NCBI GenBank assembly: GCA_016182015.1
Contig: JACOYC010000011.1
Location: forward strand, 1 to 42,891
From: Nanobdellati archaeon
GTDB taxonomy: Archaea; Nanobdellota; Nanobdellia; UBA10117
Direction: 5' to 3'
Length of the DNA stretch: 42,891 bases
A program made the translations under genes and the position numbers. This document shows, one piece after another, positions 1-42,891 of this stretch (position 1 is the stretch's first letter; each line of letters begins with the position of its first letter). The notes below the pieces were generated by a model, which saw only the letters and a list, made by a program, of their open reading frames with translations, searched no databases and was not told the origin of the DNA.

Positions 1-17
1 ATATATTATTTGGCACC

Positions 18-30
18 AAAAGTTATTTAA
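18..30 (+). promoter_or_regulatory. Likely BRE/TATA promoter of the first surface gene
   Basis: An AAAAGTTATTTAA box lies about 26-38 bases before the ATG at 56, which is the spacing of a leaderless archaeal promoter. Similar AAAAGTTA boxes occur before the genes at 23912 and 29288, so it is probably a shared BRE/TATA form and not a gene-specific operator. No ribosome binding site is visible before this ATG. Confidence 0.45.
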
Positions 31-55
31 GCATTCCTACTGCTCAAGTAAACAA

Positions 56-1939
56 ATGCCAATTCCTGTCCAGCAAGACATAATCGGCCACACCTACCGA
101 GATGCATGGCAGGCTGCAGGGGGCGCCCTGAAACAGAAAACACCAAAGGGACTAGAAAGTATTTTAGAAAATTTAGGCATCGATGAACATGCAATAGTTT
201 CCAGCGCGGATGAAGCCTGGTGGGTTTTGGCTGCGGCCAGTACATACGAACCAAACTCGGTTCACATGGCAGAGGCCAGCGATGTTTTTGGCGGCGGAAG
301 ATTTGTGTTTCCAGTTCCGGTTTATTTGGAAAGAGAGGAAAAGCCAGGCCTGCTGCAGCGTCTGAGGGAGAATCACCCATATTTGTATAAAGGGCTTGTT
401 GTCGCAACAGTCATTGGAACTATGGGCTTGGCCGCTGCTGCAGGTTTCACAATAGTAAAACACGCGGGCGCGCAGAATGAAACAGAATGCGATGCCAGCA
501 TACACAACGTAAGAATCGATAAGGATTTCAACGAATCGCGTTTAATAAATGATTGGGAAAGGCTTTCGGTTAAAGTACAGTACCAAGAGGAACTAAGCTG
601 CGATTTTTTGGGATGGGATGTATCTATTAAAGTTGTTTCAGATAATAATACATTAGATACATATCATAGCGGAATGACAACTTTTGTAAAAAAAGGAGCG
701 CATAACATGTCTGCAGCAGCCATACTCCCGATGGGCCAGACTTTCAAGCTAATAATCAGTAAAACATTGTGGCAGGCCAGCGGCCAGCCCAACATAACTG
801 TTAATTATGTTACAGATGTTTTTGTTCCTTACCCGGATAAAGTTGTCAAATGGGCAATAAATAATGCGCCGACACTAAGATTTGACTCGCGCGAAAAACA
901 TTTCCCAACAGATCCGTACGGCGACGGGGATGCAGATGTTAGCAATAATCCCGGCAACTGGCCGCAAAAGTTTTCTGGCAGGCCGGTAATTTTCTATTCA
1001 ATAACAGACAGCGCCTTGTACTTAAGTGATGATGCAACGGTACATCCCGAAGACTATAAAGATATTTTAGAAAGTAAGGTGTATGTCCAGTACTGGGCGC
1101 ACTACGTCTGGAACGAGTGGCGCGGAACGGATAAGCACAGACTAGACAATGAACTTATAGTAAAAGAAGTTGACAGGCAGACAGGCGAAGTCACAAGAAC
1201 ATCGATGAGCATGCATATCTGGAACAATGTTTATGATGGAAATGTTTCTACCGCGTATGTTGAAAATGGCAGCCATGGCATGTCAAAAGACGGAAAGAGC
1301 TTTTTCTTGGAAGATTTTTCAACTGTTGGCATTACACTTACGCCAGATGATTACGAAATCAAACCGCTAAGCGTAATGGGAAAATATTATAAGCAGGATT
1401 TTCCTGGCGAGCGCGGAAGGTTTCCGGGGGCGCAGGAGAGGCACTCCCATCCGGAAATTGCATTTCAGGCATTTAATCTGCCAAACTCCATGAAGTTCAG
1501 CATACAGGACAGCCCGAATCTGGAATTAGTTTTGAAAAATCCAAATGTTGCGGCTGTCCAGCAGGGCGAGACAGTTTATGCGGCAAACAACATCGGCGAG
1601 GGCTTCCTCAATGGTATAGAATTTAAAACTACTGGCGTGCGGGAAGAAAATTATCGCGCAAAAGTTGAAGTTGGATACAGAAACGGGACAAAAAACGCAG
1701 AGGTTGTTTTGAGCATAAAGCCGGACCAGTCCCAGTATTTTCAGGCAAATGAAAGCGGATTAGAACTTGATAAAGATGGCGATGGGATTAAAGAAACACA
1801 TATCCAGTACTCTTCAGGCCAGCCGGCCAGCCCACCCGGTTTGCTGGAAAAAATCCTTGTTGCCTGCACAGCAGCCGGCGGCGCAATAGCAGGAATTTTT
1901 GGTTTTAGACGGTGGCACAGAAAGCGGAAAAGTTTATAA
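56..1939 (+). CDS. Membrane-anchored surface protein, 627 aa, unknown family
   Basis: I do not recognise a named family. The protein has a soluble N-terminal domain of about 110 residues, a hydrophobic helix at about 112-133, an exported part of some 460 residues rich in polar and aromatic residues, and a second hydrophobic helix at about 598-616 followed by a basic tail (RRWHRKRK). Both ends would therefore be cytosolic, with a large extracellular loop. The N-terminal domain is clearly related to that of the reverse-strand gene ending at 15971: both share YEPN near residue 65, an E-KPG-L-RL---HP stretch just before the membrane helix, and the same overall length. A D-x-D-x-D-G run near residue 572 could bind calcium. 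It is the first gene of the window and precedes two membrane proteins in the same direction, 31 bases before the next start. A role in a surface-attachment machine is inferred from neighbours only. Confidence 0.7.
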   Translation: MPIPVQQDIIGHTYRDAWQAAGGALKQKTPKGLESILENLGIDEHAIVSSADEAWWVLAAASTYEPNSVHMAEASDVFGGGRFVFPVPVYLEREEKPGLLQRLRENHPYLYKGLVVATVIGTMGLAAAAGFTIVKHAGAQNETECDASIHNVRIDKDFNESRLINDWERLSVKVQYQEELSCDFLGWDVSIKVVSDNNTLDTYHSGMTTFVKKGAHNMSAAAILPMGQTFKLIISKTLWQASGQPNITVNYVTDVFVPYPDKVVKWAINNAPTLRFDSREKHFPTDPYGDGDADVSNNPGNWPQKFSGRPVIFYSITDSALYLSDDATVHPEDYKDILESKVYVQYWAHYVWNEWRGTDKHRLDNELIVKEVDRQTGEVTRTSMSMHIWNNVYDGNVSTAYVENGSHGMSKDGKSFFLEDFSTVGITLTPDDYEIKPLSVMGKYYKQDFPGERGRFPGAQERHSHPEIAFQAFNLPNSMKFSIQDSPNLELVLKNPNVAAVQQGETVYAANNIGEGFLNGIEFKTTGVREENYRAKVEVGYRNGTKNAEVVLSIKPDQSQYFQANESGLELDKDGDGIKETHIQYSSGQPASPPGLLEKILVACTAAGGAIAGIFGFRRWHRKRKSL

Positions 1940-1970
1940 ACAGCAATACAAATTAATATCTGAGGTAAAA

Positions 1971-2612
1971 ATGGTCTCTGGCTTTTTAGCCCAAGCAGCA
2001 GGGGAAACAGCCCAGGCATTTCCGACTACAGTATCACAGGTTACCGGCGTTGCGCCGCTTGATAATGTTATCGCGCTTTTGCAGCAGTTTGGATTCTTCC
2101 GTGTTGTCCTGCCGTTCTTGTTAGTTTTTGCACTATTTTACGGCGTGTTATTAAAAACCGGAGTTCTGGGCGAGCCTGACAAACCATGGGTAAAATCAGT
2201 AACTGCAATAATAAGTTTGGCGGCAGCATTTTTTGTGATTGGCTACACGCCAGTTGTTGATGCGCTCGTAGTGTTTATACCACAGGCCGCTTTCCTGCTC
2301 GTCATCGCACTAATAGTTCTAATGGTGTTTGCATTTTTCGGTTTTAAAACAGAATCAGTTCTCGGAGATCAAAAACCGTGGACTTGGGCGCTGGTAATTC
2401 CAGTGATTTTGATTGTGATTGCGATGGTAGGCGCTGCCGCAGGCAAGAACATCCCCGTCCTGTCGGGGCTTACGCAGTTTTTAATTGGCCAGGGGGCGCC
2501 ATTCGAGCTAACGCCAGACACGCAGGCACTTTTGCTCGGCCTTGGCTTGATAATTGGCCTGCCATTAGTGATAGTTTATATTGTTCTGAAGAGTTCTAGC
2601 GGCGAAGATTGA
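1971..2612 (+). CDS. Multi-pass membrane protein, 213 aa
   Basis: About six hydrophobic segments fill the protein; the only clear soluble part is the first 25 residues. The ATG at 1971 is chosen because GAGGT lies 5-9 bases upstream, whereas the longer open frame from 1899 would overlap the preceding gene. The next gene (2712) encodes a protein of the same build: both have a near N-terminal QFGFFR/KLGFYQ-x-V-x-P segment, a LFYGVL/MMYGLL segment with L-T/K-x-x-F/V-G-E after it, and a central charged turn. The two are therefore tandem paralogues. I do not recognise the family. Given the ATPase and platform genes downstream, they may be additional inner-membrane parts of the pilus machine, but this rests on position only. 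Confidence 0.7.
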   Translation: MVSGFLAQAAGETAQAFPTTVSQVTGVAPLDNVIALLQQFGFFRVVLPFLLVFALFYGVLLKTGVLGEPDKPWVKSVTAIISLAAAFFVIGYTPVVDALVVFIPQAAFLLVIALIVLMVFAFFGFKTESVLGDQKPWTWALVIPVILIVIAMVGAAAGKNIPVLSGLTQFLIGQGAPFELTPDTQALLLGLGLIIGLPLVIVYIVLKSSSGED

Positions 2613-2711
2613 TAGCACAGCTGTATATTGCCAGCCGCATCGCTAATATAACACAAAAATTACAAAGCAGGGCAGGCAAAGATTTATATTCTATCTATTA
2701 AATAAATAAAC

Positions 2712-3290
2712 ATGGCCGCGTTGATTGATGCAGTTGGCATACTTAGCAAGCTGGGTTTCTACCAGACAGTCTTCCCTTGGCTATTAGTTACTGCTATGAT
2801 GTATGGCCTGCTGACAAGATACAAGTTTTTCGGCGAAAAGTCAGGCACGATAAACATAATCATCGCTTCGGTTGTCGGTCTAGTATTTATCTCATTCATC
2901 AAGGCCTCGCTGTTTTTGCAGAATGTCCTGCCGTTCATAACAGCATTTATCATCATGTTGTTTTTCCTTGTAATGATTTTCCTTTTTGTTGGCGTGAAAG
3001 AGGAGACAATAGGCGAGGCGTTCAAACAGCCCTCGCTTTACTGGCCGCTCATAATGATTTTTCTTATTTTCACGTTTATAGTAATCCCGCAGATATTTCC
3101 CGAGCTGGCAATCGGCGCGAATCCCGAGCTTGCCGCCCAGTTGAACTATACAGCTGACCAGAAGCCGCAGGACGTTTTGTTCCAGCAGTCCCTCGGTGTA
3201 ATATTCAGCCCAAAAGTGGTCGGCCTCTCGATAATGATTCTGATTTTTGCTGTCGGAACTTATTTTATAACAAGGGAACAGATAAGTTAA
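2712..3290 (+). CDS. Multi-pass membrane protein, 192 aa, paralogue of the preceding gene
   Basis: About five to six hydrophobic helices, with a polar loop at about residues 135-160 (NPELAAQLNYTADQKPQD) probably exposed. It shares the start of the first helix (KLGFYQTVFPWLL against QFGFFRVVLPFLL) and the following MMYGLLTRYKFFGEK turn with the 213-residue neighbour. The 99 bases before it contain an A/T-rich TTATATTCTATCTATTAAATAAATAA stretch (given in part only) that can serve as its own promoter. The gene ends 11 bases before the end of the convergent gene at 3301, so it is the last gene of its transcript. Function unknown. Confidence 0.7.
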   Translation: MAALIDAVGILSKLGFYQTVFPWLLVTAMMYGLLTRYKFFGEKSGTINIIIASVVGLVFISFIKASLFLQNVLPFITAFIIMLFFLVMIFLFVGVKEETIGEAFKQPSLYWPLIMIFLIFTFIVIPQIFPELAIGANPELAAQLNYTADQKPQDVLFQQSLGVIFSPKVVGLSIMILIFAVGTYFITREQIS

Positions 3291-3300
3291 AGAGTTAGGT

Positions 3301-3630
3301 TTACGTAAATGCCCGTTTTATTTCTGAGATTATTTTATTAAACTCCGCATCGAGATTGTTGAGCACCGGTATTTTTCTAAGCCTGTGCCTCGACCTAAAA
3401 AAGGATTCAATGTTGCGCTCGCTAGTCATAAAATCCACTAATTTGCTAATGCTTTGCAGGTAAGGCCTTGGATGTTTGCTTATTTCAAGAAGCGCCAGAA
3501 GTCTTGCCCTTAAATCAGGATCGGCGCCCTTCCTCATGGAATTAGTTCCCAAAATAAAGAATATTTTATTGCGCACTATGTTGTACGCCCTCCTCATCTG
3601 GCCTTCCAACCATTTTGCATTTACAGCCAT
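3301..3630 (-). CDS. Hypothetical basic helical protein, 109 aa
   Basis: A small, basic, mostly alpha-helical protein without membrane segments or cysteines. It is the last of three reverse-strand genes (4927 to 3301) whose stops and starts touch: its ATG at 3630 shares a base with the end of the proline-rich protein gene. Translational coupling suggests that it works with the two coiled-coil proteins upstream. No family is recognised. It might be a cytosolic partner of the ATPase encoded divergently at 5114; this is an inference from gene order. Confidence 0.6.
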   Translation of the reverse strand: MAVNAKWLEGQMRRAYNIVRNKIFFILGTNSMRKGADPDLRARLLALLEISKHPRPYLQSISKLVDFMTSERNIESFFRSRHRLRKIPVLNNLDAEFNKIISEIKRAFT

Positions 3631-4436
3631 TATTTGCTACCTTTTTCCTTCTTCTTTTTTTCAACTAACGCCTGCAGCTCTTTGATATTTGCGGTGAATT
3701 GCGGCATCACTGTCTGAAAAATCTTCTGCATAGCCTTTAATTCGGTGCTGACATCAGAAATTCCCTTTGAGTACTCATCCATTTTTGCCATGACAGATTT
3801 TTCAACGCCGTCCATCTTTCCGCGCAGCTTGTCAATCTCATCTACAAGCCAGTTCATTTTTCCTTCAGCATCATCGCGCCATTTTTGCACCGATTCAAAA
3901 TCTTTTTTAAATTTAGACCATTTCTCCGCGATTATTGATTCTGAAATCTGTTGTATGTCTTCTGTGAGAAGTGTGACAACTTCATCACGATGCTGCTCCT
4001 GCATGCTCGGCGGTGGCGGCGGTCTTGGCATGCCGGGCGGTATCTGCGGAAAGCCCTGCGGAGTTTCAAAGCCCGCGCCCTGCATAAACTCGCCGGCCCG
4101 CAGTTCTGCAAGAATAGTGTCTGCCGGATAGCCCTCGGTTTTTAATCGGGACGCGATTTGATTGTTGTTGAAGCCCCGGCCGCGCAGTTCCGAAATTCTT
4201 TGCTTAATCTGCGGCATCTCCGGGTTTGGTATAAAAATAGGGGTATGTGGAATCTGCCAGACTGGCGGCACCGGCGGCTCCAGGCCTTCTAGCGGCGGGC
4301 CCATTGGCTCGCCCGAATCATTGGGCGGCTGGCCAAACATTGGCGGCGGAGGAATTGGAGGCAGGCCAGGCGGTGGCGGCGGAATACCAAGCGGATACTC
4401 GTCTTCCTTTTTCTTTTTGTTTCCGAAAAGCGCCAT
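3630..4436 (-). CDS. Cytosolic proline-rich / coiled-coil protein, 268 aa
   Basis: The protein starts with a short basic stretch (FGNKKKK), then a proline-rich segment to about residue 72 with PPPPP runs. A small helical motif follows at 76-112 (I-x3-I-x6-G-F-x4-I-x3-L-x3-G-Y), then a second proline stretch at about 125-145 and a long helical, probably coiled-coil, part from about 150 to the lysine-rich end. The 76-112 motif matches two copies in the cytosolic tail of the 764-residue surface protein at 30999. No signal peptide or membrane helix is present. It overlaps the neighbouring genes by one base on each side. By analogy, soluble coiled-coil proteins act as cytosolic ring or motor adaptors in archaella (FlaC/D/E), but no sequence match to those is visible, so the role is inference. 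Confidence 0.65.
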   Translation of the reverse strand: MALFGNKKKKEDEYPLGIPPPPPGLPPIPPPPMFGQPPNDSGEPMGPPLEGLEPPVPPVWQIPHTPIFIPNPEMPQIKQRISELRGRGFNNNQIASRLKTEGYPADTILAELRAGEFMQGAGFETPQGFPQIPPGMPRPPPPPSMQEQHRDEVVTLLTEDIQQISESIIAEKWSKFKKDFESVQKWRDDAEGKMNWLVDEIDKLRGKMDGVEKSVMAKMDEYSKGISDVSTELKAMQKIFQTVMPQFTANIKELQALVEKKKKEKGSK

Positions 4437-4927
4437 TATGCCTTCACCCTTACTTTTAAGTCTGTCAGTATATTTTTTACAACAGTTTCAATCTCGCTTC
4501 GGGTTACAAAGTTCATCGGCTGCCACAGGCTTACATATCTTTCCAGAATCTTAACTTCTTCGCGCGAGGCAAGCTCTTCAAGCCGCTTCGCCAGCCTTTC
4601 TGTTACATTCTTAAGCGCGTCAAAATCCCCGCGCAGCGCCTGAATGCCGCTTTCAGTTTCTTTTACTTCTTCAACAACAGTCTTGTGTTTCTCAACCAGC
4701 GAATTATCAAGCAGTTCGATGTGCCCGCGCAGCGCCTCAATCCTGTCTTCAACAAGTTTTAGCCTTGCAGAAACAGAGGACAGCTGTCCGCGCAGCTCAG
4801 TTCTTATTGCACTGGCATCAATCTGTTGCTTGGGTTGGAACTGTGCCAGCAAGGGCGGTGGCTGGCTTGGCGGCTGAAACGAAGAAGGGTAGGACTGCAT
4901 CTGTTGTTGTGTACTAAAGTCGGCCAT
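4436..4927 (-). CDS. Cytosolic coiled-coil protein, 163 aa
   Basis: The first gene of the three-gene reverse operon. The first 35 residues are Gln/Pro-rich (QPPSQPPP), residues about 40-125 form heptad-like coiled coil (ELRGQL, KLVEDRIEALRG, LRGDFDALKNV), and the end has a folded-looking segment with ILERYVSLWQPMNFVTRSE. No membrane helix. Its start is 186 bases from the divergent ATPase start at 5114; the space between holds a low-complexity repeat and must carry both promoters. The coiled coil and the location beside a secretion ATPase make a cytosolic assembly partner plausible, but the family is not recognised. Confidence 0.65.
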   Translation of the reverse strand: MADFSTQQQMQSYPSSFQPPSQPPPLLAQFQPKQQIDASAIRTELRGQLSSVSARLKLVEDRIEALRGHIELLDNSLVEKHKTVVEEVKETESGIQALRGDFDALKNVTERLAKRLEELASREEVKILERYVSLWQPMNFVTRSEIETVVKNILTDLKVRVKA

Positions 4928-4990
4928 GCTTATACATTTATAGCCGAATATAAAAAGCTATTGGAAAGTGTGCCTTGCTGAAAGGTGGTT

Positions 4991-5050
4991 AGGTATTTAG
5001 TTTTTGGTCTTCTGTCTTCAGTCCTCGGTTTTTGGTTATTGGTATTTGGT
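4991..5050. repeat. ACCAAAGAC-type low-complexity repeat (copy 1), reverse orientation
   Basis: The reverse strand reads as a series of CCAAATACC, CCAAAAACC, GAGGACTGAAGACAG and AGAAGACC units. The same string of units recurs at 37061-37128 inside a zinc-ribbon protein gene. Here it fills the space between the divergent coiled-coil operon and the secretion ATPase gene. It does not look like a promoter or an RNA. Confidence 0.6.
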
Positions 5051-5113
5051 ACCAGGCTTTTAGCAGAGCCGGAAATTGTTAAAACTTTTAAACAGGTATT
5101 TACAGTATTTAAC

Positions 5114-7402
5114 ATGGCCACCGAACAAAAGCCAGAGCCAGCGCAGTACAAGCTAGCCCATGAAGGTTCGGATCGTGTGTTAAAGTTTGACTACGAAGCT
5201 GAAACCCGTGCACCTTCAATCGAAGATGATGAAGTTACAATGACGCGCGTGTTTGATGCGCTTCTTGAGGCTGGTGATGTAACGCGTGTTTCTTTTTTAC
5301 AGCGCGAGGAGTTTTCGTATGATTACTCACAAATAAAACTTCTGACTGAGCTTACGCGGGTTTACAAGAAATTAGTGGAGGAGGAAAATATTCTTGACAT
5401 CAGCGGGCTGACCGGCCCGGAGTGCGAACGCTTCTACCCCGGCTGGCTTGATTTTTTGAGGCATAACGTCCTGCTCGGCATAAAATCAGATCCGGTTGGC
5501 TCTTTTGTGAATATAAAGCGGCAGATACGGGAAGAGCTGTTAAAACAGAGAAATCCGCCGCTTCCAGAATATCCGGCCTGCGGCCGCGCTTACTTGGTTT
5601 TGCTGCAGCACGCCGCAGACATGATGGAAACCTCAAAGCTGATACAGATTGCCGAACCAAACCTTGATGGCTATGCGCCCGGAAATCGCGATGTCTACGC
5701 GAAAATTTTCAAGCCGTCCATCCGCCCGTTGTTTATGTATACAAAAGCGGTTACCGACTACCCGGCAGGCGCGGTTGAGCTTGAGGCATATAAAATCAGC
5801 GGGGATTCGCAGGTGCTGATACTTAAGACCGCGCATGACATTCGCCCGGTTTATCATCTTTCGCCGCCGGAATTCAGGCTGGCCGAGGATAAGTATGCGC
5901 TCCTGACAGAAGCCAAGGCAGTTCTTGCAGAGCATAAACCGCAGAGAGAGGAATTTCTTCAGATAGAACGGACGCGGGAAATATTTTTTAACATCTCGCG
6001 GGATCTGATAAAAGACCTTGCACGTTCAAAGGGCCTGAAACTGAATTATAAAGAGACTGAGGAGCTGGCCCGTATACTTGTCCGCTACACGATCGGCTTT
6101 GGCCTGATAGAAATCCTGCTTACCGACGCGAATATACAGGATATTTCACTGAACGCCCCGGTTGGTTCGTCGCCAATTTCTATTATCCATGCAGATTATG
6201 GGGAATGCAGGACTAACGTCGTGCCGGCGCACCGCGAGGCTGAGAGCTGGGCAACAAAATTGAGGTTGATTTCTGGCAGGCCGTTTGACGAAGCAAATCC
6301 CGTTCTTGACACTGAGCTTCTTGTTCCCGGCGGGCGTGCAAGGGTTGCAGCAATCCAGCAGCCGCTTTCGCCTTCAGGCATCGCATTTGCTTTTCGCAGG
6401 CATAGGGAAAAGCCGTGGACGCTCCCGCTATTTATGCAGCAAAAGATGCTCACGCCGCTCGCAGCCGGCCTGATTAGTTTTTTGGTGGATAATGCAAGGA
6501 CTGTTTTAATTGCAGGGACAAGAAGTGCAGGAAAAACATCATTACTTGGCGCGCTCATGGTTGAGATAATGCGCTCGAGCAGGATTCTCACTGTTGAAGA
6601 TACACTGGAACTTCCGGTTGCGCAGTTGAAAAAACTCAACTATGATTTGCAGTCTATGAAAGCCCGTTCTGTAATAACCGGGGCAGAAGCTGAATTGCCA
6701 GCGGAGCAGGCCATCAGGACGGCACTCAGGCTTGGCGACTCAGCACTCATAATCGGCGAAGTCCGCTCGGTAGAGGCAAAGGCGCTTTATGAAGCGATGC
6801 GCGTAGGCGCGCTTGCAAAGGTTGTTGCAGGCACAATCCACGGTGATTCACCCTACTCTGTTTTCGACCGCGTGGTCAATGACCTTGGTGTTCCAAAAAC
6901 AAGCTTTAAGGCAACGGATATAATACTGGTTGCAAACCCAGTTACAGATCCGTCAGGCCTGCGCTCATTCCGCAGGCTCGTGCAGGTTGCAGAGGTGCGG
7001 AAGCACTGGACTGAAGACCCGCTGGCAGAAAAGGGATTTGCAGATCTCATGACATACGATGCAAAAAACGATTTGCTGGCCCCGACAGATGTTTTGCTCG
7101 AAGGCGAGTCAGAAGTCCTGAAGTCCGCTGGCCTGCGCGTGAAGGAGTTTGCCGGCAACTGGGATGGCATCTGGAAAAATATAGAGCTTCGTGCAAAAGT
7201 AAAGCAGGCAATTTTGGATATTTCGGAAAAGGCAGGCAATCCGGACTTGCTCGAAGCCCCATTTGTTGTAAAGGCAAATGATCAGTTTCACATTATTTCT
7301 GACAAGGTAGCGCAGGAAGTCGGCACGACAGAAGCGGACAGGGTTTTCGCAATCTGGAATGATTGGCTGAAGATGGAAGTAAAACGGCACCAAAACATTT
7401 AA
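5114..7402 (+). CDS. Type II/IV secretion (TadA/GspE2-type) ATPase, 762 aa
   Basis: This is the motor ATPase of an archaeal pilus or Tad-like system; family members form hexamers at the cytosolic face and drive subunit assembly through a TadC/FlaJ membrane platform. The Walker A motif GTRSAGKTS is at about residues 467-475 and the Walker B region ALIIGEVRS at about 541-549. The Asp box (TVEDTLELP) lies between them and the His box (AGTIHGDSPYSVFDRVV) after them. The roughly 290-residue N-terminal region and a C-terminal extension of about 130 residues are typical of archaeal members. I chose ATG 5114 because TATA-like ATTTA/TATTTAAC sequence and the divergent gene lie upstream; extending to 4985 would translate the low-complexity repeat. 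The gene is followed by the small DNA-binding-like gene and the platform gene. It is not FlaI: no FlaH homologue lies beside it. Confidence 0.93.
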   Translation: MATEQKPEPAQYKLAHEGSDRVLKFDYEAETRAPSIEDDEVTMTRVFDALLEAGDVTRVSFLQREEFSYDYSQIKLLTELTRVYKKLVEEENILDISGLTGPECERFYPGWLDFLRHNVLLGIKSDPVGSFVNIKRQIREELLKQRNPPLPEYPACGRAYLVLLQHAADMMETSKLIQIAEPNLDGYAPGNRDVYAKIFKPSIRPLFMYTKAVTDYPAGAVELEAYKISGDSQVLILKTAHDIRPVYHLSPPEFRLAEDKYALLTEAKAVLAEHKPQREEFLQIERTREIFFNISRDLIKDLARSKGLKLNYKETEELARILVRYTIGFGLIEILLTDANIQDISLNAPVGSSPISIIHADYGECRTNVVPAHREAESWATKLRLISGRPFDEANPVLDTELLVPGGRARVAAIQQPLSPSGIAFAFRRHREKPWTLPLFMQQKMLTPLAAGLISFLVDNARTVLIAGTRSAGKTSLLGALMVEIMRSSRILTVEDTLELPVAQLKKLNYDLQSMKARSVITGAEAELPAEQAIRTALRLGDSALIIGEVRSVEAKALYEAMRVGALAKVVAGTIHGDSPYSVFDRVVNDLGVPKTSFKATDIILVANPVTDPSGLRSFRRLVQVAEVRKHWTEDPLAEKGFADLMTYDAKNDLLAPTDVLLEGESEVLKSAGLRVKEFAGNWDGIWKNIELRAKVKQAILDISEKAGNPDLLEAPFVVKANDQFHIISDKVAQEVGTTEADRVFAIWNDWLKMEVKRHQNI

Positions 7403-7440
7403 AAGTGACCAAAAGTTACTATTTATAACTAAAAGTTACT
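7401..7440 (+). promoter_or_regulatory. Three direct AAAAGTKACY repeats before the RHH-like gene
   Basis: AAAAGTGACC (7401-7410), AAAAGTTACT (7411-7420) and AAAAGTTACT (7431-7440) lie in register at 10-base steps, with a TATA-like ATTTATAACT in the remaining slot (7421-7430). The start codon of the RHH-like gene follows at 7445. Helically phased repeats around a TATA box suggest an operator, possibly for autoregulation. The caveat is that AAAAGTTA boxes precede other genes here as plain promoter elements. Confidence 0.5.
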
Positions 7441-7444
7441 TAAA

Positions 7445-7693
7445 ATGCACAGCATCAAAAAAGAACTCGCCCGCGAAGCCAAAAAGATAGCAAAAGCCTT
7501 TGCACAGCCAGAAATATCGGCCAGGCCAGTCAAGTTAGATGCCGAGCTTTACAGTGGAATAGTAAAGATTATCTCAAAAAAAGATTTTAAGTACCGCTAT
7601 ACGAGCATATCTGCATTTGTTAATGAAGCAGTTTATGAAAAAATAAAATCATTAAACGTGGCAGGAACAAAACTGAAGCTGGTAAAACTATAA
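7445..7693 (+). CDS. Ribbon-helix-helix-like small protein, 82 aa
   Basis: The central part reads RPVKLDAELYSGIVKII, a gap, then YTSISAFVNEAVYEKI. This is the strand (RPVKLD), helix 1 and helix 2 (S-x-S-x-F-V-x-E-A) layout of Arc/MetJ/CopG-type DNA-binding proteins. The basic N-terminal 30 residues could also touch DNA. Its stop overlaps the start of the platform gene (TAATG at 7691-7695), so it is coupled to the secretion machine. The repeats directly upstream could be its own binding site. The fold assignment is by pattern only. Confidence 0.6.
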   Translation: MHSIKKELAREAKKIAKAFAQPEISARPVKLDAELYSGIVKIISKKDFKYRYTSISAFVNEAVYEKIKSLNVAGTKLKLVKL

Positions 7694-9654
7694 TGGTGGA
7701 TTCAGCGCTAGTTGAAAAATATCGGGCGAAGATTGAGGGCCAGCTCGGGCTTGGGGAAAAATTTGAAGGCATACCATACTCGCGCGAATATGAGTTATTC
7801 AAGGCTGAACAGTACCCGAAGGCAACGCAGTTTTACGAAAAGCTCTGCCAGAAGTCCGCGCAAATCCTGAAAATAACTATCGCGCCGAAGGATGCGGAAA
7901 AGGTAGCTCCGGCGATACAGCTTGCCCACCTGAATGTTACGCCCGAAGGCGTTTACTCATTTACATATTTAGTAACGTTTGCCCTGCTCACAGTGTTCAT
8001 GGTTCTTGGCGCTGTGTTGTTTAATTTGTTTATTATGTTAATTGGCTTGCTAATCAGTTTAGCAGTCCTTTTCCTGCTGCCAACAATCCCAAAGCAGATT
8101 CTCACAAGCTGGCGGGCCCGCGCATCCGACCAGCTGGTTTTGGCGGTTCTTTATACAGTAATATACATGCAGCACACACCAAATCTTGAGCGGGCGCTGA
8201 AGTTTGTGGCGGAGCACATGCCGCCGCCAATATCTCTCGATTTTACAAAGCTGCTCTGGGACTTGGAGCTGAAAACATATGCCAGCGCACAGGAGGCAAT
8301 TACCACTTATGCCGAAACTTGGCGGAACTGGGATAATTCATTTATAGATTCTGTAAATCTGATAGTTGGCTCGCTTTACGAACCTGATCCAAACAGGAAG
8401 ACAGAGCTTCTGAATCAGTCGGTCACGGTGATACTTGACGGAACACAGGACAACATGCTGTCCTTTGCGCATAATCTCCAAAGCCCGATGGAAGCGCTGC
8501 ACATGTTAGGCATAGTCCTGCCGGTGATGGGCATGGTGATGCTGCCGATGGTCGGCGCGTTCCTCGGCGCGTCTTTCAAAAGCTGGCAGATAATACTGCT
8601 TTACAACATAATACTTCCGCTGACAGTCTACGGGATTGGCGCATCAGTCCTGTCTACAAGGCCTGCAGGCTCGGACGAGTCAGATATCTACAAATACATC
8701 CAGCAGCAGTACGGCACGCCAAAGCCGGTAATATTTGGAAAACAGGTTAACATCCCGCCGAAAATTTTGTCAGCTTTAATATTTATTCTCGGAATGATTC
8801 CGGTTTTTGTTTATGCGGCCGGCCTGACACAGCTCGCGCCGGAAAAATTGGATGAAGCAATCTATGGCCTGCCGTTGCTTTTTCTCAGCATTTATTCAGT
8901 TGTTCTGATTGGGATATGTATGGGACTTTACTTTTATTGGTCTGTCGCGCCGCTGATGAAGGTTAAGCACGATGTTGAGGAGATGGAGCAGGAGTTTGCA
9001 TCAACTATCTTCCAGCTTGGCGAGCGCCTGCAGGAGCACAAGCCGCCCGAGCAGGCCATTTTGGATTTAGAGGGGACAATGCAGCAGAGCAAGATATCTG
9101 GCTTTTTCGGTGTGATAGTCAGCAACATCACAAAACTTGGCGCAAGTTTAAGAGACGCAATTTTTAATGAGCGCTACGGCGCGATCGCACTTTATCCGTC
9201 AGGCATAATAAAAAGCACGATGTCAATCCTGGTTGAGGGCGCGAAGAAAAGTCCCGAAGTAGCCGGTCGCTCGTTAATAACAATCTCAACTTATCTGAAA
9301 ACAGTCCACGCGGTTACCGAAAGGCTGAAGGATCTGCTGGCAGATACAACATCAGCGATGCAGTCGCAGGCAAAAGTTTTTGTTCCTGTAATATCAGGAA
9401 TTGTAGTAGGACTTGCCACACTAACTGTAGGAATTTTAAGGAATCTCTCAACGCAGCTGCAGGCGGTCGCCCCGGGCGGTGCGGAGGCCGGCGAGTCTGC
9501 CGCACAGATCAGCCAGACATCCGGCCTGCTTGATATTTTTCAGTCGGAATTTGCAATCCCGCCATATCTGTTTATCTCCTGTCTTACCTTCTCTCCGGCG
9601 TTATCAACGGCCACGATGAAATGGAGAAACGCTTCATGCTGGCCAAGAACTTGA
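7693..9654 (+). CDS. TadC/FlaJ-type membrane platform protein (T2SSF domains), frameshifted near the end
   Basis: The inner-membrane platform that pairs with the ATPase in archaeal pilus, archaellum and Tad systems. It has a cytosolic N-terminus, hydrophobic pairs at about residues 90-135, a first T2SSF-type helical domain (about 150-260), two helices at 265-320, another membrane pair around 355-415, and a second cytosolic helical domain with E-F-A-S-T-I-F-Q-L-G-E-R at about 437-448. Membrane helices follow at about 555-580. The family normally ends with further membrane helices. Here the frame closes at 9654 after an un-helix-like tail (CLTFSPALSTATMKWRN), while a different frame carries the expected ending to 9755. 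The first frame thus lacks its last two helices. Confidence 0.88.
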   Translation: MVDSALVEKYRAKIEGQLGLGEKFEGIPYSREYELFKAEQYPKATQFYEKLCQKSAQILKITIAPKDAEKVAPAIQLAHLNVTPEGVYSFTYLVTFALLTVFMVLGAVLFNLFIMLIGLLISLAVLFLLPTIPKQILTSWRARASDQLVLAVLYTVIYMQHTPNLERALKFVAEHMPPPISLDFTKLLWDLELKTYASAQEAITTYAETWRNWDNSFIDSVNLIVGSLYEPDPNRKTELLNQSVTVILDGTQDNMLSFAHNLQSPMEALHMLGIVLPVMGMVMLPMVGAFLGASFKSWQIILLYNIILPLTVYGIGASVLSTRPAGSDESDIYKYIQQQYGTPKPVIFGKQVNIPPKILSALIFILGMIPVFVYAAGLTQLAPEKLDEAIYGLPLLFLSIYSVVLIGICMGLYFYWSVAPLMKVKHDVEEMEQEFASTIFQLGERLQEHKPPEQAILDLEGTMQQSKISGFFGVIVSNITKLGASLRDAIFNERYGAIALYPSGIIKSTMSILVEGAKKSPEVAGRSLITISTYLKTVHAVTERLKDLLADTTSAMQSQAKVFVPVISGIVVGLATLTVGILRNLSTQLQAVAPGGAEAGESAAQISQTSGLLDIFQSEFAIPPYLFISCLTFSPALSTATMKWRNASCWPRT

Positions 9655-9755
9655 TATTCTCGACAATATTTTACGCAATAATATCTGCGGCAGTCGTGCT
9701 GATGTTCAACGCGCTCATCTCGCCAATCTCGCAAATAACATTCAGCGAAGAATAA
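9576..9755 (+). pseudogene. Out-of-frame C-terminal end of the platform gene
   Basis: In the frame starting at multiples of three from 9576 the sequence reads on as LSYLLSGVINGHDEMEKRF, then KNLIFSTIFYAIISAAVVLMF and a short tail ending in FSEE before the TAA at 9753. This is the typical T2SSF ending: a charged turn followed by a hydrophobic helix pair. It joins the main frame at about 9575-9582 by loss of one base, or of 3n+1 bases, since the segment between PPYLF and NGHDE seems shorter than usual. It could be a sequencing/assembly error, a real mutation, or a site of recoding. The stop codon is the first base triplet of the repeat element that follows. Confidence 0.75.
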
Positions 9756-9884
9756 CTAAGGCTTTTTTAAAAAAAGTCTCCCGAATTAGTGCTTTTTGAG
9801 CGAAGCACTAATTTGGGCGAGCGGTTCCGTCACATGTATCATGGACGGAACCGAGACTTTCAACAGAGCCGTAACTAAGGCTTT
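9753..9884. repeat. Hairpin-rich miniature element, copy 1, with 13-bp direct repeats
   Basis: TAACTAAGGCTTT is found perfectly at 9753-9765 and 9872-9884, flanking a foldable block. Within it, CCGAATTAGTGCTT (9781-9794) pairs with AAGCACTAATTTGGG (9803-9817), and CGGTTCCGT pairs with ACGGAACCG around an 11-base loop. The ends GGCTTTTTTAAA...GTCTC and GAGACTTTCAACAGAGCC are imperfect inverted repeats. The whole would fold as one outer stem with two arms. About 95 bases of it recur almost unchanged at 26703-26849. The direct repeat includes the stop codon of the platform gene. Confidence 0.75.
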
Positions 9885-9936
9885 GTAAAAATCTCGCTTT
9901 GCGCGTGTGCAGGCAACACTTGGTCCAAATATATGC

Positions 9937-9966
9937 CCAACCAACAACCAATAACCAAAGACAAGC
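9937..9966. repeat. ACCAAAGAC-type low-complexity repeat (copy 2)
   Basis: CCAACCAACAACCAATAACCAAAGACAAG (given in part: CAACCAATAACCAAAGACAA) lies in the 250-base non-coding stretch between the platform gene and the first one-helix peptide. The rest of that stretch is the hairpin element at 9753-9884 and a short promoter-like region before 10005. Confidence 0.45.
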
Positions 9967-10004
9967 CTTATTAATCCGGCCGGAAACTAGTGATAGAACT
10001 AAAA

Positions 10005-10115
10005 ATGTCAGAAGCGCCATTGGAGTGGGCTGTGGAAAAATTAATCATACCAGCAATAGTAGTCGGCCTTGGCCTTGCTGTGCTGGCATATGTTTTGATT
10101 AACTCACTTAGCTAA
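10005..10115 (+). CDS. One-helix membrane peptide, 36 aa
   Basis: The product is 36 residues: a short acidic N-terminus (MSEAPLEWAVEK) followed by a single hydrophobic helix (IPAIVVGLGLAVLAYVLI). It is the first of the row of small membrane-anchored proteins between the platform gene and 22039. It lacks the K-K-A motif that most of the others have. Evidence for expression is only the open frame, its helix, and the clustering with similar peptides, so moderate confidence. Confidence 0.5.
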   Translation: MSEAPLEWAVEKLIIPAIVVGLGLAVLAYVLINSLS

Positions 10116-10127
10116 ATGTATGCGATA

Positions 10128-10163
10128 GGTTTTTAAATAAGCAGATTAATAAAAGTTTGAGGT
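10128..10163 (+). promoter_or_regulatory. Promoter and ribosome binding site of the pilin-like gene row
   Basis: A TATA-like GGTTTTTAAATAA lies at 10128-10140 and a GAGGT ribosome binding site at 10159-10163, seven bases before the ATG at 10171. This probably drives the three small Cys-rich pilin-like genes together. Confidence 0.5.
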
Positions 10164-10170
10164 AGTACAG

Positions 10171-10650
10171 ATGGCCGCAAAAGCACAGGGGTTACCGATA
10201 AATTTAATTATACTGGCAATTATAGCCGCATTGGTTTTAGTTTTAGTTGTTGCGTTCACAGTTGGCGGGGCAAGCAACATCTTCGGGAAAATCTCAAAGG
10301 GTAGCAAGGTAATCGGCGGAGACTTGGAAACAACAAGGGCGGCCTGCAAGTCCTTCTGCGACAGAATACAGTCTGTTTCGAGCATTGACGACTGGACAAA
10401 GGGCCAGTACTGCGTAAGGTCTTTTGCGCTTGACTTGGACAGCGACGGAAAGTCAGGCGGGTTTGATGTAAATGGCGGCGCGCTGGACGGCGGCAAGTTC
10501 AACAAGGCAAAACAACAGGAAGCTGGCCTGAACTGCTGGGATTCCGCAATAGCTGTCAACTGCCAGGTTGAAGTAAATTTCCCGGACGGCTCAGCAAAAC
10601 TCTGCACACCCAAGGCCGGCGCGGCTTGCGATGCTAATCAATGCGTATAG
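10171..10650 (+). CDS. Small Cys-rich pilin-like protein, 159 aa
   Basis: The N-terminus reads MAAKAQGLPIN followed by a strongly hydrophobic helix to about residue 30, the class III signal peptide layout of archaeal type IV pilins (basic residue, small residue, then the assembly helix). The exported part has a regular cysteine pattern: ACKSFC, YC, NCW, NC, C, AC. The next two genes share A-C-x3-C, then YC, then CW and a final C, and the C-terminal end of the 923-residue protein also has it. A D-x-D-x-D-G-K run around residue 90 could be a calcium site. Function as a minor or major pilus subunit is inferred from this layout and from the ATPase and platform genes upstream. Confidence 0.75.
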   Translation: MAAKAQGLPINLIILAIIAALVLVLVVAFTVGGASNIFGKISKGSKVIGGDLETTRAACKSFCDRIQSVSSIDDWTKGQYCVRSFALDLDSDGKSGGFDVNGGALDGGKFNKAKQQEAGLNCWDSAIAVNCQVEVNFPDGSAKLCTPKAGAACDANQCV

Positions 10651-10660
10651 AGGTATGACA

Positions 10661-11053
10661 ATGAAAAATAAACTACCACGAAAGGCACAGGGCTTGCCCC
10701 TGACAACAATCGCAATAGCTATTTTGGTCTTTTTGACCTTAGTTGTAGTCGTACTGTTCGCAACAGGCTCTTTTGGAAGGCTGTTTGGCACGGGAGCAAA
10801 GCTGACAAGCGCGGCTGGCGGCGAGGTTGGCGCGGATCAGGCCACATGTAACTCGCTCTGCTCAACTGCGTTGCAGTTGCCGAGCACAGCTAATTTCAAG
10901 GCAAGCGGGTATTGTGCTAAAGTTATGAAATATGATACCAGTGTTCCAAAAGATGGCGTATTAGATAATGTCAATTGCTGGCAAGGCCCAGTTGCAATAA
11001 CCTGCTCAGGAACACTAAGCTCTGGCGACGCGGTGTCTAACGCAGACTGCTAA
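10661..11053 (+). CDS. Small Cys-rich pilin-like protein, 130 aa
   Basis: Starts MKNKLPRKAQGLPLTT and continues into one hydrophobic helix. I use ATG 10661 because the GAGGT at 10650-10654 is six bases upstream and overlaps the stop of the previous gene; an ATG two codons earlier is possible. The exported domain keeps the family cysteines (ATCNSLC, YC, NCW, TC, final DC). It lies 10 bases after its paralogue and two bases before the next one, so the three are surely one transcript. It is the shortest of the three and has no insert between the YC and CW parts. Confidence 0.78.
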   Translation: MKNKLPRKAQGLPLTTIAIAILVFLTLVVVVLFATGSFGRLFGTGAKLTSAAGGEVGADQATCNSLCSTALQLPSTANFKASGYCAKVMKYDTSVPKDGVLDNVNCWQGPVAITCSGTLSSGDAVSNADC

Positions 11054-11055
11054 GC

Positions 11056-11481
11056 ATGACTAATAAAAAAGCGCAGGGCCTGCCATTAACAACAATTGCG
11101 ATAGCCATACTAGTAATTCTGACTTTAGTGGTTGTCGCGTTGTTTGTTACCGGCGGCTTCTCCCGCGTGTTTGGCGCAGGCGCAAAAGTAACAAGCGGCG
11201 GGGCAGGCAGTGTAGATGCTGATAGGGCAGCCTGCCAGTCGTTTTGCACACAAGCCCTGCAGTCACCAACAGCAGCCATATTTAAGAATTCTGGTTATTG
11301 TAAAAAAGTTTTGAAAGCTGATTTAAACAAGGATAATAAAATAGATGGAACAGTAACCGGAGGGGTTACAGAAAACAATTTCAGGTGCTGGGACGCTCCG
11401 GTAGAGTACCCAGTCGGCATAGACTGCACAGGAACATTGCCAAACCAAAACGGTGATGTAGTTTCAAAAGCAGACTGTTAG
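11056..11481 (+). CDS. Small Cys-rich pilin-like protein, 141 aa
   Basis: Starts MTNKKAQGLPLTTIAIAIL, nearly identical in its first 20 residues to the preceding paralogue. The exported domain has A-C-Q-S-F-C, YCKK, CWD, DC and a last C. A D-L-N-K-D-N-K-I-D-G stretch at about residue 88 is a plausible EF-hand-like calcium loop. The near-identical N-terminal part and more diverged heads are what is expected of pilins, where the helix packs in the fibre core and the head is exposed. Confidence 0.78.
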   Translation: MTNKKAQGLPLTTIAIAILVILTLVVVALFVTGGFSRVFGAGAKVTSGGAGSVDADRAACQSFCTQALQSPTAAIFKNSGYCKKVLKADLNKDNKIDGTVTGGVTENNFRCWDAPVEYPVGIDCTGTLPNQNGDVVSKADC

Positions 11482-11486
11482 CACAA

Positions 11487-11497
11487 CAATTATAAAC
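11487..11497 (+). promoter_or_regulatory. TATA-like box before the 923-aa mosaic gene
   Basis: CAATTATAAAC lies 21-31 bases before the ATG at 11518, as expected for a leaderless archaeal start. There is no ribosome binding site. It would start a new transcript for the large mosaic and its partner. Confidence 0.45.
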
Positions 11498-11517
11498 TTC
11501 TTTTCTATCTTATTATT

Positions 11518-14289
11518 ATGGCCACATCCAAAAAGGCGTTTACATTCAGAGTGCTTGCCATCGGCGTTGTCACAATTGTCGCAATTATCATAATCCTGCT
11601 GGCAACCTCAAAGCAGGTTGGGGGCGCAACCTCCCCGCTTGGCAGGCTTGGGGCATCTGTCAAAGAAGCGATTCCATTCATACCAGGCATAGGCGATTTA
11701 ATTCCGAAGCCATGTTACAGCAATACTGCAGTCACGTTGTCCGCAGGCGACAACTACAAAAAGTGCCTGTGGTCGCCGCCTGAAAAATATGGGAGCACCG
11801 GCGGCATAGATAATATAATTTCCGGCGTCTACTCCTGCCCAATAGGCCATGTGGCTGATGCAGTTGACTTTGTGCCTAATCTTGCGCCAACAGATTTATT
11901 TAAAATATACTCCAGCACTGTATCTGACGATAGCATTAAGCGGGGTGCGGAGCCTTTGTATGTCCAATTTGCAAAAGAGGACACTGTAGATTTGTATTCG
12001 ACAAACGCGCAGTCAGTAAAGTTTGCAGTTGTAACCGGCCAGCCGCAGGTGCGTGAGTTCAGGCAGTACGCGGGTGTTGTTATCAAAAACATCTACTGCA
12101 GTGAGCGGCTTGCGCCAGATTTAGAGCCAAGGCCGTTTGAGTTTATAAAATTCGGAAAAACATTTGACTTAGCGCCGATTGTTTTCGAGAATGACATACT
12201 TACAATCAGGCACGGCTGGCGAAATAACATACAGCTGACGGAAGATCAGGCCTGCCTTGATGGCCAGCAGGCAGAAAAGTTTACAATAATAAATCCTGCC
12301 AGCCAAAGCGCAACTGCATTTTTGTCCGGCAGCAGCACGTGCACAAGACAGGTTCAGGATTGGCCGGAAACGCTTGACAGAACAGGCAAGTATGTAATAG
12401 AATCAATAGTTGACCCGAATAACCTGCTGGCAGAGGGCAACGAGAAAAACAACAAACGCACGAATACATTTACAGTTATTCAGTCTGGCGGCTCGCAGGC
12501 CACCGGCAACAGATGTTTGAAGTCCAGCGACTGCTCGGCAAATAAAGATGAGTACTGCGAGTGGAGCAAAAGCCAGTTCAGGGGTGAAGGAAAAGGCGAG
12601 TGTTATAAAAGAATTGCAAATGATAAAAATTGCGGCGACGAGATAGAATATTACTTGGATGACTCGTGCCTTGGAAATAGTTTTTGTTACACTGATATTA
12701 TTACTCCGCTGGCAATTTGCAAGCCGAATTTAGCAAGCGGAGTGGATTTGAGGCCGGCTATTGCTGTCAGCTCCACACACAGCATTGACCAGGAGGGCGC
12801 AACTGGCACTGTAACGTGGGGTGTTTCAAACGAAGGCGGAAAAGATGCAGCAGCGCAGTCTGACGCCGAGCTGTGGTTGGACGGCGCCAGGATTGATACA
12901 TTTAAGACTGCTGCACCATTCAAAAGCAAAACATACCAGGAAAAAGGCACGGTTAATTTTAACGATAAATACAAAGCAGTTATAAAAATAGACATTAACA
13001 ATGCAGTTCAGGAAGTAATAGAGGAAAATAACGAGCTCACTTTATGCCTTGTTGGCCCAATAATATACTACAAGGACGCGGACGGCGACGGCTTTGGCGA
13101 TCCGAAACAATCCGTTACTGATTGCATGCCAAAGCCGGATGGCTATGCTGATAATGGCAATGACTGTGATGATGGCAATAGCAAAGTTAATGCTGGCTCG
13201 CCGGAAATCTGCTCAAACGGAGTAGATGAAAACTGCAACGGCTTTGGCGATGAAAGCTACCTTGCAACCCCAGGGGCATGCATCCCGTTGTGCACCGGAA
13301 CACCGGCCAAGCAGTGCAGAGACTACAAAGACATAACCTCCTGCCTGAATAGCGGAAGCTGCGATTGGAATATTATATTTGGATCTGGTGTTTGCCAGGG
13401 CACGATAACTTGTGAAGAGTTTGGTGATAAAACAAAATGTCAGAATGTAGGATGCTCGTGGCAGGATACGTGCACAGATGCAGACGGCGACGGCTATGGG
13501 ACTGCAGCCAGCTACGCTTTTTGCAATAATAATAACGCGCCAGACTGTAACGATAATGATCGTAATATGTATCCCGGCGCGCCGGAAATCTGTGATGGCA
13601 GAGATAATGACTGCAACAATAAAATAGATGACAGTCTTTCATTTTTTGGCTACGAGTGTTATGCTCTCGGCCCTGATGGGGTTTGCCCTGGCGGCGGGGA
13701 TGATACGTTTTACAAGGACCTGGCAGGCGCAAAAAAGAATGCAGGCGTCTGTCAGGATAGCACAGACCTGTCAATTGTTTCCTGCTTAAGCGGGAAATGG
13801 CAGTGGGATTATACAGCAACAGCCGCGCAGCATGGCTGGATTTATGAAACACAGGAAGGCAATACGGGCGTTTCTCACTGCAACGATGGACATGATAATG
13901 ACTGCGATAGCCTGCTGGACTGCGGCACACTAACGAACTGCAATCCAGTAACATTTGCTAACGACGGCGAGTTTAACAATGGCGTTTGCAACACATACTG
14001 CAATGACCTGGCCGCAAACACATGTACTTGGACAAGTCAAGGCCAGGGCCAAGGCGGCAGTGATCAATACCAGGGTGCAAGGCTGGCCTGCCAGAGCGCC
14101 TGCATAAGTGCGCTGTCATTAGAAAACAAGGCAGCGTTTAAAGGAAGCACGTACTGCCAATATTACACATATACTGGTGCAAGCAATGATGTATTAACAA
14201 AATGCTGGGAATCGCCACTTTCAACCTCCTGCAAGGGCACGCTGCCCTCAAGTGAAACAGTCGGAACGTATCCGCAGAACTGCCAATGA
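11518..14289 (+). CDS. 923-aa mosaic surface protein with pilin-like anchor, CARDB and MopE-type repeats
   Basis: The N-terminus MATSKKAFTFR plus one hydrophobic helix is a class III-type anchor. Residues about 35-198 form a Cys-containing domain also present as the next gene (14286). A CARDB-like beta-sandwich (ending V-D-P-N-N-L-L-A-E-G-N-E-K-N-N) follows at about 198-325, a Cys-rich stretch at 330-405, a second CARDB-like domain at 407-510, and two MopE-type metal-binding blocks near 516-575 and 652-700 with DADGDGFGD, NDCDD and E-x-C-N-G-x-D-x-N-C-N. Residues about 853-923 repeat the head domain of the three small pilin-like proteins (C-x3-C, YC, CW, C, C). CARDB domains usually mediate adhesion, and MopE-type repeats bind metal or calcium. 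A tip adhesin carried by the pilus is the best guess. Confidence 0.8.
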   Translation: MATSKKAFTFRVLAIGVVTIVAIIIILLATSKQVGGATSPLGRLGASVKEAIPFIPGIGDLIPKPCYSNTAVTLSAGDNYKKCLWSPPEKYGSTGGIDNIISGVYSCPIGHVADAVDFVPNLAPTDLFKIYSSTVSDDSIKRGAEPLYVQFAKEDTVDLYSTNAQSVKFAVVTGQPQVREFRQYAGVVIKNIYCSERLAPDLEPRPFEFIKFGKTFDLAPIVFENDILTIRHGWRNNIQLTEDQACLDGQQAEKFTIINPASQSATAFLSGSSTCTRQVQDWPETLDRTGKYVIESIVDPNNLLAEGNEKNNKRTNTFTVIQSGGSQATGNRCLKSSDCSANKDEYCEWSKSQFRGEGKGECYKRIANDKNCGDEIEYYLDDSCLGNSFCYTDIITPLAICKPNLASGVDLRPAIAVSSTHSIDQEGATGTVTWGVSNEGGKDAAAQSDAELWLDGARIDTFKTAAPFKSKTYQEKGTVNFNDKYKAVIKIDINNAVQEVIEENNELTLCLVGPIIYYKDADGDGFGDPKQSVTDCMPKPDGYADNGNDCDDGNSKVNAGSPEICSNGVDENCNGFGDESYLATPGACIPLCTGTPAKQCRDYKDITSCLNSGSCDWNIIFGSGVCQGTITCEEFGDKTKCQNVGCSWQDTCTDADGDGYGTAASYAFCNNNNAPDCNDNDRNMYPGAPEICDGRDNDCNNKIDDSLSFFGYECYALGPDGVCPGGGDDTFYKDLAGAKKNAGVCQDSTDLSIVSCLSGKWQWDYTATAAQHGWIYETQEGNTGVSHCNDGHDNDCDSLLDCGTLTNCNPVTFANDGEFNNGVCNTYCNDLAANTCTWTSQGQGQGGSDQYQGARLACQSACISALSLENKAAFKGSTYCQYYTYTGASNDVLTKCWESPLSTSCKGTLPSSETVGTYPQNCQ

Positions 14290-14963
14290 AAACCAGAGTT
14301 AAATCCAAAAAAGCAGGTGGTTTTGCTTTTGGCACAATGGCAAAGGCAATACTATTTTTAGTAATTATAGTCGCTATAATTTTAGCGATAGCCTCACATG
14401 CCCGTGGGGGGACATCGCCAGCCAGCAAATTGCTAAGCGGTGCAGAACAGGCAGCAGAGGGCATACCTGGCGTAAAAGAACTTAAAAAAAGCATATCTGG
14501 CTCGTGTTACCTGGAAGATGCCGCGTTTTTTGATTACGGAACCTACGGCGCATATTATTCAAATGGCGTGCAGCAGTTGAGCCGCGGTGATACTTTAAAT
14601 GACTGTATATTCTCGCCGCCAAGCCCAAGCTATGGGAATGCAAACTACGAAAAAACATTTTATATTTCACAGCAGTTTGCCTGCCCGGAAGGCACTGTTG
14701 TGACAGATATAAACTACAATCCGTATTTTGCAGATGATTCTGATACGTTTAGCATATTTTCACCAAGCGAGATAACAATAAATACTAACAGCCTCACTAT
14801 AAAATCCATGGTATTTCCTGACCGGAACAGCTTTAGCGTAAACCTTCCTTCCAAAAGCTTAAATACAAATGCAGTCCATTTTATGTTTGGGGTTGAACAC
14901 AAGGCCGCGCACAGCTTTAACGAGAAAAAAGGAATAATTGTGACTGGCATATCATGCGCATAA
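14286..14963 (+). CDS. Pilin-like anchored protein, 225 aa, related to the N-terminal part of the 923-aa protein
   Basis: Starts MKTRVKSKKAGGFAFG, then a hydrophobic helix. After it come G-G-T-S-P-A-S-K-L, IPGVKEL, a Cys, LSRGDTLNDCIFSPPS and FACPEGTVVTDINYNP. The same order (GGATSPLGRL, IPGIGDL, LSAGDNYKKCLWSPPE, YSCPIGHVADAVDFVP) is seen in residues 28-200 of the 923-residue neighbour, so the two are paralogues over that length. Start and previous stop overlap by four bases (ATGA type), giving tight coupling. It would be a minor subunit with the same anchor domain but without the adhesive extension. Confidence 0.72.
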   Translation: MKTRVKSKKAGGFAFGTMAKAILFLVIIVAIILAIASHARGGTSPASKLLSGAEQAAEGIPGVKELKKSISGSCYLEDAAFFDYGTYGAYYSNGVQQLSRGDTLNDCIFSPPSPSYGNANYEKTFYISQQFACPEGTVVTDINYNPYFADDSDTFSIFSPSEITINTNSLTIKSMVFPDRNSFSVNLPSKSLNTNAVHFMFGVEHKAAHSFNEKKGIIVTGISCA

Positions 14964-14964
14964 A

Positions 14965-15126
14965 ATGAAAATAAAAATGGAATCCAAAAAGGCGATTGAG
15001 TGGTATTACATCGCACTCATGATTATATTAATTTTAGGCGTGATACTTGTTCTGCTCTGGCAGGCCGGCGCGTTCAGGCAGCTCGGCACTGCAGCTGATC
15101 AGGCGCTGTTCGCGCCAATTAAATAA
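14965..15126 (+). CDS. One-helix pilin-like peptide, 53 aa
   Basis: The 53-residue product starts MKIKMESKKAIEWYY, has one hydrophobic helix of about 20 residues (IILILGVILVLLW) and ends in a short polar tail. The S-K-K-A motif before the helix matches the large neighbours. It begins one base after the previous stop and ends three bases before the next start, so it is part of the same transcript. No head domain is present; it could be an assembly or filler subunit. Confidence 0.65.
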   Translation: MKIKMESKKAIEWYYIALMIILILGVILVLLWQAGAFRQLGTAADQALFAPIK

Positions 15127-15129
15127 AAA

Positions 15130-15294
15130 ATGAAAGGCAAAAAAGCAGCAGCATATTTTCCGGAATGGTTATTTTACGCGATATTATTTGTCGCCGCGAT
15201 AATTATTATTTTGCTTTTGTATGCAGCCTGGACCGGAAAATTAGGGCCGCATCTAGCGTATCTTGGCAGGCAGGCCGGTACAAGCATAGTTTAG
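15130..15294 (+). CDS. One-helix pilin-like peptide, 54 aa
   Basis: Starts MKGKKAAAYFPEW and continues into one hydrophobic helix (ILFVAAIIIILLLYAAW), then a 20-residue tail ending at a TAG. The G-K-K-A motif and size match the peptide just before it. It is the last gene of this part of the transcript, followed by a TATA-like box for the gene at 15336. Confidence 0.65.
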   Translation: MKGKKAAAYFPEWLFYAILFVAAIIIILLLYAAWTGKLGPHLAYLGRQAGTSIV

Positions 15295-15302
15295 ATTAAG
15301 AT

Positions 15303-15316
15303 AAAGCTTTAATACT
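15303..15316 (+). promoter_or_regulatory. TATA-like box before the 212-aa pilin-like gene
   Basis: AAAGCTTTAATACT is 20-33 bases before the ATG at 15336, with no ribosome binding site, as in other leaderless starts of this window. Confidence 0.4.
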
Positions 15317-15335
15317 AAAAAGTTTTACCAAGCGC

Positions 15336-15974
15336 ATGGCCGTTGGCAAAAAGGCAGACTTGAAATTTATAGCTTATATAATATTAGCAGCAGTTGGTGG
15401 TCTAATATTTATTATGTTTGTAGTGCTGCCTGCAACCACGGGCATCAGCTCGGACATGGGCGACAGGTTTTGCGGCTTAAATGCTGCTGCCAGAAATGCG
15501 GTATTCCCAAATATTGTGCTGCCGTTATTCCTGTGCTACGAGCGCACAGTTAAGGTGGATGCAAACGACTGGAACGAGTGCGACTCGGACGGAGCGCGCG
15601 GCTGGAAAAATGCAAATGACCGGAAATTATGCGCAGCCTACCAGCTCGCAATACTTGGCAAGCGCTGTTTTGAAATGTTTGGCGAGAATACATACACGCT
15701 CAACAAACTAGAAGTTGGTACAATTCCATGTTTCAAAGCAAGGGTTGTTGATCTGACTCCGGCAGGAACAGTAGTCGGTGAAATAGAGTTCACAAAAGGC
15801 ATGCGCGCAAATGGCTACTGCACAATTGGAAGCAGGTTTAACAACAACAATTTCAATTGTGGCGATTCAGAGAACGTGCCAAATTGGAGGGATATTGTGT
15901 CTGGCGATAATAAAATTTGTTTTGATGAATTTGCTAATTCGCCGGATGGGATAAGGGTGAACGATGGTTGCTAG
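15336..15974 (+). CDS. Pilin-like Cys-containing protein, 212 aa
   Basis: MAVGKKADLKF precedes a hydrophobic helix to about residue 33, and the exported part holds about ten cysteines spread over its length (RFCGL, LCYER, ECDSDG, LCAAY, RCFEMF and others). I do not recognise the head domain and it is not the fold of the small 130-159 residue paralogues. It converges on the reverse-strand gene ending at 15971, overlapping it by four bases. Confidence 0.72.
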   Translation: MAVGKKADLKFIAYIILAAVGGLIFIMFVVLPATTGISSDMGDRFCGLNAAARNAVFPNIVLPLFLCYERTVKVDANDWNECDSDGARGWKNANDRKLCAAYQLAILGKRCFEMFGENTYTLNKLEVGTIPCFKARVVDLTPAGTVVGEIEFTKGMRANGYCTIGSRFNNNNFNCGDSENVPNWRDIVSGDNKICFDEFANSPDGIRVNDGC

Positions 15975-17020
15975 CTATGGCCAATCGCAATTTCAAAAGA
16001 TGCGTGGTTCGTGCAACCTTTGTAATCGCCGTCAAAATCTGCGCGCAACAACCTGCCCTTCGGGAAAGAACTAGAATTGAATCTGGCGTCTGCTTCATAA
16101 ACATTTGAGTTTCCGCGCAATGTTTTCATTTTCCACTCAGCCAGCACGCGTTCGCCATCACTTATATTAAATGATATGTCGTATCCGCCCTCCCGCCAGC
16201 TGGCAACATATGTTTTCCAGGTAGTTTCATTTACAAAATTTTTTATTTCTAATATTATTGGGTCGCCGGCACCATGGTATTCCGAGTAACATCGTTGCGG
16301 AATAGTTTCAAAAGAAGTTGTTGAAGAAAGGCTTCCCTTTTTGGCAGTCGCAACAATTTTATGCGGCTCAGATTTGCTAAAATCAGAAATATCTATGAAT
16401 GCCTGCCCGCGGGAATTTATACTTGCCTTGCCAGATTTTATTGGAGATGATTCGCCGGTTTTGTATATAACATAAGAAAGCTCGCCGTTTGATGAGTCGA
16501 GATTTGTCTGAAACATAATTTCCGGGGCGTGGGTCTTTTGTTGCCCCGATGATTTTTCGTAGTCCGAGTACACCACTGCCCAGACTTTTGGAAATTCTGG
16601 TTTTTTGTCTTCCGGCTTTTTCACCGGCGCGCTTCCAAGGCAGCCGGCCAGCCCGACTGTAAACACAACCGCGCCAACAACAAGGAGCTTGCGAGCCAAG
16701 TCATAGCCAACCGGGTGTTTTTGTTTTAGCCTGCCCAAAAATCCCGGCTTTTCTGGCCTGTCAAGAAATAAATTTGTTTCAAACTTGTTTCCATCGTGGT
16801 CTGAAAAAACAACATTTGGCTCGTACGCGCCGGCCAGCCCAAACAGTAATCTTGCATCATCTATGTTTCTTACTTTTTTGTGCGGATTAAAACCCAACTG
16901 CACAACAATGCTTTTCAGTTTTGTTTCAAGGTCATCCTTCACGATTTCAGCGGCAGCGCCGCCGGATTTTATCCAGGCGGTTTCATAAGTCAGGCCAACC
17001 AAATCTTCTGGCGAAGTCAT
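15971..17020 (-). CDS. Membrane-anchored surface protein, 349 aa, paralogue of the gene at 56, with lipobox-like motif
   Basis: The N-terminal about 105 residues match those of the 627-residue protein: D-L-V-G-x-T-Y in place of D-I-I-G-x-T-Y, AYEPN, and RPEKPGFLGRLKQKHP before the membrane helix at about 110-127. The helix ends VGLAGCLGS, which resembles a lipobox, but it is preceded by a soluble domain, so ordinary lipoprotein export is doubtful. The exported part looks like beta-sandwich repeats of about 220 residues. I chose ATG 17020 because the homology begins there; the open frame extends about 135 codons further into sequence that is antisense to the next gene. It is the only reverse gene within the pilin-like row. 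Confidence 0.72.
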   Translation of the reverse strand: MTSPEDLVGLTYETAWIKSGGAAAEIVKDDLETKLKSIVVQLGFNPHKKVRNIDDARLLFGLAGAYEPNVVFSDHDGNKFETNLFLDRPEKPGFLGRLKQKHPVGYDLARKLLVVGAVVFTVGLAGCLGSAPVKKPEDKKPEFPKVWAVVYSDYEKSSGQQKTHAPEIMFQTNLDSSNGELSYVIYKTGESSPIKSGKASINSRGQAFIDISDFSKSEPHKIVATAKKGSLSSTTSFETIPQRCYSEYHGAGDPIILEIKNFVNETTWKTYVASWREGGYDISFNISDGERVLAEWKMKTLRGNSNVYEADARFNSSSFPKGRLLRADFDGDYKGCTNHASFEIAIGHS

Positions 17021-17063
17021 GCAAACACAAGCACAGTAAATTATAAAAATGTTTTGGCTCAAA

Positions 17064-17075
17064 ACGCTTAAATAT
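17064..17075 (+). promoter_or_regulatory. TATA-like box before the beta-propeller gene
   Basis: ACGCTTAAATAT lies 22-33 bases before the ATG at 17097. It starts the long transcript that runs to about 22039, in which the genes mostly touch or overlap. Confidence 0.5.
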
Positions 17076-17096
17076 CTATAAGTTGCAGTTAGGTTA

Positions 17097-19313
17097 ATGG
17101 CCACATTACTGCGGAGCAAAAAGGCAGGCATAGTTGGAGTTATAATCGACGTAATAGTTGCAGCGATATTTATTCTCATGGCCGCGACTTTTATTTCGGA
17201 CGTTCTTGGCGGCTTTGTAAGCTGCACTGGCCAGATTGAAGATGCGTCAAAGGTTGTCTGCCTTGGGAATGGCGATGGCAAGGTAGTTTGCGTGGACAAA
17301 GACAGTGGCGTTGAGAAATTTTCTTGCGAGGCTGGCTCCAAGTGGCAGGCAAGGACAGCTGCCTCGCCGCCGAAGCTCGAGTGGCAGGCCCCAGCAGAGG
17401 AAGGTGGATTGGCGACAGGCAACATATTTTTTGGTTTGGGCGATCACTTCTGCGCGTACGACTGGAAGGGCGAAAACATATGGGGCTTCAACGGCTGTGC
17501 AGATTTGAGCGATGCTGCAATACCAACTAGCTCAGATATAAATAGTGATGTTGTTTGTTTTGGAAATGGGGCAAGCCACACAGCGTATTGCCTGGGTAAA
17601 AAGACAAGCGAGGTAAAGCTAAAAGTTCATTCAGATCCTGACTGGGGATTTGTAGATGCTAAGTCAACGCCAGCGTTAAGCAAAGAAGGAAATACAAATT
17701 ATGCATATTTTGGTTTGGGAAATAGGGTTTGCAAATATGACGTTGCGAAAGGTGACGCTAAAGATGCGCCGAATCAGGCAGAGTGGTGTAACAGCTACAA
17801 GCACACAACAGTAACCGGAATTTCTTCCGGCACAGACAGCAATTACTACTGTTTTGGCAGTGGTGATGAGCCTGCTGGCACTGCTGAATGGGCGGTCCAC
17901 TGTCTCAACCCAGACGGGAGTTATGGGTATAAATTTACTGGCAGCTGGAGCGATTGCCCAGCGGCAATAACAAAAGGCGATAGTAGCAGCACTTACAACG
18001 TTAACGCTGAGTGTAAAACCAGCGCAACACCAATCATAAGCGGCAATTATATTTATGTTCCGCTCGGGAACAGGATTTGCAAGTATAATATTAACGATCC
18101 ACAGCTCGCTTTAGGCATAAAGCAGAATGGCGAAGGTGCTGTTTGGTGCACAAAAATTAGTTCACAGTCATTTGAACTTAAATTTAAACCACCCTACGAT
18201 CAAATAGTTCATTGGAATAGCGGTTATGTGTCCGGGGACGATGGGAAACGTTTTATTTATGGCGAAGTAAAAGGTGTTATAGTCAGCGGAGGATTTATTT
18301 GTACAGCGACAGATTTAGAGATAGTTTGTTTTAACAACAATGATGCCACGCCAGTTTTTACAGGTCATATATTAGGTCTCGACGTTGGCAGGCATCCTGA
18401 TTTGAAAGTGACTTGTAGCAGGGATGCTTGCAAGTCAATGGGCCAGCCAGTTCTCTCTGGCGGCAATCTTTACTTTGCATTGGGTGATTTGCTCTGCAGC
18501 TACCCAACCAGCGTATTTGCTGCCGGCAAGCAAGTCGAGATAAGCAATGAGGACGATAAATCTGACGGCAGGAACTGGTGTGTTGATGTCAGCGATAAGC
18601 AGATTCAGACCGGCGTTGCAGCAGCGCCAGAGCTTGAGATTATAGAAACTGGGCCGGCCAGCGTGCAGACTAAAGCCGGCAGCGCAAGCGTTGACATTTA
18701 CGCAACAACAAATATTCCAGCAAAATGTAAATATTCAGATGAAGGAAAAATAGAATATTCAGACATGCCGGCAATAACAGAAAAAACTGCGAACGCAGTC
18801 CACTCGTGGCCGGCCGGCAGCTTAGCTGTTGGCAGCTATTCTTATAATTTTGCCTGCGCTTCAGATGTGACACCAAATATTGCAAAGGGAACGCTGACAG
18901 TTGTTGTTTCACAGCAGGTCTGCCAGACAGACTTGTCTATGAGCAATCCAAGAATATTTTATCAGGACGGCACGCAGGCAAACTTAGCGGACTTCCAGAT
19001 AAACAAAAAGTTCAAGGCATATATTGATTTGAAATCAACAAGTCAGGACTGCACAGGGCCGGCAGATGTTCATCTCTATGGCAAAACTCCGACAACAAAT
19101 GAGATGGAAATTGTAGTTAACCCGCCGCCGTGGACCGACAAGAATGCTGATACTACGCTGGCCTACCCGCAGGCGTTTGGAGTGTACGCGCAGCTGCCTA
19201 ACAATGGAGCAGGCACATACACCTTGAAATTTTCGCTCGCGATCGACGCCGCAAAAGTCAAGGATACGGAAGCATCGAACAATGAATACTTGATACAAAT
19301 GGTTGTAAAATGA
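17097..19313 (+). CDS. 738-aa pilin-like anchored beta-propeller-like surface protein
   Basis: MATLLRSKKAGIVG precedes the anchor helix. From about residue 40 to 500 the sequence repeats a blade-like unit about eight times, each with a Y/F-F-G-L-G-x-x-x-C-x-Y or VCLGNG...VVC core, for example FFGLGDHFCAYD, YFGLGNRVCKYD, YVPLGNRICKYN and YFALGDLLCSYP. This pattern is that of PQQ-like propeller blades, here with paired cysteines per blade. Residues about 505-610 and 615-738 look like beta-sandwich domains, the last of CARDB type (E-A-S-N-N-E-Y at the end). A propeller on a pilin anchor would be a large extracellular head, probably for binding. The next gene overlaps by four bases. Confidence 0.75.
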   Translation: MATLLRSKKAGIVGVIIDVIVAAIFILMAATFISDVLGGFVSCTGQIEDASKVVCLGNGDGKVVCVDKDSGVEKFSCEAGSKWQARTAASPPKLEWQAPAEEGGLATGNIFFGLGDHFCAYDWKGENIWGFNGCADLSDAAIPTSSDINSDVVCFGNGASHTAYCLGKKTSEVKLKVHSDPDWGFVDAKSTPALSKEGNTNYAYFGLGNRVCKYDVAKGDAKDAPNQAEWCNSYKHTTVTGISSGTDSNYYCFGSGDEPAGTAEWAVHCLNPDGSYGYKFTGSWSDCPAAITKGDSSSTYNVNAECKTSATPIISGNYIYVPLGNRICKYNINDPQLALGIKQNGEGAVWCTKISSQSFELKFKPPYDQIVHWNSGYVSGDDGKRFIYGEVKGVIVSGGFICTATDLEIVCFNNNDATPVFTGHILGLDVGRHPDLKVTCSRDACKSMGQPVLSGGNLYFALGDLLCSYPTSVFAAGKQVEISNEDDKSDGRNWCVDVSDKQIQTGVAAAPELEIIETGPASVQTKAGSASVDIYATTNIPAKCKYSDEGKIEYSDMPAITEKTANAVHSWPAGSLAVGSYSYNFACASDVTPNIAKGTLTVVVSQQVCQTDLSMSNPRIFYQDGTQANLADFQINKKFKAYIDLKSTSQDCTGPADVHLYGKTPTTNEMEIVVNPPPWTDKNADTTLAYPQAFGVYAQLPNNGAGTYTLKFSLAIDAAKVKDTEASNNEYLIQMVVK

Positions 19314-19795
19314 ACAAGCGCGCACAGACAGATACAGTTTTGATATTAGGCTTAGTTGTATTTATCGCGATTATTTTGCTGCTGGGCTGGACACGGCTGG
19401 TAGGCCCGCTGCTAAAATATTCGTACACAGTTGAAGCGTATGAAGTTGCCTTGGGATTGGACGCGGCAGCCGCAGCGCCAGAACAGCTGCAGCCGGCATT
19501 CATCATCGCCAATAAGCCAGCAACACAAAAAGATTTAGATATAGGACTTGGGCCATACCGCACTGACAGGAAGGTTTCGTGCAGCGATACTGACGTAGAC
19601 ATACAGGAACGCGCGATCAATCGCATAACTGGAAAATTTGAATGGACTGGCAGGTCAGCAGAGCCGCTGCCAAAATATGTTAATGACAAAAAGCTGACAT
19701 ACTTATGCAGCAAGACATTCGGTACATACTCGCTGGAAAAAACATGGGAGTATAAAATCGCAAACGCGCAAAATACTCTGAGGGCGGTTGACTAA
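19310..19795 (+). CDS. Pseudopilin-like protein, 161 aa
   Basis: Starts MNKRAQTDTVLIL with one hydrophobic helix (ILGLVVFIAIILLLGW), then a mixed alpha/beta head with two conserved cysteines (VSCSDTD, YLCSKTF). It is the first of four consecutive proteins of 159-181 residues of the same build (19310, 19797, 20295, 20776). The number and the order recall the four minor pseudopilins that prime type II secretion and pilus assembly in bacteria, but no direct sequence match is claimed. It overlaps the propeller gene by four bases. Confidence 0.7.
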   Translation: MNKRAQTDTVLILGLVVFIAIILLLGWTRLVGPLLKYSYTVEAYEVALGLDAAAAAPEQLQPAFIIANKPATQKDLDIGLGPYRTDRKVSCSDTDVDIQERAINRITGKFEWTGRSAEPLPKYVNDKKLTYLCSKTFGTYSLEKTWEYKIANAQNTLRAVD

Positions 19796-19796
19796 A

Positions 19797-20294
19797 ATGA
19801 AAATAAGCGGAAAGAGGGGCGGCGGCTGGCTTACATTCTTTGTTAATCATATATTATCGATGCTGCTTATTATTTTGGCAATTTTATTCCTAAGCATTCT
19901 TATGAAATCAGCGCTGCTGTCAAAGGCGCCGGCCAGCGATGTTGGCGATTTGCGCTACAATCTTCTTTCCGCAAGGCTGCTGAATTCTGCAGATTGCCTG
20001 GCATACGAAGACGCATATCTTGATGCTGCCGGCAATAATATTGTCAGGGTCCGCGCCGGAATAGTAGATATAAACAAATATTCAACAAATGAGTGGTCTG
20101 TTTGTTTTGGCAATCCAAATACCTATGCTGTCTTGTATTTGGAAGATTTTACAGATGGACAAAACTATGTTAGCAATCCAACAGCCTCTCAAGTTGATGC
20201 ATCGTACAGAACTGATTACTATTTTGTTAGGATCCGCAGCGGCAACGAATTCCATGACGGACGCATCAAAATATCAATTAAGGGGCCTGATTAA
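19797..20294 (+). CDS. Pseudopilin-like protein, 165 aa
   Basis: MKISGKRGGGWLTFF leads into a hydrophobic helix (ILSMLLIILAILFLSIL). The head includes ADCLAYED and VCFGN cysteines and a YYFVRIRSGNEF strand. I use ATG 19797, one base after the preceding stop, matching the spacing seen at several junctions in this row; a TTG nine bases earlier is less likely. Coupled with 19310 and 20295. Confidence 0.68.
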   Translation: MKISGKRGGGWLTFFVNHILSMLLIILAILFLSILMKSALLSKAPASDVGDLRYNLLSARLLNSADCLAYEDAYLDAAGNNIVRVRAGIVDINKYSTNEWSVCFGNPNTYAVLYLEDFTDGQNYVSNPTASQVDASYRTDYYFVRIRSGNEFHDGRIKISIKGPD

Positions 20295-20774
20295 ATGCAC
20301 AACAAAAAAGCACTTGTCTCAGAGATGGTAAGCTGGGCGTTGGCAGTCCTGACGCTCACATTCGCATTTTTAATACTAATAATAGCTTCGAATTTTAACT
20401 TTAATGCTGACCCTTCGGTAAGAATTTCCGGCCTGAGCACAAGTTCTGCGTGTAATCATGATCTATTGAATTTTCTGCGCGCGAACCCGCCCGAAGACAG
20501 AAGTGTGACATTCGCAGAGCTGGCCGGCCTGTCACAAACAGACAGCGCGGTGCAAAATAAATTTAAAACCTACGCGGAAAATTATTTTGTGGCAAATTTC
20601 AAGCGTGGTGATGCAGGCAGGCAGGGATGGAGAATACAGCTTTTAGATGCAGATTATGTTCCGCTGATGGAAACCGGAACATTGCAGGATGCAGCAGTAT
20701 TCAACAGCTGTTCGCAGATAATACCAAACTATGAAGGAGGCGTGTTGGCAGTAAGGCTCGGCTTGGCATACTAA
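20295..20774 (+). CDS. Pseudopilin-like protein, 159 aa
   Basis: MHNKKALVSEMVSWAL, then one hydrophobic helix (LTLTFAFLILIIASNF). The head contains SSACNHDLLNFLRAN near residue 50 and FNSCSQIIP near residue 142. The last residues (GGVLAVRLGLAY) look like a closing beta strand. Starts directly after the preceding stop and ends two bases before the next start. Confidence 0.68.
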   Translation: MHNKKALVSEMVSWALAVLTLTFAFLILIIASNFNFNADPSVRISGLSTSSACNHDLLNFLRANPPEDRSVTFAELAGLSQTDSAVQNKFKTYAENYFVANFKRGDAGRQGWRIQLLDADYVPLMETGTLQDAAVFNSCSQIIPNYEGGVLAVRLGLAY

Positions 20775-20775
20775 A

Positions 20776-21321
20776 ATGTTCGGCAAAAAATCTTCTCTAA
20801 TGGATTTTGTGATTGTACTATTGTTTGTAATGGGTGCGATCGCCATCCTCAGTCAAAAAGATACGATAATCTACACCGTCGGCCCGAAAGAAATTAAGCT
20901 GCTGCACGCCTATTCAGAGGGCGAGGAATTACGTGAATACCTGCAGACAGCAGCGAAATTTGCATTTTTACAGTCTGCTGAATCTGCCGGCGCGAAAACA
21001 CAAGCAGATTGTTTAATGCAGATAAATTCCCAGACATTTAAAGATGATGTTAATAAAAATTTTATTACTTATGCTGACAGCCATAGGTCTGGCGAGCAGC
21101 AACTTGGTTTTAAAGCATTTGTCGGCGGCAGCTTTCAAAAGCCTGTGCTGCGGGCAGCAGCGAATAGTATTTATATTACTATTTACCCTGGCCAGCAATT
21201 CGCTGGAGTAATAGACGCCTCGCTTACGCCGCAGTTTAACCTGCGCTACAGCATAGACCCCGCCGCAGTTACAGATATTAACTGCGACGCATATCTTAAA
21301 AAATATCTGGTGGTAAAATGA
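20776..21321 (+). CDS. Pseudopilin-like protein, 181 aa
   Basis: MFGKKSSLMDFVIVLLFVM is the anchor, with a serine in place of the usual alanine after K-K. The head has QADCLMQIN and INCDAYLKKYLVVK cysteine segments and a beta-rich middle. The stop codon overlaps the ATG at 21318 (ATGA), so the next peptide is translationally coupled. Confidence 0.68.
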   Translation: MFGKKSSLMDFVIVLLFVMGAIAILSQKDTIIYTVGPKEIKLLHAYSEGEELREYLQTAAKFAFLQSAESAGAKTQADCLMQINSQTFKDDVNKNFITYADSHRSGEQQLGFKAFVGGSFQKPVLRAAANSIYITIYPGQQFAGVIDASLTPQFNLRYSIDPAAVTDINCDAYLKKYLVVK

Positions 21322-21578
21322 ATATAGAATATCAAAAATCAATAACGCGTAGCCTGCTAGTTCCGCGGATTGCTTTTCGTAAGCAGAACGAGTTCCGCTG
21401 CGCCCATCTGAACTTTATTCAGATCGGGCCTAGCAGAAAAGCAATAATGCCGGACTGGCTGAAGTGGGCAGTAATTATATTGATATTTCTCGCGGTTGCG
21501 GCCGTGATTCTGTGGCAAGTTTATAATAGCGGTTTAGATATAATTAAAAACCCTGGCGTGTTTAAATTTAAGGTATGA
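21318..21578 (+). CDS. One-helix membrane peptide, 86 aa, with an in-frame 34-codon hairpin-element insertion
   Basis: The frame starts at ATG 21318, overlapping the previous stop, with residues MNIEYQKSITR. The hydrophobic helix begins only at residue 44 (MPDWLKWAVIILIFLAV). Between them lies sequence bounded by direct repeats (21335-21348 and 21437-21450) 102 bases apart. Removing one repeat unit would give M-N-I-E-Y-Q-K-A-I-M-P-D-W followed by the helix, which is the K-A layout of the neighbours. The insertion keeps the frame open. Either the extended 86-residue protein is made, or translation restarts at ATG 21447 to give 43 residues. The next start at 21575 overlaps its stop. Confidence 0.6.
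   Translation: MNIEYQKSITRSLLVPRIAFRKQNEFRCAHLNFIQIGPSRKAIMPDWLKWAVIILIFLAVAAVILWQVYNSGLDIIKNPGVFKFKV
21335..21450. repeat. Hairpin element with ~14-bp flanking direct repeats inside a peptide gene
   Basis: AAAATCAATAACGC (21335-21348) and AAAAGCAATAATGC (21437-21450) match at 12 of 14 positions. Between them, CTGCTAG (21354-21360) pairs with CTAGCAG (21430-21436), TGCTT with AAGCA around 21370-21385, and ATCTGAA with TTCAGAT around 21406-21424. The internal sequence differs from the other elements in the window, but the build (nested hairpins between a duplicated target) is the same. Confidence 0.6.
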
Positions 21579-21739
21579 AAGAACACAAGAAGGCAAGCGT
21601 TGACATAGACTTCCTTTTGAAGATGATACTAATCGTGCTTTTTGTTGCTGCAGTTGCTATTTTTCTCGTGTTTAAATTTAAGCCAGATATTTCAAGTTAT
21701 GTTTCAAATTACATAGTTGGGCCACTGAAAGGCAAGTAG
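21575..21739 (+). CDS. One-helix pilin-like peptide, 54 aa
   Basis: MKEHKKASVDIDFLLKM leads into one helix (ILIVLFVAAVAIFLVF) with a short tail. The H-K-K-A motif matches the row. Its ATG overlaps the stop of the previous gene in an ATGA arrangement. A GGAAGTG ribosome binding site for a following gene lies at 21744-21750, just after its stop. Confidence 0.68.
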   Translation: MKEHKKASVDIDFLLKMILIVLFVAAVAIFLVFKFKPDISSYVSNYIVGPLKGK

Positions 21740-21755
21740 TTAAAGGAAGTGAATA

Positions 21756-21912
21756 ATGGATAGATGGGTTGCATGCTGGCAGAAACAGAATGGAGGTAAT
21801 ATCGGCTGTTGCATTGCGGAGCAATGCGACCAAAGCGCCGGCCGATTCCTTCAAAAAGGAGGTCTCGCAAACTAAAGTTTGCGAAATTGCGGCTGATGGA
21901 GAAATGGGTTGC
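21756..21912. repeat. Hairpin element (CAAAGCGCC family, copy A) with ~17-bp direct repeats
   Basis: ATGGATAGATGGGTTGC (21756-21772) and ATGGAGAAATGGGTTGC (21896-21912) match at 15 of 17 positions, 140 bases apart. Between them are CATTGC-GGA-GCAATG, the family core GCGACCAAAGCGCCGGCCGATTC (given here in two parts: GCGACCAAAGCGCC and GGCCGATTCC), a TCGCAAACT-AA-AGTTTGCGA hairpin, and TTGCGGCTGAT, which can pair back to GGCCGAT. The element separates a good ribosome binding site (GGAAGTG, 21744) from the present start of the next gene. Confidence 0.65.
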
Positions 21913-22039
21913 GTATGTGTTGATTTCGGTTGTTGCGGCAGTTATAATAATACTGCTGGTTTTTTCAGGCCTTCTGCCGAAGGCGCTTAGCGCAGCGTCT
22001 GGCCAGCTGAAATCCCCGTCACAGTTTTTGCCAAGCTAG
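21896..22039 (+). CDS. One-helix membrane peptide, 47 aa
   Basis: MEKWVAYVLISVVAAVIIILLVF and a short polar tail ending PSQFLPS. The first 17 bases of this gene are duplicated at 21756, so the element just upstream was most likely inserted at its start codon. The gene once had the GGAAGTG ribosome binding site now lying 145 bases away. It ends the forward row and overlaps the end of the reverse gene at 22036 by four bases. Whether it is still well translated is uncertain. Confidence 0.55.
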   Translation: MEKWVAYVLISVVAAVIIILLVFSGLLPKALSAASGQLKSPSQFLPS

Positions 22040-22245
22040 TGCCAGCGCCAGTGCTGTATAATCCCGATTGTTGTTGCAGTAGCTGCGAACAGTACTAATA
22101 GCGAACCCATGAACCAAAAATTATTCTGCAGCAGGCCATACAGGGTAATAGGAACCGCGGCCAGCCCAAAGGCAAGCGCTGGCAGGTGGTGGTGGCTCCT
22201 GAACGAGCCGGCTGTTAAATTAACTTTCCTTAACCGTCGGGCCAT
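22036..22245 (-). CDS. Small two-helix membrane protein, 69 aa
   Basis: A basic N-terminus (MARRLRK) is followed by two hydrophobic helices (about residues 22-40 and 44-63) and a short Trp/His end. Converges with the pilin-like row and overlaps its last gene by four bases. It lies 51 bases downstream of another reverse-strand gene and is probably co-transcribed with it. Family not recognised. Confidence 0.55.
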   Translation of the reverse strand: MARRLRKVNLTAGSFRSHHHLPALAFGLAAVPITLYGLLQNNFWFMGSLLVLFAATATTIGIIQHWRWH

Positions 22246-22296
22246 ATGTTTATTTCTGTTTTGAACTTTAAAAATCTATTCCCTAAAACTAACAGC

Positions 22297-22677
22297 TCAA
22301 CTACGCGCCGCGCGCATTAGCATGTTTTTTAAATATGTTATTTCTTGTATAATGTTTAAGTACGCCGCGGTTAAATCTTTTGCGTTTACAGGATTTCTAC
22401 GGGCGAATATTAAGCTGGAAAACTCGCGCACCCTTTCAAGTGCAAAATTAATTTTTCTTTCAGCTTCCAGTTTTTGCAGTTCTGTCGGCATGCCTCTAAT
22501 ATGAATAATACCTACCTTGATTTTGTGTAAGCTGTCAAAAACATCTGTCCCGCTGAACTCCGCTGGCAGCGCCTGCCGCGCAAATGCAAGCCATATCTTT
22601 TCAAGGATTCTAAAAAGCCCGTAATTTATTTCAAGCTTCCTGCCAGTTAGTTCAACGACTGCGATTGCCGAGGCCAT
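22297..22677 (-). CDS. Hypothetical helical protein, 126 aa
   Basis: A soluble protein with a short N-terminal strand region (MASAIAVVELTGRKLEI) and otherwise amphipathic helices, many charged residues, no cysteine and no membrane segment. A TATA-like TTTTTTAAATC on the reverse strand around 22699 could start it. I do not recognise the family. Neighbours give no clear clue beyond the adjacent divergent L10e gene. Confidence 0.55.
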   Translation of the reverse strand: MASAIAVVELTGRKLEINYGLFRILEKIWLAFARQALPAEFSGTDVFDSLHKIKVGIIHIRGMPTELQKLEAERKINFALERVREFSSLIFARRNPVNAKDLTAAYLNIIQEITYLKNMLMRAARS

Positions 22678-22727
22678 CTATGACACATACCAGATAGATT
22701 TAAAAAACCAACTATCAGTTTTAGAAC

Positions 22728-22841
22728 ATGGCGAAACTAATAAGTGGACAGATAAGCCTGCGGGAGGATTCAGCGGCAAGTGCGTTCGGTGAAGCCGAAT
22801 GCGCTCAAAGTGCCGGCTGATTTCGCAGCCGTGGCAAAACT
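22728..22841. repeat. Hairpin element (CAAAGCGCC family, copy B) before L10e
   Basis: TGCGTTCGG-TGAA-CCGAATGCGC is the first hairpin, followed by the core TCAAAGTGCCGGCTGATT and a CGGCTG/CAGCCG hairpin closing at 22830. The core is that of copies A and C. The flanks ATGGCGAAACT (22728) and GTGGCAAAACT (22831) match at 9 of 11 bases and both encode M-A-K-L. So the L10e start may have been duplicated, but this flank is the weakest of the set. Confidence 0.45.
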
Positions 22842-23364
22842 TCGTGATGCCCGCGCATACAGGAGAACAAAGCGGCCATTCACACGAATCTCAAAATTAC
22901 GGTCAAAGGGCTATGTAAAGGGCGCGCCGCAGATGAAAACAGTCCAGTATGATATGGGAAATTCCAAACTACCCTACTCGCACGAAGTCCAGCTGATATG
23001 CACAAAAAAACAGCAGATTCGTGATAATGCGCTTGAGGCAGCAAGGCAGGCCGCTGTTCGTTATCTGGACCTGAATGCCGCTAAGGAAGGATATTATGTT
23101 AAATTGAGAGCAGTCCCGCACCACATAATCCGTATGAAACCGCTGGCAACAGGCGCAGGCGCAGATAGGTTCCAGCAGGGAATGAGCCTTTCATATGGCT
23201 CGCCGGAAGGCCATGCGGCGCAGGTTAAACCAGGCAAGATTCTGTTTAGTTTTTATGTAAATGAAAATCAGATTGAAATTGCAAGGGAAGCAGCAAGAAA
23301 GGCAGGCACAAAGCTGCCGATGCACTGCAAGATTGAAGTTTTAAATATTATAAAAACAACGTAA
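22831..23364 (+). CDS. rpl10e: Ribosomal protein L10e (uL16 family)
   Basis: The large-subunit protein that occupies the place of bacterial L16 near the A-site. The order MAKLRDARAYRRTKRPFTR, then VQYDMGN, HHIIRMKPL, TGAGADRFQQGM and LPMHCKIEVL is diagnostic of the archaeal family. The start is taken at GTG 22831 because archaeal L10e proteins begin M-A-K-x-x-x-R-x-Y-R; extending to the ATG at 22780 would translate the hairpin element. At 177 residues the length is normal. An upstream ATG at 22728 opens a separate 30-codon frame that also begins M-A-K-L and ends at a TGA, so ribosomes from the old start would not reach L10e. Confidence 0.93.
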   Translation: MAKLRDARAYRRTKRPFTRISKLRSKGYVKGAPQMKTVQYDMGNSKLPYSHEVQLICTKKQQIRDNALEAARQAAVRYLDLNAAKEGYYVKLRAVPHHIIRMKPLATGAGADRFQQGMSLSYGSPEGHAAQVKPGKILFSFYVNENQIEIAREAARKAGTKLPMHCKIEVLNIIKTT

Positions 23365-23393
23365 TTAATTTAAAAAATAAAAACAAAAAGAAT

Positions 23394-23780
23394 TTACCTG
23401 CGGCCTTTTGAAACTGCTACTCCGATAATTCCGCCAATCAGCCCAAATATCAGGCCAACAACAACTGAAACTATCAGCGCCAGCAACCCTATCGCTGCAC
23501 CGATTCCGCCGCCAAGCGAGCCAAGCAATGCGCTGCCAACAACACTTACGGCAATAAGTGCAAAAATTCCGCTGACCAGGCCGCCAAGTGCGCCGGTCAC
23601 AAGGCCAGTTACAACACCTTTGCCCATATCCCTGTCTTTAGCATAATATGCGGCAACAGCTCCACCAACAATAGGTGCAAGTAGTCCAAGCAGGCCAGCC
23701 TTTACTGCGCCCAGCACTAAGCCAAGCACAACATAGACCGCCACGCCTATCCAGATAGATTTCCAATTCAAATTGGCCAT
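23394..23780 (-). CDS. Glycine-rich membrane protein, 128 aa
   Basis: About four hydrophobic segments rich in Gly and Ala, with G-x3-G repeats (GGAVAAYYAKDRDMGKGVVTG, given in part as GGAVAAYYAKDRDMGKG) and a short basic end (SKGRR). ATG 23780 is used since GGTGGT lies just upstream at the normal spacing; the longer frame adds only four residues. It resembles small TIGR04086/DUF5518-like archaeal membrane proteins in build, but I cannot confirm any family. Convergent with L10e. Confidence 0.6.
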   Translation of the reverse strand: MANLNWKSIWIGVAVYVVLGLVLGAVKAGLLGLLAPIVGGAVAAYYAKDRDMGKGVVTGLVTGALGGLVSGIFALIAVSVVGSALLGSLGGGIGAAIGLLALIVSVVVGLIFGLIGGIIGVAVSKGRR

Positions 23781-23911
23781 TATTACCACCATGCATCTAT
23801 CGCCGCTCGGGCTTTATAAACTTTATGAAAAACGTTTTACACGTTTTCCAGTCCTTTTGCCTGCCCCACTATGCGAGTAAAAGTTATATACTATTATATT
23901 CTTGTTTATTT

Positions 23912-25519
23912 ATGGCCACTAGTATTAAATGGATTCAGGATATTTCGGATGCTGATGAAAAGTTATTTGGCCGCGAGACAGCCCTGCTGTCAAGATTGAA
24001 AAGGACAGGCCTGCCAGTTCAGAAATCCTTTGTGCTGTCGGCCGCGGCACGGGCAGATTTTAGCAGAAACAAGAATTTTTCAGAAGAATTAAAAGAGGAA
24101 ATTGAGGCAGCATACTCGTTGCTCGGTTTTGAACCTGCCGGCAAAAAAAGCGTCGATGACATTCTTTCGAAATCGCCGGATGTAGCTGCCACGGTCTGGC
24201 CGGCCAGCGCACCGCTGGCAAGAAAGCTAAGCATTACAGGTTTTACTAACGTCCTGCAGGCGATCCGCGAAATCTGGGCAAAGCACAAGTCGCCAATAAT
24301 TATTCAGCGCCAGATCAGCCCGGAAAAATCTGGCAGTGCAAGAATTGAAGACGGAAAACTAAAGATAGACGCAGCTTGGGGATTTTACGCGCCAAGCCCA
24401 GACAAAAATAGCATGGTTGTTGCAGACGAGTTTGGCAGGATAATAAGGAAGAACATTCCGGACAGCCTGAAATCGCGCGAAATTATTTCTGATGCCGAGC
24501 ACGGAATAATAGACAAGCTTGCCAGAAAGTCAGAAAGTGTTACAGGCCAGCCGGTTTCATTTAACTGGTCACTGGCCGGCAAGTCAGTCTATCTGGACAG
24601 CATAAGCACAAGCGCGGAAACTTACGATTATGCGGCAGGCTTTTCATTCTTGGAAAACGGGTCGGCAAAGCAAAGTCTAATAGACAACTTGCTGAACGTT
24701 TTTGATGGCTTAAACATCGGCAAACCCAAGGCGCCAAAAGGCGCTGAAAATACATCATATCTGGAGATATTTTTTAACAAAATAGTCGCGCCGATAACCG
24801 GCAGGCTGCAAACTGGAGACCAAGAACAAAAGACAAAGAACGAAATAATTTCAATCTATGATGAAGTTTGCGCAACCAATCTGCAGGCACTAGTAGTAAA
24901 TACCAAGGCTGCGTGCGTTGAGAATGCAATACTTGACCTTTCGGAACTTAGCAACACCGAGAATCTCTCAGAGTATGAAAACCTGATTTTCGAGAAGGCC
25001 AGCGGCATTAAAGAGCCATGGGTTAAAATATCCAGCCCGCTCGACAAGGAGTCGGCGGAAATATTCTCGGCCGAACTCAGGGCCATCAGGCGTTTAACGG
25101 AAAATAACGTTAATTTCGGTATTTTGGTTTCAGGAATTTCCACGATTAACGGAATGAAAAAAACAAAAGAAATACTGCAGAACGGCTTGCAGGCCAGGAT
25201 CGGGCTGGAGTTTGACAGCATGAATTCTGTAATGATAGCAGATATTTTGTGCAGGCTTTCCGATTTTGCAACTGCAAACGTAAAAAAACTTAGGCAGCAG
25301 ATTTCCGGCCGGCCATTGCTGCGTGCTCTAAAAGACATACACCGCAGCGCCAGGGTTGCAGGCATACCGTTCTCTCTTGTGCTGTACTCGCCTGACAAAT
25401 CTCTTACAGAATTTTTAATCCGCGAGGGCTTTGAAACAATTGCGGCGCCTGAAAAAATTCATGATACAATTAAACTGCACATATTGGAAGCTGAAAAAAA
25501 ATTGCTGCTGGCGCGTTGA
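23912..25519 (+). CDS. PEP-synthase-like protein lacking the phosphohistidine domain, 535 aa
   Basis: The N-terminal part (D-I-S-D-A-D-E-x-L-F-G, GLPVQKSFVLSAAA, ITGFTNVLQAIREIWA, PIIIQRQI) follows the ATP-grasp domain of phosphoenolpyruvate synthase, and the last 180 residues (FGILVSGIST, GLEFDSMNSVMIADI, PFSLVLYSPDKSLTEFLIREGFETIAA) follow its C-terminal TIM barrel. The usual central T-x-G-G-x-x-x-H-A phosphohistidine domain is missing and the protein is about 250 residues shorter than the enzyme. The barrel also lacks the expected G-T-N-D-L and C-G loops. It is therefore probably a non-catalytic relative or one with a changed role. The start at 23912 follows an AAAAGTTATATACTATT promoter-like box. 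A low-complexity repeat lies at about residue 302-310. Confidence 0.6.
   Translation: MATSIKWIQDISDADEKLFGRETALLSRLKRTGLPVQKSFVLSAAARADFSRNKNFSEELKEEIEAAYSLLGFEPAGKKSVDDILSKSPDVAATVWPASAPLARKLSITGFTNVLQAIREIWAKHKSPIIIQRQISPEKSGSARIEDGKLKIDAAWGFYAPSPDKNSMVVADEFGRIIRKNIPDSLKSREIISDAEHGIIDKLARKSESVTGQPVSFNWSLAGKSVYLDSISTSAETYDYAAGFSFLENGSAKQSLIDNLLNVFDGLNIGKPKAPKGAENTSYLEIFFNKIVAPITGRLQTGDQEQKTKNEIISIYDEVCATNLQALVVNTKAACVENAILDLSELSNTENLSEYENLIFEKASGIKEPWVKISSPLDKESAEIFSAELRAIRRLTENNVNFGILVSGISTINGMKKTKEILQNGLQARIGLEFDSMNSVMIADILCRLSDFATANVKKLRQQISGRPLLRALKDIHRSARVAGIPFSLVLYSPDKSLTEFLIREGFETIAAPEKIHDTIKLHILEAEKKLLLAR
24815..24842. repeat. ACCAAAGAC-type low-complexity repeat (copy 3) in a coding linker
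   Basis: GAGACCAAGAACAAAAGACA and a following AAGAACG lie within the PEP-synthase-like gene and are read as G-D-Q-E-Q-K-T-K-N-E. The composition is the same as copies 1, 2, 4 and 5. It falls between the two recognisable domains, where an added linker would be tolerated. Confidence 0.45.
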
Positions 25520-25601
25520 AATCAAAAAGTTTAATCAATTGTATGCTCTTAACTATAAATGTTTTTAAATTACAAAACAAATTTTATTATAAGGTGCAAC
25601 T

Positions 25602-25931
25602 TTGGGAAGGGCTTGTGTTATCTGCAAGGAAATAATCTTCAGGCCAGTGTGCACGCTCTGCATGACCGATCGGGTGGAAGAGTGGCTGGCCATGAAGAAA
25701 TTAAACATCATCCGCGAATTCAGGCAGCAGGTCCGCGCGCTTTTGGATTCTGTAATGGCACGGGAGAAGATGAACTGTGTTTCCTGCCGTTCTGAAGCGA
25801 CCGCAGTCTGCAGCTATTGCTTTGGCAGCCGCGTGGGAAGCTGGCTAAACAAGCGGGACAAAAATCTCGGTTTGGAATTTGCCCGTTACTTCAGGGAAGA
25901 GCTGGCAAGCCCGAAAGTAGCCCTTGCTTAG
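25602..25931 (+). CDS. Two-site zinc-binding protein, 109 aa
   Basis: Eight cysteines in two C-x2-C...C-x2-C sets: CVICKEIIFRPVCTLC near the start and CVSCRSEATAVCSYC near residue 58. A helical segment (VEEWLAMKKLNIIREFRQQV) lies between them and another after the second set. The two halves look like an internal duplication. The TTG at 25602 is used as start since AAGGTG lies five bases before it and the first Cys set begins at residue 5. I do not recognise the family; a nucleic-acid or protein adaptor role is usual for such knuckles, but nothing here proves it. Confidence 0.6.
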   Translation: MGRACVICKEIIFRPVCTLCMTDRVEEWLAMKKLNIIREFRQQVRALLDSVMAREKMNCVSCRSEATAVCSYCFGSRVGSWLNKRDKNLGLEFARYFREELASPKVALA

Positions 25932-25999
25932 GCCGCAGGAAAAATTATTCACATGCAAACTTAGTAAACTATTTAAACAGCCCGATTTTATTTTCTGGC

Positions 26000-26602
26000 A
26001 TGGCCGCGAGTAAAAAATCTATAACGCTGAGCAGATTTCAGCGAATTGCATTTCGTCCGCGAAACGCGATTACGCCAATAATCGCAATCATTCTTACTAT
26101 GATGATGGTTGTTGCCATTGCCGGCGCGATGTTCTATTGGATTTCCCGCATCCAGGGCCAAGGCCAGGGCGGCGTGGAAAGTTTTTCTGGCAGGTTTTTT
26201 ACAACAGCTGCAAGCGCCGTGAATGTCGTGCATGTTTCATACAACGGGAGTTTTGCAAATGCAGAACTGCTTACAATGTTCCTGCAAAACATCGGCAACT
26301 CTAACATACCGCTCGACAATGGCTCTTCATCACCGACAACTGAGTGGGTCGTGTTTGATGTAAATGGCAGGCCTGTATGCAGCTCGAACTGGGGCGGTGT
26401 TATCGGCACGAATGCGACAATCAGGTGTATGAGGGGCTGTGCCACAGACATACTGCCGGGCCAGATAAGACAAGTAGTGCTAAACCTGTCTATCGGCGAA
26501 TGCACTGTGATGAATATAACAAATGGCACGCAGGTAAAATTTATAATAGACTTCTCCGGCAAGACAACAACAACCGGAACTTTCATAAAAAATGTGCCAT
26601 AG
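26000..26602 (+). CDS. Archaeal type IV pilin, 200 aa (paralogue of 30302)
   Basis: The N-terminus has FRPRNAITPIIAIILTM then a hydrophobic helix. It is the R-G-x-S-P-x-I-A-x-I-L type class III signal peptide of archaeal pilins and archaellins, distinct from the K-K-A type of region 1. The head is beta-rich with N-x-S/T sites and a conserved set of cysteines (VCSS, IRCMRGCA, GECTV). ATG 26000 follows the normal start (MAASKK) shared with its paralogue. The 66 bases 26044-26109 are identical to 30795-30860 on the other strand. Its stop codon lies in the flank of the hairpin element that follows. Confidence 0.82.
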   Translation: MAASKKSITLSRFQRIAFRPRNAITPIIAIILTMMMVVAIAGAMFYWISRIQGQGQGGVESFSGRFFTTAASAVNVVHVSYNGSFANAELLTMFLQNIGNSNIPLDNGSSSPTTEWVVFDVNGRPVCSSNWGGVIGTNATIRCMRGCATDILPGQIRQVVLNLSIGECTVMNITNGTQVKFIIDFSGKTTTTGTFIKNVP

Positions 26603-26858
26603 TAATTGGCTCTGCTGAAACCCAAGCGAACCGCAGTTCGTTGGGAAAGCAATAAAAAATCCAGAGGATTTTTTGTGCGCAGAAAAGCCCTGCTTTTCTT
26701 GCGTCTCCCGAATTAGTGCTTTTTGAGCGAAGCACTACAACGCGAAAACTTGTTTTCGCGAGGCCCCGCGGAGCTTTGCTCCGCGCGGATTTGGGCGAGC
26801 GGTTCCGTCCACATGTATCATGGACGGAACCGAAACTTTCAATAGAGCCATGATAATT
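26596..26858. repeat. Hairpin-rich miniature element, copy 2, with extra hairpins
   Basis: The core (26703-26737 and 26789-26849) is nearly identical to copy 1 at 9777-9870. Between the two core parts lies an exact 51-base insertion (26738-26788) of two hairpins, CGCGAAAAC-TT-GTTTTCGCG and CGCGGAGC-TTT-GCTCCGCG. On the left side three more hairpins are inserted: CCCAAGCGAAC/GTTCGTTGGG, AAAAAATCC-AGA-GGATTTTTT and AGAAAAGC-CCT-GCTTTTCT. The outer ends GGCTCTGCTGAAA (26608) and TTTCAATAGAGCC (26837) are inverted repeats. GCCATAGTAATT (26596) and GCCATGATAATT (26847) may be the duplicated target and include the stop of the pilin gene. Confidence 0.75.
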
Positions 26859-27672
26859 ATGTAATTTTAATGTCAAGCACAACATGGTTTATGTGCGGCC
26901 TGTAGCCTTTTACAATTGTTGTTTTCAGCAGCCGAACCTTGAAATCTATGAAATCATTAAGCAAAATATATTCTTTTCCGCCGCTGGCAAGCCCGTGGTA
27001 ATGAATTATTGTGCCTGGCTTTGAAATTTTTATTGCTGCAGGAATAAATTTTTTGCAGCTTGGAATCAATCCCATAATAATTCTGTCTGCAACTGGTATC
27101 GGATATTTTTTGACAGCAGTTTCGCAATCTGCGCTTATGGCTGTAACATTAACCCGATTTGCGCGGATATTTTCCTGCAAATATTTAAACGCAACTGGAT
27201 TTTTTTCTATTGCAAATATCCGATTTGTCTTTTTTGTTTTTGTAATTGGAATTACCCAATAGCCTATGCCCGCAAACATATCGACTATTACTTCGTTGCC
27301 ATTCACGCCTGCGATTAATCTTTTTTTCTCCTGATGGTTGCCCTGCGAATACATAATTTCTTTTGGATTAAACCTGAAAACACAATTATTTTCTTTTACT
27401 AAAATATCATTAGGAAGCGATCCGGCAATCGCTTCGATCTTAGGCTTTCTGAATTCGCCCGAAATATTTTTCTGGAGGCAGACTGCCCTGAACTGCGGAT
27501 GCAATTCTAGGACGGCCTTCCCGATAAGTTTCTTATGTTTGTGTAATTTTTGATTTAATTTTAGAAAACAAATTTCTCCAAGCTGCTGGTATGATGCCGG
27601 CAGAAGATTAACGTCCTCTGCTGGCAGATTGCTGGCCAGCAATTTTGCAATCAGTTGTGTTTTGAATTTCAT
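26857..27672 (-). CDS. taw2: tRNA(Phe) wyosine aminocarboxypropyltransferase Taw2 (TYW2)
   Basis: Transfers the 3-amino-3-carboxypropyl group of S-adenosylmethionine to C7 of 4-demethylwyosine at position 37 of tRNA(Phe). The Trm5/TYW2 fold is evident: an N-terminal domain of about 95 residues, then FRFNPKEIMYSQGNHQEKKR, SAM-binding motif I VDMFAGIGYWVIP at about 130-142, EKNPVAFKYLQENIRANRV and DRIIMGLIPSC. The S-x-G-N-x-x-E-K-x-R segment and the G-L-I-P-S loop in place of the Trm5 N-L-P motif place it in the Taw2 rather than the Trm5 branch. HYHG near the end fits as well. At 271 residues it has the usual length of archaeal members. It is a single-gene unit convergent with the pilin. Confidence 0.82.
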   Translation of the reverse strand: MKFKTQLIAKLLASNLPAEDVNLLPASYQQLGEICFLKLNQKLHKHKKLIGKAVLELHPQFRAVCLQKNISGEFRKPKIEAIAGSLPNDILVKENNCVFRFNPKEIMYSQGNHQEKKRLIAGVNGNEVIVDMFAGIGYWVIPITKTKKTNRIFAIEKNPVAFKYLQENIRANRVNVTAISADCETAVKKYPIPVADRIIMGLIPSCKKFIPAAIKISKPGTIIHYHGLASGGKEYILLNDFIDFKVRLLKTTIVKGYRPHINHVVLDIKIT

Positions 27673-27743
27673 GGCTGAATAAAATTATCTGTATTTTTAA
27701 AGATATTCAAATAAATTTAACTATTTAACTAATCAAACTTAAT

Positions 27744-28109
27744 TTAACTTGCCGGCAACTTAATCGCGTCTGCAATCCTGCGCTCAAGTGGATTGGTTGG
27801 CTTGTCCAAGTTCAAATCTAGCGCCGCAGCCAGCTCTTCTGCAGTAAGTCTTTGGCCAGAATGAGCGTAAACGAGCTCGCCATTATGCCACTCACCAAGT
27901 TCATAAAAGCCGTGCCCAACAGATACAACAGATAAGATCCTATGCCCACTTTCAGGGCATTTTAAATACCAGCGAATGGCGCTGTCTTCTACCCAGTGAT
28001 CTCCAGGTCCGCGTGTGTGCTGTGCAGCCATAACCCCAATCGCTAGATCTATTTCTTCATATCCACGCGCATGCCCCGCACCAATTATGTCTCTGACATT
28101 TAGAGCCAT
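27744..28109 (-). CDS. Hypothetical soluble protein, 121 aa
   Basis: No known motif stands out. It has an N-terminal helical part (NVRDIIGAGHARGYEEIDLA), a middle with W, H and C residues (KCPESGHRILSVVSVGHGFYELGEWHNGELV, shown here in shorter parts: KCPESGHRIL, VGHGFYELGEWHN) and a helical C-terminus (TAEELAAALDLN). A small alpha/beta fold is likely. Its 72-base upstream region toward 28205 has A/T-rich promoter-like sequence for both divergent genes. Confidence 0.5.
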   Translation of the reverse strand: MALNVRDIIGAGHARGYEEIDLAIGVMAAQHTRGPGDHWVEDSAIRWYLKCPESGHRILSVVSVGHGFYELGEWHNGELVYAHSGQRLTAEELAAALDLNLDKPTNPLERRIADAIKLPAS

Positions 28110-28204
28110 GGTAGGGTTAGTGTGATAGTTCTTTTAAAGTTTTCTATGTATAATTTTATATGTATGTAATTTAAGCTTTTAAACAATAATTATTCATAGC
28201 ATTT

Positions 28205-28834
28205 ATGCCAATCATAAACTTCCTGCTCCAGTACGCAGAACACCTTGGATACCTTGCTGTCTATGGCCTGATCACTGGCAGTTCGTTTGGCCTGCCGATC
28301 CCTGAAGATGCCACTTTACTTGTTGCCGGCTACGCGGCAAGCCAGCACTACATCAAGCTGCCGCTTCTGATGATTGTCGCGGTGCTTGGGATTCTGACCG
28401 GAGATAATCTTGGATTCTACATCGGCAGGAAATACAAAAACGACATTCATGGCATGCTGTTCAAACACGGCCATAAGATTTTTCTGACAGCGGAAAAGGT
28501 GAACAAGATTTACATGACTTTCAGAAAACACCCGGACTGGACGATATTTCTGTCAAGGTTTGTTGTCGGCCTGAGATTTATCGCCCCACTGATTGCCGGC
28601 TCCTCAGGAATGCGGTGGCGGGAGTTCTTCCTCTTCAACTTGATCGGCGCCCTGTTTGTAGGCACGTTAATCCCGCTGGCCGGCTGGTACTTCGGGGCTA
28701 ACCTAGCTATGATTTCAAAATTTGTAAAGGATTTCTATTTAATTATTACAATAATTGCTGTGGCGATAATTATTCCCGCAATCTTTATGTACCAAAAAAA
28801 ACGGCGGGCGACAGCCGCCAAGAAAGGCTTATAA
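28205..28834 (+). CDS. DedA/VTT-family membrane protein, 209 aa
   Basis: DedA-family proteins are multi-pass membrane proteins linked to lipid flipping and membrane homeostasis. The typical order is present: YAEHLGYLAVYGLITGSS with FGLPIPEDATLLVAGY, GDNLGFYIGRKYK, FLSRFVVGLRFIAPLIAGSSGM and RWREFFLFNLIGALFVGT. The F-x-x-R-F-x-P/V-G-x-R and G-x-x-x-M signatures are the family's hallmarks. It ends in a basic cytosolic tail (QKKRRATAAKKG) and lies 22 bases before the Dph2 N-terminal gene. Confidence 0.88.
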   Translation: MPIINFLLQYAEHLGYLAVYGLITGSSFGLPIPEDATLLVAGYAASQHYIKLPLLMIVAVLGILTGDNLGFYIGRKYKNDIHGMLFKHGHKIFLTAEKVNKIYMTFRKHPDWTIFLSRFVVGLRFIAPLIAGSSGMRWREFFLFNLIGALFVGTLIPLAGWYFGANLAMISKFVKDFYLIITIIAVAIIIPAIFMYQKKRRATAAKKGL

Positions 28835-28856
28835 GAAGACGAATACGCCACAGCCT

Positions 28857-29138
28857 ATGGACTACGACCTCGAACTCCACCGCATCGTTTCTGAAGTAAA
28901 GAAGCTGGACAAAGAAAGAGCTAAAGTCTGCCTGCAATTCCCTGATGGGCTGAAGGCTGAAGCTACAAAGGCTGTCAGCCAATTGAAACTGAAAACCAAA
29001 AACCAAGGACTTAAAACAGAATTTTACATCTGGTCAGGCTCTAACTTCGGCGGGTGCGATTACCCGTGGTATCTGAAGGACTTGGGGTTTGACTTGCTGA
29101 TTAACTTTGGGCATTCTGTTTTTCGGAAGTGGTCGTAG
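28857..29138 (+). CDS. dph2: Dph2 N-terminal domain, separate gene (93 aa)
   Basis: Archaeal Dph2 is a radical-SAM-like 4Fe-4S enzyme that makes the 3-amino-3-carboxypropyl radical for diphthamide on elongation factor 2. This gene encodes domain 1 only: ELHRIVSEVKKLDKERAKVCLQ, FPDGLKAEA, then SNFGGCDYP with the first cluster cysteine, and LLINFGHSVF, where the frame ends. The rest of the enzyme, with the other two cluster cysteines, is a separate gene at 33333. Nothing seems missing between the two parts. The present end (RKWS) results from a small hairpin insertion; with one direct repeat removed it would read VFKKWPNN. A low-complexity repeat lies at about residue 44-53. Confidence 0.8.
   Translation: MDYDLELHRIVSEVKKLDKERAKVCLQFPDGLKAEATKAVSQLKLKTKNQGLKTEFYIWSGSNFGGCDYPWYLKDLGFDLLINFGHSVFRKWS
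28990..29020. repeat. ACCAAAGAC-type low-complexity repeat (copy 4) in a coding linker
   Basis: CTGAAAACCAAAAACCAAGG followed by ACTTAAAACAG, read as L-K-T-K-N-Q-G-L-K-T in the Dph2 N-terminal gene. It sits between a helix and a strand, where family members have a short turn. Confidence 0.45.
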
Positions 29139-29193
29139 AAAAACAGAATTAGAAAATCAAAGATTTTCTTTACTCGGTTTTTAAGAAGTGGCC
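29119..29193. repeat. Small hairpin element with ~16-bp direct repeats at the end of Dph2-N
   Basis: TTTTTCGGAAGTGGTC (29119-29134) and TTTTTAAGAAGTGGCC (29178-29193) match at 13 of 16 bases, 59 bases apart. Between them is AGAAAATC-AAA-GATTTTCT, and GAAAAACAGAAT pairs with ATTCTGTTTTTC at 29114-29125. The stop codon of Dph2-N (29136-29138) lies in this element. Confidence 0.6.
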
Positions 29194-29253
29194 AAATAAT
29201 TAAAGTAGCTTTTCAGTAGTTCAATAGCCTGATGCCTATCTAAAGCAGCGGCA

Positions 29254-29266
29254 CAAAAGTTAAATA
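29254..29266 (+). promoter_or_regulatory. BRE/TATA-like box before the 111-aa secreted protein
   Basis: AAAAGTTAAATAC is about 22-34 bases before the ATG at 29288, so a leaderless start is expected. The 149 bases between Dph2-N and this gene otherwise hold only the hairpin element. Confidence 0.4.
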
Positions 29267-29287
29267 CCTGTTCGTGCTATTATTTGT

Positions 29288-29623
29288 ATGGGCAAGGCCA
29301 CTCTGCTTATAATTGCAATTATAATTCTCGCGGCAGCCGGCCTTATCGCGCTAAAGTTCTCCGGCGGCATTACCAGCGCAGCGTCCGCGCCAGGCAACAA
29401 GGCAGAATCCTTTGTCTCAAACACTAATAGGGGAACCTGCGCAGACTCTGACAGCGATAACTACAAAGCCAAGGGCGTGACAATCGCAAAAAGCCCGGAC
29501 GGCCTGCTGAGCTTCACTGACAAATGCGTTTCAGCTTCGGTATTGCTTGAAGGCCTGTGTGAGCGTGGCGAGCTGACTAAAAAACAAGTAAACTGCGACT
29601 GCAAGGACGGAGTTTGTGCGTAA
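29288..29623 (+). CDS. Small exported Cys-containing protein, 111 aa
   Basis: A single N-terminal hydrophobic helix (MGKATLLIIAIIILAAAGLI) followed by an exported domain with five cysteines near CADSDSD, DKCVSAS, GLCERG, VNCDCKDGVC. There is no K-K-A motif, so a membrane anchor or cleaved signal peptide are both possible. The head is short and looks disulfide-bonded. First gene of the insert between the two Dph2 halves. Confidence 0.6.
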   Translation: MGKATLLIIAIIILAAAGLIALKFSGGITSAASAPGNKAESFVSNTNRGTCADSDSDNYKAKGVTIAKSPDGLLSFTDKCVSASVLLEGLCERGELTKKQVNCDCKDGVCA

Positions 29624-29700
29624 TCTAATGCGGCATATAAATTTATATATTATTATAGTAATTTCTATAGAATGACAAAAACTTTAGAGTTGTGACTAAC

Positions 29701-29746
29701 TTTTATATATACTGCTTTTGATAGTGGACAATCAAGTTAAGGAGGT
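29701..29746 (+). promoter_or_regulatory. Strong TATA box and consensus ribosome binding site
   Basis: TTTTATATAT at 29701-29710 and AAGGAGGT at 29739-29746, five bases before the ATG at 29752. This is the best Shine-Dalgarno match in the window; most genes here have none. It suggests high expression of the 95-residue membrane protein. Confidence 0.6.
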
Positions 29747-29751
29747 AAAAA

Positions 29752-30039
29752 ATGGCCTTTTTGGAAGGAACATTGGGTGTAGGTGTTGGCCTGCTGTTAG
29801 GATTAGCTTTCCTAAAGTACAGCGGCTACGTTGACCAACTGCGAAAGGAGCTCGGATACTTTGCTTCAGGTTCGGTATTCCTGCTTCTGACATCGGTACT
29901 GTCCGAAGTAGCTGACAGAGTCCCGAGCGTTACGACAGCGGTAGGCTGGATTAACGTCGTGTTTGCAGTGATTGCCTTTATCCTGGTGTTGATAGGCGCC
30001 ATTGCGATGGCTATCCAAATCTTCAGCAGACTAAAGTAA
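29752..30039 (+). CDS. Three-helix membrane protein, 95 aa, probably highly expressed
   Basis: Hydrophobic segments at about residues 8-23, 38-52 and 66-90, with a short charged loop (YVDQLRKEL) and a small exposed loop (SEVADRVPSVTTA). No known family. The consensus ribosome binding site and strong TATA box mark it as possibly one of the more abundant small membrane proteins. It lies with the pilin and the metal-repeat protein between the Dph2 halves. Confidence 0.65.
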   Translation: MAFLEGTLGVGVGLLLGLAFLKYSGYVDQLRKELGYFASGSVFLLLTSVLSEVADRVPSVTTAVGWINVVFAVIAFILVLIGAIAMAIQIFSRLK

Positions 30040-30086
30040 ATTTGCTGTAGAAGCGGTTAGAAGCCAACGCAAGGGTTTAAAACACC

Positions 30087-30112
30087 TTCTTTTATTTTAT
30101 TTTTTATATTAT
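30087..30112 (+). terminator. T-rich likely terminator of the 95-aa gene
   Basis: Several T-runs (TTCTTTTATTTTATTTTTTA) follow about 50 bases after the stop codon. Archaeal intrinsic terminators are T-rich without a needed hairpin. The convergent pilin gene ends at 30302. Confidence 0.35.
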
Positions 30113-30123
30113 TAAAATAACAT

Positions 30124-30307
30124 TAACTCACCGCTCGTGCCTTATGAAAAATTGCAAAGCAATTTTCCATTCCGTGAATTTGTTTCAAATTCACGTTATC
30201 CGCTGACTAATGTCGAAAAATATTTTAATTTTTCGAGCACCTCGAAAATGCTTGTGCATTTTCGTTGAGTCCGTGATTTACTCGCAAACAAAAAGCTATC
30301 GCTAACT
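30124..30307. repeat. Cluster of four short perfect hairpins between convergent genes
   Basis: AAAATTGC-AAA-GCAATTTT (within 30146-30167), GTGAATTTG-TTT-CAAATTCAC (30174-30194), CGAAAAAT/ATTTTTCG (30214-30235) and CGAAAATGC-TTGT-GCATTTTCG (30243-30264). The sequences differ but the size is the same (21-22 bases). The linking sequence is not A/T-rich (CTCACCGCTCGTGCC, CCGCTGACTAATG). TTAACTC at 30123-30129 and CTAACTC at 30302-30308 may be a degenerate flanking repeat, which includes the stop of the reverse pilin gene. Confidence 0.55.
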
Positions 30308-30916
30308 CGAAACTTCTTTGACAAAGCTACCGGCTGCGGTTGCCTTGCCCTGGAATGTTATTATGAAATTTATCTGGGTGCCGTTCGTTGTATTAGCCAA
30401 GGTACAGTCTGTGCTTGTGATGTTCAGCCTTAGTTCGCGTATCTGGCCAGGGTTTATGTCTGCCCCGCAGCCCAGCGAGCAGATTACGTTCCTGTTGGAG
30501 CCAACAGCGCCGTTCCATGGCAGGGTGCATACTGTCCGGCCAGCCGAGTCGGATACAACCCATTCTACCGATGGCGTCGTATTAACCTGCGTAGCGATCT
30601 TGGCGTTGCCAGTATTTTGTATTAGAATACTCATGAACTCGTTGCTTGGAAATGTTCCGTTGTAATTAGTGCGGACTACATTGGCGGCGGTTGCTGCCGT
30701 GGAAAAAAACCTTGTGTTAAAGCTCTCAACGCCGCCCTGCCCCTGCTCCTGAATTCTGGTCAGCCAATAAAACATAGCCCCTGCGACTGCGACTACCATC
30801 ATCATAGTAAGAATGATTGCGATTATTGGCGTAATCGCGTTTCGCGGACGAAATGCAATTTGCGGAACTCTGTTCTGCATTATTGCTTTTCTATTTGCAA
30901 TCTTGCCAGCAGCCAT
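30302..30916 (-). CDS. Archaeal type IV pilin, 204 aa (paralogue of 26000)
   Basis: Same build as the pilin at 26000: FRPRNAITPIIAIILTM and a hydrophobic helix, then LTRIQEQGQGGVESFNTRFF and a beta-rich head. Cysteines are at matching places (VCTLPW, VICSLGCGA, STDCTL), and N-x-T/S sites are frequent. The 66 bases coding the anchor are identical to the other copy, while the heads differ at about half the residues. It is divergent from the 764-residue metal-repeat gene, 82 bases away. Confidence 0.82.
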   Translation of the reverse strand: MAAGKIANRKAIMQNRVPQIAFRPRNAITPIIAIILTMMMVVAVAGAMFYWLTRIQEQGQGGVESFNTRFFSTAATAANVVRTNYNGTFPSNEFMSILIQNTGNAKIATQVNTTPSVEWVVSDSAGRTVCTLPWNGAVGSNRNVICSLGCGADINPGQIRELRLNITSTDCTLANTTNGTQINFIITFQGKATAAGSFVKEVSS

Positions 30917-30998
30917 ACAAATAAGTATTAGCGCTGTTTTAAATAACTAACGGAAGCAAATAGATTTTTAAATAAGGCAATATAATAAGCTAAGTAAG

Positions 30999-33293
30999 AT
31001 GGCCACGAAAACCAGAATTATTATAATCGCACTTATAGCAGTCCTTGCTCTTTCCGGTTTAAAATTCAGCTTTGCACAAAACGATGGCGGCTCTTGCGTT
31101 GCTAAATATTGCAGCGAGCTCAAAGATATCGGAAGTTGTAACGGCGCCCCGGGATGCGGATGGGTAGAAGCACTTGGAACCGGTAGCTGCAAGGGCACAG
31201 CCATCGGCGACTGCGCGCCGCACAACACCAGAGAAGCCTGCGGCGGATTTGCAGCTTGTATTTGGTCCACAGATGCGTGCACTACTACTGATGGCGACAA
31301 GGATGGATATTACAAATCATTATCGCCGAATGCGCAATGTTCTTCACCGGTTGACTGCAATGACTACAATGCAGACGCAAATCCTGCACAGGCAGAAGCC
31401 TGCGACAATGTAGATAACAATTGCAATGGCCAAAAGGACGAAGGTGTAACGCAGCTTCTTTACACCGACGCCGATGGTGATAGTTTTGGCGACCCTGCAA
31501 CAGGCAGGCAACAATGCCCGGGCGATAAGTTAGTAACGAACAATCAGGACTGCGATGACACCAACAACGCAGTTTTCCCTGGCGCGGCAGAAGCCTGCGA
31601 TGGTTTAGATAATAATTGTGATAGTTTTAAGGATAACGCCCAAGGCATACAAAAAGATGGCACGTTGCCAGTGCCAGCCCCGCGGAACGCTCAGCCATCA
31701 GGTTCGCCTTGTGGCAAAGACGCATGTACTGGTGTTACAACCTGGCTCTGCGCAAATGGACAACCAAACGATCCAGACCTGCAATGCTCATCGAACGGAA
31801 AAGATGCGGGCGTGTGTGCACTCTGCGATTCGCAGGGCAACGCGGAATTCGCAAGCCAGCCAGCTGACTGCGCGCCGGTTGCCTGCCCCGAGCAAGACAG
31901 ATGCGAACTTAGGGCGGGAATAGTAGCTTATGTAAATTATACAGATTTTGTGCCAAATGTATGCCAGAATATTGGAAAATGTTCTACCAGCGCATCAACA
32001 TTTAATCTAACGCAGGCCTGCTCCTTTGTAAGCAATGTAGTAACAACCGATATTGACCATGATGGCTGGACAGACGTATGCGGAGACTGCAACGAATCTA
32101 ATTCAGCAACACATGTAAATGCTACAGAAATCTGCGACAAACAGGACAACAATTGTGATACTAAAACAGATGAAACATTCGACACAGATAATGACGGATT
32201 CTTTAACGCGACCTGCACGGGCGTTTACCCTGCCAGCAGGATAGATACAGATGACAAAAATGCAAATGTTTATTTGGGTGCGCTGGAACTATGCGATGGC
32301 GTCGATAACGATGGCGACAGCGCGATAGATAACATAAACAATTCAACAAATATTACAATCACAAAATGTGCCTGCTCAGGAAAAACTGCCGCGCAGATTA
32401 CAAGCATAAAAGCCAAAACAGAAGCAAACAACAAAATAGATGACAACTGCGATGGCCTGCTTGCCACAGCAGAAGAAGATTTCGACGCCGATGGCGTTGC
32501 GATTTATGAAAGCGACTGCAACGACCATGATGCAGATATAAATCCGGGCGCTTTAGAAATTTGCATCGGAAGCGCGGATGACAACTGCAATGGCCAGGTA
32601 AATGAGGGCTGCGCAACGGACAGCAAAACTGACTCGCTCGTTAAAACAACACTCGGAGCACAGAATTCATCCTCTGATGAGTCACCGCTGCCGGTGATAG
32701 GTTCGGCCAGCCCGTCGCTGAGGACAAACCTGAGCGGCGCAGGTTCAACAGCCGGCTTGCGGGGCACAGGCATAGAAAGTGTAAGTGTTGAAGAAAAAAA
32801 ATCAAGCGCCAAACTCATAGCCGCGATAATAGTCGCGATACTCGGCGCGGCCGGCGGCGGATTTTATTTTATGCGCTTGCGCGCAAAAGCATCACTGGAT
32901 TTGGAAGCTGAGGGCTTTGGGGTGGCAGAGCCCGAGCAGGCAGGAAAGCAGGATGTCAAGGATTTTGTCAGCTCATCAGCAGCGCAGGGCTACTCTGCAA
33001 CAGACATCAAAAACACACTAAAAGAAAAGGGCTGGGATGAAGGCGATGTTGACAGAGCAGTTGAAGAAACAGCTAGCGATTTAGAATCGTTGGGAAAAAT
33101 TTCAGAGAAGCGCGGCCTGGCCAGCAAGGACGAAAGCGCAATTAGCGGCTATATAAAAGAAACAAGAAGCAAGGGCTTCAGCAATGAGCAAATCAGGGCC
33201 GCACTGGTTTCAGAGGGTTGGAAAAAGGATGTTGTGGATACTTATTTTGAGAAACCAAAGCCAAGGCCAAAGCCAAGAAGCAGGAAAAAATAA
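30999..33293 (+). CDS. 764-aa surface protein with MopE-type metal-binding repeats, membrane anchor and helical cytosolic tail
   Basis: A cleavable-type signal peptide (MATKTRIIIIALIAVLALSG...FA) starts it. A Cys-rich segment (about 30-85) follows, then at least four MopE-type repeats, each with an acidic D-x-D-x-D-G loop, D-C-N/D-D and E-x-C-D-x-x-D-N-N-C-D/N, at about residues 95-150, 150-210, 350-390 and 500-550. A Ser/Gly-rich linker leads to a membrane helix at about 604-622 and an about 140-residue cytosolic tail. The tail has two copies of a helical motif I/V-x3-I/V-x6-G-Y/F-S-x3-I-x3-L-x3-G-W (650-690 and 713-750), also found in the cytosolic protein at 3630. The exported part likely binds calcium or another metal; the tail could link to a cytosolic partner. 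Confidence 0.78.
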   Translation: MATKTRIIIIALIAVLALSGLKFSFAQNDGGSCVAKYCSELKDIGSCNGAPGCGWVEALGTGSCKGTAIGDCAPHNTREACGGFAACIWSTDACTTTDGDKDGYYKSLSPNAQCSSPVDCNDYNADANPAQAEACDNVDNNCNGQKDEGVTQLLYTDADGDSFGDPATGRQQCPGDKLVTNNQDCDDTNNAVFPGAAEACDGLDNNCDSFKDNAQGIQKDGTLPVPAPRNAQPSGSPCGKDACTGVTTWLCANGQPNDPDLQCSSNGKDAGVCALCDSQGNAEFASQPADCAPVACPEQDRCELRAGIVAYVNYTDFVPNVCQNIGKCSTSASTFNLTQACSFVSNVVTTDIDHDGWTDVCGDCNESNSATHVNATEICDKQDNNCDTKTDETFDTDNDGFFNATCTGVYPASRIDTDDKNANVYLGALELCDGVDNDGDSAIDNINNSTNITITKCACSGKTAAQITSIKAKTEANNKIDDNCDGLLATAEEDFDADGVAIYESDCNDHDADINPGALEICIGSADDNCNGQVNEGCATDSKTDSLVKTTLGAQNSSSDESPLPVIGSASPSLRTNLSGAGSTAGLRGTGIESVSVEEKKSSAKLIAAIIVAILGAAGGGFYFMRLRAKASLDLEAEGFGVAEPEQAGKQDVKDFVSSSAAQGYSATDIKNTLKEKGWDEGDVDRAVEETASDLESLGKISEKRGLASKDESAISGYIKETRSKGFSNEQIRAALVSEGWKKDVVDTYFEKPKPRPKPRSRKK

Positions 33294-33332
33294 CCCGCTA
33301 AAGCTTAAAAATCCAATAACGTGTTCTGTTTT

Positions 33333-34016
33333 ATGAAAATACTATTTGTTGAAGCAAAGGCAAAGTTAGATGTCCTGCCAGCCATAAAAGCAAATCTGAA
33401 AGCCTTGCAGGCATACAAAAAACTCGCGATTGCAGCAACAGTTCAGTTTACTGAACAATTGCCGGCAGTCCAGAAATTTCTGGAAAAAAATAAAATTAAA
33501 ACATTTATCGGCAAGCCATCGCTTCATGCAGTCCTGCCTGGCCAGCTGCTGGGCTGCGACCCAACCGCCGCGCTCTCCGTGCAAGCAGCGGACGCGATAT
33601 TATATATCGGCACCGGTGAGTTCCACCCGGGACCTGTTGAAATCGGGAGCAAGGTCCCAGTACTAAAGTTAAACCCGTTTACAAAAATAATAACCAAAGT
33701 AACTGCGGAGGAAATCCGCAGGCACAAATTAAAAAATCTCGCGCGGATTGAAAATTTCAAAAAAGCAAAGCGGGTAGGCATTTTGGTAACAACCAAGCTC
33801 GGCCAGAGCGAGATGCAGGGCCGGGCAGATAAAATCAGAGAAAAATTAGAAAAACAGGGAAAGGAAGTATATTTGTTTCTGGCAGACACGTTTAACTACA
33901 AAGATATGGAGAACTTTCCTGACATTGAGGCTTGGGTGAACACGGCCTGCCCAAGGATTACTGATGACCAGCAGTCAATTAAGAAACCGGTTGTGAACGC
34001 GACGGAGATTGCTTAG
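33333..34016 (+). CDS. dph2: Dph2 C-terminal domains, separate gene (227 aa)
   Basis: Encodes domains 2 and 3 of archaeal Dph2. It starts MKILFVEAKAKLDVLPAI, which corresponds to the strand after the GHS loop of domain 1. GQLLGCDPTAA carries the second cluster cysteine, YIGTGEFHPGP the SAM/substrate loop, and VNTACPRITDDQ the third cysteine. All three cysteines are thus present over the two genes. I use ATG 33333; four codons upstream another ATG is possible. A TATA-like AAGCTTAAAAATCC lies 30 bases before. The gene is intact by length at both its ends, so the pair could act as a two-piece enzyme. Confidence 0.82.
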   Translation: MKILFVEAKAKLDVLPAIKANLKALQAYKKLAIAATVQFTEQLPAVQKFLEKNKIKTFIGKPSLHAVLPGQLLGCDPTAALSVQAADAILYIGTGEFHPGPVEIGSKVPVLKLNPFTKIITKVTAEEIRRHKLKNLARIENFKKAKRVGILVTTKLGQSEMQGRADKIREKLEKQGKEVYLFLADTFNYKDMENFPDIEAWVNTACPRITDDQQSIKKPVVNATEIA

Positions 34017-34614
34017 ATTCAGCTAAACTCATTTTCGGTAAAAGTTTTCCGTCTCCTGCTGGTTTATCCGGATAAATTTCTACGCGCAACATGCCGCTAT
34101 GCGCATTAATGTATTTTGCAAGCTCTTTGTGTGTGAAAACTTCTCGTTCTACTAATCTCATAATTAGTCTGTCGTCTATACATAACCTCTCCAACTCACC
34201 CTCTGAGTCTGGACCGCAATCTGATACGTATGTTTCTCGCAGGGCTGCGGACAGTGTGAGACGCCCTCCACCAAGGGCAGCAACCCTTTTTGTCCACATT
34301 TGCCACTGCTCTATTTTTATCTGATATTGTTCTAACTGCTTTTTATACTCCGTATTGTCTTGCGTACTTGATTTTGCTGGTGGCCCAATTGGCTTTGCGC
34401 GTGGCGCATATCTTCCTTCCAAAGCAAGCGCAGACAATATAAGTAAAGCAGATTTTAGAAAAACAACGAGACCTGATGCATCTTCCACTATTTTTTCGTA
34501 CTGCACCCGCTGGCTCGGGCTAGCTCCGCCTAAACTGTCTTTTGCGCCATCAAGCACTTCAAGCGCGCGGTCAACTTCGCCCAGGCTTTCAAGCAACTCC
34601 TCTAAATCACTCAT
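33979..34614 (-). CDS. Hypothetical helical protein, 211 aa
   Basis: Starts with an acidic coiled-coil-like region (MSDLEELLESLGEVDRALEVL), followed by a moderately hydrophobic helix (GLVVFLKSALLILSALAL), a Gln/Lys-rich helix, and an alpha/beta part with a single Cys pair (SDCGPDSEGELERLC). The last 25 residues are basic and Ser-rich. It overlaps the end of Dph2-C by 38 bases on the opposite strand. Family unknown. Confidence 0.55.
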   Translation of the reverse strand: MSDLEELLESLGEVDRALEVLDGAKDSLGGASPSQRVQYEKIVEDASGLVVFLKSALLILSALALEGRYAPRAKPIGPPAKSSTQDNTEYKKQLEQYQIKIEQWQMWTKRVAALGGGRLTLSAALRETYVSDCGPDSEGELERLCIDDRLIMRLVEREVFTHKELAKYINAHSGMLRVEIYPDKPAGDGKLLPKMSLAESKQSPSRSQPVS

Positions 34615-34710
34615 ACCCCAACAAAAAATAAATCCTATTTAACATTTTCTAAAATGCAGTATATAATTAGATAAGCAATTGAAAAGGCTTATAAATGGTC
34701 TAAAAGTGAT

Positions 34711-34992
34711 TTGTTAATGGAATTCACAATTCTGGAAGAAAACAAAGGTGCAATAAAGATTGAGGCATCAGCACGGGATGAAGGTTTTTTTAACTTAGTC
34801 AAGCGCCAGCTCTGGCAGAACGGCGGAGTGGAGATTGCAAGCTTCCGCATCGCTCACCCAGACATTTCAAGGCCAGTTTTTGTGATAAAAGCAAAATCCG
34901 GCAAAGACCCGAAAAAACTCTGGAACGCCGCGCTCGAATCTATTTCTGAAGAGCTAAAGAGTTTTGAAAAAGAGATTAAAAAATTAAAGTAA
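34711..34992 (+). CDS. rpoL: DNA-directed RNA polymerase subunit L (RpoL/Rpb11)
   Basis: Pairs with subunit D to form the platform on which RNA polymerase assembles. The sequence holds the family pattern: DEGFFNLVKRQLWQN, VEIASFRIAHPDISRPVFVIKAK and then a helix (KKLWNAALESISEELKSFEKEI). H-P-x3-x-P is the core signature. 93 residues is the usual length. A TATA-like CTTATAAAT lies about 22 bases upstream of the ATG. Confidence 0.92.
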   Translation: MLMEFTILEENKGAIKIEASARDEGFFNLVKRQLWQNGGVEIASFRIAHPDISRPVFVIKAKSGKDPKKLWNAALESISEELKSFEKEIKKLK

Positions 34993-34995
34993 AAA

Positions 34996-35592
34996 TTAAT
35001 AGTATGGGTAGCTGCTGCCGCCACCATATCCGCCGCCCACCGCACTCGCGTAAGATAAAAAGGCCAGCCCAACTATAATCATTATAATAATAACTGGTAT
35101 TATTATTGCTATCAAAATTGTTCCGATTGCCTGGCCAGTTGTAAGTTTGTGGACTTTCATAAGGCCGATTCCCAGCAGAACTATCGACCAGATACCGGTA
35201 AAGAAGTTTACGACCGGAATCCAGCCAAGCAGATATGTCGGTGTGTTTGCGTAAAACTGGATTGCGATTGTTTTGTCGAGTCCGCGGGCGCCAAACAGGT
35301 ATGCCCAGAGGTGTATCCACAGGCTGCCTATGATTGTGCCAAGGAAACCGCCGAGCCAGACAGCCAGCAGCATTATTATAAACACAAGTCCACCGGTGCC
35401 TGCCGCGAACGGAAATGGCTGTGCCGCGATTGAGAACGCCATAAGCGTACTCGACAGCAGGCCATAAATGAAAAGCCCGATAAGCCCGTAAACCATCGCA
35501 TCTGCGAGCTTGTGTTTTCTGACGCGTTCGAATTGCCTGCCAGGGCCAGCAATAAAACCTTTTACATTATCTACAAAATCTTCTATAGCCAT
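34996..35592 (-). CDS. Yip1-domain-like membrane protein, 198 aa
   Basis: A short cytosolic N-terminus with VDNVKGFIAGPGRQFERVRKHKLADA, then about five hydrophobic helices with LWIHLWAYLFGARG and FYANTPTYLLGWIPVVN, and a Gly/Tyr-rich end (SAVGGGYGGGSSYPYY). The order fits Yip1-domain proteins of archaea, whose role is not settled. Its start lies 109 bases before the divergent DUF99 gene, with A/T-rich sequence between them. A convergent neighbour (RpoL) ends three bases away. Confidence 0.75.
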   Translation of the reverse strand: MAIEDFVDNVKGFIAGPGRQFERVRKHKLADAMVYGLIGLFIYGLLSSTLMAFSIAAQPFPFAAGTGGLVFIIMLLAVWLGGFLGTIIGSLWIHLWAYLFGARGLDKTIAIQFYANTPTYLLGWIPVVNFFTGIWSIVLLGIGLMKVHKLTTGQAIGTILIAIIIPVIIIMIIVGLAFLSYASAVGGGYGGGSSYPYY

Positions 35593-35701
35593 TTTAGTAC
35601 CTCAAATTTCTGTTGCAGCTATCATATAAAAGCCTTTCGCGACTTACAAGTGCGTCATGCACTACAGGAACATTTAAGTATTTAATAATCTGTTATTTTG
35701 T

Positions 35702-36295
35702 ATGAAAAAAGAAATTAGAATTTTAGGCATAGATGACGCGCCGTTTAATAGAAACACAGATGAAAATGTTTTAGTTGTCGGCGTTGTTTTGCGCGGCGCG
35801 GATTACATGGATGTCGTGCTGTCCTCCAGCGTTGAGGTTGACGGCATCGACGCAACACAAAAAATAATAAAATTAGTGAACGATTCGAGAACCAAAGACC
35901 AGCTGCGATGCATCATGCTGGATGGAATCGCGCTTGCCGGCTTTAATGTCGTAAACATAAACGCGCTTCACAAGGCAACAGGCCTGCCAGTTATAGTTTT
36001 TATAAAAGACCGCCCAGATTTCACGGCGATTAAAAAAGCGCTGGTGCATCTGGATGATGGCGATGACAGAATGAAGTTAATAGAAGCCGCAGGGAAAATC
36101 CAAGAGTGCGAAATCGAAAACAAGGCGGTCGGCCGGAAAGGCATAGTTTATTTTCAGGTTGCAGGAACAGATGCAGAAACAGCCTGCAATATATTAGAGC
36201 TCACTTGCCGGCATGGCCTCGTGCCTGAGCCTCTCAGGGTTGCGCATATGGTGGCGCAGGGAATTGTGTTTGGGGAAAGCAAGGGGCGGGCGTAA
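35702..36295 (+). CDS. DUF99 family protein (endonuclease V-like fold), 197 aa
   Basis: DUF99 proteins have a fold akin to endonuclease V, and one archaeal member was described as a deoxyuridine endonuclease. Features seen: RILGIDDAPFNR at the start, VLVVGVVLRGADYMD, CIMLDGIALAGFNVVNINAL and LPVIVFIKDRPD. D15-D16 and D85 may be the metal ligands. Length is typical for the family. An A/T-rich stretch (TATTTAATAATC) lies about 25 bases before the ATG. Confidence 0.85.
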   Translation: MKKEIRILGIDDAPFNRNTDENVLVVGVVLRGADYMDVVLSSSVEVDGIDATQKIIKLVNDSRTKDQLRCIMLDGIALAGFNVVNINALHKATGLPVIVFIKDRPDFTAIKKALVHLDDGDDRMKLIEAAGKIQECEIENKAVGRKGIVYFQVAGTDAETACNILELTCRHGLVPEPLRVAHMVAQGIVFGESKGRA

Positions 36296-36300
36296 CAAAA

Positions 36301-36308
36301 TTTTTAAA
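36301..36308 (+). promoter_or_regulatory. TATA-like box before signal peptidase
   Basis: TTTTTAAA lies about 22-29 bases before the ATG at 36330, and overlaps the region just after the DUF99 stop. Confidence 0.4.
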
Positions 36309-36329
36309 CCAATCACAAACTCAAATCAC

Positions 36330-36947
36330 ATGGAAACTAAAAAAGGAAAATGCACCTACGAATCCCACAAGTCAAAGCCAGCCAAGCTCTGGCACTTCTT
36401 GGCACACGAGGACAGCTGGGCCTCATTTGTTGCTGATGCGGTTTTAGTAATATTAATCGGCAAGTTTATTTTATTCCCCGGATTGGGTTTGGTTTTAGGA
36501 ACAGGCTACCCGGTCGTTGCAGTAGTTTCAAGCTCGATGGACCATCACGGCAGCGGCTTTGAGCAGTGGTGGTTCGAGAACGGCAGATACTATGAAAGCG
36601 ATTACAACATAACCGGCGAGCAGTTCAGAAATTTTTACAGGCCAGACGGTTTTGTCAAGGGCGACGTGTTTGTTGTGCGGGGAATTGATGGCTCGGAAGC
36701 GAAGGTCGGCGATATTTTAGTTTATACCGTGAACGGGAAGAGCGATCCGATAATACACAGGGTTATCGCGGCAAACCCAGATGGCACTTTCCAGACAAAA
36801 GGTGATGCTAACTTTGGCCAGCTGCCCTTCGAAAAAAATCTTGACAAGTCAAAAATTCAGGGCAAGGCAGTTTTTTGGATTCCAAAAATTGGATGGGTCA
36901 AGGTCTTGGCGGTTGAAATATTAAACAAAGTAAGAGGGGCCGTATGA
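36330..36947 (+). CDS. Signal peptidase I, archaeal/ER (SipW-like) type, 205 aa
   Basis: Cleaves signal peptides of exported proteins at the outer face of the membrane. It has a cytosolic N-terminus, one membrane helix (AVLVILIGKFILFPGLGLVLG), then PVVAVVSSSMDHH with the catalytic serine of the S-S-M motif. GDVFVVRG is followed by PIIHRVIAANPDG with the histidine that replaces the bacterial lysine, and by TKGDAN with the conserved aspartate. The start at 36330 is chosen because the longer frame overlaps DUF99 and lacks homology. Its stop overlaps the ATG of the first TFS-like gene. It would not cleave class III signals, which need a different enzyme. Confidence 0.88.
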   Translation: METKKGKCTYESHKSKPAKLWHFLAHEDSWASFVADAVLVILIGKFILFPGLGLVLGTGYPVVAVVSSSMDHHGSGFEQWWFENGRYYESDYNITGEQFRNFYRPDGFVKGDVFVVRGIDGSEAKVGDILVYTVNGKSDPIIHRVIAANPDGTFQTKGDANFGQLPFEKNLDKSKIQGKAVFWIPKIGWVKVLAVEILNKVRGAV

Positions 36948-37270
36948 AGTTCTGCCCGAAGTGCGGCTCGATGATGAAAACGCACGGTGACAGCTTTGTT
37001 TGCAGCTGCGGCCACAGGGAAGCTGCCGGCAAGGTTGAGTTTAAAGAAGTCAAGGCAGGCAAACCAAAGACTGAAGACAGAGAACTGAGGACAGAAGACC
37101 GAAAACCAAAAGCCGAAACCAAAGATACAATGCCCGTGGTAGACAATGTTTGCCCAAAATGCGGAAATACAAAGGCGTACTGGTGGGAGATGCAGACAAG
37201 GGCAGCTGATGAGGCCGCAACACAATTTTTCCGCTGTACCAAATGCAGCCATACATGGAGAAAGTATTAA
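36944..37270 (+). CDS. TFS-like transcript cleavage factor / RNA polymerase zinc-ribbon protein (108 aa)
   Basis: TFS stimulates RNA cleavage in backtracked archaeal RNA polymerase. There is an N-terminal zinc ribbon (FCPKCGSMMK...FVCSCGH) and a C-terminal one (VCPKCGNTKAYWWEMQTR...FRCTKCSHTWRKY). The D-E pair of the cleavage loop is present (AADEAATQFF). The linker between the ribbons (residues about 40-60, KPKTEDRELRTEDRKPKAE) is encoded by the low-complexity repeat and is not typical of the family. Starts in an ATGA overlap with signal peptidase. The end of the gene is duplicated in the flanks of the hairpin element at 37258-37431. Confidence 0.85.
   Translation: MKFCPKCGSMMKTHGDSFVCSCGHREAAGKVEFKEVKAGKPKTEDRELRTEDRKPKAETKDTMPVVDNVCPKCGNTKAYWWEMQTRAADEAATQFFRCTKCSHTWRKY
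37061..37128. repeat. ACCAAAGAC-type low-complexity repeat (copy 5) in a coding linker
   Basis: AAACCAAAGACTGAAGACAG, AACTGAGGACAGAAGACC and AAAACCAAAAGCC run one after another inside the TFS-like gene and are read as K-P-K-T-E-D-R-E-L-R-T-E-D-R-K-P-K-A-E. This is the longest copy and matches copy 1 (4991-5050, other strand) unit for unit. Confidence 0.65.
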
Positions 37271-37431
37271 ATTTTATGCACATGCATTTGGCAATAAATG
37301 GTTGTTGTTGCATTGCGCAGCAATGCGACCAAAGCGCCAGCCGATTCCAGAGAAAATCGCTCGGCGATTTTCTTGGCCAAGAAAATTCCAAAGGAATTTT
37401 CTCTGGTTGCGGCTGAGAGAAAGTATTAAAT
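37258..37431. repeat. Hairpin element (CAAAGCGCC family, copy C) with perfect 15-bp direct repeats
   Basis: GAGAAAGTATTAAAT occurs at 37258-37272 and 37417-37431, 159 bases apart, with no mismatch. It includes the stop of the TFS-like gene. Between are CATTGC-GCA-GCAATG, the core GCGACCAAAGCGCC, then CAGCCG pairing with CGGCTG, and inside that AGAAAATCGC-TCG-GCGATTTTCT and AGAAAATTCC-AAA-GGAATTTTCT. It is the clearest case of insertion with target duplication in this window. Confidence 0.75.
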
Positions 37432-37457
37432 AGTGGATTAACATACCAAGGTGTAAA

Positions 37458-37784
37458 ATGCTTTTTTGTGAGAAATGTGGTACGCTGCTGATGCCAGGCA
37501 AGGGCAAAACATTTAGCTGCCCTAATTGCGGCAAGCGGGTAAAGTCAGAAAAACTAATAATCAAAGAGTCCGGCGGAAAAAAACATTCAAAACTTAAGAA
37601 AGTTCCCAAAGAGATCAAAGCGACAGAGCCGATAGTTGAAGCGGTTTGTGATAAGTGCGGTAACAAGAAGGCATACTGGTGGACAGCACAGGTTGGCGCA
37701 GCCGGCCCCGGCACAGATGAAATTCCTGACGTAGAATTCTACAGATGCACGAAGTGCAATAATACATGGAGAAAGTCAGGCTGA
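37458..37784 (+). CDS. Second TFS-like zinc-ribbon protein (108 aa)
   Basis: Same build as the gene at 36944: LFCEKCGTLLMPGKGKTFSCPNCGK, a Lys-rich linker, then AVCDKCGNKKAYWWTAQVG and FYRCTKCNNTWRKSG. The D-E pair is present but the loop before FYRC is three residues longer (GTDEIPDVE). Some archaea keep several TFS copies, of which one can inhibit polymerase, so the two may differ in role. An AAGGTG ribosome binding site is 5-6 bases before the ATG. Confidence 0.82.
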   Translation: MLFCEKCGTLLMPGKGKTFSCPNCGKRVKSEKLIIKESGGKKHSKLKKVPKEIKATEPIVEAVCDKCGNKKAYWWTAQVGAAGPGTDEIPDVEFYRCTKCNNTWRKSG

Positions 37785-37842
37785 CTATTAATGTATTTTA
37801 CAAAGCAATAAACTTTAAATTGGTGACCCAGAATATCAAAAT

Positions 37843-38193
37843 ATGCCAGAAGACACAGAGCTGCAGGCCGGCGAGAGAAAAATAATCCGGCGGGCGCCAG
37901 CCATCGAACTGCCAATTTCGGAAATTAAAGAAGGCTTGGGCCGCGTCTCGTTCATCGGCACAGTGATAAACAAAAATCCCGACATCCAGAGCTTTATAGT
38001 TGATTATGAAAACGCCCGCGTGCTTGTCCTTACCAATGATCAGCATGCCTTCGAGTATATAAAAGAAGGCCAGCTTGTCAGGGTGTTTGGCAAAGTGATG
38101 GGTGCAGGCAGCGAAATAGAGATACTGGCCGATTTTATACAAGACTTTTCAAAAATAGACCGCGAGCTTTACGCCAGAGTATTCTATAAATAA
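37843..38193 (+). CDS. OB-fold nucleic-acid-binding protein, 116 aa
   Basis: A short charged N-terminus (MPEDTELQAGERKIIRR) followed by an OB-fold pattern: RVSFIGTVINKNPDIQSFIVDYENARVLV (shown in parts: RVSFIGTVINKN, SFIVDYENARVLV), EGQLVRVFGKVMGAGSEIEILADFIQD. It resembles the small RPA14/RPA41-type or RecO/Nbl-like single OB-fold proteins of archaea. Position just before PCNA in a replication-linked neighbourhood supports DNA binding. ATG 37843 has a TATA-like CTTTAAATTGG box about 25 bases upstream. Confidence 0.72.
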   Translation: MPEDTELQAGERKIIRRAPAIELPISEIKEGLGRVSFIGTVINKNPDIQSFIVDYENARVLVLTNDQHAFEYIKEGQLVRVFGKVMGAGSEIEILADFIQDFSKIDRELYARVFYK

Positions 38194-38272
38194 AACAGAT
38201 GAATAATTAACGAATAGCAAATAGTAACATATCTTTTTATATAATAACATATCCATTCAATTGAGGTGTATT

Positions 38273-38437
38273 ATGTTTGGCAAGAAAGCACAGGGAATGC
38301 ATGTTGCAAGCGGCGCGGATTTGATAATTATTTTAATCGGCGTAGTTATCGGCGTAGTTTTGGTTTACTATGGACTGAATGGTGGCTGGCTTCCTTCAGG
38401 TGCGTTCTGTCCGACGCCGGCGGAAACCATACTATAA
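38273..38437 (+). CDS. Pilin-like one-helix peptide, 54 aa
   Basis: MFGKKAQGMHVASGADLI is followed by one hydrophobic helix (IILIGVVIGVVLVYY) and a short tail with one Cys (GAFCPTPAETIL). The K-K-A-Q-G motif is the same as that of the small pilin-like proteins at 10171-11481, although this gene is 17 kb from them. A GAGGTG ribosome binding site lies five to ten bases upstream of the ATG. The next gene starts one base after its stop. Confidence 0.65.
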   Translation: MFGKKAQGMHVASGADLIIILIGVVIGVVLVYYGLNGGWLPSGAFCPTPAETIL

Positions 38438-38438
38438 A

Positions 38439-38621
38439 ATGGCGAGAACTCTTTCAATCGTCCGCAGGGAAATCATAACACTTGAAGAGGCAGGCCTTTT
38501 GTTTCTTGGCATCCTGTTCGGCTGGCTTGCGGGCCAGGGCGCGCCCTTCCTCTTGCTCGGCATCCCAATCGCGCTTTTTGCCTTGTGGGCGATGCACTTT
38601 GTTATGACTGGCAAGCCCTAA
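38439..38621 (+). CDS. Small two-helix membrane protein, 60 aa
   Basis: A basic N-terminal part (MARTLSIVRREIITLEEAG) and two hydrophobic segments (LLFLGILFGWLAG and FLLLGIPIALFALWAMHFVM). It begins one base after the peptide gene at 38273 and is probably translated with it. Family unknown. Confidence 0.55.
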   Translation: MARTLSIVRREIITLEEAGLLFLGILFGWLAGQGAPFLLLGIPIALFALWAMHFVMTGKP

Positions 38622-38671
38622 TAGTGTGCAGTAATATATAAATCAATATATATTCTCTACTTGCATAAACC

Positions 38672-38679
38672 ATTTAAAT
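38672..38679 (+). promoter_or_regulatory. TATA-like box before PCNA
   Basis: ATTTAAAT lies 22-29 bases before the ATG at 38701; a leaderless start is likely. Confidence 0.4.
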
Positions 38680-38700
38680 TTCTTTAAAATTGCCAGTGCG

Positions 38701-39447
38701 ATGTTCAGCCTGAAATTAGCAGAGCCGCGGATTTTGAATGGGGTAACGTCAATCCTTTCTGATTTTATTACAGAGGCGACATTTTCAATCCAGAAGGAAG
38801 GCATCAAGCTTCTGGCGATGGACCCCGCGAACATTTCAATGGTAATACTTAACATACTCCCGTCTGCGTTTATAGAGTACACAGTCGAGGCGCCGGAAGA
38901 GTTTACAATAAATCTTGAGAGTTTTAAGCAGGCCCTTAAGCGCGCGAAGCCGACAGATTCGCTTTCAATGACATCTGAAAAAAATAAGCTTAAGATTACA
39001 ATTTATAGTAAATCCACAAAACGATTTTTTATACCGCTGCTCGAGCGCGAGGGCAAGGAGCGGAAAGTTCCTGCGCTCGAATTTATGGCAAATGCGGAGC
39101 TTGTGGCCGCAGAGTTTCGCGATTACATAGATGACGCATCAATCGGCGGCGATGCGGCGACATTCGAGGCAGACAAAGCATCATTTGTAATTTCTGCCGG
39201 TGAGACAGGCAGCAAGGTCCATATAGAGCTGACGAAAGGCAATGATGCCCTGCTGCAAATCGCGGCTAAGGATGCAGTCCGCGCAACATATTCAGTTGAG
39301 TACCTGAAGAAGATGGCCCGCACAGCAGCCCTTTCCGACACTGTTTCTGTGCAGTTCAGTTCAGACTACCCGCTAAAGCTTGACTTTAAGGCGCTAAACA
39401 AGCTAGCCATGTCGTTCATTCTCGCGCCAAGAATAGAAAACAAATAA
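38701..39447 (+). CDS. pcn: DNA polymerase sliding clamp PCNA
   Basis: Forms the ring that tethers DNA polymerase and other replication and repair enzymes. The family pattern runs through its length: FSLKLAEP, LAMDPANISMVILNILPSAF, the interdomain region SKSTKRFFIPLLERE, FVISAGETGSKVHIEL, DAVRATYSVEYLKKMARTA and LDFKALNKLAMSFILAPRIE. 248 residues is the standard length. It is a single gene with its own promoter. Confidence 0.95.
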   Translation: MFSLKLAEPRILNGVTSILSDFITEATFSIQKEGIKLLAMDPANISMVILNILPSAFIEYTVEAPEEFTINLESFKQALKRAKPTDSLSMTSEKNKLKITIYSKSTKRFFIPLLEREGKERKVPALEFMANAELVAAEFRDYIDDASIGGDAATFEADKASFVISAGETGSKVHIELTKGNDALLQIAAKDAVRATYSVEYLKKMARTAALSDTVSVQFSSDYPLKLDFKALNKLAMSFILAPRIENK

Positions 39448-39530
39448 TAAACGCGCCCGGTATTAATTCAAAAACAATAGCAGCCAGCACATAAAACTTT
39501 AAATATCGGGGTTATTCTGCAATTTCGAAA

Positions 39531-40100
39531 ATGTATTGCCGGCACTGCGGTTCTGACATTAAAAGAAGTAAATTCTGCATGGCCTGCGGCAAGCGGGCTT
39601 CAGATTTGCCACGGGCGATTTTAATCATAAGTGTTCTGGCAGTTGTATTTGCAATTATCGCCCTGACTTTTTCATGGCCGGCCATGCAAATTGTTAATAA
39701 AACAACAGAGAGCACTATTGTAAAAGAGCTGGTAAAATATCCGACAGAAGAAGTAACACAGGAGCCGTTTAAATTTATTGTCGTAAATGCCGCAAACATC
39801 ACGCGCTATTATAATTACAGCGCGTATACCGTTGCGCGGATAGAACTTAAAAATACAGATACTGAAACTGGTTATTTCAGGGTGAATGCCAGCTTTGAAA
39901 ATCTTAAGACCGGCCAGAAAAGGAGCTCGCAACTTGGCTACGTGATTGACCCGCGCCAGACAAAGCTTTTTTATTTTGAATTTCAGCAGGGCGAATTGCC
40001 TACCCCATATATATTCAAGTACGATGTCCTGCCGCCGCTGAAGAATATTACAAAGACAACTACAAAACTTGTTGAGATTAAGCCGACCAATGCATCTTAG
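39531..40100 (+). CDS. Zinc-ribbon membrane protein, 189 aa
   Basis: An N-terminal zinc ribbon (MYCRHCGSDIKRSKFCMACGK), one membrane helix at about 32-52 (ILIISVLAVVFAIIALTFSW), and an exported beta-rich domain of about 130 residues with FRVNASFENLKTGQK and YVIDPRQTKLFYFEF, of the immunoglobulin-like build seen in FxLYD-type domains. Zinc-ribbon plus membrane helix plus sandwich is a common layout in archaea and Gram-positive bacteria, without known role. Confidence 0.65.
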   Translation: MYCRHCGSDIKRSKFCMACGKRASDLPRAILIISVLAVVFAIIALTFSWPAMQIVNKTTESTIVKELVKYPTEEVTQEPFKFIVVNAANITRYYNYSAYTVARIELKNTDTETGYFRVNASFENLKTGQKRSSQLGYVIDPRQTKLFYFEFQQGELPTPYIFKYDVLPPLKNITKTTTKLVEIKPTNAS

Positions 40101-40153
40101 TGAACAATCTAGTGAGCTGGCCAGCCAGTTGGATTTAATCTGGCGAACAACAA

Positions 40154-40198
40154 ACTTTATAAATGCCGCTCTTACAAAACAAACTAAGTTTGGAGGAA
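40154..40198 (+). promoter_or_regulatory. TATA box and ribosome binding site of the MC1 gene
   Basis: ACTTTATAAAT at 40154-40164 and TTTGGAGG at 40189-40196, six bases before the ATG at 40203. Together with the gene at 29752 this is one of few starts with a strong ribosome binding site, as expected of an abundant chromatin protein. Confidence 0.5.
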
Positions 40199-40202
40199 AA
40201 AA

Positions 40203-40469
40203 ATGACAAGGTATTTCGTTTTGGTGCAGGGAAGCAAGGAGACAGACCACGTGTTTACAGGCAGCTCGCCACGAAGAGCAGCGTTGAAAGCAGCAACCCG
40301 CGGATTTACGGACATCAGATTAAGGGAGCGCGGAACTGATAGATTGCATTCATTCAAGGGCTCGCGGAAAAAGTCAGCAGCGCCATCAGACAGGCCAGCC
40401 TGGTTGCCGGCACAGGTCTGGAGACCGGTAGTAAGAAAGGTAAGTTTAGTACACTTGAAAGAAAAGTAA
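40203..40469 (+). CDS. Chromosomal (chromatin) protein MC1
   Basis: MC1 is a small basic protein that bends and packs DNA, known mainly from methanosarcinas and haloarchaea and found in some DPANN. The family order is seen: RYFVLVQGS, VFTGSSPRRAALKAATRGF, IRLRERGTDRLHSFKGS and RPAWLPAQVWRPVVRK. 88 residues is a usual length. Upstream it has a TATA box and a strong ribosome binding site. Confidence 0.9.
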   Translation: MTRYFVLVQGSKETDHVFTGSSPRRAALKAATRGFTDIRLRERGTDRLHSFKGSRKKSAAPSDRPAWLPAQVWRPVVRKVSLVHLKEK

Positions 40470-40566
40470 AGGCTCTACTTATTCTGTCTTTTTCTCATAC
40501 TTCTTTTTCTTTTGTTGTTTCGGTCTCTGCCCATATAAAATAGATTTATCCGGCGTTATTTAAAGC

Positions 40567-41463
40567 TTACTTCGTGCTTTCTACGCGCGCCCAGCCGTCC
40601 CAATAATGCCTTTTCAGAATCCTGTCCTCGTAAAATACCAGCGCCCAGATGTAAAGCCGCGCAGGAAAAAGCAGCAGTGTCCAGAAAAATTCCTTCAGCG
40701 TCCTTGGATAAGCAAGCGCCCTGGCCGGCCCCTTGCGAATCTCGTTCCAGAAGCTCTTAACCCGCGGAAAATCCGGCGCAATCCGTTTCAGGTTCTCGTG
40801 CGCCTTTGCAGTTCGCACCCTTTGCTGAACAAAATCAGAAAAAGTTTCCGGATTTTTTACGTAAACCGGCGCGTTTTCTTCGTAGATTGTTTTGTAACCA
40901 TTTTTTCGAAATAAGTATGGCATTATCGCATCCTCAGCCACATTTAATGGTATTTCCGTTAAAATACCGGAACGCATGGCCAGCAGATATCCGGAAGCTT
41001 CCACCAACTTTCCGGATTCAAAGCTCTCCTTGCGGGCCAGATGAGCTCCGGCGTCCAGCAAGAGATGCGACCAGAAGCCAAGCATGTTATCTTTTTGGCT
41101 TGACGAAACTGGCCGGCCGCTCACGATGCCAACTCGTGCATCATAAAAGTGCTTCAATAAATTAGCGATAGAATTTTCTCCGACAAAAACATCGCCATCA
41201 GTTAAGATAAGTACGTCGCATTTAACTTCCTTCAAAATTAAATTCAGCGCGTAAGATTTTCCCCTGCCAGGATCTTGGAAGTGCTTTATATTTTTATGAT
41301 TGCGCGCATAAAAATCAACAACATCTTTTGTTTTTTTGTCAGGGCAGGCCACAATAATATTATAGTCATGTTCAAAATTATTATTATTATTAAGCACAGC
41401 TTCGATTGCCCTGCCGACCGTGTTCGGCTCTCTAAAAGCAGTTATTATAATAGAGACTTTCAT
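40567..41463 (-). CDS. Family 2 glycosyltransferase with C-terminal membrane segment, 298 aa
   Basis: Adds a sugar to a lipid or glycan from a nucleotide-sugar donor. VSIIITAFREPNTVGRAIEAVL is the start of the GT-A fold, with the DGD metal motif at about residue 90, GYLLAMR and AEDAIMPYLFRKNGYK for acceptor binding, and QQRVRTAKAH near 226. The hydrophobic segment at about 262-280 may anchor it. It overlaps the sugar-nucleotide gene by four bases, so donor synthesis and transfer are coupled. Confidence 0.85.
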   Translation of the reverse strand: MKVSIIITAFREPNTVGRAIEAVLNNNNNFEHDYNIIVACPDKKTKDVVDFYARNHKNIKHFQDPGRGKSYALNLILKEVKCDVLILTDGDVFVGENSIANLLKHFYDARVGIVSGRPVSSSQKDNMLGFWSHLLLDAGAHLARKESFESGKLVEASGYLLAMRSGILTEIPLNVAEDAIMPYLFRKNGYKTIYEENAPVYVKNPETFSDFVQQRVRTAKAHENLKRIAPDFPRVKSFWNEIRKGPARALAYPRTLKEFFWTLLLFPARLYIWALVFYEDRILKRHYWDGWARVESTK

Positions 41464-42407
41464 TTTGCTAATTTAACGCGCCAGTATTTGAGCATATCTT
41501 CTATCGTTTTTTCAATTGGAATTTCCTGTTGCCAGCCGGTAGCATCTTTAAATTTTGCTGAGTCGCCGAATATTATTGTCTCATCGGTCGGCCTGAGCAG
41601 TTTCGGATCGACTTCTACTTTTGGCTTTACGCTGCAGAAAGATATTGCGGTTTCCAAAATGTCTTTTATCAAATATGCATGCGAGCCTGAGATGTTGTAC
41701 GCTTCTCCCGCTTTGGCTTTTTCCACTGCCAGCACGAAACCGCGGATTTCATCGCGAACATCGGTAATCGCGCGCTTTGTTTCTAAGTTGCCGACTTTTA
41801 TTACTGGTTCTTGCAGGCCCAAGTCAATCGCCGCGAGTTGCTTTGTAAAGTCAGCACAAACATCGTTGACTTTACGCGGGCCGGTTGTGTTAAAAATTCT
41901 CATAGTGAACGCGTCGATGCCAAAGTTTTTCCAGTATTGATATGCCAAACCCTCCTGTGCAACCTTACTCACGCCGTATGGGTGCAGCGGCTTCATCGAC
42001 TGTGATTCTTTAATAGGAACATCTTTCGCGTCAACAAAGCCATACTGTGCTGACGAGCCAGCCACCAAAATCCTGCACTTCAGTTTTATATATTTCACTG
42101 CTTCAAACACATTTGTTGTTCCAGTAATGTTTGTCCGGATTGTGTCCCAAGGGTTATCCCACGACTTTGTCGGGTAGGACTGGGCTGCTAAATGAAATAT
42201 TTGTTCTGGCCGAACGTCTGCTATTAATCTGCGAACAACTGGAAAATTACCAACATCGCATCGTACTAGATTTGCCCTATTTTTTATCTCATTAACTAAA
42301 TTTACGGAACCGTAGTATGTGCCATGCACCTCGTGGCCTGCATCTGCTAACATATCAACAAGATGCGAACCCATGAACCCGCCAGCCCCAGTTATTAGTA
42401 CTTTCAA
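41460..42407 (-). CDS. NAD-dependent sugar-nucleotide epimerase/dehydratase (GDP-mannose 4,6-dehydratase-like), 315 aa
   Basis: An extended short-chain dehydrogenase acting on a nucleotide sugar. The Rossmann motif GAGGFMGSHL is at residues 7-16, HLAAQSYPTKSWDNP is typical of GDP-mannose dehydratase/GDP-deoxymannose reductase members, SSAQYG provides the catalytic Ser region, and YGVSK (Y-x3-K) the active-site Tyr and Lys. RAITDVRDEIRGFVLA and DETIIFGDSAKFKDATGW fit the same branch. Start at ATG 42407. It makes a deoxysugar or similar donor for surface glycans, probably used by the following glycosyltransferase. Confidence 0.85.
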   Translation of the reverse strand: MKVLITGAGGFMGSHLVDMLADAGHEVHGTYYGSVNLVNEIKNRANLVRCDVGNFPVVRRLIADVRPEQIFHLAAQSYPTKSWDNPWDTIRTNITGTTNVFEAVKYIKLKCRILVAGSSAQYGFVDAKDVPIKESQSMKPLHPYGVSKVAQEGLAYQYWKNFGIDAFTMRIFNTTGPRKVNDVCADFTKQLAAIDLGLQEPVIKVGNLETKRAITDVRDEIRGFVLAVEKAKAGEAYNISGSHAYLIKDILETAISFCSVKPKVEVDPKLLRPTDETIIFGDSAKFKDATGWQQEIPIEKTIEDMLKYWRVKLAK

Positions 42408-42441
42408 ATCAACACCCCGCTAAAATAAACTAGAAAATGTT

Positions 42442-42891
42442 TTAAACCTTACTAATAAAGTCCCCGACTAAATACTTCGTTTCTGCGTTTTTAATTGTTG
42501 TGGTTACGAAATCCCCTAATTTTAAGTTGCCTTTCAGCAGTATCGGTTTGTAGCTCGCATTTCTTGCTACAAAAGTCCCATCCTCGTTCTGTTCGTCAAC
42601 AATTGCCTCGCATATCCGGCCCACCCATTTTTTATTTTGCTCCAGCGTAATTTCATCGCAGAGCTTTGTCAGTTGCCGGCTTCGTTCCTTTTTCTCTGCC
42701 CCTGAAAGCTGTTTCATCTCGGCCGCTTTGGTGCCGGGGCGCGGCCAGAACTGTGATATATTTATTATGTCTGGCTTGGTTTCTTTTATTAGCTCAAAAG
42801 TTTTTTCGAAATCGTCTTCTGTTTCGGTCGGGAAACCGCAAATTATATCTGTGACAATCGTCAAATCCGGAATATTTTTTCTAAACTCTCC
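42442..42891 (-). CDS. MiaB/e-MtaB-type tRNA methylthiotransferase, C-terminal part (window edge)
   Basis: The gene runs off the end; at least 149 residues are seen. FRKNIPDLTI-V-TDIICGFPTETEDDF, then NISQFWPRPGTKAA are the C-terminal part of the radical SAM domain, followed by a helical linker and a TRAM domain (VDEQNEDGTFVARNASYKPILL, GDFVTTTIKNA). The archaeal members methylthiolate t6A at position 37 of tRNA. The radical SAM cysteines and the N-terminal domain are outside the window, so the exact branch is uncertain. Together with Taw2 it is the second position-37 tRNA-modifying gene here. Confidence 0.85.
   Translation of the reverse strand, partial: GEFRKNIPDLTIVTDIICGFPTETEDDFEKTFELIKETKPDIINISQFWPRPGTKAAEMKQLSGAEKKERSRQLTKLCDEITLEQNKKWVGRICEAIVDEQNEDGTFVARNASYKPILLKGNLKLGDFVTTTIKNAETKYLVGDFISKV

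Follow-up and report, generated by a model that had tools for sequence, protein, structure and literature searches.

Candidate pilins behind a type IV pilus motor in a small archaeal genome close to Woesearchaeota

The closest described counterpart of the locus analyzed here is locus 2 of the cluster-2 DPANN archaea, which comprises a CpaF-type ATPase, TadC and two coiled-coil proteins, and occurs in Woesearchaeota and others (Hamm 2024, PMC11291902). Filament proteins were given in that study for locus 1 only and none for locus 2, and the coiled-coil proteins of locus 2 were compared to viral attachment proteins (Hamm 2024, PMC11291902). An earlier survey placed haloarchaeal and nanoarchaeal ATPases together in subclade 4F of the type IV pili (T4P), where some members carry an N-terminal Cys cluster and an intracellular coiled-coil protein is found, and reported no cognate pilins for the nanoarchaeal clade-4F ATPases (Makarova 2016, PMC4858521). 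In Fig. 2A of a later study, signal-peptide-bearing dark-matter proteins beside ATPase/TadC genes in some DPANN are shown as diverse pilins (Makarova 2019, PMC6393860).

The window, that is, the whole stretch of 42,891 nucleotides analyzed here (contig JACOYC010000011.1), belongs to an archaeal draft genome of 761 kb that is close to Woesearchaeota. Positions 5114-22039 hold a motor ATPase, a platform and then a row of 17 short-leader open reading frames (ORFs). Judged from its genes alone, this is with high probability an archaeal type IV pilus locus that has one ATPase, one platform and dedicated pilins, in which some 15 candidate subunits, several with large sticky-looking heads, lie behind the motor. 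The pilus-type cluster put forward in a preliminary description is thus borne out by homology, motif counts and a conserved row.

Motor, platform and coiled-coil genes

The motor end of the locus carries the following genes:

3630..4436 (-), coiled-coil protein B, 268 aa, transcribed away from the ATPase; hydropathy gives neither a transmembrane segment nor a signal peptide
4436..4927 (-), coiled-coil protein A, 163 aa; by hydropathy likewise without transmembrane segment and signal peptide
5114..7402 (+), assembly ATPase, 762 aa; T2SSE core preceded by a long N-terminal domain
7445..7693 (+), 82-aa protein resembling a ribbon-helix-helix regulator; no Pfam match
7693..9755 (+), platform of T2SSF/TadC/FlaJ type, by orthologue Pfam matches, model likeness and haloarchaeal alignment

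The ATPase has intact Walker A (GTRSAGKTS), GEVR and GTIHGD motifs, and matches T2SSE in Pfam (1.4e-14) and GspE2 (1.4e-39), CpaF (5e-31) and FlaI (2e-24) in the PDB. These tests type it as a VirB11/GspE-type, CpaF/GspE2-like enzyme, in agreement with the TadA/GspE2-type ATPase first proposed. In the tree, all orthologues and the Haloterrigena plasmid ATPases form one clade (support 100/100, long branch), which is separate from FlaI, from GspE2/PilB3 and from the second ATPase of the same genome, and which falls outside the CpaF/TadA branch, CpaF being the outgroup on a long branch (2.26). The label "Tad-like" therefore holds only loosely: the ATPase is CpaF/GspE2-like and the platform has the TadC fold, but the ATPase groups with the haloarchaeal one and not with CpaF. 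A bacterial Tad pilus was set aside because of this placement; Flp pilin, the secretin RcpA and TadZ had no match in the Pfam scans of the row. A scan with the ATPase found no relatives in viral contigs, and a search for further haloarchaeal relatives among plasmids returned two records only.

The ATPase also resembles the FlaI and BasE profiles (119 and 57 bits, both far below the cut-off), which could hint at a derivative of an archaellum or a bindosome that serves swimming or the display of substrate-binding proteins. This is most improbable, as the ATPase lies outside the FlaI branch, a whole-genome search for archaellins (Arch_flagellin) gave no match, a scan at the protein level gave one weak match below the cut-off (1.4e-5) in the other pilus locus of the genome, and no solute-binding domain was found by Pfam in the row proteins.

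By itself the platform has no Pfam match. The commonest family among its orthologues is T2SSF (8/19, best 4.8e-5), its predicted model resembles EpsF, OutF and SpoIIIAB, and it aligns with a haloarchaeal platform (7e-40), hence the TadC/FlaJ-type platform noted next to the ATPase is upheld; profile comparison with the other platform of the same genome gave no match. Near 9570 the reading frame is shifted by a gap of 37 bp. As a result, the platform ORF stops at 9654 and its final helix appears as a separate 44-aa ORF (9621-9755), which was ruled out as a gene and represents the displaced C-terminus. The platform gene, frameshifted here, is intact in two congeners; across the phylum, 231 of 237 genomes have the platform. 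In some relatives, ORFs related to the 82-aa protein also lie between the genes for the ATPase and the platform.

The conserved unit reaches upstream to the two divergent coiled-coil genes (3630-4927), and the membrane genes before this pair probably belong to it as well. Families of proteins B and A occur in 20 and 21 of 23 loci, respectively, and coding bias supports the gene for protein B. None of the 41 homologues shows a membrane or export segment by hydropathy: no 19-residue window reaches a hydropathy of 1.6 or more in the 20 protein B members, and no hydrophobic segment is found in the 21 members of family A. Both proteins hence look cytosolic, which provides a testable objection to their reading as surface attachment fibres. 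Orthologues of protein A did not reproduce its matches to DUF7310 (6.7e-5, below the cut-off) and FlaC (0.02), which are regarded as coiled-coil noise; we found no literature joining the DUF names to this locus.

The row of pilin-like proteins and its conservation

Behind the platform, the row (9990-22039) consists of 17 plus-strand ORFs, each with a short leader, and is broken up by one gene on the opposite strand:

10005..10115 (+), tiny ORF with one helix and no K-K-A; least secure gene in the row, 45% aligned to the sister genome
10171..10650 (+), Cys-rich pilin 1; K-A/QGLP, DLDSDG loop
10661..11053 (+), Cys-rich pilin 2; RKA/QGLP
11056..11481 (+), Cys-rich pilin 3; KKA/QGLP, six Cys, DLNKDNKIDG loop
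11518..14289 (+), putative adhesin, 923 aa; SKKA leader and helix, two CARDB and two MopE metal-binding motifs (Pfam)
14286..14963 (+), KKA pilin-like protein, 225 aa; motif, coding bias
14965..15126 (+), KKA tiny pilin-like protein, 53 aa; motif, coding bias
15130..15294 (+), KKA tiny pilin-like protein, 54 aa; motif, coding bias
15336..15974 (+), KKA minor pilin-like protein, 212 aa, 10 Cys; family in 10/23 loci
15974..17014 (-), single-pass membrane protein, 347 aa; no Pfam match, membership uncertain
17097..19313 (+), KKA protein, 738 aa; beta-propeller-looking repeats, C-terminal CARDB-like region
19310..19795 (+), KRA minor pilin-like protein; motif, coding bias
19788..20294 (+), KRG minor pilin-like protein; motif, family in 9/23 loci
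20295..20774 (+), KKA minor pilin-like protein; motif, coding bias
20776..21321 (+), KKS minor pilin-like protein; motif, coding bias
21318..21578 (+), RKA tiny pilin-like protein; extended leader
21575..21739 (+), KKA tiny pilin-like protein, 54 aa; motif, coding bias
21899..22039 (+), tiny single-helix protein without K-K-A; true start likely within ORF 21809-22039

Codon-position bias against the sister genome backs the coding status of these ORFs, save for the partly aligned 10005-10115. A counterpart of the 347-aa protein is also present in another locus (L038).

Class III leaders were called by a motif rule of our own, [KR][KR][AGS] directly ahead of a single hydrophobic helix, and the background was formed by ORFs with an N-terminal helix from roughly 340 kb of this genome. 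The motif is present in 14/17 row ORFs compared with 4/96 background ORFs (Fisher p = 7e-12), and three of these four belong to the other pilus locus of the genome; at least 14 K-K-A-type pilin-like subunits, as originally proposed, are thus present. A fifteenth, at 10171, has K-A only, yet is a member of the same pilin family. An A24 prepilin peptidase gene, expected elsewhere in the genome, lies on another contig (C17:10678-11031), scores above the cut-off and has both the TDF and GGGD motifs.

In 23 loci, the motif is found in 163 of the 304 ORFs that follow the ATPase on the same strand, compared with 2 of 187 others there, so that the same gene row recurs in relatives. Most order-level relatives with enough sequence have 6 to 12 motif genes, hence the number of minor subunits, at first thought unusual, is ordinary for the clade. 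Counter to this pattern, five of the 23 loci (L046, L047, L055, L006 and L007) carry a single motif gene or none beside the ATPase, and in L048 there are two. Locus L046 shows little sequence downstream of the ATPase. Taken together, the gene content points to an archaeal type IV pilus that is no peculiarity of this genome.

Short basic leaders commonly precede signal anchors. The row could accordingly consist of common membrane proteins with an N-terminal anchor that just happen to lie near the motor, K-K-A reflecting the positive-inside rule, yet this is very unlikely given the motif enrichment, the conserved Q at +1 (below) and the conservation of the row beside the ATPase. Neither of the two outcomes that the preliminary description had named as refuting it was encountered.

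The major pilin family has six conserved Cys, in keeping with the Cys-rich heads described earlier, and an invariant Q at +1, which together with the motif rule supports the predicted class III-like leaders. Its profile is found in 129 of 141 genomes of the class, and a pilin lies within 10 kb downstream of the platform on the same strand in 20 of the 22 pairs sharing one contig in both listings. Pilin 1 is strongly conserved (3 nonsynonymous and 18 synonymous codons) and evolves slowly, whereas the heads are fast-evolving. The family had no sequence match among solved pilins, and a structure model of pilin 3 from six sequences was poor (pLDDT 44).

The C-terminus of the putative 923-aa adhesin (14047-14262) is a pilin-head domain, matched at 2e-8 by profile A3, which was built without this protein; its CARDB and MopE domains agree with the adhesive or metal-binding heads predicted before. 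Among four relatives of the 738-aa protein, one matches PQQ_2/BamB (2.4e-6) and one CARDB (4e-4), and a PDB search with the family gave no match. A short, T2SS-like pseudopilus, secreting Cys-rich exoproteins or taking up polymers instead of forming a long adhesive pilus, would fit the many tiny subunits, the EpsF/OutF-like platform model and the presence of large exported proteins in the row. We regard it as rather unlikely, since the large proteins themselves bear the pilin leader, and one also the pilin-head domain, and hence look like filament parts.

A proposed assembly

In the type IV pilus favored here, prepilins would enter the membrane, where the A24 peptidase, whose gene lies elsewhere, would cut them behind K-K-A, and the ATPase would polymerize the cleaved pilins on the TadC-type platform. 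The six-Cys KAQGLP pilins, encoded in tandem, would most likely form the shaft. The long proteins with CARDB/MopE domains or propeller-like repeats may act as tip or side adhesins on the same helix, and proteins of 50-225 aa may be minor or priming subunits, while the two coiled-coil proteins would act on the motor in the cytosol. Use in host or surface contact is plausible.

A further-reaching reading, which we hold only tentatively and think somewhat doubtful, is that locus 2, present in almost the whole class, encodes a distinct pilus and a main host-contact organelle of these archaea, with a six-Cys shaft bearing an EF-hand-like calcium loop and, at its tip, fast-changing adhesins that dock via a copied pilin-head domain; the coiled-coil proteins would control it from the cytosol and would therefore not be surface attachment fibres.

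Relation to described systems

The cluster was initially taken as undescribed, which does not hold for its motor, platform and coiled-coil part: the same ATPase, TadC and two coiled-coil genes make up the published locus 2, matched here by description alone, and Fig. 2A of Makarova 2019 (PMC6393860) had flagged such pilin islands. Unlike in the published locus 2 (PMC11291902), a pilin row comes after the motor genes. The C30 locus of this genome, which comprises an ATPase, two T2SSF proteins, PilA-like pilins and a chaperonin, matches locus 1 of the same study. With subclade 4F the ATPase shares the grouping with haloarchaeal members, and the 4F label, drawn from such traits, is tentative; four N-terminal Cys occur in 5/18 orthologues, the window ATPase having none. 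In contrast to the 4F account (PMC4858521), candidate pilins are present here and are lineage-specific. The closest relatives found outside the phylum are the ATPase and platform of Haloterrigena plasmid pHTUR04 (NC_013747; 40% over the core and 22% over 575 aa, respectively), with no comparable pilin row annotated alongside.

Around its Fig. 2A, PMC6393860 describes neither pilin families nor a row shared across the order, and neither a six-Cys pilin nor the architecture of an adhesin. New here are a putative adhesin that ends in a pilin-head domain and coiled-coil proteins that look cytosolic. The named proteins, now open to searches of proteomes and purified filaments or to tests of heterologous assembly, form a testable parts list for how tiny, mostly uncultivated archaea may grip other cells, and the row supplies candidate pilins for a motor that two published surveys had left without subunits of its own.

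Locus layout and motor

The window corresponds to contig 27 of an archaeal draft genome (761 kb in 31 contigs), for which the closest relatives with a name are Woesearchaeota and a 'DPANN group archaeon'.

Genes of the pilus locus in the window
3630-4436 and 4436-4927, minus strand: two coiled-coil genes, directly upstream of the ATPase
5114-7402, plus strand: ATPase, 762 aa
between ATPase and platform, plus strand: 82-aa protein
7693-9755, plus strand: platform protein, before the pilin row
9990-22039, plus strand: pilin row of 17 ORFs, with one minus-strand gene within

The coiled-coil genes are preceded by genes for two multi-helix membrane proteins (1899-3290), a family that recurs in the same place in 17/23 ATPase loci, in one to three copies. 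The N-termini of the proteins at 56-1939 and 15974-17014, encoded on opposite strands, look alike, and the two may be paralogues.

The ATPase has a T2SSE domain (Pfam) and, among solved structures, is closest to GspE2, CpaF and FlaI. The Walker A, GEVR and GTIHG residues are invariant or nearly so across its orthologues, and almost all of 56 genomes contain a full-length relative. In a tree whose long branches call for caution, the window protein groups at 100/100 with its orthologues, two ATPases from Haloterrigena plasmids and a second nanoarchaeal copy; FlaI, GspE2/PilB3 and the contig-30 ATPase of this genome fall outside. One relative has a partial second copy of the ATPase start (L005:4689-4922), ~3 kb before the main copy. 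The genome's third T2SSE-type ATPase (L077:7149-8792) bears a PIN domain and is not a pilus ATPase.

The window platform by itself has no Pfam match, and T2SSF is matched weakly by 8/19 of its orthologues. Its model, of moderate quality (pLDDT 51), resembles EpsF, OutF and SpoIIIAB (Foldseek probability near 1, E-values 0.2 to 1.3), and the protein itself aligns across 575 residues with the platform of a haloarchaeal plasmid (7e-40); this platform occurs in 231/237 genomes of the phylum. Relative to two congeners, which encode intact proteins of 698-699 aa, the frame is shifted in this genome's sequence by a 37-bp gap near 9570, which may be a true deletion or a fault of the assembly, and the last helix persists as a separate 44-aa ORF (region 9560-9755). 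Parts of the following intergenic stretch (9755-9989) recur, 95-100% identical, at 26703-26849; the common element is a dispersed repeat of palindromic look.

The pilin row and its conservation

The preliminary description had seen an ATPase, a platform and a row of K-K-A-type proteins, and the homologies of the first two are joined by the leaders of the third. Under a rule of [KR][KR][AGS] in the N-terminal stretch followed by a 16-residue hydrophobic window, 14/17 row ORFs passed vs 4/96 N-terminal-helix ORFs from 20 other stretches of the genome (Fisher p = 7e-12), and three of those four sit in the genome's other pilus locus. ORF 10171 has K-A alone, yet is a full pilin-family member. Codon-position bias vs a sister genome backs the row ORFs as coding, most weakly 10005-10115. 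The prepilin peptidase anticipated elsewhere is encoded on contig 17, with both catalytic motifs.

Two unlinked pilin-type genes have a 38-bp stretch in common (21340-21377 and L078:15996-16033 on contig 30; 87%), which lengthens both leaders (SLLxPRIAF) and is doubled in one of them. Another short repeat (21740-21898) precedes the last small gene, with copies in the same genome at 37306-37348 and L061:5181-5210.

That the row would be kept next to the ATPase in relatives holds for most loci: the motif occurs in 163/304 downstream same-strand ORFs vs 2/187 upstream or opposite ORFs and 4/468 in the background, and a pilin lies <10 kb downstream of the platform, on the same strand, in 20/22 genomes (this one excluded) with both on one contig among the matches listed. 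A pilin profile found members in 129/141 genomes of the class at 1e-6, a count in which some short matches may depend on the helix only. The row is absent in five loci and scant in one further locus, so its linkage to the ATPase is not universal.

Subunits and a proposed pilus

In the tandem Cys-rich KAQGLP pilins, Q at +1 is invariant and six Cys are mostly conserved; many family members have a D-x-D-x-D-G loop, and EF-hand models match a few weakly. The putative adhesin of 923 aa (11518-14289) combines a pilin leader with CARDB and MopE motifs, two of each, and its last domain is matched at 2e-8 by a pilin profile built without it. A 738-aa protein looks propeller-like; among its relatives, one has a PQQ_2/BamB match (2.4e-6) and another a CARDB match. 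Nonsynonymous/synonymous codon changes vs the sister genome number 3/18 in pilin 1 (10171-10650), 43/260 in the ATPase and 219/221 in the adhesin, which is what constraint on shaft and motor, with drift or diversification of the heads, would produce.

Homology, motif and gene order are shown, and their best reading is a locus whose single ATPase and platform would build a type IV pilus with a shaft of six-Cys pilins, several minor subunits and at least two large heads. Leader cleavage, pilus assembly, what each subunit does and contact with a host are inferred from knowledge of the family and from the ectosymbiosis known for cultivated relatives (PMC11291902).

Placement among known pilus systems

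The traits published for subclade 4F are a grouping with haloarchaeal ATPases, an N-terminus with four Cys and a coiled-coil protein inside the cell, and the cognate pilins of its nanoarchaeal members could not be identified (PMC4858521). As a candidate member, the window's locus has an ATPase that clades with haloarchaeal ATPases, and coiled-coil proteins that appear intracellular, with an export or membrane segment in 0/41 homologues by hydropathy; the four-Cys N-terminus is seen in 5/18 ATPase orthologues but not in the window protein.

Two pilus loci are reported in cluster-2 DPANN: filament proteins and a chaperonin belong to locus 1, and an ATPase, TadC and two coiled-coil proteins to locus 2 (Hamm et al., 2024; PMC11291902). 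The window's locus fits locus 2, with genes matched by description, and locus 1 is fitted by the genome's contig-30 locus (L078, about 50-61 kb), which has a chaperonin, a PilB-type ATPase, two T2SSF proteins and PilA-like pilins, one of which matches archaellin at 1.4e-5, under the cut-off. A further paper had described the dark-matter proteins of DPANN pilus islands, in general terms, as diverse pilins (PMC6393860). The preliminary observation is confirmed, and its reading as a single-ATPase, single-platform pilus with many minor subunits is partly supported, but not as 'undescribed', as both the core locus and the broad concept are already in print; new are the pilin row at locus 2, the main families in it and how far it is conserved, the domain make-up of the adhesin, and the lack of an export or membrane segment in the coiled-coil homologues.
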